DNA of 64,000 bases from [Leptolyngbya] sp. PCC 7376 (GTDB taxonomy: Bacteria > Cyanobacteriota > Cyanobacteriia > Cyanobacteriales > MRBY01): positions 2,216,036 through 2,280,035 of the forward strand of contig NC_019683.1 of the NCBI RefSeq assembly GCF_000316605.1, written 5' to 3'. Positions 1 through 64,000 of this stretch are shown here, in pieces. How positions within the stretch are numbered: the first letter of the stretch is position 1; each line of letters starts with the position of its first letter. Under the pieces are notes generated by a model. The model ran no database searches, was not told where the DNA came from, and was given only the letters and a program-made list of their open reading frames with translations. The translations under genes and the position numbers were made by a program.

Positions 1-437
1 ATATCTGCCTCGCGACACTTAAACGATATGGGCTACGCATTTCTTTCCGGATACTCTTGTGACAGTCTCCAGATCACCACATTTAAGTAATTTTTCAACT
101 TCTATTGCATATACCCAAATCCTTTGTTCTTGAGGGCTTTGAGCAATTATTTTGTACATCAAAAGAGAACTTTGAGAAGGACAGTCTCAAATTCGTCCAA
201 ATACAATGATGAGAGAATTCAGTTTTCTTATGGCAACTGCTCTCAAATTCATGTCGCAGTTAAATCAAAAATCGCTAGTCGGCGATCGCCAATCTTGCCG
301 ACCTAGGTGGCCAAGGAATTCTCCACTGATAAAAAAGCCCAAACTGCCTTCCTTGATGCCCTGACCCCGGAAGACAGTTTATTCGGCAAAAAATTTTTAA
401 CTCTCAAAAATAAAGATGCTTGTTCAATACCTTCTAA
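1..437. other. Left-edge region with short open frames only
   Basis: No full gene is recognisable here. A 46-codon minus-strand frame (19-159) is listed separately. On the plus strand a 58-codon frame from GTG 307 to a stop at 481-483 has a protein-like composition (it begins VAKEFSTDKKAQ) but runs into the 3' end of the next gene, so it may be the tail of a decayed gene. I do not recognise either product. Confidence 0.4.
19..159 (-). CDS. Short ORF of 46 codons, unknown
   Basis: ATG at 157-159, stop at 19-21. The product begins MYKIIAQSPQEQRIW and is charged and basic, with plausible protein composition. No convincing ribosome binding site precedes it, and the frame just upstream is closed by a stop. 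It may be a small gene or the end of a broken one. Function unknown. Confidence 0.2.
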   Translation of the reverse strand: MYKIIAQSPQEQRIWVYAIEVEKLLKCGDLETVTRVSGKKCVAHIV

Positions 438-1331
438 TTACGCAACCTTATCTTTTACTTTCGAAGGTATAGACATAGCCTGATCATATTTATCTTGATC
501 ATAATAATGCAGCGTACGAATCGGATAAGGAATACGAATATTGGCTTCATCTAGTGCTTCTTTAATTGCAACAATGGCATCCGTTTGAATTCGACGAACA
601 TTACGTTGTTGAGGTGCTGTCCAGTAGCGCAAAATAAAATCAATTGAACTATCGCCAAAATTCACCAGATCAATTTCTGGCGGTGGTTCAGAAAATACAC
701 CATTTAAATCATTAATTGTTTCTTGCAAGATCTTTTTTGCAATTGGCAAAGGCGTATGGTAATCAACCCCGACTTCCAAATCTGTACGTCTTGCATCGTA
801 GGCTGTCTTTACCTTGACAGCATCAGTAAAAACATCTGCATTAGGCAACAAAACTTTTTCTCCCTGATAGGTACGGATATGAGTTGTTCTAATATTAATA
901 TTTTTAATAACGCCATCATAGCCATTAATAGAAATCTCATCGCCAATCCGAAAAGGCTCTTCTACTAAGATAATAATGCCGGCCAAAAAGTTTTTAACAA
1001 TATCCTGAAATGCAAAACCAATAGCAATCGAACCAATTCCAAGGGTCGCAATAATATCCCCTAAACGCAGACCCGGGAAACTTATCACACAGGCAAAGAG
1101 CACACCAACAATCCAAATACCGACATAACTCGCCTTATCAGCTAAGATTTGTAGGGAGCGATTTTTTATGGTTTTCTCAGCGATCTCATGGACAATTTTC
1201 TGAGAGAATTCAGTTACATATCTCGTAAAAAAAAGGATGATAAGTCCTCCGATAATACCAGGAATTCTCTGAATCCCAATACTTAAGATGGACTGAAGAC
1301 TATCAACAATCGTATCTGTAAATTGATCCAT
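438..1331 (-). CDS. MscS-family small-conductance mechanosensitive channel
   Basis: An inner-membrane channel that opens under membrane tension to release solutes during hypo-osmotic shock. The product is about 297 aa. It has an N-terminal membrane part, then the pore-lining helix TM3 (around GIGSIAIGFAFQDIVKN), followed by the beta domain of the MscS fold (FRIGDEISINGYDGVI, then VLLPNADVFTDAVKV). This matches the short one-domain MscS form. I chose the internal ATG at 1331; the frame also allows a GTG start at 1352, and neither has a clear ribosome binding site. A second, only distantly similar MscS gene lies at 26.8 kb. The family call is secure; gating properties cannot be inferred. Confidence 0.88.
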   Translation of the reverse strand: MDQFTDTIVDSLQSILSIGIQRIPGIIGGLIILFFTRYVTEFSQKIVHEIAEKTIKNRSLQILADKASYVGIWIVGVLFACVISFPGLRLGDIIATLGIGSIAIGFAFQDIVKNFLAGIIILVEEPFRIGDEISINGYDGVIKNINIRTTHIRTYQGEKVLLPNADVFTDAVKVKTAYDARRTDLEVGVDYHTPLPIAKKILQETINDLNGVFSEPPPEIDLVNFGDSSIDFILRYWTAPQQRNVRRIQTDAIVAIKEALDEANIRIPYPIRTLHYYDQDKYDQAMSIPSKVKDKVA

Positions 1332-1502
1332 AATATCAGAGCGAATTACCACCTAAGCTACTTGACTTTATGCTCTGAATCATAGTGATTCTTTTTGGCT
1401 ATTGATAATCCAGCAAAAGAAAGAAAGACACCTCAAAACCATAGTTCCCAGGTGGTCTTTTGTCTATATTTAGTTGATGTATTTCAGGGAATATTTTTAG
1501 TA

Positions 1503-2336
1503 TTATTCTGTCTCAGACTTAGCATCAGGAGTGTTAACGAGAGAAAGTTTAGCTTCATATTCCTCTGGAGTCAGAGCACCGGAAAATGTCTCCATTTTCC
1601 CAGTTTCTGTGGAGGCCAAAATAAAGAAAGGTGTCCCATTTAATTGCAACTGTTGAGCTAGCTCAAGGTCTTTTTGGATTGTGGGTTCGGCAGCAATAAT
1701 ATCAGCTTGAAATTTTTCGAGATTCAAGTCTAGCTCTTGTGCAATTTCTTCGTAGAGGCGATCGCCTAACTGATTTTGGCTTTCGAAAAGACGGTCGTGA
1801 TATTCCCAGAACTTATCCTGTTGGTGTGCCGCCCAAGATGCTTGTGCCGCCGGGATAGCTTGGGGGTGGATCTGTTGCAATGGCAAGTGCTTATAGGCAA
1901 GCGTCACCGTATCGCCATTTTTCTCCATAAAGGTTTTGATGGAGCTGTGGGCATTGGCACAGAACGGACATTCAAAATCAGAAAATTCGATTAAAACGAC
2001 TTTAAAGTCTTCAGACCCCATCACTGGAGCATCTCCAACAACCTCTTTCGGGTTGGTGGTCATTGTCTGCTGAAATTCTTGGGCGATCGCCTGTTGCTGT
2101 TCCTGCTGAGCCTGCTGTTGCTCCTGTTGATATTTCTGAACCGCTTCAAGAATTGCCTCAGGATTATTGCGGATAATCTCTAAAACTTGCTCCTCTAACT
2201 CTTTATCCGCTGGGCTATCTGCTTGTGCATCATCTTCAGGTGTACAACTCCACAGACCTGTACTGAGCAAAAGGACAGCAAAAAAGGCAAGCATTTTCCG
2301 AGAAAATCCTTGCCGAGATAAAGATAAAAGTGTCAT
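1503..2336 (-). CDS. DsbA-like thioredoxin-fold lipoprotein
   Basis: 277 aa. The N-terminus is a lipoprotein signal: basic residues, a hydrophobic stretch (MLAFFAVLLLSTG) and the lipobox LWSC, so the mature protein should be anchored to a membrane on the periplasmic side. A Gln/Glu-rich, probably coiled-coil segment (residues 45-95) links to a DsbA-type thioredoxin domain with the active-site motif CPFC (EFSDFECPFCANAH) and a cis-Pro loop near NGTPFF. The expected role is thiol oxidation or disulfide exchange in exported proteins. It reads away from the aminotransferase gene upstream, with only about 35 bp between, so the two may be co-transcribed. Confidence 0.88.
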   Translation of the reverse strand: MTLLSLSRQGFSRKMLAFFAVLLLSTGLWSCTPEDDAQADSPADKELEEQVLEIIRNNPEAILEAVQKYQQEQQQAQQEQQQAIAQEFQQTMTTNPKEVVGDAPVMGSEDFKVVLIEFSDFECPFCANAHSSIKTFMEKNGDTVTLAYKHLPLQQIHPQAIPAAQASWAAHQQDKFWEYHDRLFESQNQLGDRLYEEIAQELDLNLEKFQADIIAAEPTIQKDLELAQQLQLNGTPFFILASTETGKMETFSGALTPEEYEAKLSLVNTPDAKSETE

Positions 2337-2371
2337 TAGATTCCAGGGAAAAAATATCGTCCCTAGTTTAA

Positions 2372-3520
2372 CTAAAACAACACCTTTTTTAGAGCCGCCA
2401 AAAGTAACATTACGTTTTCGGCACGAGCATTATGACCCATGAGACCCACACGCCAAACCTTGCCTGCAAGATCTCCGAGACCACCAGCAATTTCGATGTT
2501 GTAGTCTGCCATTAATTGTTTTGCAACAGCAGCACCATCAACACCATCAGGAATACAAACAGTGGTGAGAGTTGGGAGGCGAATCTCTTTATCGACATAG
2601 CACTTGAGGCCCATGTCTTCGAGACCTTCCCAGAATAGATCTGCCGCATCTTGGTGACGCTTCCAGCGATTTTCGAGGCCTTCCTCAGCCACCAGCATCA
2701 ATGCTTCGCGGAGCGCATAATTCATATTCACAGGCGCAGTGTGGTGGTAAACCCGCTTACCAGTACCCCAATATTTACTGATCATGGACATATCCAAATA
2801 CCAGTTTTTAACAGGGGTCTTGCGGTTATTTAATGCTTCGAGCGCACGGGGACCAAGAGTTAGGGGGCCAAGGCCAGGAGGGCAAGCAAGGGCTTTTTGG
2901 GTGCCGCTGTAGGCCATATCCACTCCCCATTCATCGAGGAAGAGGGGCACACCACTCAAACTGGTCACCGTGTCGATAAGCAACATGGAGCCATGTTTGT
3001 GGCAGACTTCGCTCACACCTTCGAGGGGCTGTCTTGCACCTGTAGAGGTTTCGGCGTGGACGAGCGCAAGCACTTTGGGTTCATGCTCTGCAACTGCCGC
3101 AGTGATTTCCTCCAGGGTAAAAGCTTTACCCCAATCCGTAGAGAATGTACGAATGTCTGCGCCATAGCGGCTTGCCATATCCACAAGGCGATGACCGAAA
3201 TAGCCATTCATACCCACTAGAACAACATCGCCAGGTTCAACAGTATTAGCGAGGGTCGCTTCCATCGCGGCACTACCTGTACCACTAGCGGAAATAGTGA
3301 ATTCGTTAGAGGTCTGCCAGGTGTAGCGCAGCAGATCTTTGACTTCATTCATGATCTCCAAATACTTGGGATCGAGGTGACCAATAGGAGGCATTGCCAA
3401 TGCGCCTAAAACTCGCGGGTGAGCATTGGAGGGGCCAGGGCCGAGGAGAAGGCGAGGCGGTAAATCGAGTTGGTCGACTTTCTTGAGATATTTTTCGCTA
3501 ACGGTGGGGCGATCGCTCAT
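2372..3520 (-). CDS. Serine/alanine-glyoxylate aminotransferase, class V
   Basis: 382 aa, normal length for the class V PLP-dependent aminotransferases that convert glyoxylate to glycine with serine or alanine as amino donor, part of photorespiratory metabolism. Visible features are LLLGPGPSNAHPRVL at the N-terminus, the Ser/Thr cluster SASGTGSAAMEA that binds the cofactor phosphate, and the Schiff-base lysine in SGTQKALACPPG. In several cyanobacteria this protein was annotated historically as the 'small subunit of soluble hydrogenase'; the sequence here shows an aminotransferase. The preferred amino donor cannot be read from sequence alone. Confidence 0.9.
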   Translation of the reverse strand: MSDRPTVSEKYLKKVDQLDLPPRLLLGPGPSNAHPRVLGALAMPPIGHLDPKYLEIMNEVKDLLRYTWQTSNEFTISASGTGSAAMEATLANTVEPGDVVLVGMNGYFGHRLVDMASRYGADIRTFSTDWGKAFTLEEITAAVAEHEPKVLALVHAETSTGARQPLEGVSEVCHKHGSMLLIDTVTSLSGVPLFLDEWGVDMAYSGTQKALACPPGLGPLTLGPRALEALNNRKTPVKNWYLDMSMISKYWGTGKRVYHHTAPVNMNYALREALMLVAEEGLENRWKRHQDAADLFWEGLEDMGLKCYVDKEIRLPTLTTVCIPDGVDGAAVAKQLMADYNIEIAGGLGDLAGKVWRVGLMGHNARAENVMLLLAALKKVLF

Positions 3521-3729
3521 GGGCTACAAGCTCTTTTATAAAAGCAAACTGTAAAAAATTTAACGAGATTCATTTTCCCACATCGGCGAAGCTCTCTTTA
3601 CAGAGACAGAATTCCCGTAGCGTTTCTACAAAATCACGGCGATCGCCTTGCTACAATAATTTCCTTAAGGCGCTTTTAGCCTATATTTTGAAAGTTTTAT
3701 TTTTCACAATTAATCAACAATAAATCGTC

Positions 3730-4725
3730 ATGACTGAAACGCCAGAAAACATAACGACAGAGCAGGGGCAGGAAGAGCAAGGCTCGAAAGCCCGCCAACT
3801 GCTTGGGATGAAAGGAGCCGCCGACGGTGAAACATCCATCTGGAAAATCCGCCTCCAGCTCATGAAGCCCATCACTTGGATTCCACTAATTTGGGGCGTT
3901 GTCTGCGGTGCAGCATCCTCTGGCGGTTATGTCTGGAATATCGAAAATTTTGCGATGGCAATGACTTGTATGTTGCTATCTGGGCCACTCCTCACTGGCT
4001 ATACCCAAACCCTAAACGATTACTATGATCGCGAAATCGATGCGATCAATGAACCATATCGCCCGATTCCTTCAGGAGCAATTTCGGTGCCTCAGGTTGT
4101 GGCGCAAATCCTAATCCTCTTAGGTGCTGGTATTGCTTTAAGTTACGGGCTCGATGTGTGGGCAGGTCACGATTTCCCAATTATGTTGGTGCTCACCTTG
4201 GGTGGTTCTTTTGTCGCATATATCTACTCTGCGCCTCCACTCAAACTCAAGCAAAATGGCTGGCTCGGAAACTACGCTCTCGGTGCAAGTTATATTGCTT
4301 TGCCTTGGTGGGCTGGCCACGCTTTGTTCGGGACGCTCACTCCTACCGTGATGGTTGTGACGCTCATCTACAGTTTTGCCGGTCTCGGTATTGCGGTTGT
4401 GAATGACTTTAAGAGTGTCGAAGGTGATGAAGAGCTTGGCCTCAAATCTTTACCTGTGATGTTCGGTGTAGGTACAGCTGCTTGGATTTGCGTGATTATG
4501 ATTGATGCTTTTCAAGCGGGAATCGCTGGTTATCTCGTCAGTATCCATGAGCAAATCTATGCGTTGATTCTATTACTCTTAGTGATTCCGCAGATTACGT
4601 TCCAGAACATTTATTTCCTACCCGACCCTCTAAATAATGACGTGAAATATCAGGCCAGTGCTCAGCCTTTCCTCGTTTTGGGCATGTTGGTCGCTGGTTT
4701 GGCGATGGGTCACGCTGGTATCTAA
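3730..4725 (+). CDS. chlG: Chlorophyll synthase ChlG
   Basis: 331 aa UbiA-superfamily prenyltransferase that esterifies chlorophyllide a with phytyl or geranylgeranyl diphosphate in the thylakoid membrane, the last step of chlorophyll a synthesis. The diagnostic Asp-rich motif is NDYYDREIDAINEPYRPIPS (about residues 97-116), with a second one near VVNDFKSVEGDEELG. About eight hydrophobic helices follow a hydrophilic N-terminus of some 40 residues. It starts a new plus-strand unit, divergent from the aminotransferase. Immediately downstream lies an insertion sequence, which is one edge of the inferred 57 kb inversion, so its downstream neighbour is probably not ancestral. Confidence 0.95.
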   Translation: MTETPENITTEQGQEEQGSKARQLLGMKGAADGETSIWKIRLQLMKPITWIPLIWGVVCGAASSGGYVWNIENFAMAMTCMLLSGPLLTGYTQTLNDYYDREIDAINEPYRPIPSGAISVPQVVAQILILLGAGIALSYGLDVWAGHDFPIMLVLTLGGSFVAYIYSAPPLKLKQNGWLGNYALGASYIALPWWAGHALFGTLTPTVMVVTLIYSFAGLGIAVVNDFKSVEGDEELGLKSLPVMFGVGTAAWICVIMIDAFQAGIAGYLVSIHEQIYALILLLLVIPQITFQNIYFLPDPLNNDVKYQASAQPFLVLGMLVAGLAMGHAGI

Positions 4726-4792
4726 GGCTCAATCACAAACATCATCAATTTTGTCGATCCTCCTTTGACTGTAAAGGAGAATTTGGAGAGTT

Positions 4793-5209
4793 TCAAGAGA
4801 GTAATGTTAAACGCCAATTGCGCAGTAGCTCAATACTTCCATTCACTCTAAATTTCGCAAACAGTGCCATGCTCAAGTCCACCATGTGTTTTGATTTAGA
4901 GACGACCTTCGTCCTGCGATGAAACCGAGCAAACCAATGGCGATTGTCTGAGTTGTTTCTCTCAATTGCTATTGTCTCTTTCTTGCTAATGACATGAAAA
5001 GCATCTGGGTGATTCTCTAATAGCTGTTGATAGGGTTTCCAATTATCGGTGCAATAGACAGTGATTTGCCATTGCGAGAACCGCTCTAGTAAATGACCTA
5101 AAGTTCGACTATCACGACTTCCCAATTCCCAGTCAATGAGTCGCCCAGTATTACGGTCATATGCTTTCCAGACCCAAAGTTTGTTTTTTTCTCTTGGATA
5201 AAATGCCAT
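4793..5209 (-). CDS. insB: IS1-family transposase catalytic part (InsB), IS-A copy 1
   Basis: 138 aa, the DDE catalytic half of an IS1 transposase. It overlaps insA by 112 bp in another frame, and the run of seven A followed by C (5183-5190, minus strand) is a typical slippery site for the -1 frameshift that makes the InsAB' fusion. Motifs include YCTDNWKPYQQLL and the C-terminal SKSKHMVDLSMALFAKF. Unlike copy 2, this copy has no internal stop, so it is potentially active. Confidence 0.85.
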   Translation of the reverse strand: MAFYPREKNKLWVWKAYDRNTGRLIDWELGSRDSRTLGHLLERFSQWQITVYCTDNWKPYQQLLENHPDAFHVISKKETIAIERNNSDNRHWFARFHRRTKVVSKSKHMVDLSMALFAKFRVNGSIELLRNWRLTLLS

Positions 5210-5517
5210 AGCTCATCTAGCTCCACCACGACAGCAGACTCAGGAGTGGGCTTTTCATAATTGGCTTCACCGAAATCTCTTACCCAATTGAGCACTGATT
5301 GAGCTGATACACCGAGAATCTTGGCTGTCGCATTCATGGACATACCACTCATATACATCAATACAGCTTCTAATTTCATCCAGAGAGGCTTGCCCCGCTC
5401 TTTAGAAAAGCTTGTAAATTGATAATTGCACTGCTTACACTTAAATCGTTGACGATTTTTAGCGAATCCACTTTTGATGATGTCTTGAGCATTACATTGG
5501 GGACAGTGAATTGTCAT
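5098..5517 (-). CDS. insA: IS1-family InsA protein, IS-A copy 1
   Basis: About 139 aa counted from the ATG at 5517 (MTIHCPQCNAQD); the frame is open further up to 5544 but no start there is better supported. It has an N-terminal zinc ribbon with two CxxC pairs (CPQC and CKQC) and a helix-turn-helix region (MSMNATAKILGVSAQSVLNW), as expected for the DNA-binding half of an IS1 transposase and its repressor form. It feeds into insB through the A7C slippery run. Confidence 0.85.
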   Translation of the reverse strand: MTIHCPQCNAQDIIKSGFAKNRQRFKCKQCNYQFTSFSKERGKPLWMKLEAVLMYMSGMSMNATAKILGVSAQSVLNWVRDFGEANYEKPTPESAVVVELDELWHFIQEKKTNFGSGKHMTVILGDSLTGNWEVVIVEL

Positions 5518-5580
5518 AGCGAGACTTCCAAGGAAACGACTCACTCCATTTTGCTATAGCATTACTTACTTGAAACTCTC

Positions 5581-6086
5581 AAAATAACATTGCCAACAGC
5601 TCACTATTTGCCACAATAGTTTGAAGGTCAGAGCACTTCTATCTCCGATGCTCCATGCCAAAATACCGGGTTTGAAATGGTCTACGGCTGTCCATATGCA
5701 GACTTTGTTTTTTTCGAGCCGACGAATGTTTGTAATTCATCTATCTCGCCTACTTGCGGTGTCGATTCCGGGTCATAGGCATCAGGCAAAATAGTACTAA
5801 CTTGTTTCACCCAATGAAGAATCGTGGTGTGGTGAATATCAGTGACTCGCGCAATTGCTCTTAATCCCATGCCATTGCCATACATTTTGAGGCAGAGGCG
5901 GCGGACATCGTCACTATAACCACGGTGAGTTTGGGGATGAGCAACGAATTGGCGACCACAATCTTTACACTTATGGTTTTGCTTGCCATGACGAAAGCCG
6001 TTTTTGCAGATATGCTCTGAATGGCATTCAGGACAGTTCATTTTTTATTTGACAGCTTACTCCTCCTCTCTCATTTCACCAACGCC
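5581..6086 (-). mobile_element. IS-B left half, a second IS1-family element cut by IS-A
   Basis: This is the 5' portion of an IS1-type element different from IS-A. Its outer end at 6086 carries the terminal repeat GGCGTTGGTGA (minus strand), preceded by CCATGACC. Its inner end abuts IS-A copy 1. The missing 3' half is at 63411-63931, where it abuts IS-A copy 2. Joining the halves and removing one copy of GTTATTTT restores the transposase reading frame, and removing the MITE inside the right half gives an element of about 761 bp, close to the usual IS1 size. Confidence 0.85.
5682..6041 (-). pseudogene. insA: IS-B InsA frame and truncated transposase
   Basis: A 119-aa InsA-like frame (MNCPECHSEHICKNGF) with zinc-ribbon CxxC pairs and a helix-turn-helix (GMGLRAIARVTDIHHTTILHW). 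An A7C slippery run precedes a second frame that reads WTAVDHFKPGILAWS, then continues through the IS-A boundary at 5581. The catalytic remainder, YVTDGYPVYAMYIPEED onwards, lies at 63419 and beyond. The gene is broken by IS-A and by the rearrangement, so it cannot be functional as it stands. Confidence 0.8.
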
Positions 6087-6170
6087 GGTCATGGGAGAAG
6101 GTGGTGGACTGGTTATCAACTTCCACAATATGCACTTTCTCCTTTTTCTTTCTTATCCCGAACTCACGTT
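6087..6170 (-). mobile_element. 5' end of an IS982-type element (IS-C), separated from its body
   Basis: On the minus strand this 84-bp piece begins with the end repeat AACGTGAGTTCGGGATAAG and finishes with CCATGACC, which contains the start codon of the IS982 transposase. The same CCATGACC followed by the transposase reading frame is found at 63932 and beyond. IS-B had inserted exactly there, duplicating the 8 bp. The same end repeat bounds the 254-bp element at 63535-63788, which is therefore a likely non-autonomous relative. Confidence 0.75.
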
Positions 6171-6194
6171 ATTTAAATAATTCAATTCAGAAAA

Positions 6195-6998
6195 ATGGCT
6201 CTACTTAAAAAATTTGAACATAAAGTTTATTCCCAAAATGGTGAAGATGGCATCATTTCATTTCTCCTAGACCAAGTAGGCCGAGACAAAAAATATTACG
6301 TCGAATTTGGGGCCTCGGATGGCAATGAATGCAACACTCATTATTTACGTAAACATGCAGGATTCCAAGGTTTATTGATGGATGGTGGCTATGAAAATCA
6401 TGATATTGGCTTATATCAAGAAATGATCTTCAAAGACAATATCAATCAACTATTTCATAAATATAAAGTACCTAATGAATTTGAGCTGCTGTCTATAGAT
6501 GTTGATGGTAATGACTTGTGGTTATGGAAAACTCTTGATGAAAAATATCAACCCAAAATTGTCATCATGGAATACAATGGCCATCTGCCCCCGCCATTGA
6601 GCGCCACAATGCCTTATTCAACAGAGCATTCATGGGATGGGACTTGTTATTATGGTGCTTCACTATCTGCCTTAGAAATCCTTGCCAAAGAAAAAGGCTA
6701 CACATTAGTTGGGTGTGATTCTAAAGGAATTAATGCTTTTTTTATACGTAATGACTATGTGTCTAGACTAACCAAATCATTTGCATTACCAAAGCAAATA
6801 TCTGAAGCTTTCGTCCCAGCAAATTGTGGGTGTGTATATTACATTACACTAGACAATCCTTATGGCCAAACAAGGTATGATCTCTGTGGCTATACTCTTT
6901 ATGGTCATGGCAGGATCGATCAATCAAAAGTTCAATTTGTTGAATATCCGTCTGGCGAAACTTTAATTATTCCAGAAATTGACATCAATTTTCCCTAA
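6195..6998 (+). CDS. FkbM-like SAM-dependent methyltransferase, paralogue 1
   Basis: 267 aa. The pattern YSQNGEDGIISFLL, then YYVEFGASDGNECNT, ELLSIDVDGNDLWLW and IVIMEYNG is that of FkbM-type Rossmann methyltransferases, in which VEFGA.DG would be SAM motif I and the later acidic motif the adenine-side contact. Such proteins often modify sugars of exported glycans; the substrate here is unknown. It is followed by a near twin (7240-8049), with conserved N-terminal two thirds and diverged C-termini. A MITE begins directly after the stop codon. It was set beside an IS982-type end, so its promoter region is partly element DNA. Confidence 0.7.
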   Translation: MALLKKFEHKVYSQNGEDGIISFLLDQVGRDKKYYVEFGASDGNECNTHYLRKHAGFQGLLMDGGYENHDIGLYQEMIFKDNINQLFHKYKVPNEFELLSIDVDGNDLWLWKTLDEKYQPKIVIMEYNGHLPPPLSATMPYSTEHSWDGTCYYGASLSALEILAKEKGYTLVGCDSKGINAFFIRNDYVSRLTKSFALPKQISEAFVPANCGCVYYITLDNPYGQTRYDLCGYTLYGHGRIDQSKVQFVEYPSGETLIIPEIDINFP

Positions 6999-7130
6999 GA
7001 GAATGTTTAGAAAGTCTGTTTTGAAAACTAATACCTGGATGATTACACTCAAGTAATCTTCTAAAATCCCTATTCTTTTATCAGGTGGGCAATGACAAAA
7101 GTTACGTCCAGACCCCTTTCAGACAACCTC
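6999..7130. repeat. 132-bp MITE, divergent copy (MITE-a)
   Basis: It starts immediately after the TAA stop of the first FkbM-like gene. The ends GAGAATGTTTAGAAAGTC and GACCCCTTTCAGACAACCTC match those of the 132-bp elements at 8126 and 47539, and the 3' third is nearly identical (GACAAAAGTTACG). The length is the same, but the interior differs. The flanks are TAA and TAT, so the 3-bp duplication is imperfect here. Confidence 0.65.
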
Positions 7131-7239
7131 TATGAATAATTCCGTAATTATTAATCTTTTTCAAGACTATTTTTAAGAGATAAATAAGTCAAAAAGTGTT
7201 TATTGCGGAAATAAAAACTACTTTTAACATTTTAAATCT

Positions 7240-8049
7240 ATGTCTATCCTCAAAAAATTTGAACATAAAATTTATTCTCAAAATGGAGAAGATGGCATTA
7301 TTGCATTCCTCCTAGATATTGTTGGCCGAAGAAATAAATATTACGTCGAATTTGGTGCAGCAGATGGGAATGAGTGTAATACAAGATACTTGAGAGAACA
7401 TGCCGGATTTCAAGGCTTATTAATGGATGGTGGACACGAAAATCTTGATATTGATTTGTATCAAGAAATGATTTATCGAGACAATATTAATGAGTTGTTT
7501 TTTAAATACAAAGTTCCGAATGAATTTGAACTATTATCTATTGATGTTGATGGCAATGATCTATGGCTATGGGAAGCCTTAGACGAAAAATATCAACCTC
7601 GTATTGTGATCATGGAATTCAATGGTGCACTACCTCCTCCGATTTCCGTAACTATTCCATACGATGCTTCACACCAATGGGATGGCACATCGTATATAGG
7701 AGCTTCATTGGGAGCATTAGATATCTTGGCGAAGAAAAAAGGCTATACGCTTGTTGGATGTGATTCTAGCGGAGTTAATTCATTTTTTATTCGTGATGAC
7801 TTTAGAGAAACATTACAAAAATGCGAAAGCATTCCTTCTCTTAAAGAAGCTTTTGCTCCTGCTGCCCATGCAAATTATTGTACAGGGGGAACCACAAGGT
7901 TTCAGATCAACGGCTATACAATGCATTCTCATCTGAAGTTTAATCAACAAGAACGACAATTTGTCGAATATCCTTCCGGAAAACCGATTGTCATCGATGG
8001 CATCGACCAAGGCATATTTCTCACACTAGAGGAAATTGGACTTTCTTAA
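7240..8049 (+). CDS. FkbM-like SAM-dependent methyltransferase, paralogue 2
   Basis: 269 aa, clearly a tandem duplicate of the gene at 6195. It shares KFEHKIYSQNGEDGII, YYVEFGAADGNECNT, ELLSIDVDGNDLWLW and the C-terminal QFVEYPSGK, while the region from residue 195 to 245 has diverged in length and sequence. The duplication is not recent, because synonymous positions differ widely. The 240-bp spacer contains MITE-a. The role is inferred only at family level (methyltransferase on an unknown, possibly glycan, substrate). Confidence 0.7.
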   Translation: MSILKKFEHKIYSQNGEDGIIAFLLDIVGRRNKYYVEFGAADGNECNTRYLREHAGFQGLLMDGGHENLDIDLYQEMIYRDNINELFFKYKVPNEFELLSIDVDGNDLWLWEALDEKYQPRIVIMEFNGALPPPISVTIPYDASHQWDGTSYIGASLGALDILAKKKGYTLVGCDSSGVNSFFIRDDFRETLQKCESIPSLKEAFAPAAHANYCTGGTTRFQINGYTMHSHLKFNQQERQFVEYPSGKPIVIDGIDQGIFLTLEEIGLS

Positions 8050-8125
8050 GAAGTAGCTAAGTTTATGAACTAACTCTATCTAATTAGATCAAAGCCTTCT
8101 AAAGCTGAACTAGTATTCTGAATAA

Positions 8126-8257
8126 AAGGTTGTCTGAAAAGTCTTTATGTTCGATAAATGCTGCGTAAATTCCGCCAGGTTGATCGCCTGAAGTGCTTAT
8201 TTTTACGTGCAACTCATTTCGACAAAAGTTACGGTCAGACCCTTTTCAGACATCCTC
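8126..8257. repeat. 132-bp MITE (MITE-b) with TAA duplication
   Basis: Nearly identical along its length to the element at 47539-47670. The ends AAGGTTGTCTGAAAAG and CTTTTCAGACATCCTC form an inverted repeat, and TAA flanks both sides (8123-8125, 8258-8260). It has no coding capacity. The ends resemble those of the IS5-family element at 10146 (GAGGATGTTTGAAAA), and the 3-bp TNA duplication is typical of that family, so an IS5-type transposase is the likely mobiliser. Confidence 0.8.
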
Positions 8258-8318
8258 TAAGCTACATAAATTTTCGGTAGAATACTGGCTTATATCACCG
8301 TATTTTTGACACTCTATC

Positions 8319-8362
8319 GTTTTACTTATTTGGCGATCACTTTCTATATTCAAAAGCAAAAA
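8319..8362. repeat. About 44-bp repeat flanking the pdxA relic, copy 1
   Basis: The core TTATTTGGCGATCAC, followed by TTCTATATTCAAAAG, matches 9667-9710 with about five differences. The two copies lie on either side of the pdxA relic in the same orientation. Origin unknown: possibly remnants of a small repeat element or the scar of a duplication. Confidence 0.5.
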
Positions 8363-8664
8363 AATATCTCCTAGACTTGAAATTAGAGTCTCTTTGATCA
8401 CAACGAAACGAATTGAGACTGGTTACAATTCATACTGAATTTTTCTTTCAAAGGCGATCACCTCTTTAATACTATAGCAGGCAAGGAGTGGGTTAAGACA
8501 GAATAGGATAGAAGCAATAAACATAGATGCCATGCCTGCTCCCCATAGTCTTGATTTACGCCTAAAAGCTGTTGCCGCCTTCGATAAAGGTGAACGAAAA
8601 AGTGATATAGCAGGCAAGGAGTGGGTTAAGACAGAATAGGATAGAAGCAATAAACATAGATGCC

Positions 8665-9033
8665 ATGCCTGCTCCCCATAGTCTTGATTTACGCCTAAAA
8701 GCTGTTGCCGCCTTCGATAAAGGTGAACGAAAAAGTGATATCTGTCGCTTCTTTGGTATTAGCCGAAATACGCTAGACCTGTGGCTGAAACGACGAGAGA
8801 AAATCGGTTCAGTCGCTCCGAAGACAGATTACCGTCGAGGCCCTCAACCGAAGATTAATGATCTAGATGCTTTTCGTGCTTTTGCAGAGAAATATGGGCA
8901 TCTAACCCAGAAGGAAATGGCGGAGAAATGGCCAGAGTCTATTAGTGATGCATCCAGACGTGAAGCTCTACGGAAAATTGAATTTACTCGAAAAAAAAGA
9001 CCTATCGATATCAAGAGAGAGATAAAGAATTAG
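8665..9033 (+). CDS. IS630 transposase, N-terminal frame
   Basis: 122 aa with a helix-turn-helix domain: SLDLRLKAVAAFDKGERKSD, then ICRFFGISRNTLDLWLKRR. This is the DNA-binding half of an IS630-type transposase. The frame leaves the conserved path at an eight-A run near 8994-9001, where a frameshift would lead into the catalytic frame at 9045. A truncated copy of the first 28 or so codons also exists at 8532-8615 in the repeated 133-bp unit. Confidence 0.8.
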   Translation: MPAPHSLDLRLKAVAAFDKGERKSDICRFFGISRNTLDLWLKRREKIGSVAPKTDYRRGPQPKINDLDAFRAFAEKYGHLTQKEMAEKWPESISDASRREALRKIEFTRKKRPIDIKREIKN

Positions 9034-9044
9034 AAAAAGCATTT

Positions 9045-9536
9045 GTGGCACAACTGAAGCAGTATGTCCAAGAACGACTCGTATATATCGATGAAAGTGG
9101 ATTTGATAATACCTTAGATTATGGGTATGGCTACTGCCATAAGTCAGAGAGGTTTATCGCAGAGAAGTTAGGTCATCGTACAGAACGAGTTAGCGTGATT
9201 GGAGGATGGCGAGAGGGAGAGCAGATAGCACCGATGGTATTTGAGGGCTATGCCAACAGCGCCTTAGTTTGCCAATGGGTAGAGGATTGCTTAGTGCCAG
9301 AGTTGATTCCGGGTCAAATTATTATTCTGGATAATGCCAGTGTTCATCCAAAGGAAAGAATACAAACATTGGTGGCGAAGGCAGGATGTGAAGTGATATT
9401 TTTGCCACCCTACTCACCACACCTGAACAAGATAGAGAAGTTTTGGGGGAGGTTAAAGAAGGAGGTAAGTAAGCTCATCAAGAAGACTGAGGATTTGTTC
9501 GATGCCATCAGAATAGCCTTCTGTTCTATGTCCTAA
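9045..9536 (+). CDS. IS630 transposase, catalytic frame
   Basis: 163 aa DDE domain: [11 protein letters not shown] gives the first Asp, [16 protein letters not shown] the second, and [20 protein letters not shown] the final acidic residue and the classic IS630 signature. The natural reading probably enters upstream through [18 protein letters not shown] by frameshifting from the N-terminal frame. The catalytic motifs are intact, so the element could still be mobile if frameshifting works. Confidence 0.82.
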
Positions 9537-9666
9537 CCTTCTCCTTCGCTGCTATAGTCGGATTTGCAATGCCTTGTCTGGCAATGTCAAAAGCTATGCC
9601 GTGGTCTGGCGATGTTCGAATAAACGGCGAACCAACAGTTGTGTTGATCGTGCAATCAAAAGCCAT

Positions 9667-9710
9667 TAGTTTTATTTATTTGGCGATCACCTTCTGGATT
9701 CAAAAGAAAA
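9667..9710. repeat. About 44-bp repeat flanking the pdxA relic, copy 2
   Basis: The core TTATTTGGCGATCAC, followed by TTCTGGATTCAAAAG, is the counterpart of 8319-8362. It lies exactly where the recognisable pdxA sequence begins on the minus strand, so it marks the breakpoint that removed the 5' part of that gene. Confidence 0.5.
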
Positions 9711-9738
9711 AAGGGCGTTGTAGAATAGAGGTATGAAT

Positions 9739-9822
9739 CTATGAGCATTGGGGGACAGGGACAATATCAGCAACAAGGGTATCAGGAAAAATATTACGTG
9801 CTGCATCGAGAGTGTAAGACAT
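9739..9822 (-). pseudogene. ocp: Orange carotenoid protein (ocp) N-terminal relic
   Basis: A 27-codon frame with a good ribosome binding site (AAGGAG, 8 nt before the ATG on the minus strand). It begins MSYTLDAARNIFPDTLVADI, which matches the N-terminus of the orange carotenoid protein: the [ST]hD.AR.IFP.TL.AD.VP pattern. After residue 22 the similarity stops and a stop codon follows five codons later. OCP quenches phycobilisome energy under strong light. The upstream 160 bp, up to the IS5-type element at 9983, may hold the old promoter. The rest of the gene is not in this window. Confidence 0.7.
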
Positions 9823-10224
9823 TAAGATTTACTCCTTGGATATCTGATTTACAGATAAAAAGTATTGTGTGTTCTTCAAGTCAAGCTTGATATACAAATC
9901 ACAACACAAAGTTGCATTTCTTTGTGAGTTGCCTTGCGACTGATCATTCTTGGCGATCGCCTGGGTGCTTTTTTGTTCTGTTGACCTCTTGCAAAAGGTT
10001 ATGGCAATTCAAAGTTGTAGAGACCAGCAATGAGATTGAGTCTTAATCCCCATCTCCGACGGCGGTTACGATATCGACTGGATAATATACGAAATCTTTT
10101 GAGCATTCTGAATACCATCTCAATGATGATTCTTTGAGCTGCTAAGAGGATGTTTGAAAAAGGTATCGCAAGCAGAAAAAAAGAGATTTAGTCTATAGAA
10201 GTACTGAAATCTCTGAATAAAATC

Positions 10225-10569
10225 ATGTCTGAATCATATCCAACAAATCTCAGTGATGACCAGTGGCATCTCCTAAAACCATTATTGTCATCAGTAAAGT
10301 CTGGAGGAAGACCTCGCTCCGTTGACTTGAGACAGGTGGTGAATGCCCTGCTGTATATCCTGATGGGAGGGATTGCCTGGCGTTCCTTGCCCTATGACTT
10401 TCCCAAATGGCAAACAGTCTATTGGTACTTTGCCCAATGGCGCGATGATGGCACCCTCGAATGTATCAATCAGACCCTCTACGAGTATGAGCGTACAGCT
10501 AATCATGACCGCCCTCCTCTCCTAGCTATGTGGTGGTGGATTCTCAGTCGGTGGATAGTGCCTCGATGA
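10225..10569 (+). CDS. IS-D transposase, N-terminal frame
   Basis: 114 aa of the IS5/IS427 two-frame transposase: LSDDQWHLLKPLLSSVKSGG, then LLYILMGGIAWRSLPYDFPK and TVYWYFAQWRDDGTLE. The frame loses family similarity after about residue 100, where the catalytic frame at 10530 takes over. A frameshift is needed to produce a full transposase. Confidence 0.82.
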   Translation: MSESYPTNLSDDQWHLLKPLLSSVKSGGRPRSVDLRQVVNALLYILMGGIAWRSLPYDFPKWQTVYWYFAQWRDDGTLECINQTLYEYERTANHDRPPLLAMWWWILSRWIVPR

Positions 10570-11018
10570 TTCATGAGCACGTTGGGATTGACGGCAATAA
10601 ACGGGTAAAGGGGAGGAAACGACACATCATAGGAGATAGCCTTGGTCTTTTGATGGTTGCTGTTGTCACTGCCGCTAATGTTAGTGATACACAAGGATTA
10701 CGACTGCTATTAGAGAGATTACGACAGAGTTCATTCAATTTTCAACGATGGTATTTGCTCTATGTCGATGGAGGCTATCGAGGTCAGGCGCTCTGCCATT
10801 GGGTAATGGATACTTTTGGCGTTATTTTGCAGATGGTGCTGCGCCCATCTGAACGCAAAGACTTCTGCTTACTCCCTCGTCGTTGGGTGATTGAGCGTAC
10901 CTTTGGATGGTTTTATTGGTGTCGTCGTCTCAGCCGCGATTATGAATACACGACTGCAAGTGCGGAGGCCTTTCTCTATCTTGCTTCTATTCGGTTATTA
11001 CTGAGAAGACTTGCTTAA
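10530..11018 (+). CDS. IS-D transposase, catalytic frame
   Basis: 162 aa DDE half: VVDSQSVDSASM contains the first Asp, LLYVDGGYRGQALCHW the second, and RRWVIERTFGWFYWCRRLSR the Glu region typical of IS5-family transposases. It overlaps the upstream frame by 40 bp. Both frames look undamaged, so this may be the most recently active IS5-type copy in the window. Confidence 0.82.
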   Translation: MVVDSQSVDSASMIHEHVGIDGNKRVKGRKRHIIGDSLGLLMVAVVTAANVSDTQGLRLLLERLRQSSFNFQRWYLLYVDGGYRGQALCHWVMDTFGVILQMVLRPSERKDFCLLPRRWVIERTFGWFYWCRRLSRDYEYTTASAEAFLYLASIRLLLRRLA

Positions 11019-11844
11019 AACTTTTACTTTTCAAACATCCTCTAAGAGCTGATTCTCCTGTTTCTGCTCCGCACCTTTAGGCTTCTTGTGAGGAGTGTGA
11101 CTCCGCTGATGTCGCTTGTGTAGACCTTGATATCCAGCGTCGGCAAGGCAGAGTTGTCCCTGCTGAAAATGCACTCTACTCTTTTTGAGTAGTTTGAAGT
11201 CATGGGTGCTACCTTTCTCACAGTCACAACAGATAATCTGTGCCCACTGCCAAGCAATGACCATTTGGGCTTTAAGGGAATGATGCTTCTTTTTCCCTGA
11301 GTAGTAAAGACGTTGTTTTTTCGGGCTTTTCAATCGCCTGTTCTGTGGCATCAATGACCATCACCACTACTGTTAGAGATAACTCTTCTGAACCATGGAG
11401 CTGTTTCATGCCGGGTAAGTGGAAATCGGTTTCTTTGATGAGTGTATTCTCTGTTTTTTTGCACCATGCGACAAACTGTTGATTCATGAATGCCCCATGA
11501 TTGAGCGATAGGAAAATAAGTGCGATATTCCCTCAGATATTCCAAGGTGAGGAGTAACTGATTTTCCAGGGATAAAACACTGGGACGACCGGGTTTTTGC
11601 TTTGCTTTAGCTTCTGCTAGGACTTCGACCAGACGATTGAAGGTCTGAAGTTTAACTCCACAGGCTCTCCTGAATTGTTCTGGAGATAAATGTTGGAGCT
11701 GTTCGTAAGTTGGCCTTTTTATCGCTATGGCTCTGATACTTTCCTCTTTTTTACCTACTCTCACCCCTTTTGCAAGAGGTCATGTGAATACTGGGCTGAA
11801 TCTTCTACAATTTTTTTATCTCATTACCTCAGGTGGCTTGAGTT

Positions 11845-13239
11845 ATGGCACAGCAACTAGCCGGCTATAAAAATCGATTGACAGAGTTTATTGGGAAGTA
11901 TCGTAATCAAGCAGATTTTTTGTCGATTCGTTTGGAGCAGTCGGAAGGTAGTAGTATTTTGCTTCGCAACACCAAAATTGAGACGATTAGTGAACATACC
12001 TCTCTTGGTGGGCAAGTGCGTGTTTGTCACAAAGGCGGCTGGGGTTTTGCTGCATTTAATAATCTCGATAATCTGCAAGTGAGAATTGAAGAAGCGATCG
12101 CCGCAGCTCGACTCATTGGCGATGATGAAACCTTGCTAGCTTCCGTTGATCCGATTAAAGCTGTTTGCATTTTGCCCCTAGCTGGTACTGATCCGCGTAT
12201 TGTTTCTCTACAGCGAAAAAAAGACTTGTGTGATCATTACAATCAGTTGCTCCGGGATTACGGCAACAAAATTACGAGCACTACGGTTCGCTATGGAGAC
12301 AGTACTCAATCAATTTTGCTAGTGACATCGGAAGGAACGCTTATTGAGCAATCTTGGGCTGATATGGAAATGCGTTTTGCTGCTGTGGCTCGTGATGGCG
12401 AAACGGTACAAACTGGACGCGAAACCACTGGCTCTCGCAAAGCTTTTGAAGATTTAGAAAATCTAGATAAACAGGTTGTTGGTGCAGCCCAGCGCGCCAC
12501 TAATTCTTTGACTTTACCAACAGTGAAAGGTGGTACCTATACCGTTGTGATTGATCCAATTTTGACGGGACTGTTTGTCCATGAAGCCTTTGGTCATTTG
12601 TCAGAAGCAGATATGGCCTATGAAAATCCAGATATTCTCGAAACCATGAGTATGGGACGAAAATTCGGCGGTGAGGATCTACAGATTTTTGATGGTGCAG
12701 CACCGGAAGGCCATCGTGGTAGTTACATTTATGACGATGAAGGAGTTCCTGCGACGACAACACAGCTCATTAAAGATGGCGAATTGGTTGGCCGACTGCA
12801 TTCTCGCGAAACTGCTGGCAAACTCAACGAAACGCCTACTGGAAACGCCCGCTGCCTGAACTATCATTACCCGCCCATTGTCCGTATGACCAATACCTGG
12901 ATTGAACGGGGTGAAACACCAGTAGCTGATTTGCCCACTGATATTAAGGAAGGGGTTTACGCCAGAAACTGGCTGGGCGGCATGACCAATGGCGAAATGT
13001 TTACTTTTAGTGCCGGGGAAGCCTGGATGATCCGTGACGGCAAAATTGCTGAACCCGTTAAAGATGTCACCCTCTCTGGCAATGTTTTTAAAACCCTCAA
13101 AAATATTGAGGCGATCGCCGACGATTTTTATTGGGACGAATCTGGCGGTTGCGGCAAAGGTGGACAGAGTGGATTACCCGTTGGTTGTGGAGGCCCATCC
13201 CTGAGAATTCGTGATGTTGTTGTTGGCGGTGACGCATAA
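11845..13239 (+). CDS. tldD: TldD-family zinc metallopeptidase
   Basis: 464 aa, the usual length for TldD/PmbA (TldE)-family peptidases, which degrade unfolded peptides and process ribosomal natural-product precursors. The metal-binding HExxxH motif is HEAFGH (about residues 246-251), and a second conserved region reads GRFHSRETAG-like (GRLHSRETAGKLNETPTGNA). The Gly-rich C-terminus (GCGKGGQSGLPVGCGG) is also typical. No TldE partner lies next to it in this window. The 80-bp upstream region borders the IS5-type element, so older promoter elements may have been displaced. Confidence 0.88.
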   Translation: MAQQLAGYKNRLTEFIGKYRNQADFLSIRLEQSEGSSILLRNTKIETISEHTSLGGQVRVCHKGGWGFAAFNNLDNLQVRIEEAIAAARLIGDDETLLASVDPIKAVCILPLAGTDPRIVSLQRKKDLCDHYNQLLRDYGNKITSTTVRYGDSTQSILLVTSEGTLIEQSWADMEMRFAAVARDGETVQTGRETTGSRKAFEDLENLDKQVVGAAQRATNSLTLPTVKGGTYTVVIDPILTGLFVHEAFGHLSEADMAYENPDILETMSMGRKFGGEDLQIFDGAAPEGHRGSYIYDDEGVPATTTQLIKDGELVGRLHSRETAGKLNETPTGNARCLNYHYPPIVRMTNTWIERGETPVADLPTDIKEGVYARNWLGGMTNGEMFTFSAGEAWMIRDGKIAEPVKDVTLSGNVFKTLKNIEAIADDFYWDESGGCGKGGQSGLPVGCGGPSLRIRDVVVGGDA

Positions 13240-13346
13240 CCCTGCAAGATAATGTAACGAAATTACCTTGAACTTCAAAAATAGCTGTGCCACCATATGG
13301 GTGTTCTACCGGAATAAAACCTTGCCGGGAACAGGAGGTGATGCCC

Positions 13347-13418
13347 ATGAGTGACAGTAGTATGATCGTGGGTCTCACAGTTGGAGCATATCGGCTGTGT
13401 GCCGGGGCTGTTCTCTAA
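13347..13418 (+). CDS. Micro-ORF of 23 codons with strong ribosome binding site
   Basis: ATG at 13347 is preceded by AGGAGGTG, an unusually complete Shine-Dalgarno sequence at good spacing. The peptide begins MSDSSMIVGLTVGAY and has a hydrophobic central part. It lies between tldD and a strong terminator, next to a second micro-ORF. I recognise no known small photosynthetic subunit. It could be a leader peptide or part of a non-coding RNA in which the purine run is a coincidence. Confidence 0.3.
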   Translation: MSDSSMIVGLTVGAYRLCAGAVL

Positions 13419-13443
13419 ACCTCATTAATTTCTTAGGAGATTA

Positions 13444-13503
13444 GTGCCAGTCGTCGGAGTTCCTTCCGGCAGTCTGATTCCAACTGAAAAGAGACCCTAC
13501 TAG
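13444..13503 (+). CDS. Micro-ORF of 19 codons with ribosome binding site
   Basis: GTG at 13444 is preceded by AGGAG at a spacing of five. The peptide reads VPVVGVPSGSLIPTEKRPY and ends one base before a strong terminator hairpin. Together with the preceding 23-codon frame it suggests a small transcript of its own, or a structured RNA. No homologue is known to me. Confidence 0.25.
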   Translation: MPVVGVPSGSLIPTEKRPY

Positions 13504-13504
13504 A

Positions 13505-13559
13505 CCGCCCTCGTTTCGTTATCTTTTTAGGTAACCCTAACGAGGGCGGATAGTTTTTT
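13505..13559 (+). terminator. Strong intrinsic terminator after tldD and micro-ORFs
   Basis: An 11-bp perfect stem, CCGCCCTCGTT with AACGAGGGCGG, a 23-nt loop and a run of six T. It separates the tldD/micro-ORF unit from the dehydratase gene that starts 14 bp later. Confidence 0.85.
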
Positions 13560-13572
13560 AGAGGATTTTTCC

Positions 13573-13851
13573 ATGGCACTACTCACTGACGCAGATATTC
13601 AAACCAAACTCGCAGCTCTTCCCGATTGGCAGCGCAACGGCAACGCAATCACCAAAACCTACAAGTTTAAAAACTTTGTTGAGGCGATCGCCTTCGTCAA
13701 TAGATTAGTGGAACCATCCGAAGCTGCTGATCACCATCCAGACGTCAGCATCTTCTCCTATAACAAAGTCACCATTAACCTCTCCACCCATGACCAAGGA
13801 GGCCTCACCGAGAAGGATTTTTCTCTTGCTGAAACCTTCGAAAAGCTTTAA
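13573..13851 (+). CDS. Pterin-4a-carbinolamine dehydratase
   Basis: 92 aa, standard length. The signature around DHHPDVSIFSYNKVTINLST contains the active-site histidines of the PCD/DCoH fold, and the N-terminus shows L..LPDW. The enzyme dehydrates 4a-hydroxytetrahydropterin, usually as recycling partner of an aromatic amino acid hydroxylase; in cyanobacteria its physiological role is less clear and it has been connected with other cofactor pathways. A degraded partial duplicate exists at 15922-16075, also followed by a porin gene. The start is preceded by AGAGGA at good distance. Confidence 0.92.
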   Translation: MALLTDADIQTKLAALPDWQRNGNAITKTYKFKNFVEAIAFVNRLVEPSEAADHHPDVSIFSYNKVTINLSTHDQGGLTEKDFSLAETFEKL

Positions 13852-14049
13852 ATGAAGAAATTCTGACATTTGTCGAAAAATCAAAAAGGCAAGAATTAAG
13901 GATTTCCCAAGGAAGGCCTAAGGGCTTCTTATTGTGGTAAACCCCAATCTCTTAAGATGTCCAGTTATCTTGACCTGCATAGCTTGTATGAACGTTGTGT
14001 TTATCAAACAAAACACATCAGTTACATACTTCATATGTGAGGAAAATTA

Positions 14050-15687
14050 ATGACAAAGTTCTGGAAATCTCTATCCACTGTCGGTGCAGCTCTCAGCGTC
14101 ACTGTCGCAGGTGCAGCACAAGCAGCTCCTAACGATTCTGCAATTCTCGACCAACTCAACAACTACAGCCAAGAAGGCCGTACTGACGTTGCTCAAGTAA
14201 ACAGCGTATTCCAACTCCGCGATGTTGCGCCCTCTGACTGGGCATTCGACGCACTCCGCAATCTTGTTGAGAAATACAACTGTATCGTTGGTTATCCCGA
14301 TGGTACTTTCCGTGGTAACCGTCCCCTCAGTCGTTATGAGTTCGCAGCAGGCCTCAACGCTTGTATGCAACAAATTGAGCGTCTAATCGTTGGTGGTGGT
14401 ACTGACGTAGATGCAGCAGACATCACTCGTCTCCGCGCTCTCGTTCAGGAATTCGAAGCTGAACTTGCAACTCTCGGTGCACGTGTAGACGACATCGAAG
14501 GCCGAGTTGAGTTTCTCGAAGACAATCAGTTCTCCACTACAACTAAACTCACAGGTGAAGTTGTTTTCGGCTTAACAGATAGTTTTGGAGATACTTCTGC
14601 CCGTGACAACGGTAGAAATAATATCAATAACGCCACTGATGACGACACCACGGAGACTGTCTTCAACAATCGTGTTCGTCTCCAGCTCGAAACTAGCTTC
14701 ACTGGTAAAGACACACTTATTACTCGCTTGACTGCAGGCAATTCAACAACCCTTGCACCTACTGGAAGTGGTGTTGGTACCCTAATTACCGACAATTTGG
14801 CAGATAACGACATTGCTGTTGACTGGTTGGCTTATTATTTCCCTGTCGGTAAAGCGAATGCTTATGTTGCTGCAGTTGCTGGTTTGCAAAGCGACTATGT
14901 CAGCACAACTTTTGGCGCAAAAGGTCTTGAAGACTTAACTGGTGCAAGTGGTTCTCTGACTTATTTCGCTGCATCTAGTCCCATCTATTTGATTGGTGGT
15001 GGTGCTGGTGCCGGTATTAATTTCCCTGCTGGACCTGTTGAAATCTCTCTCGGTTATCTTGCTGATGAGCATGCTGACCCTAGTGAAGGTGCTGGCTTGT
15101 TCAACGGTGACTATGGTGCTTTAGCGCAGATTGCTTTCAATATTGGCGATCGCATCGAGCTTGGTGCTACTTATGTCAATGCTTACCAAACTGATTCTAT
15201 TTTCGCTTTCGGTGGTGGTTCTGCCCTTGTTGGTAGTGCAGGTTTCCGTAATGGTGCTGGCCTAGTTAATTCTGGGGTTGACAGTCTCAATAATACTGGT
15301 GGTACTGAGTCGAATACTTTTGGTCTTCAAGGTCGTTTTGATATCACCGACAAAGTATCTCTAGCCCTTTTCGGCCTCTACTCTGACGTTAATGTTATCG
15401 GCGGTGGTGACGAAGAAATTTGGAGTTACGCTGCTAGTCTTGGCTTCAACGATTTAGGTAAAGATGGTAACGTTCTTGGCTTATCTGTGGGTGTTCCTCC
15501 TTATGTTGGTGGTAGCGCTGGCGGTGGTGACGAGACTCCCATCCAAATCGAAGGCTTCTATAAATATCAAGTTAACGACAATATCTCCGTTACTCCTGGT
15601 GTTGTCTGGATTGATAACGCTGCTGAAGGTTTCTATGGTGAAGACAGTGCTCTTCTCGGTACTGTCCGTACAACTTTCACCTTCTAA
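14050..15687 (+). CDS. SLH-domain outer-membrane porin 1 (OprB type)
   Basis: 545 aa. A signal peptide (MTKFWKSLSTVGAALSVTVA, cleavage near AQAAP) is followed by an SLH domain at about residues 55-115 (FQLRDVAPSDWAFDALRNLV, GYPDGTFRGNRPLSRYEFAA). A coiled coil follows (LRALVQEFEAELATLGARV), then a beta-barrel ending in aromatic Phe (TTFTF), as outer-membrane barrels do. Family members (Som, 'iron uptake porin') let small solutes or inorganic ions across the cyanobacterial outer membrane and hold it to peptidoglycan through the SLH domain. It is paralogous to the next gene. Confidence 0.9.
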   Translation: MTKFWKSLSTVGAALSVTVAGAAQAAPNDSAILDQLNNYSQEGRTDVAQVNSVFQLRDVAPSDWAFDALRNLVEKYNCIVGYPDGTFRGNRPLSRYEFAAGLNACMQQIERLIVGGGTDVDAADITRLRALVQEFEAELATLGARVDDIEGRVEFLEDNQFSTTTKLTGEVVFGLTDSFGDTSARDNGRNNINNATDDDTTETVFNNRVRLQLETSFTGKDTLITRLTAGNSTTLAPTGSGVGTLITDNLADNDIAVDWLAYYFPVGKANAYVAAVAGLQSDYVSTTFGAKGLEDLTGASGSLTYFAASSPIYLIGGGAGAGINFPAGPVEISLGYLADEHADPSEGAGLFNGDYGALAQIAFNIGDRIELGATYVNAYQTDSIFAFGGGSALVGSAGFRNGAGLVNSGVDSLNNTGGTESNTFGLQGRFDITDKVSLALFGLYSDVNVIGGGDEEIWSYAASLGFNDLGKDGNVLGLSVGVPPYVGGSAGGGDETPIQIEGFYKYQVNDNISVTPGVVWIDNAAEGFYGEDSALLGTVRTTFTF

Positions 15688-15735
15688 GTTTCTTAACGGC
15701 TTAAATCGTTTAAGTTTCTATTGAAGAGTAAGGAA

Positions 15736-15763
15736 TCCTCGTCTTTGGGCGGGGTTTTCTTTT
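15736..15763 (+). terminator. Terminator after porin 1
   Basis: A stem of CCTCGTC with GGCGGGG (including G-T pairs), followed by TTTTCTTTTTT. The same arrangement follows porin 2, showing that the duplication covered the 3' untranslated region. Confidence 0.75.
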
Positions 15764-15921
15764 TTGAGCCTCCAGTTGCGAAATACAGGATGTTAAGAAA
15801 TCTCCCAAAATTAAGCATATTAGAGACAGTTCGTACTACGTCTTCTTGAATCTCACACTATTGCGGTCTTGATTGAGGAGCTCCATATTCAAGATCACAC
15901 TCCAGATCAAAATATTTTCAC

Positions 15922-16075
15922 AGTAAAGATTAGTTGACCCATCGAAGCAGTAGACCACCATCCAGATTTCCGAATTTACTCTTACAACAAGGTCATGATT
16001 AACCTCACCATCTATGACGAAGGCAGCCTAAGTCAAAAAGACTTTGACCTTGTTGCAACCTTTGACAAACTCTAA
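15922..16075 (+). pseudogene. Relic of a duplicated pterin carbinolamine dehydratase
   Basis: The frame ending at TAA 16073-16075 reads EAVDHHPDFRIYSYNKVMIN, then LTIYDEGSLSQKDFDLVATF and DKL, closely matching the C-terminal half of the dehydratase at 13573. Similarity begins near AGATTAG, with small indels, and the N-terminal half is gone. It lies between the two porins at the position that the intact gene holds before porin 1, so it is left over from a tandem duplication of a dehydratase-porin unit. Confidence 0.85.
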
Positions 16076-16297
16076 CCGTCAAAAACAATACTTCATTAAG
16101 AAGCAAAGCCGACTATCATGGCGGCAACAGATCAATAACTCATTTGTATAGGTAAAGGAGAGACTAAGAATTTCTTATTCTGAGACACCCTAATCCTGAA
16201 ACCTTTGAGTTATTATCATGAATATATAGGTTAAAAGCTCGACTTCTATGCTAAACAGCAGTAGTCGATGTCGTATATCTAAATGTGTGAGGAAACA

Positions 16298-17875
16298 ATG
16301 ACTAAATTCTGGAAATCTTTATCTATTGCAGGCGCGGCTCTCAGCGTAACTGTCGCAGGTGCAGCACAAGCAGCTCCTAACAATTCTGCAATTCTCGACC
16401 AACTCAACAACTACAGCCAAGAAGGCCGTACTGACGTTGCTCAAGTAAACAGCGTATTTCAACTCCGTGACGTTGCTCCTTCCGACTGGGCATTCGACGC
16501 ACTCCGTAACCTTGTTGAGAAATACAACTGTATCGTTGGTTATCCCGATGGTACTTTCCGCGGCAATCGCCCCCTCAGCCGTTATGAGTTCGCAGCAGGT
16601 CTAAACGCTTGTATGCAACAAATCGAGCGTCTAATCGTTGGTGGTGGTACTGATGTAGATGCAGCAGACATCACTCGTCTCCGCGCTCTCGTTCAAGAAT
16701 TTGAAGCTGAGCTTGCAACTCTCGGTGCACGTGTAGACGACATCGAAGGTCGTGTTGAGTTCCTCGAAGACAATCAGTTCTCCACTACAACTAAGCTAAA
16801 TGGTGAAGTTGTTTTCGGTATTAGCGATAGCTTTGGTGATACAGACCTTACTGATGGCAGTGATGATGACGACAGTCAAACTGTATTCAACAACAGAGTT
16901 CGTCTCCAACTTGAGACTAGCTTTACTGGGAAGGATACACTGATCACTCGTCTAACAGCCGGTAATGCAACATCCACTGTCATTGGTGCAGGTGGTGTAG
17001 GCCGCTTTACGTATGACAATGCACTAGCTGATAATGATGTTATTGTTGATTGGCTGGCTTATTACTTCCCTCTCAAGAGAGCTAATGCTTATGTAGCGGC
17101 TGTTGGTGGACTTCAAAGTGACTATGTCAGCACAACATTCGGTGCTAATGGCCTTGAAGATTACACTGGTGCTAGTGGTTCTTTGACTTTCAATGCTGCT
17201 TCTAGTCCAATTTACTTGATTGGTGGTGGCGCTGGTTTTGGTCTTAACTTCCCCGCAGGCCCAGTTGATATTTCTTTGGGTTACCTTGCTGATGATCATG
17301 CATCTCCTGCTGAAGGCGATGGTTTATTCAACGGTCAGTATGGTGCTCTTGCTCAAGTTGCATTCAACCTTGGTTCTCGTGCCGAGCTTGGTGTGACTTA
17401 TGTAAACAGTTATCAAGAAGCGGGTAGCGCATTCTTTGACTTTGGTGGTGGTTCTGCATTTGCAGGTACTGTTGGTGCTAACGGCTTAGGTACTTCTGAA
17501 GCTAACACTTTCGGTGTCCAAGGTAAGTTTGACATTACAGAAAAAGTTTCCCTTGCGGCTTACGGTCTCTACTCTGATGTAGACCTCGTTGCTGGTGGTG
17601 ACGAAGAGATCTGGAGCTACGGTGCTGGTGTAGCCTTCAACGACATGGGTAAAGAAGGTAATGTACTCGGTATCTTCGCTGGTGTTCCTCCCTATGTTGG
17701 TGGTTCTGCTGGTGGTGGCGATGACACTCCTGTTCAAGTTGAAGGCTTCTATAAGTATCAACTTAATGACAGCATTTCCATCACTCCTGGTGTAATCTGG
17801 TTGAATAACGCTACTGAAACTGACACCGTGGATAGCGCTCTTATCGGTACTGTCCGTACTACTTTCAAGTTCTAA
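16298..17875 (+). CDS. SLH-domain outer-membrane porin 2 (OprB type)
   Basis: About 525 aa counted from ATG 16298 (MTKFWKSLSIAG), the start that matches porin 1; it is preceded by GAGGAAACA. Signal peptide, SLH domain and coiled coil are almost identical to porin 1 through about residue 180. The barrel differs in several extracellular-loop-like segments, with shorter loops around residues 185-215 and 390-420, and ends TTFKF. Loop variation with conserved strands suggests the two porins have different pore selectivity or surface exposure. The expected location is the outer membrane. Confidence 0.9.
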   Translation: MTKFWKSLSIAGAALSVTVAGAAQAAPNNSAILDQLNNYSQEGRTDVAQVNSVFQLRDVAPSDWAFDALRNLVEKYNCIVGYPDGTFRGNRPLSRYEFAAGLNACMQQIERLIVGGGTDVDAADITRLRALVQEFEAELATLGARVDDIEGRVEFLEDNQFSTTTKLNGEVVFGISDSFGDTDLTDGSDDDDSQTVFNNRVRLQLETSFTGKDTLITRLTAGNATSTVIGAGGVGRFTYDNALADNDVIVDWLAYYFPLKRANAYVAAVGGLQSDYVSTTFGANGLEDYTGASGSLTFNAASSPIYLIGGGAGFGLNFPAGPVDISLGYLADDHASPAEGDGLFNGQYGALAQVAFNLGSRAELGVTYVNSYQEAGSAFFDFGGGSAFAGTVGANGLGTSEANTFGVQGKFDITEKVSLAAYGLYSDVDLVAGGDEEIWSYGAGVAFNDMGKEGNVLGIFAGVPPYVGGSAGGGDDTPVQVEGFYKYQLNDSISITPGVIWLNNATETDTVDSALIGTVRTTFKF

Positions 17876-17923
17876 GTTTCTTAACGAATTTAATCGTTTA
17901 AGTTTCTATTAGAAAGAAGAAAG

Positions 17924-17950
17924 CCTCACCTTCGGGTGGGGTTTTCTTTT
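17924..17950 (+). terminator. Terminator after porin 2
   Basis: CCTCACC-TTC-GGGTGGGG followed by TTTTCTTTT. It overlaps the upstream region of the next plus-strand gene, whose start is about 45 bp further. Confidence 0.82.
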
Positions 17951-17993
17951 GTGGTTTGATAGAGGTGATTCGGTATTGCGAGAGGAAGCGTTC

Positions 17994-18851
17994 ATGGTGA
18001 GTGTCAGTGTTTTTGGTGTTGGTTTAATGGGTACACCTATTGCCCTTACATTGACCCAGTCAGGATTTAAGGTGATGGGCTACAATCGCACGGCTGCTAA
18101 ATTAGTTGAACTTGATAGTAATGGTTTGGCTGTCACAACCGATGTTTCGCAGGCGATCGCCGCATCAGATTATTTGCTGTTGACCTTAAGCGATGCTAAG
18201 GCAATCGAATCTGTTTTGTTGACAGACGCCCGAGAGTTTACCAATAAAACAATTATCCAAATGGGTACAATCGCCCCCAATGAAAGTCGCGAGATTGCTA
18301 AACAGATTGAGCAAAAAGGTGGGTCTTATCTCGAAGCTCCAGTTTTAGGGAGTATTCCCCAAGCAAAAACAGGGACATTACTTGTGATGGCTGGTGGTGA
18401 TGCCTCAACTTTTGAAAGCTGTTTACCGATTTTGAAAAAGTTGGGTGAAGAGCCTCGCTTAATTGGTGATGTTGGTTCTGCTGCGGCATTAAAACTCGCA
18501 TTAAATCAATTAATTGCTTCATTGACAGCTGGATTTTCCTTGAGTTTGGGACTAATCAAAAAAGAGGGGGTTGATCTAGAGCAATTTATGGAAATTCTGC
18601 GAGATAGTGCTTTATATGCGCCGACTTTCGACAAAAAACTACAGCGAATGTGCGATCGCCAATTTGCGGATCCCAATTTCCCGACAAAACATCTACTAAA
18701 AGATACTGACCTTTTTTTACAGGCATCCAAGGCTGCGGGATTAAATAGTGAAGGTTTAGTCGGTATTCGGGAAATTATTGCCCAAGCTGTGGAAAATAAC
18801 CTCGCCGAGTTAGATTATTCTGCGATTTATAACGTGATTACGCCGGAGTAA
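17994..18851 (+). CDS. Beta-hydroxyacid dehydrogenase, glyoxylate/succinic semialdehyde reductase type
   Basis: About 285 aa counted from ATG 17994 (MVSVSVFGVGLMGTPIAL); the frame is open back to 17949. The NAD(P)-binding Rossmann motif GVGLMGTPIA begins at residue 8, the substrate loop is EAPVLGSIPQAKTGTL, and the catalytic lysine is in ALKLALNQL. These features place it with 3-hydroxyisobutyrate dehydrogenase-like enzymes, most probably the glyoxylate or succinic semialdehyde reductases. Its 3' end overlaps the convergent response-regulator gene by 14 bp. Substrate identity is inferred only from subgroup motifs. Confidence 0.8.
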   Translation: MVSVSVFGVGLMGTPIALTLTQSGFKVMGYNRTAAKLVELDSNGLAVTTDVSQAIAASDYLLLTLSDAKAIESVLLTDAREFTNKTIIQMGTIAPNESREIAKQIEQKGGSYLEAPVLGSIPQAKTGTLLVMAGGDASTFESCLPILKKLGEEPRLIGDVGSAAALKLALNQLIASLTAGFSLSLGLIKKEGVDLEQFMEILRDSALYAPTFDKKLQRMCDRQFADPNFPTKHLLKDTDLFLQASKAAGLNSEGLVGIREIIAQAVENNLAELDYSAIYNVITPE

Positions 18852-19893
18852 TCTCTTTGTTGACAGTGCAATTTTTACCTTTTTCCTTCGCTTCGGCGAG
18901 GGCTTGCTCTGCAACTTCAACAAGCTGAAATAATGTTTGTTGATTGTCTGGTGTTTGGATCGAGACAACCCCTAAACTTACGGTCACAAAAGGATTAATT
19001 TCTGATTTTTCGTGAGCAATTTTTAAGAGACGCACACTGTCTTGGATATTTTCAGCAATAAATTTTGCGCCTTTGCCATCTGTTTCTGGTAGCAAAACAA
19101 TGATTTCTTTATTCCCATAACGGGCGACAAGATCTGTCGGGCGTTTGGCTTGGGCTGTGATCGCTTGAGCAACTGCAAATAAACAATCATCGCTAGCCTT
19201 CTCGCCATAAACATCATTAAAATTTTCGAAATAGTCAATCTCTACCAGAATTAAGGAAGAAGGTCGCTTATGCCGAAACATTAAACGACCTTGCCGCTCC
19301 AAAAAAAGATCAAAAACCTGACGATTTGCCAGTTGAGTGAGAGGATCAACCACTGCCAATTGTTTTAATTGCTTATTACTAGTTTCGAGATGCTTGTATA
19401 GTCGGGCTTGATTGAGGAGATGCTTGACTCGCTGTTTCAAAATTGTCCAATTAATTGGCTTCGTCATAAAGTCAGTCGCCCCAGCCTCGAACGCTTGAGT
19501 GACTGACTCATCATTCCCTAACCCTGTGATCATCAGAATTGGGGTGTGATTAACTAAATTAACGGATGTTTCCGTTGTGAGTGCTGCCTCTTGAAGATTG
19601 TTCTGCTCTGATATTGATGTTTGGCTCTCAATTGCCTCAATTTCAGAAGTATTTATTTGTCGTAGTCGCTTACAAAATTCAATGCCATTCATTACGGGCA
19701 TCATAAAATCAAGCAAAATAATGTCTGGGATACGCTGGTTAAAAAGCTCTAAACCCTCTTTGCCATTTTCTGCTTCTACAACTTCATATCCTTCTTTTTC
19801 CATTGCAAAGCGAATAAGACGACGCATGACGGAGTCATCATCGACAATCAAAATGAGAGGTTTATTCGGTTGTTGTTGTGGATCGATAGTCAT
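18838..19893 (-). CDS. Response regulator with degenerate GGDEF domain
   Basis: About 351 aa from the internal ATG at 19893 (MTIDPQQQPNKPLILIVDDD); the frame is open to 19935. The receiver domain has the acidic pair DDD, the phospho-acceptor Asp in IILLDFMMP and the Lys in FMTKPINW. A GGDEF domain follows from VVDPLTQLANRQVFD. The place of the catalytic GG[DE]EF motif is occupied by YGNKEI, so diguanylate cyclase activity is unlikely; the domain may act as a sensor, dimerisation or binding module. The receiver has an unusual acidic insertion (SEIEAIESQTSISEQ) between its beta strands. Confidence 0.82.
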   Translation of the reverse strand: MTIDPQQQPNKPLILIVDDDSVMRRLIRFAMEKEGYEVVEAENGKEGLELFNQRIPDIILLDFMMPVMNGIEFCKRLRQINTSEIEAIESQTSISEQNNLQEAALTTETSVNLVNHTPILMITGLGNDESVTQAFEAGATDFMTKPINWTILKQRVKHLLNQARLYKHLETSNKQLKQLAVVDPLTQLANRQVFDLFLERQGRLMFRHKRPSSLILVEIDYFENFNDVYGEKASDDCLFAVAQAITAQAKRPTDLVARYGNKEIIVLLPETDGKGAKFIAENIQDSVRLLKIAHEKSEINPFVTVSLGVVSIQTPDNQQTLFQLVEVAEQALAEAKEKGKNCTVNKEITPA

Positions 19894-19956
19894 GAATGCC
19901 AACCGAAAGTGAAATATCTCTGGGGCGATCGCCAACCTAGGAGATTAGATGTACTG

Positions 19957-20064
19957 ATGGGAAATTATACGTCACAAAAAAGCTTCGTTAGCTTTCAGAC
20001 TGATGGCATTAAGACTACTGAATTAGCTAATGAAGACGGTAAACAACTCCGTTTGTTCCTATAA
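19957..20064 (+). CDS. Small ORF of 35 codons, unknown
   Basis: ATG at 19957, 12 nt after an AGGAG. It encodes MGNYTSQKSFVSFQTDGIKT and ends before the 3' end of the convergent relA/spoT gene. Polar composition, no membrane segment, no known family. It fills the gap between two minus-strand genes and could be a real small protein or chance. Confidence 0.25.
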   Translation: MGNYTSQKSFVSFQTDGIKTTELANEDGKQLRLFL

Positions 20065-20147
20065 CTAGGCAGCGGAGCAATACAATTATGGCAAAAAAAT
20101 CAGCTTCTGATGGTGTTCATCACCATTCTGTGAAGACGATGAACGAT

Positions 20148-22397
20148 TTAATCATGTTCGACCTGGCTGACCCGGCGTACATTGAGCGTATCACTCATAT
20201 TTTTGATTTTGTTCATGCTGGCATTTAATTGCTGGGCATCACGGATATCGATACTGAGAGAAATGATGGCAGGCTTACTATGACTGGTTTTAACGCCTGC
20301 TTTACGGACGTTGATATTTTGGTCACTGAGACGGGTCAAAATATCTTTTAGTACACCAACCCGGTCAATCACTTCGATACTGAGATCGACAGGATAAACA
20401 GGGGATGATTTGTGGTCATGATTAGGATTCCAATGAACAGGAATCAGGCGATCGCCTTCAAAGTTACGCATGTTATTGCAGTGACGATGGTGGATCGAAA
20501 TACCCTTATGGCTCCGGGTGACAACGCCCATGATGGGTTCTCCCGGTAGTGGTGAACAGCAACCAGCCAAGCTATAGACAAGTCCTTCGATGCCTGCAAT
20601 CGGATATTTATGGTTATCAGACGTTAGTGATTTTGGTGTTTTTGTGGGGTTAAGATCTGCTTCGGATTCAAATTGTGGTAGATGCTCTTCCTCTTGATCT
20701 CGCACCATATCCCGCCAGCGGTTGACCACATGTTTGAGGGTGACTTCGCCATAACCTAGAGCTGCGAGGAGATCGTCGGTGCTTTGATAGTTACACTTTT
20801 CTGCCACCGCCTGCATGTCATCGGACTTGAGAATACTGTCGAAACCGCTCTTGCCTAACTCTTTTTCAAGGAGACTTCTGCCTCGCGTTAAATTTTCATC
20901 TCGATGCGATCGTTTAAACCATTGCCGAATGCGATTTTTTGCACTTGGTGTCACGACATAATTGAGCCAGTCGAGGCTAGGATGAGCATTTTTCTGGGTG
21001 ATGATTTCGACAATATCGCCATTTTTTAGGGTGGTATCTAGGACACTCCAGCGGCCATTTATGCGTGCCCCTTTCATATGATTGCCAACTTCGGTATGGA
21101 TGCGATAGGCAAAATCAATAGAAGTTGCCCCTTTCGCTAAGGCAATGACATCACCGTCAGGGGTAAAGACATAGACATCATCTTCAAAGAGATTGTCCTT
21201 GAGGTTGTCGATATATTCTTTTGCATCTTGAAGGTCGCTTTGCCATTCGAGGAGTTGACGTAGCCAGGTGAATTTTTCGTCTGTGGAAGAGATGGATGCG
21301 TTGGAATGTCCTACTTCTTTATATTTCCAGTGGGCTGCGATCCCATATTCGGCGATATGGTGCATTTCCATTGTCCGAATTTGAACTTCGAGAGGGCGAC
21401 CATTTAAGCCGACAACCGTTGTATGTAGGGATTGGTAGCGGTTCGGTTTTGGTAGACCGATGTAGTCCTTAAAGCGTCCGGGAATTGGCTTAAAGGCATC
21501 GTGAATTACGGCTAGAGCACGGTAACATTCATCAGTGCTCTCGACAATCACACGGATGCCTGAGATATCAAAAATTTCGTCAAATTCTTTGTGCTGCCGC
21601 TGCATTTTATCGTAAATGCTGTAGAGATGTTTGGGGCGGCCTTTAATTTCCCATACGTGTAGCTTTAGCTTGTGGAGGCGATCGCGCACAATGTCGATGG
21701 CTTCATTAACCCGGGCTTCGCGCTCAGCTCGCTTTTCAGAGATGTGATCCTGCATTGCCCGAAAAGCTTCGGATTCTAGATATTTAAAGCAAAGATCTTC
21801 GAGCTCCCATTTAAAACGCCAGATTCCTAAACGATTAGCGAGGGGGGCAAAAATCTCCTTTGTTTCTAGGGCAATCCGTTTTTGTTTGTCTGGACGTAAT
21901 GGCTCTAGCGTCCGCATATTGTGGAGGCGATCGGCGAGTTTAACGACGATCACTCGAATATCCTCAGCCATAGAGAGAAACATACGGCGGAAGTTTTCTG
22001 CTTGTCTCTCTGTTTTGCTTGAAAAGGTGAATTTCGTGAGTTTAGTGACGCCTTCAACGAGTTGGCGCACTTCCTCGCCGAAATGTTCTTCGATTTCTTC
22101 GGGTGTAACGTCAGTATCTTCGACGACGTCATGCAAAAAGCCCGCTGCAATCATCGCGCTGTTGCCACCTAAATCCCGCAATAGCCCCGCTACTGCAACA
22201 GGATGCTCGATATAAGGTCTCCCTGATTTCCGTTCCTGCCCTTCGTGGAGTTCATGGGCAAACCGAAACGCCTTGCAAATGAGTTGGCGATCGCCCACAG
22301 AGATTTCTTGCACCCCTCCCCCATAGAGATAATCTTTTAGCCATGAAGGCAGAGGAATATCAAATTTTTCTGGAACAGGAATAGGAGAAACAGCCAT
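20148..22397 (-). CDS. spoT: Bifunctional (p)ppGpp synthetase/hydrolase RelA/SpoT
   Basis: 749 aa long RSH enzyme that makes and degrades (p)ppGpp, the stringent-response alarmone. The order is: HD hydrolase domain with intact motifs (HDVVEDTDVTPEEI, KLADRLHNMRTL), synthetase domain (RPKHLYSIYDKMQRQ, GLPKPNRYQSLHTTV, EVQIRTMEMHHIAEYGIAAH), TGS domain (VYVFTPDGDVIALAKGATSI), helical/zinc-finger region (GLVYSLAGCCSPLPGEPI) and a C-terminal ACT domain. Both catalytic parts look complete, so it should be bifunctional, as expected for the single long RSH of cyanobacteria. The symbol could equally be rel or relA. Confidence 0.93.
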   Translation of the reverse strand: MAVSPIPVPEKFDIPLPSWLKDYLYGGGVQEISVGDRQLICKAFRFAHELHEGQERKSGRPYIEHPVAVAGLLRDLGGNSAMIAAGFLHDVVEDTDVTPEEIEEHFGEEVRQLVEGVTKLTKFTFSSKTERQAENFRRMFLSMAEDIRVIVVKLADRLHNMRTLEPLRPDKQKRIALETKEIFAPLANRLGIWRFKWELEDLCFKYLESEAFRAMQDHISEKRAEREARVNEAIDIVRDRLHKLKLHVWEIKGRPKHLYSIYDKMQRQHKEFDEIFDISGIRVIVESTDECYRALAVIHDAFKPIPGRFKDYIGLPKPNRYQSLHTTVVGLNGRPLEVQIRTMEMHHIAEYGIAAHWKYKEVGHSNASISSTDEKFTWLRQLLEWQSDLQDAKEYIDNLKDNLFEDDVYVFTPDGDVIALAKGATSIDFAYRIHTEVGNHMKGARINGRWSVLDTTLKNGDIVEIITQKNAHPSLDWLNYVVTPSAKNRIRQWFKRSHRDENLTRGRSLLEKELGKSGFDSILKSDDMQAVAEKCNYQSTDDLLAALGYGEVTLKHVVNRWRDMVRDQEEEHLPQFESEADLNPTKTPKSLTSDNHKYPIAGIEGLVYSLAGCCSPLPGEPIMGVVTRSHKGISIHHRHCNNMRNFEGDRLIPVHWNPNHDHKSSPVYPVDLSIEVIDRVGVLKDILTRLSDQNINVRKAGVKTSHSKPAIISLSIDIRDAQQLNASMNKIKNMSDTLNVRRVSQVEHD

Positions 22398-22507
22398 AGA
22401 TAATGCACGGTGGGGGTGGAAACAAGGAATGGAGAAACAAAGCAGATATAGAAATAGGGTGCAGCATCGTGATCGCTAAAACTGCACTGTATGTCGCTAA
22501 TGTATGG

Positions 22508-22537
22508 CAGCATCACTGAAGATATTTTGTGATGCTG
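22508..22537. other. Perfect 9-bp hairpin upstream of relA/spoT
   Basis: CAGCATCAC and GTGATGCTG form a perfect stem with a 12-nt loop in the 285-bp divergent region between relA/spoT and the PatD-like gene. No T-run follows on either strand, so it is not a terminator. It could be an operator or an element in the relA/spoT leader. Confidence 0.4.
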
Positions 22538-22682
22538 AACTATTGGAAAGATATATTAAAGCTTTTTTAATTATCTTAATTGTTACTTAAAAATCGTTTT
22601 TTGCAAAAAAAACTATTGATTGGGTGATTCGGCCATCATACTTATGACATATTTTTATGTGTTGATCGCGGCTTTGATTTCT

Positions 22683-23069
22683 ATGGATTCCCTTGCTACT
22701 GCCTATCAGTCTCTGTACGAGCAGCTCCAGCACATTCATCAACAGGTATTGGCGCAACCCCTTGAGAAAAAGGGATTAATGACTGATGGTCAGCAATTGC
22801 TACAGCTTTGGCAAAACAATCTCGCGATGGTACAGGGAGAGCAACTATCAGAGGCTGCTCTAAATCAATGGCGATCGCTCCACACTGAGATTCACCGAGA
22901 ATTACGTCTACTCAATGTTGATTTAATGTTTCTCGGACGCAGTAATTCATCTACTACCCAAACAGCTAAGCAAAAAAACGTTGGCGATCGCCTTGCAAAG
23001 TTATTGCAATATTGCACCCAAATTCAGCAGGTTATAACGTCGGGCGATCCACACAAACCGGAAGCGTAA
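22683..23069 (+). CDS. PatD-like small helical protein
   Basis: About 128 aa counted from ATG 22683 (MDSLATAYQSLYEQLQHI); the frame is open to 22620. The protein is almost wholly alpha-helical with Gln/Leu-rich heptads. The conserved stretch LRLLNVDLMFLGRSNSSTT, then RLAKLLQYCTQIQQ resembles the cyanobacterial PatD ('heterocyst frequency control') family, which also occurs in species without heterocysts and there has no known role. Its 3' end overlaps the convergent sasA gene by 38 bp. I assign the family from memory of its pattern only. Confidence 0.55.
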   Translation: MDSLATAYQSLYEQLQHIHQQVLAQPLEKKGLMTDGQQLLQLWQNNLAMVQGEQLSEAALNQWRSLHTEIHRELRLLNVDLMFLGRSNSSTTQTAKQKNVGDRLAKLLQYCTQIQQVITSGDPHKPEA

Positions 23070-24237
23070 AATGAAACTCGCTTCCTTGACCCAACGTACT
23101 ATCTACCCAAATCCGTCCGTGGTGTGCCTGAATAATTCGACGACAAACCGCTAGGCCCAGGCCATAACCTTCCTTTGTCGAATCACGTTTGAGACGAAAA
23201 TGTCCCTCAAAAATCTTTTCCTGCTCATCATCGGGAATGCCATGTCCGTGGTCGATGATTGTCACCTGAACTTTCTGTAGCGTGCGATGGAGCCCAATCA
23301 ATTTCACTTCACCATTTTCCGAACTGTATTTAATGGCATTGTCTAGGAGATTTACAATGACCTGTCGCAATAGTTCCGCATCCCCATAAACTTCCGGTAA
23401 ATCTAGAGGCACATCAACAATTAAGTTGATCGAACGGCGTTTGAAACGACTCTCAAGCTGTTTCAAAATATCCTGGCATAAGTCATTTAAATTCATGCGG
23501 CGAGGCTTAATATCGAGCTTGGTCGACAATTGTCGTGACTCATCTAAGAGTTCAGTGATCATCCGGTTCATGATCTGAAGCTGACTCTTTGCCTGTTGAT
23601 AGAGTTGCTGCTTTAAATCATTTGTTTTAGCTGTTTCGGGACGCTGCGCAATAATTTCAAGGGTTTCGAGGGCGATCGATGTCCCTGTAAGCGGGCTACG
23701 TAGATCGTGGGCAAGCATTGCCAAAATCTGATCTTTAAACTCAATTTGTTTCGCGAGCTCTTCCTTTTCCCGATGTAGCTGAAAAATCTCGTCGGATAAC
23801 CGCATCACATCTGCCGAATGGGAACGACGTTCTGCATCGAGTTCTGTGCTTACCGATAAATTAGAGGCCGGGCGATCGCCAAACTCCTTGTGACGTTGTC
23901 GCAAATCCGCTAGAGTATCCTGCCATTGACTCCACCATCGCTTTAAATCCGGCAAAATACTACTGCCTGCAAAAACCTGCATCGGCTTCGGAAATACCTT
24001 GACCAGCGATGGCGTTGCTACTAAACGGTATAGCTCCACCAACTGTGGCTGTTCCTTAATGTCAATGATCTCTAACGAAAAATCATGATCTTGCCCTAAA
24101 GTTTCCAGATAATCCTGCACCTGTTTGATGTCAGCACGGTGAGAAATACGAGCATCCGTAAACAACAATAACTGTAACTGCGGCACGACCGAAGTCGCCT
24201 TAAACTCGACAGGATCAGAATGATTTTCAGAAGACAC
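23032..24237 (-). CDS. sasA: Circadian-clock sensor histidine kinase SasA
   Basis: 401 aa. The N-terminal 100 residues form a KaiB-like thioredoxin fold (LQLLLFTDARISHRADI, QVQDYLETLGQDHDFSLEII), the KaiC-binding domain that distinguishes SasA. After a coiled linker comes the phospho-acceptor H-box LAHDLRSPLTGTSIALETLE, then the HATPase domain with N-box LLDNAIKYS, G1 DHGHGIPDDE and G2 GYGLGLAVCRRI. SasA receives timing information from KaiC and phosphorylates RpaA to drive circadian transcription. The kaiABC genes are not in the window. It is complete and of normal length. Confidence 0.93.
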   Translation of the reverse strand: MSSENHSDPVEFKATSVVPQLQLLLFTDARISHRADIKQVQDYLETLGQDHDFSLEIIDIKEQPQLVELYRLVATPSLVKVFPKPMQVFAGSSILPDLKRWWSQWQDTLADLRQRHKEFGDRPASNLSVSTELDAERRSHSADVMRLSDEIFQLHREKEELAKQIEFKDQILAMLAHDLRSPLTGTSIALETLEIIAQRPETAKTNDLKQQLYQQAKSQLQIMNRMITELLDESRQLSTKLDIKPRRMNLNDLCQDILKQLESRFKRRSINLIVDVPLDLPEVYGDAELLRQVIVNLLDNAIKYSSENGEVKLIGLHRTLQKVQVTIIDHGHGIPDDEQEKIFEGHFRLKRDSTKEGYGLGLAVCRRIIQAHHGRIWVDSTLGQGSEFHFTLPVCVDRPTL

Positions 24238-24551
24238 AGGCTTTCTGTAGAAGAATAAACGAGCCTCAGCGCAGAGACTATCCAGTAGCGTAAACTCACC
24301 CAGATACCCCTAGCAATAACGAAGAATCGGTCTATGCACAAGCCGATCTCCATAAAGACAATTGTAATCCTTAGGCGGTACTTTCAGGGAAGAGAGCGAT
24401 CCCTCAGACTTTAGCAAGATGCGAGAGAGCAACCAAATCGTTTTAAAATCTTCACATGTGACTTCGCCAAGTCCTTGAACCACCAAACCAGTGGCTCAGT
24501 CAAACCCTCAAAATCGTTACTTAGCGACATTCTTAAGGAAGGAATACCACT
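24238..24551. other. Intergenic region between sasA and the GH57 gene
   Basis: A 314-bp divergent promoter region. I see no open frame with coding character. The last 20 bases hold the purine-rich ribosome binding site AAGGAAGGAA of the branching-enzyme gene. No clear sigma-70 pair or hairpin of note. Confidence 0.4.
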
Positions 24552-26141
24552 ATGGCTTTAGGCTACGTTGCCCTTGTTCTCCATGCCCACCTGCCCTTTG
24601 TTCGTCACCCAGAAAGTGATTTTGTCCTCGAGGAAGAATGGCTATTTGAAGCGATTACTGAGACCTACATCCCATTACTCCACGTTTTTGAAGGTCTAAA
24701 ACGCGACGGTATCGACTTTAAGATCACGATGAGCATGACTCCACCATTGGTGGCGATGCTCCGGGATCCTCTCCTCCAAGATCGCTACGACGCCCATATG
24801 GCACTTTTGATGGAGTTGGTCGAGAAAGAGATCGTCCACAACAAGCACAACGGCCATATTAAATATCTTGCTGAGTACTATCGCAAAGAATTTAGTGCCA
24901 TTCTCAGCACCTGGGAACGCTATGACCGGGATTTAATTAAAGCGTTTAAGCAATTTCAGGATTCAAATAACCTTGAAATTATTACCTGTGGTGCAACTCA
25001 TGGCTATCTGCCGTTGATGAAAATGTATCCTCAGGCAGTGTGGGCACAGCTACAGGTTGCCTGTGAGAGCTACGAAGAGAATTTTGGTCGTCCCCCCAAA
25101 GGTATTTGGTTGCCGGAATGTGCCTATTACGAAGGTCTAGAGCGGATGCTGGCGGATGCTGGTTTACGTTATTTCCTCACGGATGGTCACGGCATTCTGT
25201 ATGCGCGTCCTCGTCCCCGCTATGGTAACTATGCACCTATCTTTACAGAAACTGGAGTTGCTGCATTTGGTCGGGATCATGAATCATCACAGCAGGTTTG
25301 GTCTTCTAAGGTTGGTTATCCAGGTGATGTTTGTTACCGTGAATTTTATAAAGACTTGGGCTGGGAAGCGGAGTATGAGTACATTAAGCCCTACATCATG
25401 CCCAATGGTCAGCGCAAAAATACTGGTGTGAAATATCACAAGATTACTAGTCGCGATGGTGGTTCTGGCGAAAAGGCTCTTTATGATCCCTACTGGGCAA
25501 AAGAGAAGGCTGCGGAACATGCGGAAAACTTCATGTACAACCGCGAGAACCAGGTTGGTCGTCTAAATAAGATGATGGGTCGTCATCCGTTAGTTGTTTC
25601 GCCCTATGATGCGGAGTTGTTTGGCCACTGGTGGTACGAAGGGCCTTGGTTTATTGATTATTTCTTCCGTAAGTCTTGGCATGATCAAGGTACTTACGAC
25701 ATGACGCATTTGGCCGATTATCTAAGGATGGAGCCGACTCAACAGGTGGCTGTACCTTCGCAATCAAGTTGGGGTTATAAGGGCTTTCATGAGTATTGGC
25801 TGAATCAAACTAATGCTTGGGTGTACCCTTATCTGCATAAGGCTGCTGAGCGCATGATCGAATTGTCGGCTCGCGATCCTGAGGATGAACTGGAAGAACG
25901 GGCATTAAATCAGGCTGCGCGGGAATTGCTGTTAGCTCAATCATCCGACTGGGCTTTCATTATGCGAACGGGCACAATGGTTCCCTATGCGGAACGACGT
26001 ACGAAGAGCCATGTGTTACGTCTAGAGAAAATCTATGATGATTTTAAGACAGGCAAGATTGATTCGGGCTGGCTTGAAAAGGTAGAAAAAATGGATAATA
26101 TCTTCCCGAATATTGATTATCGGGTTTATCGTCCGCTCTAG
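24552..26141 (+). CDS. GH57 1,4-alpha-glucan branching enzyme
   Basis: 529 aa glycoside hydrolase family 57 protein. Visible are the N-terminal metal/substrate motif LVLHAHLPFVRHPE, the catalytic Glu in GIWLPECAYYEGLERM (about residue 188) and the second catalytic Asp in SPYDAELFGHWWYEGP (about residue 355). The length and the C-terminal helical domain are those of GH57 branching enzymes, which introduce alpha-1,6 branches into glycogen. Many cyanobacteria also have a GH13 branching enzyme (GlgB), so this would be a second, structurally unrelated activity. The gene stands alone and is closed by a terminator. Confidence 0.87.
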   Translation: MALGYVALVLHAHLPFVRHPESDFVLEEEWLFEAITETYIPLLHVFEGLKRDGIDFKITMSMTPPLVAMLRDPLLQDRYDAHMALLMELVEKEIVHNKHNGHIKYLAEYYRKEFSAILSTWERYDRDLIKAFKQFQDSNNLEIITCGATHGYLPLMKMYPQAVWAQLQVACESYEENFGRPPKGIWLPECAYYEGLERMLADAGLRYFLTDGHGILYARPRPRYGNYAPIFTETGVAAFGRDHESSQQVWSSKVGYPGDVCYREFYKDLGWEAEYEYIKPYIMPNGQRKNTGVKYHKITSRDGGSGEKALYDPYWAKEKAAEHAENFMYNRENQVGRLNKMMGRHPLVVSPYDAELFGHWWYEGPWFIDYFFRKSWHDQGTYDMTHLADYLRMEPTQQVAVPSQSSWGYKGFHEYWLNQTNAWVYPYLHKAAERMIELSARDPEDELEERALNQAARELLLAQSSDWAFIMRTGTMVPYAERRTKSHVLRLEKIYDDFKTGKIDSGWLEKVEKMDNIFPNIDYRVYRPL

Positions 26142-26159
26142 ATAAATATGTTTAATGAG

Positions 26160-26197
26160 TCCCCCTCGGTTTTTGGATCAAGGGGGATTTTATTTAG
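26160..26197 (+). terminator. Terminator after the GH57 gene
   Basis: CCCCCT paired with AGGGGG across a 14-nt loop, followed by ATTTTATTTA. It lies 20 bp after the stop codon. Confidence 0.75.
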
Positions 26198-26337
26198 GGA
26201 TGATTAAGAGTGATACAGTTACTGTGGTTCCGGCGACATTTGCGTGTACTTGATAGTGAGTTTGTGGCAGTGGCGATCGCCCGTCCTCTTTGTTATCGAG
26301 CCACGATGTTACCAAGACTAAAATTGAGCATATTTTG
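26190..26337 (-). other. Protein-like open frame without start codon
   Basis: On the minus strand an open frame reads WLDNKEDGRSPLPQTHYQVH, then ANVAGTTVTVSLLIIPK and a stop at 26190-26192. The alternating hydrophobic pattern looks like genuine protein, but there is no ATG and triple stops lie upstream. It may be the last 40 or so codons of a lost gene. Not identified. Confidence 0.25.
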
Positions 26338-26776
26338 TCCCAGCATAATGCTGAATACTTGATGAATTATTATCATTGGAAAATATTTCGGCAATAATGA
26401 ATTGATATATCAAAAGCAAAGAAAAAAGGGATCGAGATCATGCTTCCAGAAGTTTGGGTAGGCATTTGAATTTCAAGAACTAATCCAAACTGTTCAGCCA
26501 TAATACTGAGGATATGAAAAATGATTTTTGTTAGTAGACAAGGTATTTTGTCTCTGGACTAATTATCTTTTTCTATTTAATGAAATCTAGCTGAATTTGC
26601 TGAATTTGAACTAGGAAAATAGCATGATATTGTTCAGCATTGTTGAAGCCTCTTCATTGAAGATTCCTAGGTCGAGTAACCAAATGATTCTTTTTTTTTA
26701 CTTTTATGAATGGATGAAAGTTGATCAAAAAACCGTGACTATGCTGGGGAATGAGATATCACGTAAGTATTGATTC
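26338..26776. other. Long AT-rich intergenic region before mscS-2
   Basis: No gene or clear RNA is recognisable in these 440 bases. The region is AT-rich, with a T9 run near 26691-26699. It would contain the promoter of the MscS gene at 26777. Confidence 0.4.
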
Positions 26777-27619
26777 ATGGATATTATTTCGCAAATACCA
26801 ATTGATTCCTCTCAGGTTTCAAACATCGTTGCTACATTACAAACACAATTAACCGCTTTAGCTCTGAAATTAGGTGGAGCAATATTGCTCTGGATTGTTG
26901 CGAGTTGGTTGATTCGTAAGTCCATTGGCTTGTTATCACGCATTCTTAAAAAGCAAGATATTGACGCTACATTAATCCGCTATCTTGTGAATTTCTTGGG
27001 GGTGGTTCTTAATATCATCCTCATTGTTGCTATTCTTGGCTACTTCGGCATTGAGACAACGTCATTTGCCGCATTGTTAGCTGCAGCTGGTATTGCAATT
27101 GGTGCGGCTTGGAGTGGTCTCCTCGCGAATTTTGCGGCTGGTGTGTTTTTGATTATTTTCCGTCCATTCGCGGTTGGAGATTTTATCGAAGCTGGTGGTG
27201 TAACTGGTACAGTTGCTGAGATTGGCTTGTTTGTGACGGCGATTGATACTTTGGATAATGTTCGGACACTCGTCGGTAATAACACAATTTTTGCGGGCAC
27301 GATTCAGAACTTCTCTTCGAATCCTTACCGTCGTGTGGATCTCGTTGCGCAGTTAAATCATAGTGTTGCTCCTGATCAGGCGATCGCCCTGTTAAAGGAA
27401 AGCGTTGGCAAAATTGATAATGTTCTTCAAGACCCTGCACCAGATGTCGAAGTGTTGGAATTCAACCTAGCAGGACCTGTATTGGCAGTTCGTCCCTACT
27501 GCAACAATGACCACTATTGGCAGGTTTATTTTGATACGAATAAGGCTATCCGTGAGACCTTTGGTGAAGCTGGTTTCCCCACTCCCGAAAATCACTATGC
27601 GTTGCGACAGGTTGCTTAA
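26777..27619 (+). CDS. MscS-family mechanosensitive channel, second copy
   Basis: 280 aa with the canonical small-MscS plan: N-terminal transmembrane helices (ILLWIVASWLIRKSI, FLGVVLNIILIVAILGYFGI), then the Gly/Ala-rich pore helix (AAAGIAIGAAWSGLLANFAAG), then the beta domain (RPFAVGDFIEAGGVTGTVAEI, VGNNTIFAGTIQNFS). The Ala/Gly pattern of the pore is closer to E. coli MscS than that of the channel at 438. It releases osmolytes on hypo-osmotic shock. Monocistronic by spacing. Confidence 0.9.
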   Translation: MDIISQIPIDSSQVSNIVATLQTQLTALALKLGGAILLWIVASWLIRKSIGLLSRILKKQDIDATLIRYLVNFLGVVLNIILIVAILGYFGIETTSFAALLAAAGIAIGAAWSGLLANFAAGVFLIIFRPFAVGDFIEAGGVTGTVAEIGLFVTAIDTLDNVRTLVGNNTIFAGTIQNFSSNPYRRVDLVAQLNHSVAPDQAIALLKESVGKIDNVLQDPAPDVEVLEFNLAGPVLAVRPYCNNDHYWQVYFDTNKAIRETFGEAGFPTPENHYALRQVA

Positions 27620-28057
27620 TGAGCTAGTGCCCAATATCTTGTAACAACGAATTTAAATGGCCTCTTTCAATAGCAAGCATTGCTTTGGGAGAGGCTAAAA
27701 AAATGAATGAGATTGTTGTACTCCCCAGAATTATCCTTGTGTATCTACTTAGACATCTCTACTGGAACAAAACGTTAAAGCGATAAAACAACATCGCATT
27801 ATCAAGATTTAGAAATTGACATATTTTGGTTGTTTAGGCGATCGCCATAGTGGTGTAAATCATTTAGGGCGATCGCCATTTTTTGTAAAGTGACTGCTCT
27901 ATTTTGTCCAAGCATCATTATGTGTAAAACAAGACAATAACTCCTTCATGATTTTGAATGTTCATGGGGGCTATGCAAGTTTGTTTTTGTACATAAAATC
28001 ATGTATCGAGGTTTACCCATCCTCAAAATTCATCATGGTTAATTTGGTGAGGAATAA
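27620..28057. other. Intergenic region with paired HIP1 sites
   Basis: 438 bp without a convincing gene. Two GGCGATCGCC sites lie 31 bp apart (27837-27846, 27868-27877) in similar contexts (TTTAGG before, CAT after). A partial hairpin, GCCTCT with AGAGGC, lies near 27661-27697. The 3' part must hold the promoter of the ClC gene. Confidence 0.4.
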
Positions 28058-29452
28058 GTGAGAACACCTCAAATGACTTCATCCGAGTTAGCCAATGAGC
28101 ATCCGTCAGCCGCTAGTGCTCCTGAACAGTCTGAATCACATCAATTAACCTATACCCAAACAGTTCTCTGCGCCGCTGCCATTGGGCTTTGTGGAGGATT
28201 AGTCGCAACAATTTATTATTTTGTCCTAGAAACCATGATGCATGGTGTCTGGGAGTTTCTTCCCGAAAAAATAGAACCATACTTCCCCAGTTGGTTGCCC
28301 ACAAATAACTACGTTTGGATTGCCACAACTATTGGTGGACTCTGCGTTGGACTTGTGTTGTACTTTATGGGTTTACCCGGAGAGATGGCTCAGGTAGTTG
28401 ATCGCATTCATCAGCCGGGACGCATTGATATCAACAAAACCCCTGCCATGGTTATCGCGTCACTAATTGCGATTACTGCTGGAGGAAGTGCTGGGCCAGA
28501 AGCACCATTAGTACAGGTGAATGGCAGCTTAGGTAGTTGGTTAGGCGACACCTTAAAACTCAGTACTAGCAACGTTCGTTTGCTTACTTTTTGTGGGATG
28601 AGTGCTGCTCTGGGTGCTTTCTTTGGCGCACCGATTGGTGCTGCTATTTTTGCCTTGGAAATTCCTCACCGACGAGGCTTAGAGTATTACGAAGCTGTTG
28701 CTCCAGCTGTTGTTTCTGCAATTTGCTCATTTGCTGTATTTCGCATTAGTACAGGTATGACTATTGGCGGTTTTTATCATTTTGAAACAGTGCCAGCTTT
28801 AACTCCCATGAATTTGTTGGAAGGGTTTTTCCTTGGTATTTTTGGTGCTGGTGTTGCGGTGCTATTTATTGCTGTGTTCCGCTTGGTTGGTCATTTACTA
28901 GAACCCCTCGGGCAATATCGGATTGGTTTAGCCACATTTGGTGGTCTGTCAATTGGTCTAATCGCTTTTTGTTTTCCCCAAACGTTGTTCTTCAGTGAAA
29001 CTCAGATTCATGATGTGATTGAGACTGGTATGACCCTCGGAGTCTCAATGTTGCTACTGATTGCTGTCGCGAAAATGTTTGCGATTAGCTTTACGTTGCA
29101 TTCTGGGTTTTTAGGTGGGTTTATTTTTCCGCTCTTTTTTATTGGTGCGAATGTCGGTCTGGCGATCGCCATGGCTATTCCCCAAATTCACCCCACTGTC
29201 GGTATGGTTTGTTTAATGGCTGCCGTGAATGTTGCTGTTACGAAAACACCGGTCAGTACGAGCATTATTCTCAGCGTTTTATCTGGAACGGCGATGCTGC
29301 CTGTGATTGTGATTGCAAGTTTTACCAGCTTCTTACTCACTACCAATATTGCAATGATTCGCACCCAACGAGAGCGTAGCTTTGATAATGAGAGTTGGTT
29401 CAATAGCGCGTTGCCGAAGCAAGTCTATTTGCCCGAGAAATTAGTGAGCTAA
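28058..29452 (+). CDS. ClC-family chloride channel/transporter
   Basis: 464 aa from a GTG with GAGG upstream; an ATG lies five codons in. About ten to twelve hydrophobic helices in the ClC order. The selectivity/gate region reads GGSAGPEAPLVQVNGSLG, in place of the classical GREGP motif, with the Glu of PEAP in the gate position. FGAPIGAAIFALEIPHRRG is the second conserved motif, and GFIFPLFFIGANVGLA the third. There are no CBS or Usp domains, unlike the other ClC protein of this window (41865). It could be a Cl-/H+ antiporter or channel; the direction cannot be read. Confidence 0.85.
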   Translation: MRTPQMTSSELANEHPSAASAPEQSESHQLTYTQTVLCAAAIGLCGGLVATIYYFVLETMMHGVWEFLPEKIEPYFPSWLPTNNYVWIATTIGGLCVGLVLYFMGLPGEMAQVVDRIHQPGRIDINKTPAMVIASLIAITAGGSAGPEAPLVQVNGSLGSWLGDTLKLSTSNVRLLTFCGMSAALGAFFGAPIGAAIFALEIPHRRGLEYYEAVAPAVVSAICSFAVFRISTGMTIGGFYHFETVPALTPMNLLEGFFLGIFGAGVAVLFIAVFRLVGHLLEPLGQYRIGLATFGGLSIGLIAFCFPQTLFFSETQIHDVIETGMTLGVSMLLLIAVAKMFAISFTLHSGFLGGFIFPLFFIGANVGLAIAMAIPQIHPTVGMVCLMAAVNVAVTKTPVSTSIILSVLSGTAMLPVIVIASFTSFLLTTNIAMIRTQRERSFDNESWFNSALPKQVYLPEKLVS

Positions 29453-29489
29453 GTTTGTGTTTGGGTCTGGTCTTAAAGTGAGCTTTTGT

Positions 29490-30260
29490 TTAGCGTAATT
29501 TAGCTGCTGTTCTGAGGATTTGTCCTGCGAGGATAGCGGCGCCAAAGCCATTGTCGATATTCATCACCCCAATTCCAGCAGAACAAGAATTAAGCATTGT
29601 GAGCAGAGGGGCAACACCGCCAAAACTAACGCCATAACCAACGCTTGTTGGCACCGCAATGACGGGACAATCAGCGAGACCTGCCACCACACTGGGTAGT
29701 GCTCCTTCCATTCCTGCCACAGTAATCAAAACGTCTGCCTCATCAATAATGTGGCGATGGCTGAGGAGACGATGGATGCCGGCAACGCCAACATCCCATA
29801 ATCGTTTAACGGCAAAACCGGACAGCTCGGCGGTAATGGCGGCTTCTTCGGCAACAGGAAGATCAGCTGTGCCAGCCGTCACAATTGAAATAACACCCTG
29901 ATGGGTGACTTCTGGAAATGATTCAATCCGAGCACAAATGCGAGCTTCGGGATAATAGGTGAGCTGATTAACTTTTGGCTGGAGATAATGGTATGTCTCC
30001 ACATCAATTCGGGTTGCCATCACAACCGGGTGGCGATCGCCCATCGCATTCATAATTTGAGCGATTTGCTCAGGTGTTTTTCCTGGCCCCCAGATCACCT
30101 CTGGAAAACCAGTGCGCAGCTCGCGGTGATTGTCGATTTTCGCGAAATCACCTACCGACTCAAAGGATAAGTGCTTGAGATCGCTAAAGGCTGTATCAGG
30201 ACTAACTTGCCCTCGGGCAACGGCCTCTAGTAACTGTCTCAGGGCATCCTGATTATTCAT
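29490..30260 (-). CDS. larB: LarB, nickel-pincer cofactor biosynthesis carboxylase
   Basis: 256 aa. N-terminal helical part (LRQLLEAVARGQVSPDTAF, RTGFPEVIWGPGKTPEQI), then a PurE-like domain with GTADLPVAEEAAITAELSGF and GVAGIHRLLSHR. LarB carboxylates and hydrolyses nicotinic acid adenine dinucleotide, the first step towards the nickel-pincer nucleotide of lactate racemase-type enzymes. larC and larE are not in the window, as is common in cyanobacteria, where larB is often annotated only as a PurE-related protein. Convergent with the ClC gene. Confidence 0.88.
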   Translation of the reverse strand: MNNQDALRQLLEAVARGQVSPDTAFSDLKHLSFESVGDFAKIDNHRELRTGFPEVIWGPGKTPEQIAQIMNAMGDRHPVVMATRIDVETYHYLQPKVNQLTYYPEARICARIESFPEVTHQGVISIVTAGTADLPVAEEAAITAELSGFAVKRLWDVGVAGIHRLLSHRHIIDEADVLITVAGMEGALPSVVAGLADCPVIAVPTSVGYGVSFGGVAPLLTMLNSCSAGIGVMNIDNGFGAAILAGQILRTAAKLR

Positions 30261-30304
30261 AAAAAACTATTATTGCACTTGTCTCAAAAACGTTAGTTAA
30301 AGCA

Positions 30305-30739
30305 CTAGTTCAAGGCTAACCATTTCTGAGCATCGAGACGCTGGAGTACATAGCTCACAAGCAATGCTAATGTCACCCGGCGTTCGTCGATCATGAAAGA
30401 TTCTAACGTGCTGTGGGGAGAACCATCAGTCGCAAAAGACCAAGCCTTTTGACCCTTAATATCGGCATCGACAAAATACAAAATGAATTGCCTTTGGTTA
30501 TTAAACCAACTGCCTTGAATTTGCCAACATACTTGAGATTCGAGCCCTTTAACTGGAATATTTGTTTCGACAAACTTTAGGCTCATGTCTTTGATGCCAT
30601 TGTCCGTCAACGCAGTTTGTACGTCAGGCAAAAAGTGCTTCTCAATAAATTCTTTAAACGGCTTATCCTCAAGCTTCGGAGGCTTTGCTTTCTTCTTTTT
30701 TGCCGCTGGTTTCGCTTTAGGATCGGTAGTTTCTGCCAT
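30305..30739 (-). CDS. DUF2996 protein of cyanobacteria and chloroplasts
   Basis: 144 aa. A Lys/Ala/Pro-rich N-terminus (PKAKPAAKKKKAKPPKLE) is followed by the conserved domain PFKEFIEKHFLPDVQTAL, then VCWQIQGSWFNNQRQFILYF. The family is found in oxygenic phototrophs; its molecular function is not settled. It is transcribed in the same direction as larB, 44 bp ahead of it, so the two may share a transcript. Confidence 0.75.
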   Translation of the reverse strand: MAETTDPKAKPAAKKKKAKPPKLEDKPFKEFIEKHFLPDVQTALTDNGIKDMSLKFVETNIPVKGLESQVCWQIQGSWFNNQRQFILYFVDADIKGQKAWSFATDGSPHSTLESFMIDERRVTLALLVSYVLQRLDAQKWLALN

Positions 30740-30878
30740 GTTCTGCCAAAAGTTGAAAGGGGGTCACAAAGGGCAAAGCAATTTTGCTCCTATTCATTTA
30801 AGCATATCGAAGTTTGGCTTACTGAGCGTGGCACAATAGTAAAGCTATTTTTATGTGCCATATTGGGGAGTTTGTTCA

Positions 30879-31529
30879 GTGGGGCGATCGCGGGTCAGAC
30901 AGCATGTTAATCCGTTAACAGATAAGTATCAGCAAGTGTTTGAAATGCCTGGATGGGAAGGCATTTATGCAGATCTTGCCGCGCCGCTTCATCTCGATAT
31001 TGGTTGCGCACGTGGGCGGTTTATCCTTGATATGGCTCAGCGTTATCCAGAGCGAAATTTTCTCGGCATTGAGATTCGCGATCCCCTCGTAAAAGATGCC
31101 AATGATATCCGCGATCGCCTCCAGCTCAAAAATTTGCATTACCTTTTCGCAAATATCAATACCTCTCTCCAAGCTCTTCTGGAGTCTCTACCTGCTGAAA
31201 GCCTGCATTGGATCACGATTCAATTTCCTGACCCTTGGTTTAAAAAGCGCCACCATAAACGTCGCGTTGTACAACCCGATTTAGTGGATATTTTGGCGCG
31301 TCATACCCCAGCAGATACCGTTTTCTTTTTGCAATCCGATGTGGAGGAAGTGGCTCGGGAGATGCGCGAAAAATTTTTAGAACATCCACTGTTTGAAACG
31401 ACTCATGATGAATATTGGTTGTCAGACAATATTTTTGAAGTGCCAACAGAACGTGAGGTTGCGACGCAGAACAAAGGCGAGCCTGTTTATCGCGTTCTTT
31501 TACAAAAAGTGCCGTCATCTGATTCTTGA
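30879..31529 (+). CDS. trmB: tRNA (guanine-N7)-methyltransferase TrmB
   Basis: About 216 aa counted from GTG 30879, chosen because GGGGAG stands 8 nt ahead and because family members begin close to RVRQHVNPL; the frame is open to 30855. The SAM motif I is LHLDIGCARGRFILDMA, the acidic motif is FLGIEIRDPLV, and the TrmB signature region is IQFPDPWFKKRHHKRRVVQP. It methylates G46 in the variable loop of tRNAs. Complete and of usual length. Confidence 0.93.
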   Translation: MGRSRVRQHVNPLTDKYQQVFEMPGWEGIYADLAAPLHLDIGCARGRFILDMAQRYPERNFLGIEIRDPLVKDANDIRDRLQLKNLHYLFANINTSLQALLESLPAESLHWITIQFPDPWFKKRHHKRRVVQPDLVDILARHTPADTVFFLQSDVEEVAREMREKFLEHPLFETTHDEYWLSDNIFEVPTEREVATQNKGEPVYRVLLQKVPSSDS

Positions 31530-31623
31530 ATCTCAAATGTTTCGATTGTTTTGATGATGAGTTCTGTGTGAAAAAATGTTTGCTTTCTATACGTTGTTAA
31601 AGAGAGCTACGGAAAAGTGCATT

Positions 31624-31650
31624 AAAAAAAGCTCTCCCGAAGGAGAGCCA
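31624..31650 (-). terminator. Minus-strand terminator of the 68-aa gene
   Basis: On the minus strand GCTCTCC-TTCG-GGAGAGC is a perfect stem with a UUCG tetraloop, followed by seven T. It lies about 50 bp after the stop codon at 31701, which supports transcription of that small gene. Confidence 0.85.
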
Positions 31651-31700
31651 CCCACACAAGAGGAAAGATCGAAAATTTAAAACTTGTTAATCCACCAGTG

Positions 31701-31907
31701 TTACTCTGCCAGCCAATGCCTTACGAGCTGACCATCTTCAACCTGCCACACTGCTTGTAAGGTCGATTTTGTGTTTGAGCTTTGTACGATTTCGTCGTTT
31801 ACATATTGATCTTCGGTCACTACTTCTTTTTTTAGTTTGAAGATCGGGCCGGGAGTTGTTGGTTCAGCGGTGAAGGGGTACCTGTTCGTAAAGGAGAAAG
31901 TCGTCAT
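31701..31907 (-). CDS. Small conserved-looking protein of 68 aa, unknown
   Basis: From ATG 31907 (MTTFSFTNRYPFTAEPTTPG) to the stop at 31701; the frame is open to 32201, but the upstream part has poor coding character. The end reads STLQAVWQVEDGQLVRHWLA, a short two-stranded pattern. It has its own terminator. No signal peptide, membrane helix or motif. Function unknown. Confidence 0.55.
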   Translation of the reverse strand: MTTFSFTNRYPFTAEPTTPGPIFKLKKEVVTEDQYVNDEIVQSSNTKSTLQAVWQVEDGQLVRHWLAE

Positions 31908-32282
31908 GGCTCGGAGAGAAAGAAAGTGTTGTTTGTCGATTACTTTAATCTTGGCCTGTACTAAAGTCCTTTTCTGTGATCTAAATACTGTTTTAGTGCT
32001 GTACTTCGTCAGGTGATCGTCTGTTGCGTTTGACCTTTTTCGCTGACGAATATCAAGAAAATTTGTGATCCCATTCACAAAAAAATTCTGACCTCCGAAT
32101 AATGCGGAGACCAGAGACTTTCGACAACAATTTCTTTCTTGTTTATATATTACGGTATATCGGAGAGATTTGAGATCAGCTAAATCGCTTATCCTTCCCA
32201 AAATAGATATCTAAAGAGATCAACTTTTAATATTTGTTTACAAAATCTTTTCTGAATTAGCAAAAAAGGCGATCGCCACAAT
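31908..32282. other. Intergenic region with a minus-strand hairpin
   Basis: 375 bp without a second gene. The only clear structure is the minus-strand hairpin at 32079-32112. The stretch nearer 31908 should contain the promoter of the 68-aa gene. Confidence 0.4.
32079..32112 (-). terminator. Probable terminator of the CAP gene
   Basis: On the minus strand CTCCG and CGGAG pair across a 7-nt loop, followed by GTCAGAATTTTTTTG. It lies about 170 bp downstream of the CAP-domain gene stop. Confidence 0.5.
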
Positions 32283-33245
32283 TTATTTCAGCGTGGCTGT
32301 TGATTGCCTCGGGTAAGGTCGTTCTCCGACATAATTGCCCGGTGGATCGTAGCTACAGACCCATATTTCAAAATCGTTTTCTCGTGCCATCGCACAACCT
32401 ACTTGTGTTGTTTCGTGCCAAACCATTTGAGTATAGTGACCGCACATTAAGCCGAGACATTGGTTGTTGTCATAGTCATAATCTCTCTCTTCAGACCCCC
32501 AAAGATTAGCAACAAACTTTGGTGTCATCGGCCGTTTTGTTGACCTTGCGATATTTTCCCCATAGGGATTTTGTGAAACTGGCCGGTGGTACATTTGTCG
32601 TTCTCGCACTAATTGCTCTGCCCAAATGCGTGAGTGTTCTTCTAAATCTTCCGACCATGTGAGTGGTGTGACACCGACTTTGGCACGCCATTCGTTATGC
32701 ATGTCAAGCATTTCGGCGATCGCCACTTCTGTTGAAAGATCATAATTATGGACAGTGATGCCTTGGTTCTCAGCTTCTGGCAGGGTCATAAGCTGATGGG
32801 ATTTCATCCCCGTGTCAGTTGAATTATCGTCGTTGTAATTTATGTCGTAGTGATCGCCACCACGCCCTCCTAGGACAAAGCCTGTGATGACTCCCTCTCG
32901 ATAAGTTTCACCTTTGACGATGACGCGAGTCCCAATTGCAAACTGTCTATGGTTAAATTTTTCTGGGTGAGATGTCGATTTTTTGAGGCGATCGCCCGTG
33001 ACATTATTTTCGACAAAGCCTACATCCAGATATCGAACTCGGTAACTGGTTCCTATAACCCCTAAAATTTCTCCGTCTCGCCATTGGTCTTTTCTGAAAA
33101 TTTCGACCTTATCACCCACTTGAAAGCCTTCTGCGGCGATGGTAACTGAAGAGAAATGATTGGCGAGAGAGGGAAGGGTGAGAGGACTAAGTCCCAAGAG
33201 TAAAGATGTGAATGCGAGGGTAGTGATGGACTGTTGTAGCTGCAT
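32283..33245 (-). CDS. Exported CAP-domain protein with Agenet/SH3-like repeats
   Basis: About 320 aa from ATG 33245 (MQLQQSITTLAFTSLLLGLS), with a signal peptide ending near SLANH. Two SH3/Agenet-like modules follow (GDKVEIFRKDQWRDGEILGV, IGTRVIVKGETYREGVITGF). The C-terminal CAP (SCP/PR-1) domain has the signature residues MLDMHNEWRAKVGV and CGHYTQMVWHETTQVGCA, plus WVCSYDPPGNYVG. CAP proteins act outside the cytoplasm; the ligand or enzymatic role here is unknown. A shorter paralogue without signal peptide lies at 57687. Confidence 0.85.
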   Translation of the reverse strand: MQLQQSITTLAFTSLLLGLSPLTLPSLANHFSSVTIAAEGFQVGDKVEIFRKDQWRDGEILGVIGTSYRVRYLDVGFVENNVTGDRLKKSTSHPEKFNHRQFAIGTRVIVKGETYREGVITGFVLGGRGGDHYDINYNDDNSTDTGMKSHQLMTLPEAENQGITVHNYDLSTEVAIAEMLDMHNEWRAKVGVTPLTWSEDLEEHSRIWAEQLVRERQMYHRPVSQNPYGENIARSTKRPMTPKFVANLWGSEERDYDYDNNQCLGLMCGHYTQMVWHETTQVGCAMARENDFEIWVCSYDPPGNYVGERPYPRQSTATLK

Positions 33246-33551
33246 GGACAATATAGAAGAGTACGATCATCGGACAAAACTATGGTGATTATGCCCGGCG
33301 ATCACAAAAAAAATTATCAGTGAATCTAACTAAATATCGTTAGATTCTTTAGAAGTTATGCAAATGGGTGAATATCCTGATTTCTGTGATTTGATTTCTC
33401 GATATATCTTCTAGAAGAACTCTAATACTTTGATTTAGCGAAAAATAAGTTGATACACAATTTTGAAGGTAAACAGCTAATGGGTGGGGCGGTGAGAGTT
33501 CCGATATGATGAGTGGTGGCAAAAAACTATCGAGATAAAAGGCTGGGAGTT
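33246..33551. other. Divergent promoter region between the CAP gene and purT
   Basis: About 306 bp with no gene of its own. The imperfect palindrome around 33326-33345, ATCTAACTAAATATCGTTAGAT, could be an operator. The frame of purT is open through 33513, but I place its start at 33552. Confidence 0.35.
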
Positions 33552-34721
33552 ATGGCGATCACGTTACCAAAAAAAATCATGATGTTGGGGTCAGGTGAAT
33601 TGGGTAAAGAAGTGGTAATTGCAGCCCAACGCTTTGGTAATACTGTGATTGCGGTGGATCGATATGACAATGCGCCAGCGATGCAAGTGGCGGATCATCG
33701 TGAAGTGATTTCGATGCTGGATGGCGAAGCTTTAGAAGCTGTCGTCAAAAAATATGAGCCGGATTTTATCGTGCCGGAAGTGGAAGCAATTCGGACTGAA
33801 AAGCTATTGGAATTTGAACGGCAAGGCTATACCGTCATTCCCACTGCCGCTGCTACGAATTTCACCATGAATCGTGATCGTATCCGAGATTTAGCCCACG
33901 ATGAGTTGGGGTTGCGGACTGCCAAATATGCCTATGCCACTAGCCTCGAAGAGTTGACTGCGGTCGCTCAGAAAATTGGTTTCCCCAATGTGATTAAGCC
34001 TGTGATGTCTTCTTCTGGAAAAGGGCAATCGATTGTGCAGACTGCTTTTGAGCTAGAGAAAGCTTGGGATTATGCAATTGAAGGAGCGCGGGGTGATACC
34101 GCCAAAATCATTATTGAAGAGTTTATTGATTTTGAAGTCGAGATTACTTTGATGACTATTCGTCAGTGGGAAGGAGAAACACTCTTTTGTCCGGCGATCG
34201 CCCACCGACAAGAACGAGGAGATTATCAAGAGTCCTGGCAGCCTGTGGGATTAACGGATTCCCAAATTAAGGATGCTCAGGAGATTGCTTGCAAAGTCAC
34301 GGATGCTCTTGGTGGTGCTGGGATTTTTGGGGTGGAATTTTTTATCACCAAAGATGAAGTGATTTTTTCTGAGCTATCGCCACGCCCCCATGACACAGGG
34401 ATGGTAACCATGATTTCCCAAAATCTCAACGAGTTTGAATTGCATTTAAGGGCGATTCTTGGGTTGCCCATTCCTACTATTGAGCAATTGGGCCCCGCTG
34501 CAAGTGCAGTTATTCTGGCGACTGAGCACAGTAACAAAATTTCTTTTACTGGAATGGCAGACGCTCTAGCTGAACCTCAAACGGATTTACGGTTGTTCGG
34601 GAAGCCAGATTCTCGTCCTTACCGTCGTATGGGTGTTGCTCTTGCTAAAGGGAAAGATACGGGTGATGCCCGCAAAAAAGCGTTCGATGCTGCCCAAAAA
34701 GTCAAAATTGTGTATGGCTAA
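33552..34721 (+). CDS. purT: Formate-dependent GAR transformylase PurT
   Basis: About 389 aa counted from ATG 33552 ([20 protein letters not shown]), the start that gives the usual family length. ATP-grasp enzyme that makes formyl-GAR from GAR, formate and ATP in purine synthesis, independent of folate. Motifs: [45 protein letters not shown] (ATP loop), [18 protein letters not shown] (metal-binding Glu). The dacB gene follows by 35 bp. Confidence 0.93.
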
Positions 34722-34756
34722 TCGATCTTTTTAATTCGTAGATTGGAGTAGCATCA

Positions 34757-36250
34757 ATGCTTAAAAAAGTTTTGGCGATCGCCCCCTGTCTTTTTTTCTC
34801 ATCAGTTTGTTTGCTTAGTGATATTGCTGTTGCCCAAACAGGGAAGATTTGCCAGCTTGAAAATAATATTGCTGGGATTTTGGTGGATGAGAAATATAGT
34901 CAGGCTCAGTGGGGCATTGCGGTTCAAGATTTGGCAAGGGATGAGTTGGTTTATGAATACCATGCAGACACGCTATTTGTTCCTGCTTCTAATGCCAAGT
35001 TATTTACGACAGCGGCCGCTCTGGACATATTGGGGACTGATCACCAATTTGCAATGGAAAGTTATGTGCTTGGTTCCGCACCAAATCTAGAGGCTTTGGT
35101 GATTAAAGGTGGTGGTGACCCGACTTTGACTGGCGATCGCCTAACTGAAATTACATCATTATTGGCAGAGCAAGGCGTTGCAAGCATTGAGCAGGTTGTT
35201 GTTGATGACAGCTTATTTACAGAAACAGCAATTCATCCCACTTGGGAATGGTCTGATTTAGCGTTTTATTATGGGTCGCCAGTTAATAGTTTGATCCTGG
35301 ATGAAAACGCTGTTGTACTCACGCTTACGCCAGGGGCAGTGGGACAACCTGCAAGGATTCAACAACCAGAAATGGGGGCGATCGCCCTTAGCCAGTGGCG
35401 AATTAATAATCAGCTCATCACGTCACCAGCAGGAACTAAATACCAAGGCACAATCACCCAGACTTTTGGCACAAATGAATTAGTTGTGACCGGACAAATT
35501 CCGGCTGATGCGAACCCAGACATTTGGGGCTTGGCTATTCCGAACCCAGCTCAAAATTTCCTTGACCAATTGCGATATGAACTGGCGCAACAGAGCATTA
35601 ACGTGAATCGTTTCGAGGTCACACAGACAGGATTTGACGATTATCAATCAATGTCTGCACTGACAATATTAACCTCACCCACCTTGCCGACGATTCTGAA
35701 TACCACCAACCAAAAAAGTAATAATCTCTACGCTGAAAGTTTGCGCCATACCCTTGGCACCATTGAGCCTGACATGACTGGAGCAGAGGCGATCGCCACA
35801 ACATTGATTGACCTTGGTGTAACCGAAAATAGCTTTCGGATAAAAGATGGTTCTGGGTTATCGCGCCATAATCTCGCTAGCCCTCAAAGTTTTACGCAAT
35901 TGCTTGATGTAATGGCTGATCATCCCAATGCAGAGATTTATAGAAATTCATTGGCGATCGCCGCAGAGTCTGGCACATTAACCCGTCGTTTTCAAGACAC
36001 ACCTATAGCAGGTCGCTTCTATGGTAAAACCGGGACGATGACGAATGTAGTCACCCTATCTGGTTATCTAGATTTAGAAGGCGATCGCACCCTTGCCCTC
36101 AGTATTCTCGTCAATCAATCTCCTCAATCTGCCAGCACCACTCGCCAGGGCATCGATTCGATTGTGCAAAGTATTTACCACTGGGGAGAAAACTGTTTAG
36201 GTGCTATGCCTACTGAGCTTGACCCTGATACTTTGTCCAAATCTCGTTAA
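34757..36250 (+). CDS. dacB: D-Ala-D-Ala carboxypeptidase/endopeptidase (DacB, PBP4 type)
   Basis: 497 aa with a signal peptide (LAIAPCLFFSSVCLLSDIAV, cut near AVAQ). Class C penicillin-binding protein: the nucleophile motif SxxK is in PASNAKLFTTAA, SxN in QKSNNLYAESL, and KTG in YGKTGTMTNVV. It trims or cleaves peptide cross-links of peptidoglycan in the periplasm. The large insertion between SxxK and SxN is normal for PBP4. Probably co-transcribed with purT upstream and the next gene, 29 bp downstream. Confidence 0.9.
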   Translation: MLKKVLAIAPCLFFSSVCLLSDIAVAQTGKICQLENNIAGILVDEKYSQAQWGIAVQDLARDELVYEYHADTLFVPASNAKLFTTAAALDILGTDHQFAMESYVLGSAPNLEALVIKGGGDPTLTGDRLTEITSLLAEQGVASIEQVVVDDSLFTETAIHPTWEWSDLAFYYGSPVNSLILDENAVVLTLTPGAVGQPARIQQPEMGAIALSQWRINNQLITSPAGTKYQGTITQTFGTNELVVTGQIPADANPDIWGLAIPNPAQNFLDQLRYELAQQSINVNRFEVTQTGFDDYQSMSALTILTSPTLPTILNTTNQKSNNLYAESLRHTLGTIEPDMTGAEAIATTLIDLGVTENSFRIKDGSGLSRHNLASPQSFTQLLDVMADHPNAEIYRNSLAIAAESGTLTRRFQDTPIAGRFYGKTGTMTNVVTLSGYLDLEGDRTLALSILVNQSPQSASTTRQGIDSIVQSIYHWGENCLGAMPTELDPDTLSKSR

Positions 36251-36279
36251 GATCAGTTAACCAGCGATATCAAAAAACT

Positions 36280-36855
36280 ATGACTCCTGATGCCGTAACC
36301 CAAGTCCTGACAAATGTCTTCCCTGATGCTCAGATTAACCAACCTGACCGCACAACATGGAAAGTGCATCATGCTGAAAAACGATTTCATTTGCTGGTGA
36401 ACACTTCAAAAAATGGTGAGATGCTGCGTGTTTTTGTGCCGATCGCCCCACAGAAAGATGCCGAACCATACTACGAAAAATTGCTTGAACAGAATTTCGA
36501 TGAAAATAAATTAGTCCGTTATGCCATTAGTCAAAATATGATTTGGGGAGCCTTTAAATATCCCATTGGCATCCTTGAAGCCGCCCAACTCCAGCAAGCC
36601 CTAGAAGAACTAATTGAGTTGCATAAAAAAAATCTCAGGCCATTTTTTAATGAGCTGGCCGAGAATAAAGTACGTGAAATCGTTGCTGCGGCTAAAGCCC
36701 AAGGTCAAACGATGGAAATGACAATGCAGACGATTACGAGATTTTATCAAGAGGGCGTTATGGGTGGACTCGATCAAGAGCCACGCCAACGACAACAAGC
36801 CCTGATCGCTTGGCAATATCAATTAGAAAGACTTTGGAACGAAACATCCGATTAA
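36280..36855 (+). CDS. Conserved cyanobacterial protein, unknown
   Basis: 191 aa, cytoplasmic by composition. The N-terminal half alternates strands and a helix (TWKVHHAEKRFHLLVNTSKN, MLRVFVPIAPQKDAEPYYEK), recalling the YbjN/type III chaperone-like fold. The C-terminal half is helical (LQQALEELIELHKKNLRPFF, VREIVAAAKAQGQTMEMTMQ). It starts 29 bp after dacB and could belong to its operon. I cannot name the family or the function. Confidence 0.65.
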   Translation: MTPDAVTQVLTNVFPDAQINQPDRTTWKVHHAEKRFHLLVNTSKNGEMLRVFVPIAPQKDAEPYYEKLLEQNFDENKLVRYAISQNMIWGAFKYPIGILEAAQLQQALEELIELHKKNLRPFFNELAENKVREIVAAAKAQGQTMEMTMQTITRFYQEGVMGGLDQEPRQRQQALIAWQYQLERLWNETSD

Positions 36856-37033
36856 GGCTGATTTTGTTACCAATTTGATGAGAAACCTGAGCGTCATACT
36901 AGATCGAGTAAGGGTTCTTGGGGGTGGCGATCGCCTAGAGAAGACTGTCCTTTCGGCATAGATTTACGCAATTTGTCTTAGTTCTCTTACTCGTTAATGT
37001 GCTTTTCCTCAAAAAATCTCGCACTTTTTGCCC

Positions 37034-37063
37034 TTACATAGTTTTGAATAAGGCTCCTATAAT
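37034..37063 (+). promoter_or_regulatory. Putative sigma-70 type promoter
   Basis: TTACAT and TATAAT with an 18-nt spacer, 78 bp upstream of the start codon of the gene at 37141. The -10 box is a perfect consensus. Confidence 0.45.
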
Positions 37064-37140
37064 TTGGCCACTGTGATTGTCAGATCGCATATTTTCCAAC
37101 AAACTCTTTTCTCTTTCCCAAGACTTTTAGTCATAAACTA

Positions 37141-37479
37141 ATGGACTACAAAACCGCCTATCAATATCTCTCCTCTCAAAGTTCATTAAGCGATCGCCGC
37201 TCCTTTTTGGCCTTGCTAGAACAACGGCAAGCACCAATTCCTGGTCAGGTAACCAATATTTTGCTGACTCTCAAGGCAATTTATCAGCATGTGGAAGGTC
37301 TAGATTCTATTGATCGTGGTTTGGCTCAAATGCTCTTTCGACTCGCCTACGATAGCCGTCAATATTACGAGGCCGGCAAACGTGAAGGTGCAAACTGGCC
37401 GCCACTTCTGAATGAAGATCTGAGTCGGATTGCCCAAGGTGTGAATAATATTCTCTCGAACCAATGGCTCGATGCTTAA
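37141..37479 (+). CDS. Small conserved cyanobacterial protein, unknown
   Basis: 112 aa, all-helical and soluble. It begins MDYKTAYQYLSSQSSLSDRR; further patterns are APIPGQVTNILLTLKAIYQH and LARMLFRLAYDSRQYY-like (LAQMLFRLAYDSRQYYEAGK). It precedes ndhL by 75 bp on the same strand and follows a good promoter, so it may be the first gene of the ndhL unit. Function unknown. Confidence 0.65.
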   Translation: MDYKTAYQYLSSQSSLSDRRSFLALLEQRQAPIPGQVTNILLTLKAIYQHVEGLDSIDRGLAQMLFRLAYDSRQYYEAGKREGANWPPLLNEDLSRIAQGVNNILSNQWLDA

Positions 37480-37553
37480 AACCTTTGCTGTAACGCTAGG
37501 GCTCTAAGCTAAAATAACTACTAACGAAAATTTTTTGTCTCAGAAGTAACGTT

Positions 37554-37790
37554 ATGCCACCCCTCGATTTACCTTTTGAAACTCTCTTGGTCGCTATTCT
37601 ATATCTGGGTTTGAGCGTAACCTATCTCGTCGTTTTGCCCGCTGCATTGTATCTCTATATTCAGAAGCGATCGCTGGTGGCAAGCTCCATCGAAAGACTA
37701 TTTATGTATTTCTTAGTCTTTTTCTTGTTCCCCGGTATGTTGCTTCTCAGCCCCTTCCTAAATTTGCGCCCCCGTCGTCGTGAAGTTTAG
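37554..37790 (+). CDS. ndhL: NAD(P)H-quinone oxidoreductase subunit L
   Basis: 78 aa membrane subunit of the NDH-1 complex of oxygenic phototrophs, which carries cyclic electron flow, respiration and CO2 uptake in thylakoids. Two hydrophobic helices (TLLVAILYLGLSVTYLVVLP and the second around FMYFLVFFLFPGMLLLSPFL) and the typical end NLRPRRREV. Formerly called ictA for its inorganic-carbon-transport phenotype. It is followed by the DUF3007 gene and trpA, a common cyanobacterial order. Confidence 0.93.
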   Translation: MPPLDLPFETLLVAILYLGLSVTYLVVLPAALYLYIQKRSLVASSIERLFMYFLVFFLFPGMLLLSPFLNLRPRRREV

Positions 37791-37852
37791 AACTTCTGTT
37801 TGAAGTTTGAAGACGGCTCAAATTATTCAGTTATTTATCTGCTGCTATCGCT

Positions 37853-38155
37853 ATGCGACGTATTGATGTTTTCGCCATCTGCTTTGGAATTTTTGTAGTG
37901 GGTGGTTTGCTCTATGGTGGCTTTAAATTAGTTGGCTTAGAGAGTATGGACGCTGGCATCTGGTCTCAGGCTGCCCTTGTGTTGGTGGTGATTGGCTGGG
38001 TGAGTACCTATCTATTTCGGGTGGGCACTCGAACTATGACTTTTCATAAGCAGCGGGAAGATTATGAGGAAGCTGCTCTGCAAAGGCGCTTGGATGCGAT
38101 GAGTCCTGAAGAGTTAGCAAAGTTAGCTGCTGAGGTCGAATCCGAGAAAAAATAA
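37853..38155 (+). CDS. DUF3007 membrane protein
   Basis: 100 aa with two transmembrane helices (VFAICFGIFVVGGLLYGGF, AALVLVVIGWVSTYLF) and a charged C-terminal helix (MSPEELAKLAAEVESEKK). The family is restricted to cyanobacteria and chloroplast-bearing eukaryotes, usually next to ndhL, which suggests a role around the NDH-1 complex or thylakoid membrane. No direct evidence for function. Confidence 0.8.
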   Translation: MRRIDVFAICFGIFVVGGLLYGGFKLVGLESMDAGIWSQAALVLVVIGWVSTYLFRVGTRTMTFHKQREDYEEAALQRRLDAMSPEELAKLAAEVESEKK

Positions 38156-38224
38156 CAGTCGGCGATCGCACAGGGGGAGCTAGGGACGTACAATAACCCC
38201 TTGTGTAACCATTTCGCTAAAGCT

Positions 38225-39019
38225 ATGACTTCCGTTTCTGAACATTTCCAATCTCTACGACAAGCCGGACAATGCGCCCTGATTCCATTCATTACGGCGG
38301 GCGACCCGGATTTGGGAACAACAGAAAAAGCGATAAAAGTTTTGGATGAAGCTGGCGCAGATTTTATTGAGTTGGGCGTACCCTATTCCGATCCGTTGGC
38401 AGATGGCCCGACGATTCAAGCGGCAGCAACTCGTGCTTTAAGCCGTGGTGTCACGCTCGAAAATGTTTTGGATATTGTGAAGCGCGTGAATCCCACCATT
38501 ACCGCACCGATTATTCTTTTCACTTACTACAACCCTATTTTTTACCGTGGTGTGGATGCGTTTATGCAACAGGTTTCTGCTGCTGGCGTAAAAGGATTAG
38601 TTATTCCTGATTTGCCCTTAGAGGAATCCGATGCAGTTTTGGCGGCGGCGACAGCGAATAATCTAGAGTTAACGCTTTTGGTTGCGCCCACTAGTCCCAA
38701 TGACCGGATTGAGGCGATCGCCAAAGCATCCCAAGGCTTCATTTATCTAGTGAGTGTGACCGGTGTAACAGGCGCAAGAACATCCGTTGCCAGCCGCGTT
38801 GAGGAGTTATTGCCTCGTTTGCGCGCGGTTACTGAGAAGCCTGTCGGTGTTGGTTTTGGTGTGTCTGATCCTGAGCAAGCGAAAAAACTGAAGGACTGGG
38901 GTTCCGATGGCGTAATTGTTGGTAGTGCGATCGTAAAACGTCTTGCGTCCGGTACTCCTGAAGAAGGTCTCCAAGCAGTTAAAGAATTCTGTGAATCTCT
39001 AAAAGGGGCGATCGCCTAG
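38225..39019 (+). CDS. trpA: Tryptophan synthase alpha chain
   Basis: 264 aa counted from ATG 38225 ([16 protein letters not shown]); the frame is open to 38201. TIM barrel that splits indole-3-glycerol phosphate to indole and glyceraldehyde 3-phosphate. The catalytic Glu and Asp are in [20 protein letters not shown]; the phosphate-binding motif is [11 protein letters not shown] with GVIVGSAIV. trpB is not in the window, as expected for cyanobacteria, where trp genes are scattered. Confidence 0.95.
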
Positions 39020-39175
39020 AAAATTTACGAGCATAAGTTATTGGGAGGTTGATTCGTGAGAATTGGCCTTTTTTTGTTTTTGGGTTTCGATAGAGATGGT
39101 CAAAAACTGTGGCGATCGCCAACAAATAAATCATCGAGAATAGAATATGTGTAGAAAAAGATTTTGGGCAATCCG

Positions 39176-39796
39176 ATGCTGACAAAACAACGGGCAAATC
39201 GCGTGTTACTGCAAAATATCGGTTGGCAGCAATTTGAAAATATTCTGTTAGAGCTGGGCGAAACCCGTGGTAGCCGCATTGCCTATTGCGATGGCACTCT
39301 AGAAATTATGACTCCACTTCCCGAACACGAATATTACAAAGAAGTAATTAGCGATGCGCTCAAAGAATATGCGGATGCTTCGGATATTGATTATGAAAGT
39401 CTAGGATCGACAACGTGGCGTAAGCAATTAAAAATGGCCGGTTTAGAGCCAGATAATTGTTTTTATTTTCAGAATGAGCCATTAATTCGTGGGCAACTGG
39501 AATATGACCTCAATCAAGATCCGCCACCAGACCTAGCTTTGGAGATTGATCTGACAAGTAAATCTTTAGAACGTTTCCCTATTTATGCGCGGTTGGGAGT
39601 GCCGGAGATTTGGAGTTATGAAGAGGGCAAAATTACGATCTATCTTCTGAAGAATAACGAGTATCAAATATCAGAAAATAGTTTGGCTTTACCGAGAATT
39701 TCTGTAGATAAAATGATGGATCTAATAGAAGACAATCGTCCTCTAGGTCGTCGAGCTATTCGCAAGGCTATTCGTGCCTGGGCGAAGCAAATGTAG
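39176..39796 (+). CDS. Uma2-family putative restriction endonuclease-like protein
   Basis: About 206 aa counted from ATG 39176. PD-(D/E)XK fold: RIAYCDGTLEIMTPLPEHEY at the N-terminus, then PDLALEIDLTSKSLERFPIY with the catalytic Asp/Glu residues, and LGVPEIWSYEEGKITIYLL. Uma2 (DUF820) genes are abundant in cyanobacteria and their function is unproven; in vivo nuclease activity is an inference from fold. A second member is at 54993 with modest similarity. Confidence 0.82.
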   Translation: MLTKQRANRVLLQNIGWQQFENILLELGETRGSRIAYCDGTLEIMTPLPEHEYYKEVISDALKEYADASDIDYESLGSTTWRKQLKMAGLEPDNCFYFQNEPLIRGQLEYDLNQDPPPDLALEIDLTSKSLERFPIYARLGVPEIWSYEEGKITIYLLKNNEYQISENSLALPRISVDKMMDLIEDNRPLGRRAIRKAIRAWAKQM

Positions 39797-39861
39797 GATG
39801 CATGGAGACTGTAAATAAAACTTGAGAAATCAGTCCACAATTTATCATCTGTCGTAACGCA

Positions 39862-41418
39862 TTATTTTGGATACATTGGAATTTTATAATCCTTGAGTTT
39901 TTTACACCTCTCCAAGCAACCAAAAAGATAGTAGGACGTTGGATACCAGCCTTGGACTCTTTCATAAAGACGAGGTAAGTGACCTTTGACACCTTTAAGG
40001 GAAAAGTTCAACTGACTGTAATCAAAAAATTCCCCATTGTTGAATGAACCATTCCCATACCATTTAACTTGCTTGGCATATCTAATGTAGGTATCCCAAT
40101 CATGTATCTCTGGAACACCGCCACAATCGAGCCATATATGATTTTGTATGCTGAATCCAAATTTATCATTACTGTATTTTTTCCATAGCCCATCAATCGT
40201 TTTTAGATCTTTACAAGGAAATAACCTGATATCGTCAACGTTTAGATCTTGATTTGATTCTTTTCCAACTACTTCCCGCATTACCCGAACTGTTTCTTTG
40301 TCTGCATCTTTGAATTTTTGTGCTTTCAAATAACTATCTAACTGCTGATATCTTTCCGGAATAATGATTTTAAGTAGCTCTCTTTTTTGCATCTTAGGAG
40401 CTGGTTTTGCTGCAATCTTTTCCGTCTTTATTTCTGCGGAGATAAGCGGTGGAGTCGCACTTTTGATCACAGTTTTCGGTTTGACAACTGACTCGATAAG
40501 CATTATACCAAAAGTCGGGAATCGTTGAATCGCCTCAATTGCATCCATATCCGTTCCCCGCGCCGCCACATTCACCCGCATCCAAAGTTGTTTTGCTACA
40601 TCCCACTGCTTCTTTGTTTCCGCCAAAAGTGCATCACACTTTAACGTCGTAATATCCTGAGCCGTTGCCGCATCTGGCAAGAGAATTAAATGATATTTTG
40701 ACGCAGGCTCTACTATTGGATAGGGCGTTTGCTTCGGTTTCTCATAATCCCGATTAATCTCTTTCACCCGATATTTAATCCGTTTAGAAAGTCGTTCGAC
40801 TGTCGCACAATTACCTTCTCCCTGAATTCGCAGTGACTCCAATAGCGCATAAGTAAAAGCCCCTTGCTCCAAAGCTTCAATCTCATAGGATCTTTCTGCT
40901 GGGCTACAGGACGAAAAAGTAATTACACCCTGCTGCTTCTCATTGCCAATGCCCATATCTTTAGAACTTTGTTCACTACGACAAGCATCCAAAAGCAAAA
41001 TGACATTGTCTGCACCACTACGCCGCAATCGCTCCGACACATAGCTAATGGGAATCGCTGTATCCTCAATACCTGCTGGATCTGGGTCAGCATCTGATGG
41101 CAACAGATAATCCCGATCTTGATGACGAATGCCGTGCCCACTAAAGAAAAACCAGAGATTATCCCCATCACTAAGAAAATCTTCCTCAAACCGTACCCGC
41201 AAAAAACGACGTAAAGCCCCATAGGTAGGGCGAGAAGCATAGGGCTTATCCGCATCATCGATCGGCGGCGAATCATCCGTAAACAAATAAACCTTGTCAA
41301 ACTTCACATCTGACCGGAAATATTGCTGCATCTTTTCCGCATCCCGTTTCGCAAAACTGAGATTTGGCAGATTGTCATATTCATTTACGCCGATGCAGAT
41401 CGCCCAATTCCTTGCCAT
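39862..41418 (-). CDS. Caspase-like peptidase fused to a GUN4 domain
   Basis: 518 aa. The N-terminal 240 residues are a caspase-fold (C14, orthocaspase) domain with the catalytic His in LWFFFSGHGIRHQDRDYLLP and the Cys in VILLLDACRSEQSSKDMG, plus ITFSSCSPAERSYEIEALEQ. A linker (residues 255-350) contains a helical region and a Lys/Ala/Pro stretch. The last 150 residues are a GUN4 domain: LKAQKFKDADKETVRVM, IRLFPCKDLKTIDGLWKKYS, KFGFSIQNHIW and GHLPRLYERVQGW. GUN4 binds Mg-protoporphyrin and its precursor and stimulates Mg-chelatase. So a protease is joined to a tetrapyrrole sensor. The start codon overlaps the stop of the small gene upstream (ATGA). Confidence 0.88.
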   Translation of the reverse strand: MARNWAICIGVNEYDNLPNLSFAKRDAEKMQQYFRSDVKFDKVYLFTDDSPPIDDADKPYASRPTYGALRRFLRVRFEEDFLSDGDNLWFFFSGHGIRHQDRDYLLPSDADPDPAGIEDTAIPISYVSERLRRSGADNVILLLDACRSEQSSKDMGIGNEKQQGVITFSSCSPAERSYEIEALEQGAFTYALLESLRIQGEGNCATVERLSKRIKYRVKEINRDYEKPKQTPYPIVEPASKYHLILLPDAATAQDITTLKCDALLAETKKQWDVAKQLWMRVNVAARGTDMDAIEAIQRFPTFGIMLIESVVKPKTVIKSATPPLISAEIKTEKIAAKPAPKMQKRELLKIIIPERYQQLDSYLKAQKFKDADKETVRVMREVVGKESNQDLNVDDIRLFPCKDLKTIDGLWKKYSNDKFGFSIQNHIWLDCGGVPEIHDWDTYIRYAKQVKWYGNGSFNNGEFFDYSQLNFSLKGVKGHLPRLYERVQGWYPTSYYLFGCLERCKKLKDYKIPMYPK

Positions 41419-41786
41419 CAGTCAGACTTAGCAGAATCCTTTCGTTTAAATGTAACTTGGATTCCTCCAGTTGTACCAACCTCGACACCATTCCCCATGA
41501 GGCTTACTTTCCCATTGGCATCAATATCTAGCGAAAAACTAATTTCATCCAATTCCATCTCCGAAGCCGCCTTGAGATTATTAGAGAAAACATCCTCAAT
41601 CACATCGAGAAACCCAGAGATTTGAGACTTGAGCATTTCCGCTGACACAAACTCCCGTACCTTTTGCCCAGTGGACTTTTTGGGGTTACTCCGATAACTC
41701 GCTCCGGTATCTTGACCGTCTTTTGCACCTGTCGCGGCAATCGCCTGAGTGATGACATATATACCTTTCTCTTTGTGTTCAGCCAT
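41418..41786 (-). CDS. Small partner protein of the caspase-GUN4 gene (Pepco-like)
   Basis: 122 aa. The C-terminal 60 residues form a predicted beta-meander (MELDEISFSLDIDANGKVSL, then GVEVGTTGGIQVTFKRK) after a helix (VREFVSAEMLKSQISGFLDV). Its size, fold pattern and placement directly before a caspase-type gene recall the small 'peptidase co-occurring' proteins that accompany caspases and trypsins in bacterial conflict and signalling loci; I assign this from memory of the pattern, not alignment. The 1-4 bp overlap with the next start shows translational coupling, hence a likely binding partner or regulator. Confidence 0.6.
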   Translation of the reverse strand: MAEHKEKGIYVITQAIAATGAKDGQDTGASYRSNPKKSTGQKVREFVSAEMLKSQISGFLDVIEDVFSNNLKAASEMELDEISFSLDIDANGKVSLMGNGVEVGTTGGIQVTFKRKDSAKSD

Positions 41787-41864
41787 GCTTAAGTCTCCCT
41801 AAATTTCCTCAATCATAAGGGGAAGAAAATGGAAGACGATTACTTTAAAGTTCTCCCAAGAGAA

Positions 41865-44516
41865 TTAAGCTTTGTTCGTATTATTCAACTTCCCGCGCAC
41901 AATGATGACTGTTCGGTTTGTTCCTCTGGCGATCGCCTCGGGGATATTACCGTGGAGTGCTTTTTGGAGAAGACTTTCGCTGCTGGCTCCCATCACCACG
42001 AGATCATAAGTATTTTCTTTAATGACCCGGAGTAAACTTTCGGAGACATACCGCGAACGAACCGGCAGTGAAATCACCGGAACTTCCACATATTCTTTGA
42101 GTTTGGCTTGAGCTTTGCGCAGCAACGGAAATCTTTGGGTTTGATATTTAGGTTGATAGACCTGACATAAACAAATTTCTGAGGAAAGAGAATATCGATG
42201 AACATCCGGGGTTAATCGCAGTAGAGCCGGAGCGAGTTTTAGGGCTCGTCGGGCATTGTGACCTCTAGAAATCGGGCAGAGGGCACGCAAATGAGGAGCG
42301 TCTTTTGATGCCAATTTCAAAGGATGGGCATGGCTCGTTTTTGTTAAAAGGACATCGCAAGGTGCTTCTTTAATGAGTACTTCGATGACATTGCCAAATA
42401 GTTTTCCGGCGGGGTTGCGATCGCCTTGCCAACCGAGAATTAACCCCACATCGTCAGTAGATAATTGTTGTAATATCACCGCAGAAACATCATGGGCTAA
42501 GAGAATCTGCGTGTGAATCGCAACTCCCCATTTATGCCCTAGCTTTTCGAGACCCTGCAATAATTGTCGTTCTGGAATGGTGTTAATGGCCGTTTCTGGG
42601 AGAGGGCAAGGGGCAGAAACCGGGATGATATGCAGGCAGCAAATGATCGCATTTTTATCTTTGGCGATCGCATAGGCGACTGTGAGTAGTGCTTCGGCTG
42701 TATTGGGATTGGCGATCGCCACCCAGAGTTTTGGTTGATGGCGATCAATATCTTGGGTGCGATAAACGCAATAGCTCGGCTCCTGCAATTTGAGCGCATG
42801 GTCACTATTACCAAGGAGTTTTTGCGTTTCGGCGCGAATAATATCAGATCGGGTAATAATCCCTTGCAAACATTCTTGCTCAACGACAGGTAAACGCGAA
42901 ATTTGATAGCGATTAAGCAGATATAAAACATCGCTGAGAGAAGCTTGGGGCGCGACCGTAATTACTTTACGTTGCATCAATTGACTAACCGTCACATCCC
43001 GTTCACTTGATGCAATTTGCGCTAAATCCCCTTGGGTTAAAACCCCCACTAATTTGCCATTCTCTAATACCGGAAAACCACGGTGGTGCGATTGCGACAA
43101 AATAGGTAACAGTTCAGTAAGGGAGAGGCTACTGTCTATCGTTTCGACATTGGGTTGCATCACCTGCGCCGCCGTTAAATCCATCAAAACCTGTGGATCA
43201 TTTTTCTCCTTCAGACGAATGCCACTCGCTTCGAGGAGATGCTCATAAATTGACCCTTTAAAAAAACTTTCGCCGACGATAAAAGCAGTCACCGATGCCA
43301 ACATTAAGGGCAATACCAAATTAAAATCCGTCGTCAACTCAAAGACAATCACAATAGCTGTCACAGGGACTCGCGCCACCCCCGTAAAAAATGCGCCCAT
43401 TCCAGCGAGGGCATAAGTATATTGGGAAGCTTCAGGAATTAGTGCTTCAGCTGAAAATCCCATCAGATAGCCAAGGGCTGCTCCCAAAACGAGGGTAGGA
43501 GCAAATAATCCTCCTGGCGCTCCCGAACCATAGGCCAATAAACTCAGTCCAAAGTGGGCAATAAAGGCGATCGCAATCACCTGCCACCCTGCATCCCCCG
43601 TCAATAAAAAATCCCGTAATCCGGCGTTATCCCTAAAGAAAGGCGGCAAAAATGAAATTACAATTCCTGAAATCATCCCGGCGATCGCCATTCTCGTGGC
43701 AAGGTTAAGTCGCATCCGTCGATTGAAATGTAAAACCGTGAGAATACCGCGATTAAAAAAAGCGCCCAGCCCACCAGCCAAAGCGCCCAAAATTAGGTAG
43801 AGAGGAATTTCTTTAACTGAAAAATGGCTCTGATTCGCTGCCAGCAATAATTCACTGGGTAAATTTAAATCCGATGTACCAAACCACCGCGACACCACCG
43901 ATCCTGTAAATGAAGCGACAATGGCAGTTTCGAGAGTGAGGCCGGACATATCCCGCATCAACTCTTCCACCACAAATAACACCCCAGCAATCGGCGTATT
44001 AAAACCAGCTGCCAACCCTGCTGCTGCCCCCGCTGCAATCATTTGCCGTCGATGGTCTGGCGTAATCGGTAACCATTGACTCAGTTGTGCTGCCAGTGCT
44101 GCCCCGATATGTACTGTTGGCCCCCGTCTCCCGAGGGTTAGACCGCCCCCCAAGACTAAAATTGTGCCAATCGATTTGGCGATCGCCACCTTCCAAGACA
44201 GCGGAAATGGCAGCCGTGCCAACACCACCTTTACCTGAGGTACACCACCACCTTTTGCCGCAGGAGAAAAAGTCTGTAATGTGAATCCTGCGAGACCACC
44301 ACACACTAAACCGAAGAGCGGCAAAATTAACCACGCACCATATTGATGACTCAGCGCAACCCGATAACTGCCGAGGGTGCCGATACCGGCCTTCAGAAAT
44401 AGAGCCGATAAACCTGAAATTGTTCCGATAAGACAGGCTTCAAAAATTAAGTAATTGCGATTGAGACTGAGCTGTCCGAATCGATGAAAAATTCCCCAGT
44501 TACGCACGGGAAGCAT
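41865..44516 (-). CDS. ClC chloride channel with CBS pair and Usp domains
   Basis: About 883 aa from ATG 44516 (MLPVRNWGIFHRFGQLSLNR); the frame is open to 44549. Residues 20-435 form the ClC membrane domain, with GGLTLGRRGPTVHIGAALAA, in which the gate position usually filled by Glu (GREGP) is Arg. PIAGVLFVVEELMRDMSG and APGGLFAPTLVLGAALGYLM follow. A CBS pair spans roughly 450-570 (MQPNVETIDSSLSLTELLPI, SRLPVVEQECLQGIITRSDI). The C-terminal 290 residues contain two UspA-like domains (LWVAIANPNTAEALLTVAYA; YDLVVMGASSESLLQKALHG). This arrangement suggests a channel controlled by adenine nucleotides and stress signals. It runs into the small gene 78 bp downstream on the same strand. Confidence 0.88.
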   Translation of the reverse strand: MLPVRNWGIFHRFGQLSLNRNYLIFEACLIGTISGLSALFLKAGIGTLGSYRVALSHQYGAWLILPLFGLVCGGLAGFTLQTFSPAAKGGGVPQVKVVLARLPFPLSWKVAIAKSIGTILVLGGGLTLGRRGPTVHIGAALAAQLSQWLPITPDHRRQMIAAGAAAGLAAGFNTPIAGVLFVVEELMRDMSGLTLETAIVASFTGSVVSRWFGTSDLNLPSELLLAANQSHFSVKEIPLYLILGALAGGLGAFFNRGILTVLHFNRRMRLNLATRMAIAGMISGIVISFLPPFFRDNAGLRDFLLTGDAGWQVIAIAFIAHFGLSLLAYGSGAPGGLFAPTLVLGAALGYLMGFSAEALIPEASQYTYALAGMGAFFTGVARVPVTAIVIVFELTTDFNLVLPLMLASVTAFIVGESFFKGSIYEHLLEASGIRLKEKNDPQVLMDLTAAQVMQPNVETIDSSLSLTELLPILSQSHHRGFPVLENGKLVGVLTQGDLAQIASSERDVTVSQLMQRKVITVAPQASLSDVLYLLNRYQISRLPVVEQECLQGIITRSDIIRAETQKLLGNSDHALKLQEPSYCVYRTQDIDRHQPKLWVAIANPNTAEALLTVAYAIAKDKNAIICCLHIIPVSAPCPLPETAINTIPERQLLQGLEKLGHKWGVAIHTQILLAHDVSAVILQQLSTDDVGLILGWQGDRNPAGKLFGNVIEVLIKEAPCDVLLTKTSHAHPLKLASKDAPHLRALCPISRGHNARRALKLAPALLRLTPDVHRYSLSSEICLCQVYQPKYQTQRFPLLRKAQAKLKEYVEVPVISLPVRSRYVSESLLRVIKENTYDLVVMGASSESLLQKALHGNIPEAIARGTNRTVIIVRGKLNNTNKA

Positions 44517-44715
44517 GATTGTTTCTAGCCCGTAGAGTTTCGAACACAAATCGATCTGCCCTTAAGCTACCAAATTATTGACAAACTCTCAGAGTTAAAA
44601 CGCTTTCCTCAGTGGGCGATCGCCCTTGTTCTTTACCGAAGCATGATCCCGGTTCCTGTCCCGAACTGATAGTATGTGTGCTTGAAGATAAACATGCTTT
44701 TATTCCTAAAAATTT

Positions 44716-45882
44716 ATGAGTACCGAATCAGGTCTAATTGCTCCCCACGGCGGACAATTAATTAACCGAATCGCCTCCGAAGCCGAAAAGAAAGAATTTT
44801 TGGCACAGGCAGATACCCTCCCTCGCGTTACCCTCGACAAACGCGCCCAGTCCGACCTCGAAATGATTGCCATTGGTGGCTTCAGTCCCCTCAAAGGCTT
44901 CATGGAGCAGTCCGACTATGATTCTGTCGTTGACACCATGCACCTCAGCAATGGTTTGCCTTGGTCTATTCCCGTAACCCTACCTGTTTCCGAAGAAGTC
45001 GCTGCACCTCTCAAGGAAGGTAACTGGGTACGTCTTGACGATGCCAATGGTCGTTTTATTGGTGTCCTCGAACTCTCTCAAAAATTCCACTACAACAAAG
45101 CTCACGAAGCAATCAACGTCTACAAAACAGACGAAGATAAGCACCCTGGCGTTAAGGTTATCTATGAACAAGGTGATGTAAACCTCGCAGGTCCCGTTTG
45201 GTTGCTAGAGCGTGATCCTCACCCCCTCTTCCCCGCATACCAAATTGACCCTGCAGCTTCCCGCGCGGCATTTGCAAAGCGTGGCTGGAAAACTGTTGTG
45301 GGCTTCCAAACCCGTAACCCCATCCACCGTGCTCACGAATACATCCAAAAGTGTGCTTTAGAAACAGTTGATGGTCTTTTCCTCCATCCTCTCGTTGGTG
45401 CAACAAAGAGTGATGATATCCCTGCTGATGTGCGCATGCGTTGCTACGAGATCATGATGGAAAACTATTTTCCCCAAGATCGTGTCATCCTTGCGATTAA
45501 TCCTTCGGCAATGCGTTATGCAGGCCCCCGTGAAGCAATTTTCCACGCACTGATTCGCAAGAATTATGGTTGTACTCATTTCATCGTTGGTCGTGACCAT
45601 GCTGGTGTGGGCGATTACTACGGTACTTATGAAGCTCAGGAAATGTTCGATAATTTCGACCCTGCTGCTCTTGGTATTACACCAATGAAGTTTGAGCATG
45701 CTTTCTACTGTAAGAAGACTGAGCAAATGGCGACAGCGAAAACAAGTCCCAGTGGCCCTGAGGATCGTGTGCATCTCTCCGGTACGAAGGTTCGCGAAAT
45801 GTTGCGTAATGGTGAGCTTCCCCCTCCGCAATTCTCTCGTCCCCTCGTGGCAGCAGAACTTGCTCGCGCAATGCACAAGTAA
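44716..45882 (+). CDS. sat: Sulfate adenylyltransferase (ATP sulfurylase)
   Basis: 388 aa, single-domain form without an APS-kinase extension. It makes APS from sulfate and ATP, the first step of assimilatory sulfate reduction. Motifs: [20 protein letters not shown] (HxxH of the nucleotidyl transferase site), [40 protein letters not shown] and the end [20 protein letters not shown]. Complete, closed by a terminator, divergent from the ClC-CBS-Usp gene. Confidence 0.95.
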
Positions 45883-45910
45883 AACTAAACAAACATTATT
45901 AATCATGACT

Positions 45911-45940
45911 AGGGATTTTCACGGTAAATCCCTTTTTTAG
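45911..45940 (+). terminator. Terminator after sat
   Basis: AGGGATTT and AAATCCCT form a perfect 8-bp stem with a 7-nt loop, followed by TTTTTAG. It lies 28 bp after the stop codon. Confidence 0.85.
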
Positions 45941-45962
45941 TGTTAAAAAGAAGAATATCGCG

Positions 45963-47525
45963 ATGAGCACAAAATATACCCGGGCATTTCACATCCTACC
46001 TGTATGGATATGGTTTATTCTCGTTGCTCTTTTGACGCGAATACCATATTTTTTCAAAATTGATATTGATTGGGATGAATCAACTTTTCTTTTATTAGGC
46101 CAATCCGTATTAAAAGGTCAACTTCCTTATACCGGAGATGTTATTGATGTTAAGGCACCATTGCTCTGGTATTGTTTTGCTGTTCTAACTGCTTTAACTG
46201 GTAAATCTTTTTTCTTTGTTCGTTTTGCTGGTGCCATGATCACGGCAATGTCAGGTTATCTTATTTACTTTTGTATTTCAAAAGTTTGGGGACAAAATCG
46301 AGCACTTATTGCAGGATTTGGGTTGGTGATTTTCATCAACTTAAGTGCTGGAGGCCAGGCACTTATCTCTGAACATTTAGTCATTATTCCTCTCCTATTA
46401 GCATTTCTATGCTGTCTTTTTTATAGAAGGCAAATAATACTCCTTTACTGTGCTGGCGTTTGTATGACTATTGCCAGCATGATACGGCTTAACCTAGCCT
46501 ATAGCATGGTGATTTTAGGTTTGTATTTGTGTGTCTTAGTCTTAAATAACTCTTCACTGAATATTCAAAAAAAACTACTTAACATCTGTAGCTATGCTGC
46601 TGGGTGTATTAGCATTCTTATACTCACAATAATGCCATATATTCTGAGTCACAATATTCCTGAGTTCTATCGAGGATTGATTCAATCATCTCTGAGCTAT
46701 GCGAACCAACAAAGCAGTTTTTTTATAGTCCTTAAAGAGCAAATTATTTATTATATTGCAGGTTCTTTTAAGACGTCTATTGCTTTGCTTCTCCTTCATT
46801 TGTTTGTTGCAATTATCTGCGGGGCTCAACTACGTTTATTGTTGTCAAATTCTAATGAACTCAACACATTAGAAAAAAGACTATTGAGCTTGATTTGTGT
46901 CTTCTGGATCAGTATCGAATTTTCTATTTTGAAATCAGGCGTATTTTGGGGGCACTACAATATGCAGCTTGCCGGATTTGTCGTGATTTTTATTACACCA
47001 ACTGTTTATAACATAATCCAACAGAATCAAATGACGGCAGGCAAACTGTTTCTTTTTCTGACATTAAGTGTTTATGGCATTCATACTGGTCTTCAATATA
47101 GTTCAATTGGTAATAATTTTTTTTGCATGGGTAGTCTCTTTTATGGCCCATCATATCAACTAGCACAAGAGCTAGATAAAGAGTTGGGTGATCGTGAACC
47201 AAATGATAAAAGTATTTGGTTAGCAAATCATCATTTTTATTATTGGCAGCAGAATATCAATCCTCCTATTTCTAGTACTACACATCCTAGTAATATTCAT
47301 AAGGAGTTTCTTCTTCGAAGTTGGTTTGGAGAGCAATCATCGACAGTAAATGAACTTAAAAAAATTATTGCAAGCCCTCCTGAATTTATTGAAGGTAAGC
47401 GTATGGAAACATATTTTCAAACAAATCCTGAAGCACAGCAATTATTGAACTCTTTTTTACAAGAAAAATATTCTGAAATTCCTATAGATAATTTAAAGAC
47501 AAAAATTTATCGACTGAATAAATAG
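45963..47525 (+). CDS. Membrane glycosyltransferase, GT-C/GT39-like
   Basis: 520 aa with about 11 hydrophobic helices. The first periplasmic loop carries the acidic motif FKIDIDWDESTFLLLGQSVL, as in dolichyl/undecaprenyl-phosphate sugar-dependent glycosyltransferases (PMT/ArnT type), followed by LPYTGDVIDVKAPLLWYC. The C-terminal 120 residues are hydrophilic and probably periplasmic. The substrate is unknown. Codon use is AT-rich compared with sat next to it, and a MITE begins 13 bp after the stop, so the gene may be acquired. Confidence 0.72.
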   Translation: MSTKYTRAFHILPVWIWFILVALLTRIPYFFKIDIDWDESTFLLLGQSVLKGQLPYTGDVIDVKAPLLWYCFAVLTALTGKSFFFVRFAGAMITAMSGYLIYFCISKVWGQNRALIAGFGLVIFINLSAGGQALISEHLVIIPLLLAFLCCLFYRRQIILLYCAGVCMTIASMIRLNLAYSMVILGLYLCVLVLNNSSLNIQKKLLNICSYAAGCISILILTIMPYILSHNIPEFYRGLIQSSLSYANQQSSFFIVLKEQIIYYIAGSFKTSIALLLLHLFVAIICGAQLRLLLSNSNELNTLEKRLLSLICVFWISIEFSILKSGVFWGHYNMQLAGFVVIFITPTVYNIIQQNQMTAGKLFLFLTLSVYGIHTGLQYSSIGNNFFCMGSLFYGPSYQLAQELDKELGDREPNDKSIWLANHHFYYWQQNINPPISSTTHPSNIHKEFLLRSWFGEQSSTVNELKKIIASPPEFIEGKRMETYFQTNPEAQQLLNSFLQEKYSEIPIDNLKTKIYRLNK

Positions 47526-47538
47526 TCTAAAAAACTTA

Positions 47539-47670
47539 GAGGTTGTCTGAAAAGTCTTTATGTTCGATAAATGCTGCGTAAATTCCGCCAGGTTGATCGC
47601 CTGAAGTGCTTATTTTTACGTGCAACTCATTTCGACAAAAGTTACGGTCAGACCCTTTTCAGACAGCCTC
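47539..47670. repeat. 132-bp MITE (MITE-c) with TTA duplication
   Basis: The ends GAGGTTGTCTGAAAAG and CTTTTCAGACAGCCTC form an inverted repeat; TTA flanks both sides. It is almost identical to the copy at 8126-8257, 39 kb away, with a handful of differences at the ends, which implies recent movement or homogenisation. No ORF. A likely non-autonomous element mobilised by an IS5-type transposase. Confidence 0.85.
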
Positions 47671-47837
47671 TTATAGATAGATGAAATAAGTAAGTTCGTT
47701 TTGAGAGATGATCGCCTGGATTCTTGACTATTGGGGCCATATTGTAAGCAGATATTTCTGGAAATAATCGGCTATATATTGAAGTAATTAGTATCCAGCA
47801 TTCGTTTGCTTGGATTTTTTTGAGTTCTTTTCAGGTT

Positions 47838-49601
47838 ATGACTAATTTCCCCGCTTTAACGACCTATGGCTATGCAATTGAGAAGACTCTAGGCCAGAAT
47901 TTTCAAGGTCGACGGTTTACTTATCTCGCGCGACAAATTGAAGGCGATCGCCCTGTCGTGCTCAAAAAATTTGCTTTTGTGCAAGGGGCAACGGATTGGA
48001 GTGGCTATGACAGTATCGAAGCCGAGATCAAAGTGCTCCAACGATTAAATCATGAGCAAATTCCCGATTATCTTGGGTCTTTCACCACGGATGATGGCTT
48101 TTATTTGATCACAGAATATATTGATGCGTCGACCCTTGCCCAGACTAAAGCGCTTTCGTTTAAAGAGATAAAGGCGATCGCCATCCAGTTGCTCAGAATT
48201 TTGCAAAGCTTGCAGGAACAGCAACCGCCTATTATCCATCGCGATATTAAGCCCGAAAATATTTTGATTCGTCGTTGGGGTAAAAGTTGGCGTGTATTTT
48301 TAATTGACTTTGGGTTTGCGCGGTTGGGGATGGATGATCTTTCCGCCAGCAGCACAGTGAAAGGAACGTTGGGTTTTATGCCACCGGAGCAAATTTTTCA
48401 GCGGGAACTCACCACTGCATCGGATTTGTATTCGTTGGGCATTACGCTCATTTCGATTTTGTGTGGCAAGCGCTCTGGTGAAATTGGTGCTTTGGTAAAT
48501 AGCGATTATCGAATTCAATTTCGTTCACAACTGAAGCATTTGCCGAACGCTTTTCTCGATTGGTTAGAAATTCTTACTGAGCCCAATCTTAACAAACGCT
48601 ATCCCGACGCGAAAGCCGCATTACAGGCTTTATTACGGCTGGAACGCAAGTCGAATCACGTCACTTATGACTACAATAATGTGCATTTTGCATGGCAATT
48701 TTTGGTGGGAGTTTTGAGCTTAATGCTGGGACTGAAGCTATGGGGATTGTTCAATATGTTGCCAATCCCAACCTTTGCACCGCAGGACACTGTTACTCAA
48801 CCAACTCCGCTTAACGAACCAAATTTGCCGAGTATCGATCTGAGCGATAAGTTAATTGCTGATCTTTACCAAAAGGGATTAAGCGCGTTAAATCGTGATG
48901 GTTATGATGAGGCTTCCTATTACTACAATCAGGTTTTAGAGGTTGACCCAAATCATTTTGATGCGCTGTCGGATAATTGTGCAGCCTATTACTATCTCAA
49001 TCAACCAGAGGAAGCATTAGATTTATGTGAACGAGCGATCGCCATTAATGACCAAGATTATCGCGTTTATAATCGTCATGGTTTGGTGCTAACCGGAGGT
49101 TTAGATCGTCCCGCAGAAGCATTGTTATCCTTTGAACGATCGCAGCAACTAAATCCTGGTTATTTTTGGGCTTGGGTGAACCACGCACGAGCATTAACAG
49201 CACTCGGAAAATATGATCAGGCGATCGCCTCAGCAGAGAAAGGTATTGAAATTGATCAGAATGCGTCGGGCGGTTGGTACGAGAAATCTAAAGCGTTACG
49301 ACGGATGGGTTTTCTAGAGTTAGCTCTAGAAGCATCCAATCAGGGTACTTTAGTCGATCCAAGCTCTCACTTGATCTGGGGTGAACAAGGCCGTGTACTC
49401 TATGCCCAAAAAAGATATGAGCAAGCGTTGTCTGCATTTGACAAGGCAATTACCTTCAATCCAGATCATGCATGGCATCATTACCGTGCAGGTTTAGCGG
49501 CTGAGGCAATAGGGAATGATTATCGGGCGATCGCCTCCTATGAAAAGGCTTTTGCCCTAAAGCCAGATTTCACTCAAGCCCAAGAAAAATTGGGTCTTTG
49601 A
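47838..49601 (+). CDS. Ser/Thr protein kinase with TPR repeats
   Basis: About 587 aa counted from ATG 47838 (MTNFPALTTYGYAIEKTLGQ); the frame is open to 47820. The eukaryotic-type kinase domain spans residues 10-265: Lys in PVVLKKFAFV, HRD loop PIIHRDIKPENILIRRWG, DFG in VFLIDFGFARLG, APE-like FMPPEQIFQR. One membrane helix follows (FAWQFLVGVLSLMLGLKLWG, about residue 285), then five to seven TPRs (LYQKGLSALNRDGYDEASYY, AWVNHARALTALGKYDQAIA). The kinase is therefore cytoplasmic, with the TPR part across the membrane or in the thylakoid lumen. Target unknown. Confidence 0.9.
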   Translation: MTNFPALTTYGYAIEKTLGQNFQGRRFTYLARQIEGDRPVVLKKFAFVQGATDWSGYDSIEAEIKVLQRLNHEQIPDYLGSFTTDDGFYLITEYIDASTLAQTKALSFKEIKAIAIQLLRILQSLQEQQPPIIHRDIKPENILIRRWGKSWRVFLIDFGFARLGMDDLSASSTVKGTLGFMPPEQIFQRELTTASDLYSLGITLISILCGKRSGEIGALVNSDYRIQFRSQLKHLPNAFLDWLEILTEPNLNKRYPDAKAALQALLRLERKSNHVTYDYNNVHFAWQFLVGVLSLMLGLKLWGLFNMLPIPTFAPQDTVTQPTPLNEPNLPSIDLSDKLIADLYQKGLSALNRDGYDEASYYYNQVLEVDPNHFDALSDNCAAYYYLNQPEEALDLCERAIAINDQDYRVYNRHGLVLTGGLDRPAEALLSFERSQQLNPGYFWAWVNHARALTALGKYDQAIASAEKGIEIDQNASGGWYEKSKALRRMGFLELALEASNQGTLVDPSSHLIWGEQGRVLYAQKRYEQALSAFDKAITFNPDHAWHHYRAGLAAEAIGNDYRAIASYEKAFALKPDFTQAQEKLGL

Positions 49602-49618
49602 TATTACAGGTAAATCCC

Positions 49619-50014
49619 ATGCGAACTCAATACATCACCACAGATTTAGAGCTAGAAAGCCCAAATGATTTAACGTCGATTGTGCAAGAGTTTGAGGATG
49701 ATGTTCTGGTTCACTTTTGCGGTGCTGTCGGCGATCGCCATGCTGCCAGTTTTGGCCTTTTCCATGAGGGTTCTGTAGCAAGCGATATCAATTTCTATTG
49801 CAACCTAATCGAAAATCTGAGCGAATCATCACGAATGCTTTGGGATAGTTGCACTCGCATCGATTTTAATATTGGCTATGAAGCTGGCGATGAACCTAAA
49901 AGTTGGCGATCTCCTATCTCAACCGAGGTTTTAGAGCGCATAACGAAAAACCGCGGGGACATTGTCATTACAATTTATCCCCACGGCATATATAGTTCAG
50001 TAGATACAATCTGA
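49619..50014 (+). CDS. Unknown small protein downstream of the kinase
   Basis: About 131 aa from ATG 49619 (MRTQYITTDLELESPNDLTS); the frame opens at 49598, overlapping the kinase stop by 4 bp. Acidic, with mixed alpha/beta pattern (VLVHFCGAVGDRHAASFGLF, TRIDFNIGYEAGDEPKSWRS). No membrane or signal segment. The close spacing suggests co-transcription with the kinase, perhaps as regulator or substrate. Family not recognised. Confidence 0.6.
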   Translation: MRTQYITTDLELESPNDLTSIVQEFEDDVLVHFCGAVGDRHAASFGLFHEGSVASDINFYCNLIENLSESSRMLWDSCTRIDFNIGYEAGDEPKSWRSPISTEVLERITKNRGDIVITIYPHGIYSSVDTI

Positions 50015-50022
50015 TTGAAAAT

Positions 50023-51993
<1,971 letters not shown>

Positions 51994-52179
51994 CTAAATC
52001 AGACAAAAATTATAGCATGAAAGGTTTGTGGGCGGAATAGTCAGGCAATGGAGGCGGTTTTGAGGTGGGGTGCAACTCTCTGAAATGGTGTGGTGATAGG
52101 CTGCACAAATAGAGCTGCTATTAGTAGTACGTTTATTTTACCTTAACCTTTTGGATCTGGGACGTTTTGTTGCGGGTTC

Positions 52180-54123
52180 TTAGGAGTCGTATTTGATCAC
52201 TTCGAGATTGCTGAAATTCCGCTTTTTGTTGGTGGTAATTAGAGCCTGTTTAAGGCGGCAAAATTCTTGCATGTAATACAGGTAATCGTTGTGGCTGGGG
52301 TCAAGGCTTTCGTATTTTTCGCGGCAATATTCGTAGTGTTTTTTTGTGTTGACATATTCCATGGTGGCGATCGCCGCGCGGATTTGGAGAGGGACGCGGT
52401 GGATGTCGATCTCAGTTTTTTCGTTGAGATACATCAAGTTCCCAAGGGGCTGCATCTTTTCAGGATGATTTGTGAGGATATCGAGAATTCTGCCGAGAAG
52501 CTGATTATGAGCAAGATTTTGCTTGATTTCTTTGGGGATTTCAGAGATTTCTTGCCACAGCCAACGATTATGGGAAATGCCAAACATCAATTCGTTTTCG
52601 CTGAGCTGGGTTTCAATTTGACGACGAAAGGCTGTGCAATGCAGATATAGCCGCAGTAAATGTTCTTCTGCCTGGACCAATTGCATCGATGCAGTGGCAA
52701 CAGGAATATCTTCAACTGGGGTGGGTTCTTCGTATTCTGGTTCTGCGGGTTTTTGCTGCTGGGATCTGCGGAGGCGTTTAATTTGGTAGTAAAAATTTTC
52801 CTGGAGCTGCTGGTAATGTTGGCGATCGCCTTTGCTGATGGATTGCGCAAAATTGGAAATATAGTGGCTGCGGAGGGTTTGGTCTTTAATCTTTGCAAGG
52901 ATGCGAATGCCCTGACGACCAAGATTTTGTACTTGATCAGCTTCGCCTAAATCTTTGCCGAGCAACAATTGATTGAGTTGCCAATCGATCCACAGCGGTG
53001 CATCCCGTAATGCTTCTTTGTACTGAGTGACACCATTGGGCATTAAGAGAAATTCGTCGGCATCCTTCCCGCCGGGCAAATTCAAAACCCGTGCTTGCAT
53101 TTGCCCTGAATAGATCAGTGGTTCAATTTCCCTTAGGGCGCGTTGAGTTGCTTTTACACCCGCTTTATCGGCATCAAAATTGAGGACAACTTGTTTCGAA
53201 TCGGTATAGCGTAATAACTGTCTGACCTGACCTTGCGTAAAGGCTGTGCCCAAAGATGCAACGGCATTTGCAAAACCTGTGGTGTGTAACGCGATCGCAT
53301 CAAAGTAGCCTTCCACCACAATTGCTTGGTCAGCTTTAGCGATCGCCTGTTTTGCTTTATCGAGAGCAAAAAGGGTATTACTTTTATCGAAGAGGGGCGT
53401 TTCAGGAGAGTTGAGATATTTGGGTTCCTCGCCTGTGAGTGTGCGACTACCAAACCCAATGGCACGACCCTGACTGTCATAAATCGGAATCATCAGGCGA
53501 TCGCGAAACTGATCATAATGACCATTGCCTGACTGGCGCGGCTTAATTAATCCTGCCTGTTCGACCAATGCGATGGGATAACGTTTTTGTTCAACTAAAT
53601 ATCGATAAAGGGTTTCCCAACCGCCGGGCGCATAGCCAATCCCAAATTTCTGGATCGTTGCCTCAGATAACTTTCGTTCCTCGCGCACATATTGTAGTGC
53701 CATTTCCCCTTGGGGTTGCTTGAGGGCGTATTGATAAAAACTCGCGGCGATCGCCACAATTTCGTAGAGCTGTTCCTTGAGTGACAGTTGCCGTTGAATT
53801 TCTTGGCGCTGTTCTGGTTCAAGGGTCTTGAGAGGAATCTGATATCGTCTCGTCAGATCCAGTACGACCTCAGCAAAGGAGCTTTTATTAATCTCCATCA
53901 AAAACTTGATGGCATTGCCCCCAGCCCCACAACCAAAACAGTGATAAAACTGCTTCGACGGACTGACCGTAAAACTCGGCGTTTTCTCGTCATGAAACGG
54001 ACAAAGACCTAGCAAGTCCTTACCTCGTTTTTTCAGCACCACATAATCTGATACCACCTCACTGATATCGACTCGCTGCCTTACATCTTCAATTGTGTCG
54101 GGATGGATGGCAGGTATCGCCAT
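52180..54123 (-). CDS. dnaG: DNA primase DnaG
   Basis: 647 aa. N-terminal zinc-binding domain with CPFHDEKTPSFTVSPSKQ and HCFGCGAGGNAIKFLM, RNA polymerase core with YAPGGWETLYRYLV and the TOPRIM motifs AIVVEGYFDAIALHTTGFAN and VLNFDADKAGVKATQRALRE, then the C-terminal helicase-interaction region (from residue 470), which contains a Gln/Glu/Pro-rich linker. Makes RNA primers at the replication fork. Same strand as gyrB, but with 230 bp between. Confidence 0.96.
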   Translation of the reverse strand: MAIPAIHPDTIEDVRQRVDISEVVSDYVVLKKRGKDLLGLCPFHDEKTPSFTVSPSKQFYHCFGCGAGGNAIKFLMEINKSSFAEVVLDLTRRYQIPLKTLEPEQRQEIQRQLSLKEQLYEIVAIAASFYQYALKQPQGEMALQYVREERKLSEATIQKFGIGYAPGGWETLYRYLVEQKRYPIALVEQAGLIKPRQSGNGHYDQFRDRLMIPIYDSQGRAIGFGSRTLTGEEPKYLNSPETPLFDKSNTLFALDKAKQAIAKADQAIVVEGYFDAIALHTTGFANAVASLGTAFTQGQVRQLLRYTDSKQVVLNFDADKAGVKATQRALREIEPLIYSGQMQARVLNLPGGKDADEFLLMPNGVTQYKEALRDAPLWIDWQLNQLLLGKDLGEADQVQNLGRQGIRILAKIKDQTLRSHYISNFAQSISKGDRQHYQQLQENFYYQIKRLRRSQQQKPAEPEYEEPTPVEDIPVATASMQLVQAEEHLLRLYLHCTAFRRQIETQLSENELMFGISHNRWLWQEISEIPKEIKQNLAHNQLLGRILDILTNHPEKMQPLGNLMYLNEKTEIDIHRVPLQIRAAIATMEYVNTKKHYEYCREKYESLDPSHNDYLYYMQEFCRLKQALITTNKKRNFSNLEVIKYDS

Positions 54124-54233
54124 GGTGTTGATGCTGCGAATTGAACGTCTTTAAATTTTACTGACCTTCAAAGATTTTGGGAGAAATGAAGGGGGGGCGA
54201 TCGCCTCAAGTCGATTGAGTTAATTTAATAAGG

Positions 54234-54920
54234 TTAATAGGGGGCTTCAGCAGGCCCATCATAACCACATATCCCTAAGCGCGGTGAATTCACAAGGGAG
54301 ATCGGTTCACCATAATCTTCGTGGGGATGTCCCTTTGTATGACGATCACAGAGCATCCCCGTTGTTCCATCTTCGTACATACATTCTTGGCAGAAGTGAG
54401 TTGCGGGTTTTTCACATTGGATACATGAATACACGGGTGGATTATTTCTTGCCATCAGGAAAATTGGCTCTGAATTCAGCATTTTTCCTTGCCGGTGATT
54501 GACATGGCGAATTATTGTTTCGGAAGGCGTTCCCCAATCGTAAATATGTTCTAGTTGATCTAACTCCTCAAAAATCCAGCTGATTGTATGAGACATTGCT
54601 ATTTCTTGCTGTAAACTGTGGCGGTGGGAAAAAGCACTTAAATGTCCACAACATTCCAGCCAAATTGCTCGTAGATACAAGTCTAGGTCACGTAGGTTGC
54701 TATCGCCTCTCATTTCGAGATGAAGCCAAAAATTTTTATCGCCATAACTCTGAATCTGAAGATGGTAGATCGTTTGAGCTTTGCGTTGATTCGTTTCTAC
54801 TGTTGTGATCGCCGACTGCCTCATATGACAAGATTTAAGATGCCGTGAGATGCCGCCTTTAGAGAACTCTTTGCCACAAAATTGGCAAATACCTTTCGTT
54901 GTAGTGGACTTTTCCATCAT
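54234..54920 (-). CDS. pRiA4b ORF-3-like protein with two zinc fingers
   Basis: 228 aa. N-terminal zinc finger CQFCGKEFSKGGISRHLKSC, a middle domain of the plasmid pRiA4b ORF-3-like fold (YHLQIQSYGDKNFWLHLEMR, LDLYLRAIWLECCGHLSAF, FEELDQLEHIYDWGTPSETI) and a C-terminal Cys/His cluster (CIQCEKPATHFCQECMYEDG, MLCDRHTKGHPHEDYGEPIS). The family is widespread on plasmids, and the role is unknown; the fingers suggest nucleic-acid or protein binding. A second Met is at codon 2. Confidence 0.75.
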   Translation of the reverse strand: MMEKSTTTKGICQFCGKEFSKGGISRHLKSCHMRQSAITTVETNQRKAQTIYHLQIQSYGDKNFWLHLEMRGDSNLRDLDLYLRAIWLECCGHLSAFSHRHSLQQEIAMSHTISWIFEELDQLEHIYDWGTPSETIIRHVNHRQGKMLNSEPIFLMARNNPPVYSCIQCEKPATHFCQECMYEDGTTGMLCDRHTKGHPHEDYGEPISLVNSPRLGICGYDGPAEAPY

Positions 54921-54992
54921 TCTCTCTTTTCCTTGCCATAAATATTCGTTCTAGGGGTTTGCTCGCATACTACTAAGCTTCGAGGCGATCAC

Positions 54993-55577
54993 CTACCAAA
55001 TGGTTGAGAGGTCTAGCTCAAAGCCCACCAAAACATCTTCTCCACTGAGTGTTGCTGGCGAATTTAAAATTTCAACCTCTTGATTGGGTCGATAAACTTC
55101 AACCTGCTGAGTCTTTCGATTAATTAGCCAACCCAAGCATGTACCAGTATCAATATATTCGCGTAATTTGGCTTGGGTGACATCCAGTTTTTCGTTGACA
55201 GCAAGCAATTCCACAACAAAATCTAAACTCAATGGCGGAAATTTTTCGCGTTCATGCTGAGTCAAGGATTGCCATTTCTCTATCGGAATCCAAGCCGCAT
55301 CTGGGGAACGAACAGCTCTATTCGGTAAGGTAAATCCTGTCGAAGACCCAAAGGTTATGCCTGCTGATTTTGTCTTCTGAGCCCATATGTATAGTTGATA
55401 CGTCACGTCTGCATTGCGATTGCTTGTTTCTCCATCCGCCAGCGGCATGATAATAAGTTGATTGGTGGCACTACGCTCAAACTGCCAAACTTCGTTACAT
55501 TGGCAAAGTTGGAAAAATTGTTCATCACTTAAATCGCAGCTATCAAGATTAAGTTCAATGGGAAAGCTGATATTCAT
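54993..55577 (-). CDS. Uma2-family (DUF820) nuclease-like protein, second
   Basis: About 194 aa from ATG 55577 (MNISFPIELNLDSCDLSDEQ); the frame is open to 55649, but the family starts near this point. Core motifs: GSSTGFTLPNRAVRSPDAAW (catalytic Asp in SPDAAW), PPLSLDFVVELLAVNEKLDV (Glu of VVEL) and AKLREYIDTGTCLGWLINRK. In most relatives VVEL is followed by RS.SD; here it is LAVNE, a mild departure. Function unproven for the family. Confidence 0.82.
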   Translation of the reverse strand: MNISFPIELNLDSCDLSDEQFFQLCQCNEVWQFERSATNQLIIMPLADGETSNRNADVTYQLYIWAQKTKSAGITFGSSTGFTLPNRAVRSPDAAWIPIEKWQSLTQHEREKFPPLSLDFVVELLAVNEKLDVTQAKLREYIDTGTCLGWLINRKTQQVEVYRPNQEVEILNSPATLSGEDVLVGFELDLSTIW

Positions 55578-55746
55578 TGTGGCGATCGCCCATTGCTTGA
55601 TACGACTACTACCGATTATAAAAGCTTCACTTTCAACCGAAACTTTCAAATTAAAGAGCCATCCTGAATTATGTTTTTTACATCATTTCAGAATGGCTAT
55701 GGTTGCGTTTAAATTAAAAAATCAAAAAAGATAAAAAGGCTGTAAC

Positions 55747-56133
55747 TTATTTCATTGCTTTTTTAAGAAGTTCCTGTAAGCCTTCACCACCTTGGGATTG
55801 CACAAAAGACATAATCACTGGCGCAAATTTGCTCGCCATGGCAGGGTTGAGTTTTAGGGATTGAAAACCACTGGCTAAAGTCGCCATAGTGCCCAATTTC
55901 CCAGCATCGCCACCGAGGGAAGAAGCTAAGCCACCCAAGGCTCCAGCCATACCGCCACCAGTTTCTGGTGCTGCATCGATGAGTGATTCGATCTGGGGGA
56001 TTGCACCTGCTAATTGACCAAATTCACCATCGTCTAGTTTGTCCTTTGCCAGCTTGAATAAGAGACCAGAGCCGCCTTTTGCCTGTTCTTCAGATACGCC
56101 TAACTGGCTCGTTAACATCTGGATAAGTTCCAT
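55747..56133 (-). CDS. DUF2780 protein (VcgC/VcgE type)
   Basis: 128 aa. It begins MELIQMLTSQLGVSEEQAKG and has the conserved body GSGLLFKLAKDKLDDGEFGQ, IPQIESLIDAAP and KFAPVIMSFVQSQGGEGLQE. The middle is Gly/Ala-rich. Helical, soluble, family of unknown function in bacteria including cyanobacteria. Single gene by spacing. Confidence 0.75.
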   Translation of the reverse strand: MELIQMLTSQLGVSEEQAKGGSGLLFKLAKDKLDDGEFGQLAGAIPQIESLIDAAPETGGGMAGALGGLASSLGGDAGKLGTMATLASGFQSLKLNPAMASKFAPVIMSFVQSQGGEGLQELLKKAMK

Positions 56134-56352
56134 ATTTTGGGTTCTCCCGCGTGAATGTGATGTAATCCACTGTGCTTATATCGCAAAATATTCGGGGTCT
56201 GCTCGGGATTCGTACCAAAAATTAATAGGGGTGATAACAAACTGATCATGATATCTACAGCGGTTATCAATGGCAGAGGTTTGTTGCTCTCCAGGAAAAT
56301 TTTTGATTATCTAGGGAAGTCAGAAAGTTAGCTGAAGGGGAAGTCGATTGCC

Positions 56353-56841
56353 ATGGCGCAGGAAATTGAACGGAAATTCTTAGTGGTGGGCGATCGCTGG
56401 CGGGAGTTGGCAGAGGGTGTTTATTATCGGCAAGGCTATCTGCAACGGCAACCTGAAAGAACTGTGCGGGTGCGCTTAGCCGGAGAACAAGGCTATCTCA
56501 CCATTAAAGGTAAATCTACTGGGATTTCGCGGCTCGAATATGAATATCAAATCCCGCAAGCTGATGCTCTAGAAATGCTTGATATTTTGTGCGATTGCCC
56601 CCAAATCGAGAAAAAACGCTATTGTATTCCTTACGAAGGATTTATTTGGGAAGTCGATGAATTTTTTGGCGAAAATGAAGGCTTGATTTTGGCGGAAATC
56701 GAACTGCAATCCGAAGCGCAAACCTTCTTGAAACCGGATTGGATTGGTGCTGAAGTGACCCAGTTTTCACGGTATTTCAATGCAAAACTCGTGAGCTATC
56801 CCTATAGCCGATGGACAACCGCTGAACAGCAGCTAGACTAG
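56353..56841 (+). CDS. CYTH-domain protein (triphosphate tunnel metalloenzyme)
   Basis: 162 aa. The N-terminal signature EIERKFLVVGDRWRE gives the ExExK motif. Further conserved charged strands are RTVRVRLAGEQGYLTIKGK, SRLEYEYQIPQ, IWEVDEFFGENEGLILAEIE and VTQFSRYFNAKL. The short bacterial members hydrolyse inorganic tripolyphosphate or nucleoside triphosphates; adenylate cyclase activity is also known in the superfamily. It is followed by chlM after 62 bp. Confidence 0.88.
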   Translation: MAQEIERKFLVVGDRWRELAEGVYYRQGYLQRQPERTVRVRLAGEQGYLTIKGKSTGISRLEYEYQIPQADALEMLDILCDCPQIEKKRYCIPYEGFIWEVDEFFGENEGLILAEIELQSEAQTFLKPDWIGAEVTQFSRYFNAKLVSYPYSRWTTAEQQLD

Positions 56842-56903
56842 ACCCCAAAACTGCTACATTAGTTAGCTAATAACAAAAATTTTTACCCGCAATTAATTAA
56901 GCT

Positions 56904-57602
56904 ATGACTAGCACCGTCAAGAACGACAAGACCATCGTTAAAAATTACTTTAATGCGAAAGGATTTGACCGCTGGCGTCGGATTTATGGTGATGGTGAAG
57001 TTAATAAAGTACAGGCTGATATTCGGGTGGGTCACCAGCAGACAATTGATAAGGTGATTGGCTGGTTAAAAGCCGACCAAAATCTCCCAATGCGTAGTAT
57101 TTGTGATGCGGGTTGTGGTGTCGGTAGTCTCAGTATTCCACTTGCGAAGCTGGGTGCACGTTCGATTTATGCGAGCGACATATCCGAAAAAATGTCCGGT
57201 GAAGCTGCAGAACGAGCAAAGGTAGAGCTTGGTGAAAATGCTAATGTCACGTTCGAAGCGAAGGATCTTGAAAGTATCTCCGGCAAGTACAACACTGTTA
57301 TTTGTATTGATGTGTTGATTCACTATCCCACTGAGGACGCGGCAAAGATGATCGCGCACCTTGCTTCTCTCAGCGAAGACCGTCTCATTTTGAGCTTTGC
57401 GCCTAAGACGTTCTTCTTGACCATTCTCAAGAAAATTGGTGAGTTTTTCCCTGGCCCTAGCAAAACAACTCGTGCTTATCAACATAAAGAACTCGATATT
57501 CGCAATATTCTGATCGACAATGGCTTTGCGATTGAGCGTACTGAAATGACCAGCACTAGTTTCTATTATTCTCGTCTCATCGAAGCAGCTCGTCTCCGCT
57601 AA
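56904..57602 (+). CDS. chlM: Mg-protoporphyrin IX methyltransferase ChlM
   Basis: 232 aa. SAM-dependent methyltransferase that methylates the C13 propionate of Mg-protoporphyrin IX in chlorophyll synthesis. SAM motif I is ICDAGCGVGSLSIPLAKLGA; others are SDISEKMSGEAAERAK, ICIDVLIHYPTEDAAKMIAH and LILSFAPKTFFLTILKKIGE. Membrane-associated, works with Mg-chelatase. It is the second chlorophyll gene in the window, besides chlG, and the GUN4-caspase gene could sense the substrate of this enzyme. Confidence 0.95.
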   Translation: MTSTVKNDKTIVKNYFNAKGFDRWRRIYGDGEVNKVQADIRVGHQQTIDKVIGWLKADQNLPMRSICDAGCGVGSLSIPLAKLGARSIYASDISEKMSGEAAERAKVELGENANVTFEAKDLESISGKYNTVICIDVLIHYPTEDAAKMIAHLASLSEDRLILSFAPKTFFLTILKKIGEFFPGPSKTTRAYQHKELDIRNILIDNGFAIERTEMTSTSFYYSRLIEAARLR

Positions 57603-57686
57603 GCAAAACGTTGATTGCAGAAATTTTGAGTGGGGTGATTGTTGCGGCGATCGCCCCTCTATTTTTTGCAATCTCCAAGCTTTGAA

Positions 57687-58349
57687 TTAATAGGGTTTTT
57701 GACCGACCCAGTTTCCTTTCGGATCATAGTTGCAGACCCAAACTTCTTTCCCATCAGCCGTACGAGCCATCCCACAGCCAATTTTTCGAGAATCCCGCCA
57801 CACGACTTGAGTGTAATGTCCACAGACTTTACCCGGTGCACAGGTATTCGTTGCATAGTCATAATCGTGAACTTCGTTGCCCCATAGATCGACGACCGCA
57901 GCTGACGAAAGCATTTGGCCTGAAGCATAGGCAATATTTTCAACATAATCGCAGTCAGGGCGATGACCACGTAGATTATTGGCGCTGAGATGATCAGCCC
58001 ATTCCTGTGCATAGGCGGCAATGGTTTCGTCCCACTCTACAGTTTCCGTGATGCCATAGTTCGCTCGCCAGTCATTGTGAGCCTCTACCATTTGGGCGAT
58101 CGCCGTAGGAGATGTTAGGTCATAGACATTTTCGACAATGCCTTCGGCGAGTGCTTCCGCAAAAGTTTTAATGCGTGCAGATAAAACCCCTGCTTCTTCA
58201 GAGCCATCATCTTTGTACTGAACTTTGTATTGGTAACCTGTGGCGCTGTTGTAGCCATAACCTCTGAGTCCGGCTTCGCGCCAAGTGCCATCGTTATCAA
58301 CAAAAACGGGTTTGCCATCAAAAGGTAAGGGTTCTGTTCTGGTAGTCAT
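57687..58349 (-). CDS. CAP-domain protein without signal peptide
   Basis: 220 aa. The N-terminal 90 residues are unlike the Agenet part of the paralogue at 32283 except for short strands (GYQYKVQYKDDGSEEAGVLS). The C-terminal CAP domain is intact: MVEAHNDWRANYGITETVEW, CGHYTQVVWRDSRKIGCG and VWVCNYDPKGNWVGQKP. No hydrophobic leader, and a stop codon lies 13 codons upstream in frame, so the protein seems to stay in the cytoplasm or uses non-classical export. Function unknown. Confidence 0.82.
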   Translation of the reverse strand: MTTRTEPLPFDGKPVFVDNDGTWREAGLRGYGYNSATGYQYKVQYKDDGSEEAGVLSARIKTFAEALAEGIVENVYDLTSPTAIAQMVEAHNDWRANYGITETVEWDETIAAYAQEWADHLSANNLRGHRPDCDYVENIAYASGQMLSSAAVVDLWGNEVHDYDYATNTCAPGKVCGHYTQVVWRDSRKIGCGMARTADGKEVWVCNYDPKGNWVGQKPY

Positions 58350-58529
58350 CTGTCGTAGAGGCGATCGCCCTGATATAGAAAGTCAAAAATGCTCTGGAAT
58401 CATAGGACAGGTTTTTAGAGAGAATCTCCCTTTGTTTATGAAACTTGAGAGATGCTCCAACGTGGTTAATAAAAAACCTCCATCTCATAGATGAAGGCAA
58501 AGAAAAATCTTGAAGTTGAAAGTAAAAAA

Positions 58530-58823
58530 TTATTCGCTGTCACCCATGATTTTAGGGACACGGAAAAAGTCGTCTTCCCGCTCAGGCGCATTCTCTAAAA
58601 GACCTTCGCGATCGCCAAACGTTTTTTGAGTATCTTCTCGGAAAATATTGCTGACATCAATCGCCCGCGTTGTGGGAGCTACATCATCAGTATTAAGCTC
58701 ACTGAGCTGCTCGACATAATCCAAAATACCGTTGAGTTGTTCCGGTAAAACCGCCTCTTCTTCTGGAGTTAAATCCAGACGAGCAAGCTTGGCAACCTTA
58801 CGAACCTGTTCGAGATCAATCAT
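58530..58823 (-). CDS. gatC: Asp-tRNA(Asn)/Glu-tRNA(Gln) amidotransferase subunit C
   Basis: 97 aa. It starts MIDLEQVRKVAKLARLDLTP and contains LPEQLNGILDYVEQLSELNT, VAPTTRAIDVSNIFREDTQ and the end FFRVPKIMGDSE. GatC stabilises the GatAB complex that amidates misacylated tRNAs. GatA and GatB are not in the window. Transcribed after ycf3 on the same strand, 87 bp apart. Confidence 0.94.
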   Translation of the reverse strand: MIDLEQVRKVAKLARLDLTPEEEAVLPEQLNGILDYVEQLSELNTDDVAPTTRAIDVSNIFREDTQKTFGDREGLLENAPEREDDFFRVPKIMGDSE

Positions 58824-58910
58824 TTGTTAGTTATTAGTTATCAAAACGAAAATTATTGGTTTAAATCTCTCTATTAAAGAGAACTTACGGAGGTCTTAAA
58901 GACTTAATCC

Positions 58911-59432
58911 TTAGAAGAAGACATCCATTTCAGAACGCCCTGTGGTCTTGAGCCAGTTTTGAGCTTCGATATAGTTATTGGGTGCAATGCGAATTGCCTG
59001 TTTCCAATATTCAGCTGCCTTATCAAACAATGCTTCAGACTCATCTTCGTTGCCAGCTTGCTTTGCCTTCTCCCCTTGGTAGTGATAAACCACAGCAATA
59101 TTATTGAGAGCTTGGGGCATCTTTGGATTTAGATCGATTGCCTCATGATAAAGTCCTAAAGCCTTCTCGTGGTCGCCATTACTCGCGTAAATGAGACCCA
59201 TGTTGTAAAGGATATAGCTACGGTCGTTGCCATCTTCTTCGAGTTTGAGAGCTTCTTCGTAGTTTTCGAGAGCCTCAGAATATTCACCATCCGCTTGCGC
59301 TGACATGCCGTCTCTGTAATAAGCAAAAGCTTCTTTTGCTCTGTTGCTGGTGGGCAAGATTTTGAGAATAATATCTGCCATCACCGTAAAGCTTTTGTCG
59401 ATGAAGTTATCGTTACGTTGGGTTCTCGGCAT
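58911..59432 (-). CDS. ycf3: Photosystem I assembly protein Ycf3
   Basis: 173 aa, the usual length. Three TPRs: [40 protein letters not shown] and [20 protein letters not shown]. The N-terminus [20 protein letters not shown] and the C-terminal [15 protein letters not shown] are highly conserved among cyanobacteria and plastids. It chaperones PsaA/PsaB during photosystem I assembly. Divergent from holA. Confidence 0.96.
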
Positions 59433-59502
59433 AATGGTCTAGTCGCAGGGAATAATCGTTTGTTCACTTTACCTTGATTTGTTTTGATTTTAACGGATTG
59501 CT

Positions 59503-60483
59503 ATGGCTGTGTACTTTTTCTGGGGAGAAGATGATTTTGCGATCGTCCAAGCGGTAGAGCAGATTAAGCAGTCTGTCCTCGATCCAGCCTGGTTGTCGTT
59601 TAATTTTCAAACCTATGATGGCAGCAAGGAAGAGACTGTCGTTGAGGCGTTAAATGAATCGATGACACCACCATTTGGGATGGGGGGAAGGTTAGTATGG
59701 CTGACGGAGGCGACGTTTTGTAACAGTTGCTCTGAAAGCTTATTAAAGGAACTTCAGCGAACATTAAATGTGGTTCCGGAGCAGACCCACTTATTAATTA
59801 CGACGCGGAAAAAGCCAGACAAACGGATTAAATCCACAAAATTAGTCCAGGAGCGGGCAAAGGTTCGGGAGTTTTCGCCTATTCCACCTTGGCAAACAGA
59901 AGCGTTGGCTGATCGAGTGAGGGGAACGGCGCGAGAGATTGGGGTGACATTAGATCGACAGGCGCTAGAGCTTTTGGGGGAAGTGGTTGGCAATGATAGT
60001 CGTCGTCTCTGGAATGAACTAGAAAAGCTGAAAATTTATCAGAGCGATCGCCCACAACCATTAACGCGGCAAGAAATTCAGCGGTTGGTGGCAGCAACGA
60101 ATCAAAACAGTCTGCAACTCTGTGCAGCGATTCGCGAAGGAAAAAGTGGCGATGCGATTCAGTTGGTTGGGGAGCTATTGGCGCAAAATGAACCCGCGTT
60201 GAGGATTGTGGCGACGATGATCGGGCAATTCCGGATGTGGACAGTGATTAAGGTGATGATGGAAAACGGTGAGCGCGACGATAAGGCGATCGCCAAACTA
60301 GCAGATTTACGAAACCCAAAGCGTTTATACTTTCTCCGTAAAGAAATAGCACGGCTCCGGGGTTCGCAATTACTCAAAACTTTACCAATTTTGCTGGAGT
60401 TAGAAGCTGGCCTGAAACAAGGAGCGATCGCCCAAGAAATCTTACAAACGAAGGTACTCGAACTTTGCCAACTTTTTCGTTAA
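59503..60483 (+). CDS. holA: DNA polymerase III subunit delta
   Basis: 326 aa. Starts MAVYFFWGEDDFAIVQAVEQ and shows the delta-fold landmarks LLITTRKKPDKRIKSTKLVQ, SRRLWNELEKLKIYQSD and AIREGKSGDAIQLVGELLAQ, then the C-terminal NPKRLYFLRKEIARLRGSQL. It opens the beta clamp within the clamp loader. Complete. Confidence 0.9.
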   Translation: MAVYFFWGEDDFAIVQAVEQIKQSVLDPAWLSFNFQTYDGSKEETVVEALNESMTPPFGMGGRLVWLTEATFCNSCSESLLKELQRTLNVVPEQTHLLITTRKKPDKRIKSTKLVQERAKVREFSPIPPWQTEALADRVRGTAREIGVTLDRQALELLGEVVGNDSRRLWNELEKLKIYQSDRPQPLTRQEIQRLVAATNQNSLQLCAAIREGKSGDAIQLVGELLAQNEPALRIVATMIGQFRMWTVIKVMMENGERDDKAIAKLADLRNPKRLYFLRKEIARLRGSQLLKTLPILLELEAGLKQGAIAQEILQTKVLELCQLFR

Positions 60484-60644
60484 TCTAGTGATGCAAAAAT
60501 CTTGAGAATATGGAACTTCTGCATCCGAAATTCCTTCTTTAGGCATAAGTAGAGGCGATAGCCCTAGACGCGATACTCGTTAAAAATAGTTATATTTCTC
60601 CCTTTACCCCAAACTTTCTCATCCCCTACCCACACCAACCGATT

Positions 60645-61115
60645 ATGTCCTTATCTATCCGCCTTCGCTATTTCGCCCTTGGTAGTCTCGCGACTGTCAG
60701 TGCCATTGCCCTTGGTGTTGCGCCTCAGCTCGAAGCAAATCTTGTCCCATTTTCTTGGGAACAACAGGCGATCGCCCAAGAGTTTACCCAAGGTGAATTA
60801 AGAGACTATGCCGAAGCCTACCTCGCGATTTATGGTGGCAATAGAATGCAAGACTTGTTGATGGAGATCGAAGCTCTCACCGGCGAGAAAACCAGTTGGG
60901 AAGTACGCTGCGACAACGCCAACAGTATTCGTAAACTCGGGAACCGCGAAGCAATCAGCAAAGTTCAAAATTATTGCAACGAAGAACTTCCTGCCCTAAT
61001 CGACGAGATTATTACCCGTAGCACCTTTAATAGCATCAGCAACCAGCTTGAAAATGATGAAGCGTTGCGGAGCACGATTTTTGATTTGATGACCGAAATT
61101 TTAAATAATCGCTAA
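60645..61115 (+). CDS. Secreted DUF4168-like protein
   Basis: 156 aa with a signal peptide (LRYFALGSLATVSAIALGVA, likely cleaved near IAQEFT). The mature part is helical: FTQGELRDYAEAYLAIYGGN, then SWEVRCDNANSIRKLGNREA and FNSISNQLENDEALRSTIFD. Two Cys could form a disulfide. The pattern resembles cyanobacterial DUF4168 proteins; the assignment is tentative and the function unknown. Confidence 0.6.
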   Translation: MSLSIRLRYFALGSLATVSAIALGVAPQLEANLVPFSWEQQAIAQEFTQGELRDYAEAYLAIYGGNRMQDLLMEIEALTGEKTSWEVRCDNANSIRKLGNREAISKVQNYCNEELPALIDEIITRSTFNSISNQLENDEALRSTIFDLMTEILNNR

Positions 61116-61305
61116 TAGGGAATAGAGAGAGATTAAATCAATAATTTTTTGTGGGTATGTCGTCAGGCGATCGCCGCAACCTGTTGTGGATGGGTGAGTG
61201 ATGAAATTTACAATCATTCCTTTTTTTGCCACAGATTTTCTCACTAGACTATGAGTATCTTTATAAATTCAAAAGAGCGCAAACCCATTGCCTCTCATTA
61301 ATCCT

Positions 61306-62388
61306 ATGAAAAATACCTTATCAAAACTTGGCCTTGGCTTTTTGCTCAGTACAGCAACTATTTCTAGTCCACTGTTGCTAATGCCATCGGCGATCGCCCA
61401 ACAGATTACCAGTGCGACACCCTCTGGCACAGACGTTCCAAACGACAGCTCTATCACTTGGAAATTTGACAATTCCAGCCTAGTAGAAAACGGTTCAATC
61501 CAGATTTTGGTTGATGATACCGATGTAACAGGCAGCAGCTTTATTGATCTGAGTGGCAATACCTTTGGTTATAAACCTTCTGCTCCTTTGAGCCCTGGAA
61601 CCCACGAGGTTGAGGTTCAATTTGAGTCTACGACTGGGGTTGGCTATCGAGCTGCATGGTCATTTGAAGTGGTTAATGTCGAGCTTGATATCACTGCGAT
61701 TTATCACAATGCCGTGGATGCAGCTTTAACCACCGGAGATACTTTTAACGCCGAACTGCGCGGGACACCTGATGCCACCGCTTCCATTCTCCTCGTTCAA
61801 AACGGCAATACTCTCAAAACTATTGAAGCGAAGGAAACTACTGCTGGTACCTATCGGATTTCGATGCCTATCGGTAGTGGTGATCGCGTCAGTGAAGGGA
61901 TTGTGATTGGTCGTCTCGAAAAAGCTGGACAAGTTGCCTTTTCTGTCGTGGATAGTCCTTTTGCCTTTAACCCCACCGCTGTCGGTAGTGGCGCAGTGGT
62001 CACCCAAGAAATTACGAGTGATTCTCCCCAAACAGCCTTGATCACCGAAACAGTTGAGCCTTTGACTCTGGAAGTGACCAGCCATAGCGATGGTGACACC
62101 ATTAGCTCCAATACAGGGTTCACCTTAGAAGGTCAAACCAATCCCGATGCTGACGTGAGAGTGACAGTTGTTTCTGAAGCGCCCAGTATCCTTGGTGGTT
62201 TCCTCAGTATTGGTAGTGAAACAACGTTACTAAACCGATCTAGAGCGCAAGTGGATAGCACTGGAAAATTCCAAATCGTTGTGCCCCGCCCTGCCATTGT
62301 GAATGAGGGTCAACAGTATTCGATTACTGTGGTGGCTGAGCTAGACGACCAAGAGGAAGAAATCGAATTCGTTGTCGAGCAACAATAG
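61306..62388 (+). CDS. Secreted protein with Ig-like repeats
   Basis: 360 aa counted from ATG 61306 (MKNTLSKLGLGFLLSTATIS); the frame is open to 61288. Signal peptide cleaved near AIAQQ. It consists of beta-rich Ig-like domains: SGTDVPNDSSITWKFDNSSL (residues 40-130), a middle domain with TGDTFNAELRGTPDATASIL, and a C-terminal one with TSHSDGDTISSNTGFTLEGQ. Such proteins are usually cell-surface or periplasmic binding scaffolds. No catalytic motif, function unknown. Confidence 0.65.
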   Translation: MKNTLSKLGLGFLLSTATISSPLLLMPSAIAQQITSATPSGTDVPNDSSITWKFDNSSLVENGSIQILVDDTDVTGSSFIDLSGNTFGYKPSAPLSPGTHEVEVQFESTTGVGYRAAWSFEVVNVELDITAIYHNAVDAALTTGDTFNAELRGTPDATASILLVQNGNTLKTIEAKETTAGTYRISMPIGSGDRVSEGIVIGRLEKAGQVAFSVVDSPFAFNPTAVGSGAVVTQEITSDSPQTALITETVEPLTLEVTSHSDGDTISSNTGFTLEGQTNPDADVRVTVVSEAPSILGGFLSIGSETTLLNRSRAQVDSTGKFQIVVPRPAIVNEGQQYSITVVAELDDQEEEIEFVVEQQ

Positions 62389-62471
62389 GATCTCAATTCT
62401 TAAATCTCAAGAGCTTTAGCGAGCGCCTCTCTGTTTTTAAATGACATTGGGGCGATCATAATTTCAGTCAA

Positions 62472-62606
62472 ATGCTCACTTTCTTACTACCCCTCGAAGA
62501 TGCCCAGCTCCTTTGCGAAACCTTGATTGACTATGCAGTCGATACAAAGATCATCATGTCGGCGATCTGTCTTCTCCAACGACTGCGATTTCGCCAAACT
62601 CTTTAA
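62472..62606 (+). CDS. Small ORF of 44 codons, unknown
   Basis: ATG 62472 to TAA 62606, product MLTFLLPLEDAQLLCETLID and so on to LRFRQTL. The upstream ribosome binding site is weak. It ends 6 bp before IS-A copy 2; the stop codon is not supplied by the element. It could be the N-terminal part of a gene cut by an old event, since in the inferred pre-inversion arrangement the following DNA would be the other side of chlG. Confidence 0.3.
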   Translation: MLTFLLPLEDAQLLCETLIDYAVDTKIIMSAICLLQRLRFRQTL

Positions 62607-62675
62607 AAATAAGAGAGTTTCAAGTAAGTAATGCTATAGCAAAATGGAGTGAGTCGTTTCCTTGGAAGTCTCGCT

Positions 62676-63098
62676 ATGACAATTCACTGTCCCCAATGTA
62701 ATGCTCAAGACATCATCAAAAGTGGATTCGCTAAAAATCGTCAACGATTTAATAAGTGTAAGCAGTGCAATTATCAATTTACAAGCTTTTCTAAAGAGCG
62801 GGGCAAGCCTCTCTGGATGAAATTAGAAGCTGTATTGATGTATATGAGTGGTATGTCCATGAATGCGACAGCCAAGATTCTCGGTGTATCAGCTCAATCA
62901 GTGCTCAATTGGGTAAGAGATTTCGGTGAAGCCAATTATGAAAAGCCCACTCCTGAGTCTGCTGTCGTGGTGGAGCTAGATGAGCTATGGCATTTTATCC
63001 AAGAGAAAAAAACAAACTTTGGGTCTGGAAAGCATATGACCGTAATACTGGGCGACTCATTGACTGGGAATTGGGAAGTCGTGATAGTCGAACTTTAG
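62676..63098 (+). CDS. insA: IS1-family InsA protein, IS-A copy 2
   Basis: About 140 aa from ATG 62676 (MTIHCPQCNAQD). Identical to the copy 1 protein apart from one extra Asn in the zinc ribbon (RQRFNKCKQC instead of RQRFKCKQC), caused by a 3-bp insertion. This lengthens the spacing near the second CxxC, which might affect zinc binding. The A7C slippery run is at 63006-63013. Confidence 0.8.
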   Translation: MTIHCPQCNAQDIIKSGFAKNRQRFNKCKQCNYQFTSFSKERGKPLWMKLEAVLMYMSGMSMNATAKILGVSAQSVLNWVRDFGEANYEKPTPESAVVVELDELWHFIQEKKTNFGSGKHMTVILGDSLTGNWEVVIVEL

Positions 63099-63403
63099 GT
63101 CATTTACTAGAGCGGTTATCGCAATGACAAATCACTGTCTATTGCACCGATAATTGGAAACCCTATCAACAGCTATTAGAGAATCACCCAGATGCTTTTC
63201 ATGTCATTAGCAAGAAAGAGACAATAGCAATTGAGAGAAACAACTCAGATAATCGCCATTGGTTTGCTTGGTTTCATCGCAGGACGAAGGTCGTCTCTAA
63301 ATCAAAACACATGGTGGACTTGAGCATGGCACTGTTTGCGAAATTTAGAGTGAATGGAAGTATTGAGCTACTGCGCAATTGGCGTTTAACATTACTCTCT
63401 TGA
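62987..63403 (+). pseudogene. insB: InsB of IS-A copy 2 with nonsense mutation
   Basis: The frame follows copy 1 (MAFYPREKNKLWVWKAYDRN) until TGA at 63125-63127, where copy 1 has a Trp codon TGG (SQWQITVYC). Beyond it the frame continues unbroken to the normal stop at 63401-63403. Copy 2 thus cannot make a full catalytic protein without readthrough; it could still be moved in trans by copy 1. Confidence 0.85.
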
Positions 63404-63410
63404 AACTCTC

Positions 63411-63886
63411 GTTATTTTTACGTGACCGATGGTTATCCTGTTTACGCTATGTACATTCCTGAGGAAGACCGAATTATCAGCAAGACATATATGACCAGAG
63501 TAGAAGGAGAAAACGGTCGTTTAAGAAACTATCTAACGTGAGTTCGGGATAAGAACAACAGGAAAAAGTCTTTCCTAATCTGGGTTTGAGACTTCTTGAT
63601 TCTTTATTGAGCAGCGATTATTTTATGCAATATTCTACTGATTGAGCTCAATCAATACAATATTTTCAATTAGAATGCTTTATTGCGAATCAGTACATAG
63701 ATGAAATTCCAAACAAACTCTTGATTTATAGGAGTTTCAGGCTAACTTGTCGGGATTTCATCCTAATTCCTTAACCCGAACTCACGTTATCTAGCTCGTT
63801 TACATCGCAAAACACTTTGCTATTCAAGGTCGGTGGAAATGTTAGCTAACTCTCTCAAGTTACTGATTCACTACCTCAAGTTTTAG
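63411..63886 (+). pseudogene. insB: IS-B transposase, C-terminal part
   Basis: The frame reads YVTDGYPVYAMYIPEEDRII, SKTYMTRVEGENGRLRNYL up to the MITE at 63535, and after it ARLHRKTLCYSRSVEMLANS, LKLLIHYLKF and stop at 63884. These are the most conserved motifs of IS1-type transposases. The gene is broken three ways: separated from its N-terminal half, cut by IS-A, and cut by the MITE. Confidence 0.82.
63535..63788. repeat. 254-bp MITE with IS982-type ends (MITE-d)
   Basis: Perfect inverted ends AACGTGAGTTCGGG and CCCGAACTCACGTT, flanked by a 4-bp duplication ATCT (63531-63534, 63789-63792). Removing it with one ATCT restores the transposase frame of IS-B (NYLARLHRK). The ends are identical to that of the IS982-type fragment at 6170, so it is a non-autonomous derivative, probably an internal deletion of such an element. 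No ORF. Confidence 0.85.
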
Positions 63887-63933
63887 GATGTACCTGTGCC
63901 GTTGAGAAACATCCCTTAACTCACCAACGCCCC

Positions 63934-64000
63934 ATGACCAGTCTAGAGCCTTTGTTTTGTGCCGTTGATGATTTCGCCAAGTCTTCGAATCTCAATGGCA
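63934..64000 (+). CDS. IS982-family transposase, start only (runs off the window)
   Basis: ATG 63934 opens MTSLEPLFCAVDDFAKSSNL, which matches the N-terminus of IS982-family transposases (pattern MTSLE.LFC.VDDFC). The ATG lies within the 8-bp duplication created by IS-B, and its original upstream DNA is now at 6087-6170. The transposase was thereby cut from its promoter side. The body lies beyond the right edge. Confidence 0.7.
   Translation, partial: MTSLEPLFCAVDDFAKSSNLNG

Follow-up and report, generated by a model that had tools for sequence, protein, structure and literature searches.

A split insertion sequence beside inverted IS1-family copies points to a probable 57-kb inversion next to chlG

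Two near-identical copies of an insertion sequence, here called IS-A, lie in opposite orientation at the two ends of a 57-kb block of DNA, an arrangement by which IS-mediated inversion is recognized, and pieces of a second insertion sequence, IS-B, lie beside both of them. The question that this locus raises is whether the block was turned around between the IS-A copies and which genes were neighbors before that. We analyzed a window of 64 kb (G000:C1:2216036-2280035) in a genome that is assembled as a single contig of 5,125,950 bases; the features are collected in Table 1.

Table 1. Features at the two ends of the 57-kb block and in its neighborhood (positions are those of the window).
Feature	Position	Strand	Basis or remark
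chlG (chlorophyll synthase), just outside left junction	3730..4725	+	NCBIfam TIGR02056 ChlG
IS-A copy 1	4786..5580	-	795 bp, IS1 family; repeat arms, domains, alignment
Half of split IS-A target duplication, AAAATAAC	5581..5588	.	sequence, flanks, L032 match
IS-B, first part (includes frame 5682-6041)	5581..6086	-	99.2% over 506 columns to L032
Outer IS-B duplication, copy 1, GGTCATGG	6087..6094	.	sequence
PmbA/TldD-like gene, inside block	11845..13239	+	Pfam
366-aa gene, no assigned function, last sizeable gene inside block	61288..62388	+	
IS-A copy 2	62613..63410	+	798 bp; 5 events away from copy 1
Other half of split IS-A target duplication, GTTATTTT	63411..63418	.	sequence, flanks, L032 match
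IS-B, second part	63411..63931	+	98.4% and 98.6% to L032 either side of small element
Small element nested in IS-B	~63535-63788		inverted ends ACGTGAGTTCGGG, read by eye
Outer IS-B duplication, copy 2, CCATGACC	63932..63939	.	sequence
Orange carotenoid protein gene, outside block	about 67.6 kb		Pfam Carot_N

A preliminary description of this DNA had placed two inverted IS-A copies at these positions, and the repeat arms bear out its coordinates: 4786-5443 pairs with 62753-63410 (658 nt, 99% identity) and 5441-5580 pairs with 62613-62752 (140 nt, 100% identity). Copy 1 has transposase frames at 5098-5544 and 4793-5209, which overlap, and its sequence is that of the consensus of 23 aligned copies. 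The IS-A frames match PF03400 DDE_Tnp_IS1 at 63.6 bits (cut-off 24.1) and PF03811 Zn_ribbon_InsA at 30.2 bits (cut-off 26.1). IS-A was assigned to the IS1 family by these Pfam domains and the overlapping frames rather than by a match to a named element, and it resembles that family in carrying both domains in overlapping frames, in its length of ~0.8 kb and in its 8-bp duplications. The target duplication of IS1 is 8-9 bp.

The genome contains at least 35 whole and partial matches to IS-A among the best 40 of 54 candidates scored. We counted 22 two-ended copies; outside this count are L019, which has lost one end, the interrupted copy L021, the partial matches L025-L030 and five shorter ones. 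The flanks agree at 8 of 8 positions in 10 of the 22 copies and at 7 of 8 in two more, which indicates that IS-A normally makes a duplication, and the remaining ten have none. The outer flanks of L021 also agree at 8 of 8. Both window copies belong to the ten without a duplication, so the earlier statement that neither is surrounded by a direct repeat of its own held in the flank comparison; the other eight are L005, L006, L007, L008, L009, L012, L018 and L020. Among the partial matches, L025, L026 and L029 end at IS-A position 587 or start at 566 and abut one common sequence from outside IS-A, TAGCAGCGAAGGAGAAGG or the complement of it, a pattern that the insertion of another element at that point would give.

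The evidence on the old junction comes mainly from IS-B. An uninterrupted IS-B, L032 (G000:C1:1569549-1573052), exists elsewhere in the same genome, and it spans both half-elements of the window. The first part matches it as far as position 5581; the stretch 63411-63535 then continues the match at 98.4% over 125 bases, and the match resumes at the far end of IS-B, where 63788-63931 is 98.6% identical over 144. Within L032, the overlap of the two half-matches is exactly the 8-mer of the IS-A flanks (1997-2004). Because L032 runs through both halves with these 8 bases of overlap, positions 5581 and 63411 were once neighbors, and joining the flanks restores IS-B, as had been proposed from the window itself. 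The proposed outer 8-bp duplication of IS-B is also present, and its two copies are inverted relative to each other, which is what a flip requires. The split element was thus read correctly in the preliminary description, and two details change: IS-B ends at 6086, and its right part holds a further small element. An intact IS-B elsewhere with different outer flanks, which had been named as grounds for rejecting the inversion, is literally present in the form of L032. L032 is a separate insertion, however, and because it shows IS-B uninterrupted, it counts as support for the split. Stretches related to the small element were seen in L005, L012, L048 and L059; L012 contains an IS-A copy directly next to such a piece.

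The flanks of the two IS-A copies were also compared directly (the L027 entry in this comparison is not a true IS end, and L021 stayed outside the counts). In the common orientation of the IS, copy 1 lies between AGAATTTG and AAAATAAC, and copy 2 lies between AAAATAAC and TTATTTTT. The shared flank noticed earlier is thus a single 8-mer, AAAATAAC/GTTATTTT, common crosswise to the inner flank of copy 1 and the outer flank of copy 2. With random 8-mers of the same composition, an exact crosswise match would arise for at least one pair of the ten duplication-less copies with a probability of ~0.014, so that the 8-mer taken alone is only suggestive. Nor is it proof by itself in view of three other exact crosswise matches in a wider set (L004/L009, L006/L029 and L025/L017), since the right flanks of L004 and L009 agree beyond the 8 bases and the L006/L029 match is a run of A. 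We consider the IS-B evidence for the old junction to be much stronger than that of the 8-mer. An exchange of duplications between the copies is seen for AAAATAAC but not for the chlG-side pair, where AGAATTTG and TTATTTTT do not match, in accordance with the preliminary description. No partner for either chlG-side flank was found among the other IS-A ends compared (best 40 of 54 candidates), and a third IS-A copy as the source of these orphan flanks was discarded on this comparison.

Un-flipping the block would bring the PmbA/TldD-like gene next to the orange carotenoid protein gene, and the preliminary description had called for a comparison of gene order in close relatives. In four of five genomes of the same genus, these two genes are divergent neighbors, as un-flipping predicts. 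The gap between the alignment ends is 251 bp in G005, 279 bp in G003, 237 bp in G002 and 234 bp in G001; the same two points are 55.7 kb apart in the genome studied here. The order within the block from 11.9 to 26.1 kb is the same as in these four relatives. In the fifth, G004, the two genes lie on different contigs, with the PmbA match beginning at base 421 of its contig. Upstream of the orange carotenoid protein gene of G004, the remaining 2 kb of the contig are without a match here; even if linked, the two genes would therefore not be close neighbors in this relative.

On the two sides of the old junction, ~10 kb in all (5581-11845 plus 63411-67583) lie between these genes, as against less than 300 bp between the alignment ends in four relatives, and hold IS-B, an IS630-like frame and an IS982-like fragment below the cut-off. 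A 133-bp sequence is duplicated exactly in tandem at 8473-8738, and this pair overlaps the start of the IS630-like frame (8665-9033). A sequence of 132 bp occurs twice in the block at 99% identity (8127-8258 and 47540-47671) and is possibly another small mobile element.

At the other junction, chlG was identified by a match of 572.6 bits to TIGR02056 (cut-off 436.45). The un-flipped order here would place chlG opposite the 366-aa gene, and one of the five relatives, G005, has it: chlG and the homologue of this gene are convergent on one contig, with 4.5 kb between them. In a protein search, the 366-aa gene was present in two of six genomes, G000 and G005, and was not found in G001-G004; in a wider scan of genome contigs, 80 stretches matched and none was confirmed. 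The 4.5-kb interval in G005 contains a Uma2 gene, a 397-aa gene and a META/YscW-domain gene. The proteins of the latter two have no match in this genome, and at the DNA level the interval gives short matches of about 35-104 bases here (best 40 of 205 candidates). Because these two genes are without a match here, a deletion between two IS-A copies beside chlG is a plausible but unproven reason for the absent duplication. It is equally possible that G005 gained the extra genes: none of the other five genomes has the 397-aa gene, and the META-domain gene has one weak match outside G005, in G003 (E 3.3e-5).

On its other side, the 366-aa homologue in G005 adjoins a large chlH-like gene (named by eye); in the genome studied here, the DNA matching that gene is at 47-52 kb of the contig, about 2.2 Mb from the window. 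The neighborhood of the 366-aa gene was thus rearranged in other ways too. In G003, the matches at 58.5-60.5 and 60.8-61.0 kb follow the same order as here. Overall, one genome supports the un-flipped order on the chlG side, whose past is more complicated. The present arrangement, chlG beside the genes labeled FkbM, was seen in none of the stretches downstream of chlG examined in G001-G005, and none of these stretches matches 5581-8100. The FkbM label itself is weak: for the first frame (6195-6998), the Pfam FkbM match stays below the threshold (E 0.045), and the second (7240-8049) has none.

These results show that positions 5581 and 63411 used to adjoin each other and that the gene order has changed. 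From them, we infer crossing over as the mechanism, an order of events and a deletion. IS-B would first have landed in the space between the PmbA/TldD-like and orange carotenoid protein genes. It would then have received a small element and a copy of IS-A, the latter with an 8-bp duplication. A second IS-A would have lain in opposite orientation ~57 kb away, downstream of chlG, and crossing over between the inverted copies would have flipped the DNA between them, parting IS-B and its IS-A duplication to opposite ends of the block. By then, the chlG-side IS-A would have lacked its duplication, which an IS-A-mediated deletion next to it may have removed. This history, a 57-kb flip by homologous recombination after IS-A had entered IS-B, is the probable one, and the inversion proposed in the preliminary description finds support in L032 and in the gene order of relatives at both junctions.

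Replicative intramolecular transposition would end in the same arrangement, with the 8-mer split as observed. In that event, a lone IS-A would have lain downstream of chlG and attacked an intact IS-B at a distance of 57 kb, and the IS would have been copied, the target duplicated and the intervening DNA inverted at once, so that one earlier copy of IS-A suffices. The two copies would then have been identical at birth, yet they are 5 events apart, which is also the median distance over the 153 pairs that 18 similar copies form. Twelve other copies are nearer to copy 1 than copy 2 is, and four of the five variants of copy 2 are shared with third copies: the 3-base insertion, for which L014 is the only other carrier, and three of the four substitutions. 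Seen from copy 2, the margin is small, with the nearest other copies, L003 and L011, at 4 events, one event nearer than copy 1; gene conversion among the copies could blur such distances and could mimic this pattern. Because the window copies are not each other's closest relatives, their sequences would mildly favor two independent copies and crossing over, and we regard replicative transposition as improbable. The shared variants were also considered as a guide to the crossover point inside IS-A, and five differences do not fix its position.

An error of assembly at the repeats would require no inversion in the living strain, which would have the order of the relatives, or both orders would coexist in the culture. 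The repeat extends over 0.8 kb with 99-100% identity, and four of the five relatives have the other order, with the fifth unreadable. Against this, the single 5.13-Mb contig resolves 22 two-ended IS-A copies, 12 of them with flanks that agree at 7 or 8 of 8 positions. We consider this explanation improbable, although the reservation of the preliminary description about a wrong assembly at this repeat stands. A history of several steps, in which another IS-A copy was involved and the chlG junction arose from a different exchange, so that there was never one 57-kb flip, has a small but real chance of being correct; it overlaps in part with crossing over between the two window copies, and the two are not mutually exclusive. 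The ten duplication-less copies, eight of them beyond the window pair, make other IS-A exchanges likely, and the block is a mosaic relative to G005, with pieces on several contigs. On the other hand, neither orphan flank is matched by a third IS-A end among the ends compared, and the chlG side of G005 has the order that a single flip predicts. On a speculative note, IS-A may have been a recent major rearranger of this genome, with each of the ten duplication-less copies a past exchange, the order of events readable from shared 8-mers and the 57-kb block perhaps still flipping in culture; we think this rather unlikely.

Both junctions cut mobile-element DNA only, and the nearest host genes, chlG and the 366-aa gene, are complete frames. 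For these reasons, no functional effect of the flip is expected. The locus provides a worked example of how an insertion sequence at a breakpoint reveals an earlier chromosome order from one genome, with relatives confirming it. It also calls for caution about this assembly, in which the order of genes near chlG and near the orange carotenoid protein gene is a derived one.

IS-mediated inversion is a general and long-known process in bacteria (PMC5101192). No report of this particular 57-kb inversion was found among the titles and abstract openings listed; the inversion is a new example, and the process is ordinary and well known. The locus resembles inversions by homologous recombination between IS copies in its near-identical inverted end copies, its split duplication and its changed gene order. 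It differs from them in that only one of the two duplications is seen, and in that the breakpoint lies inside another insertion sequence, so that the old join can still be read.
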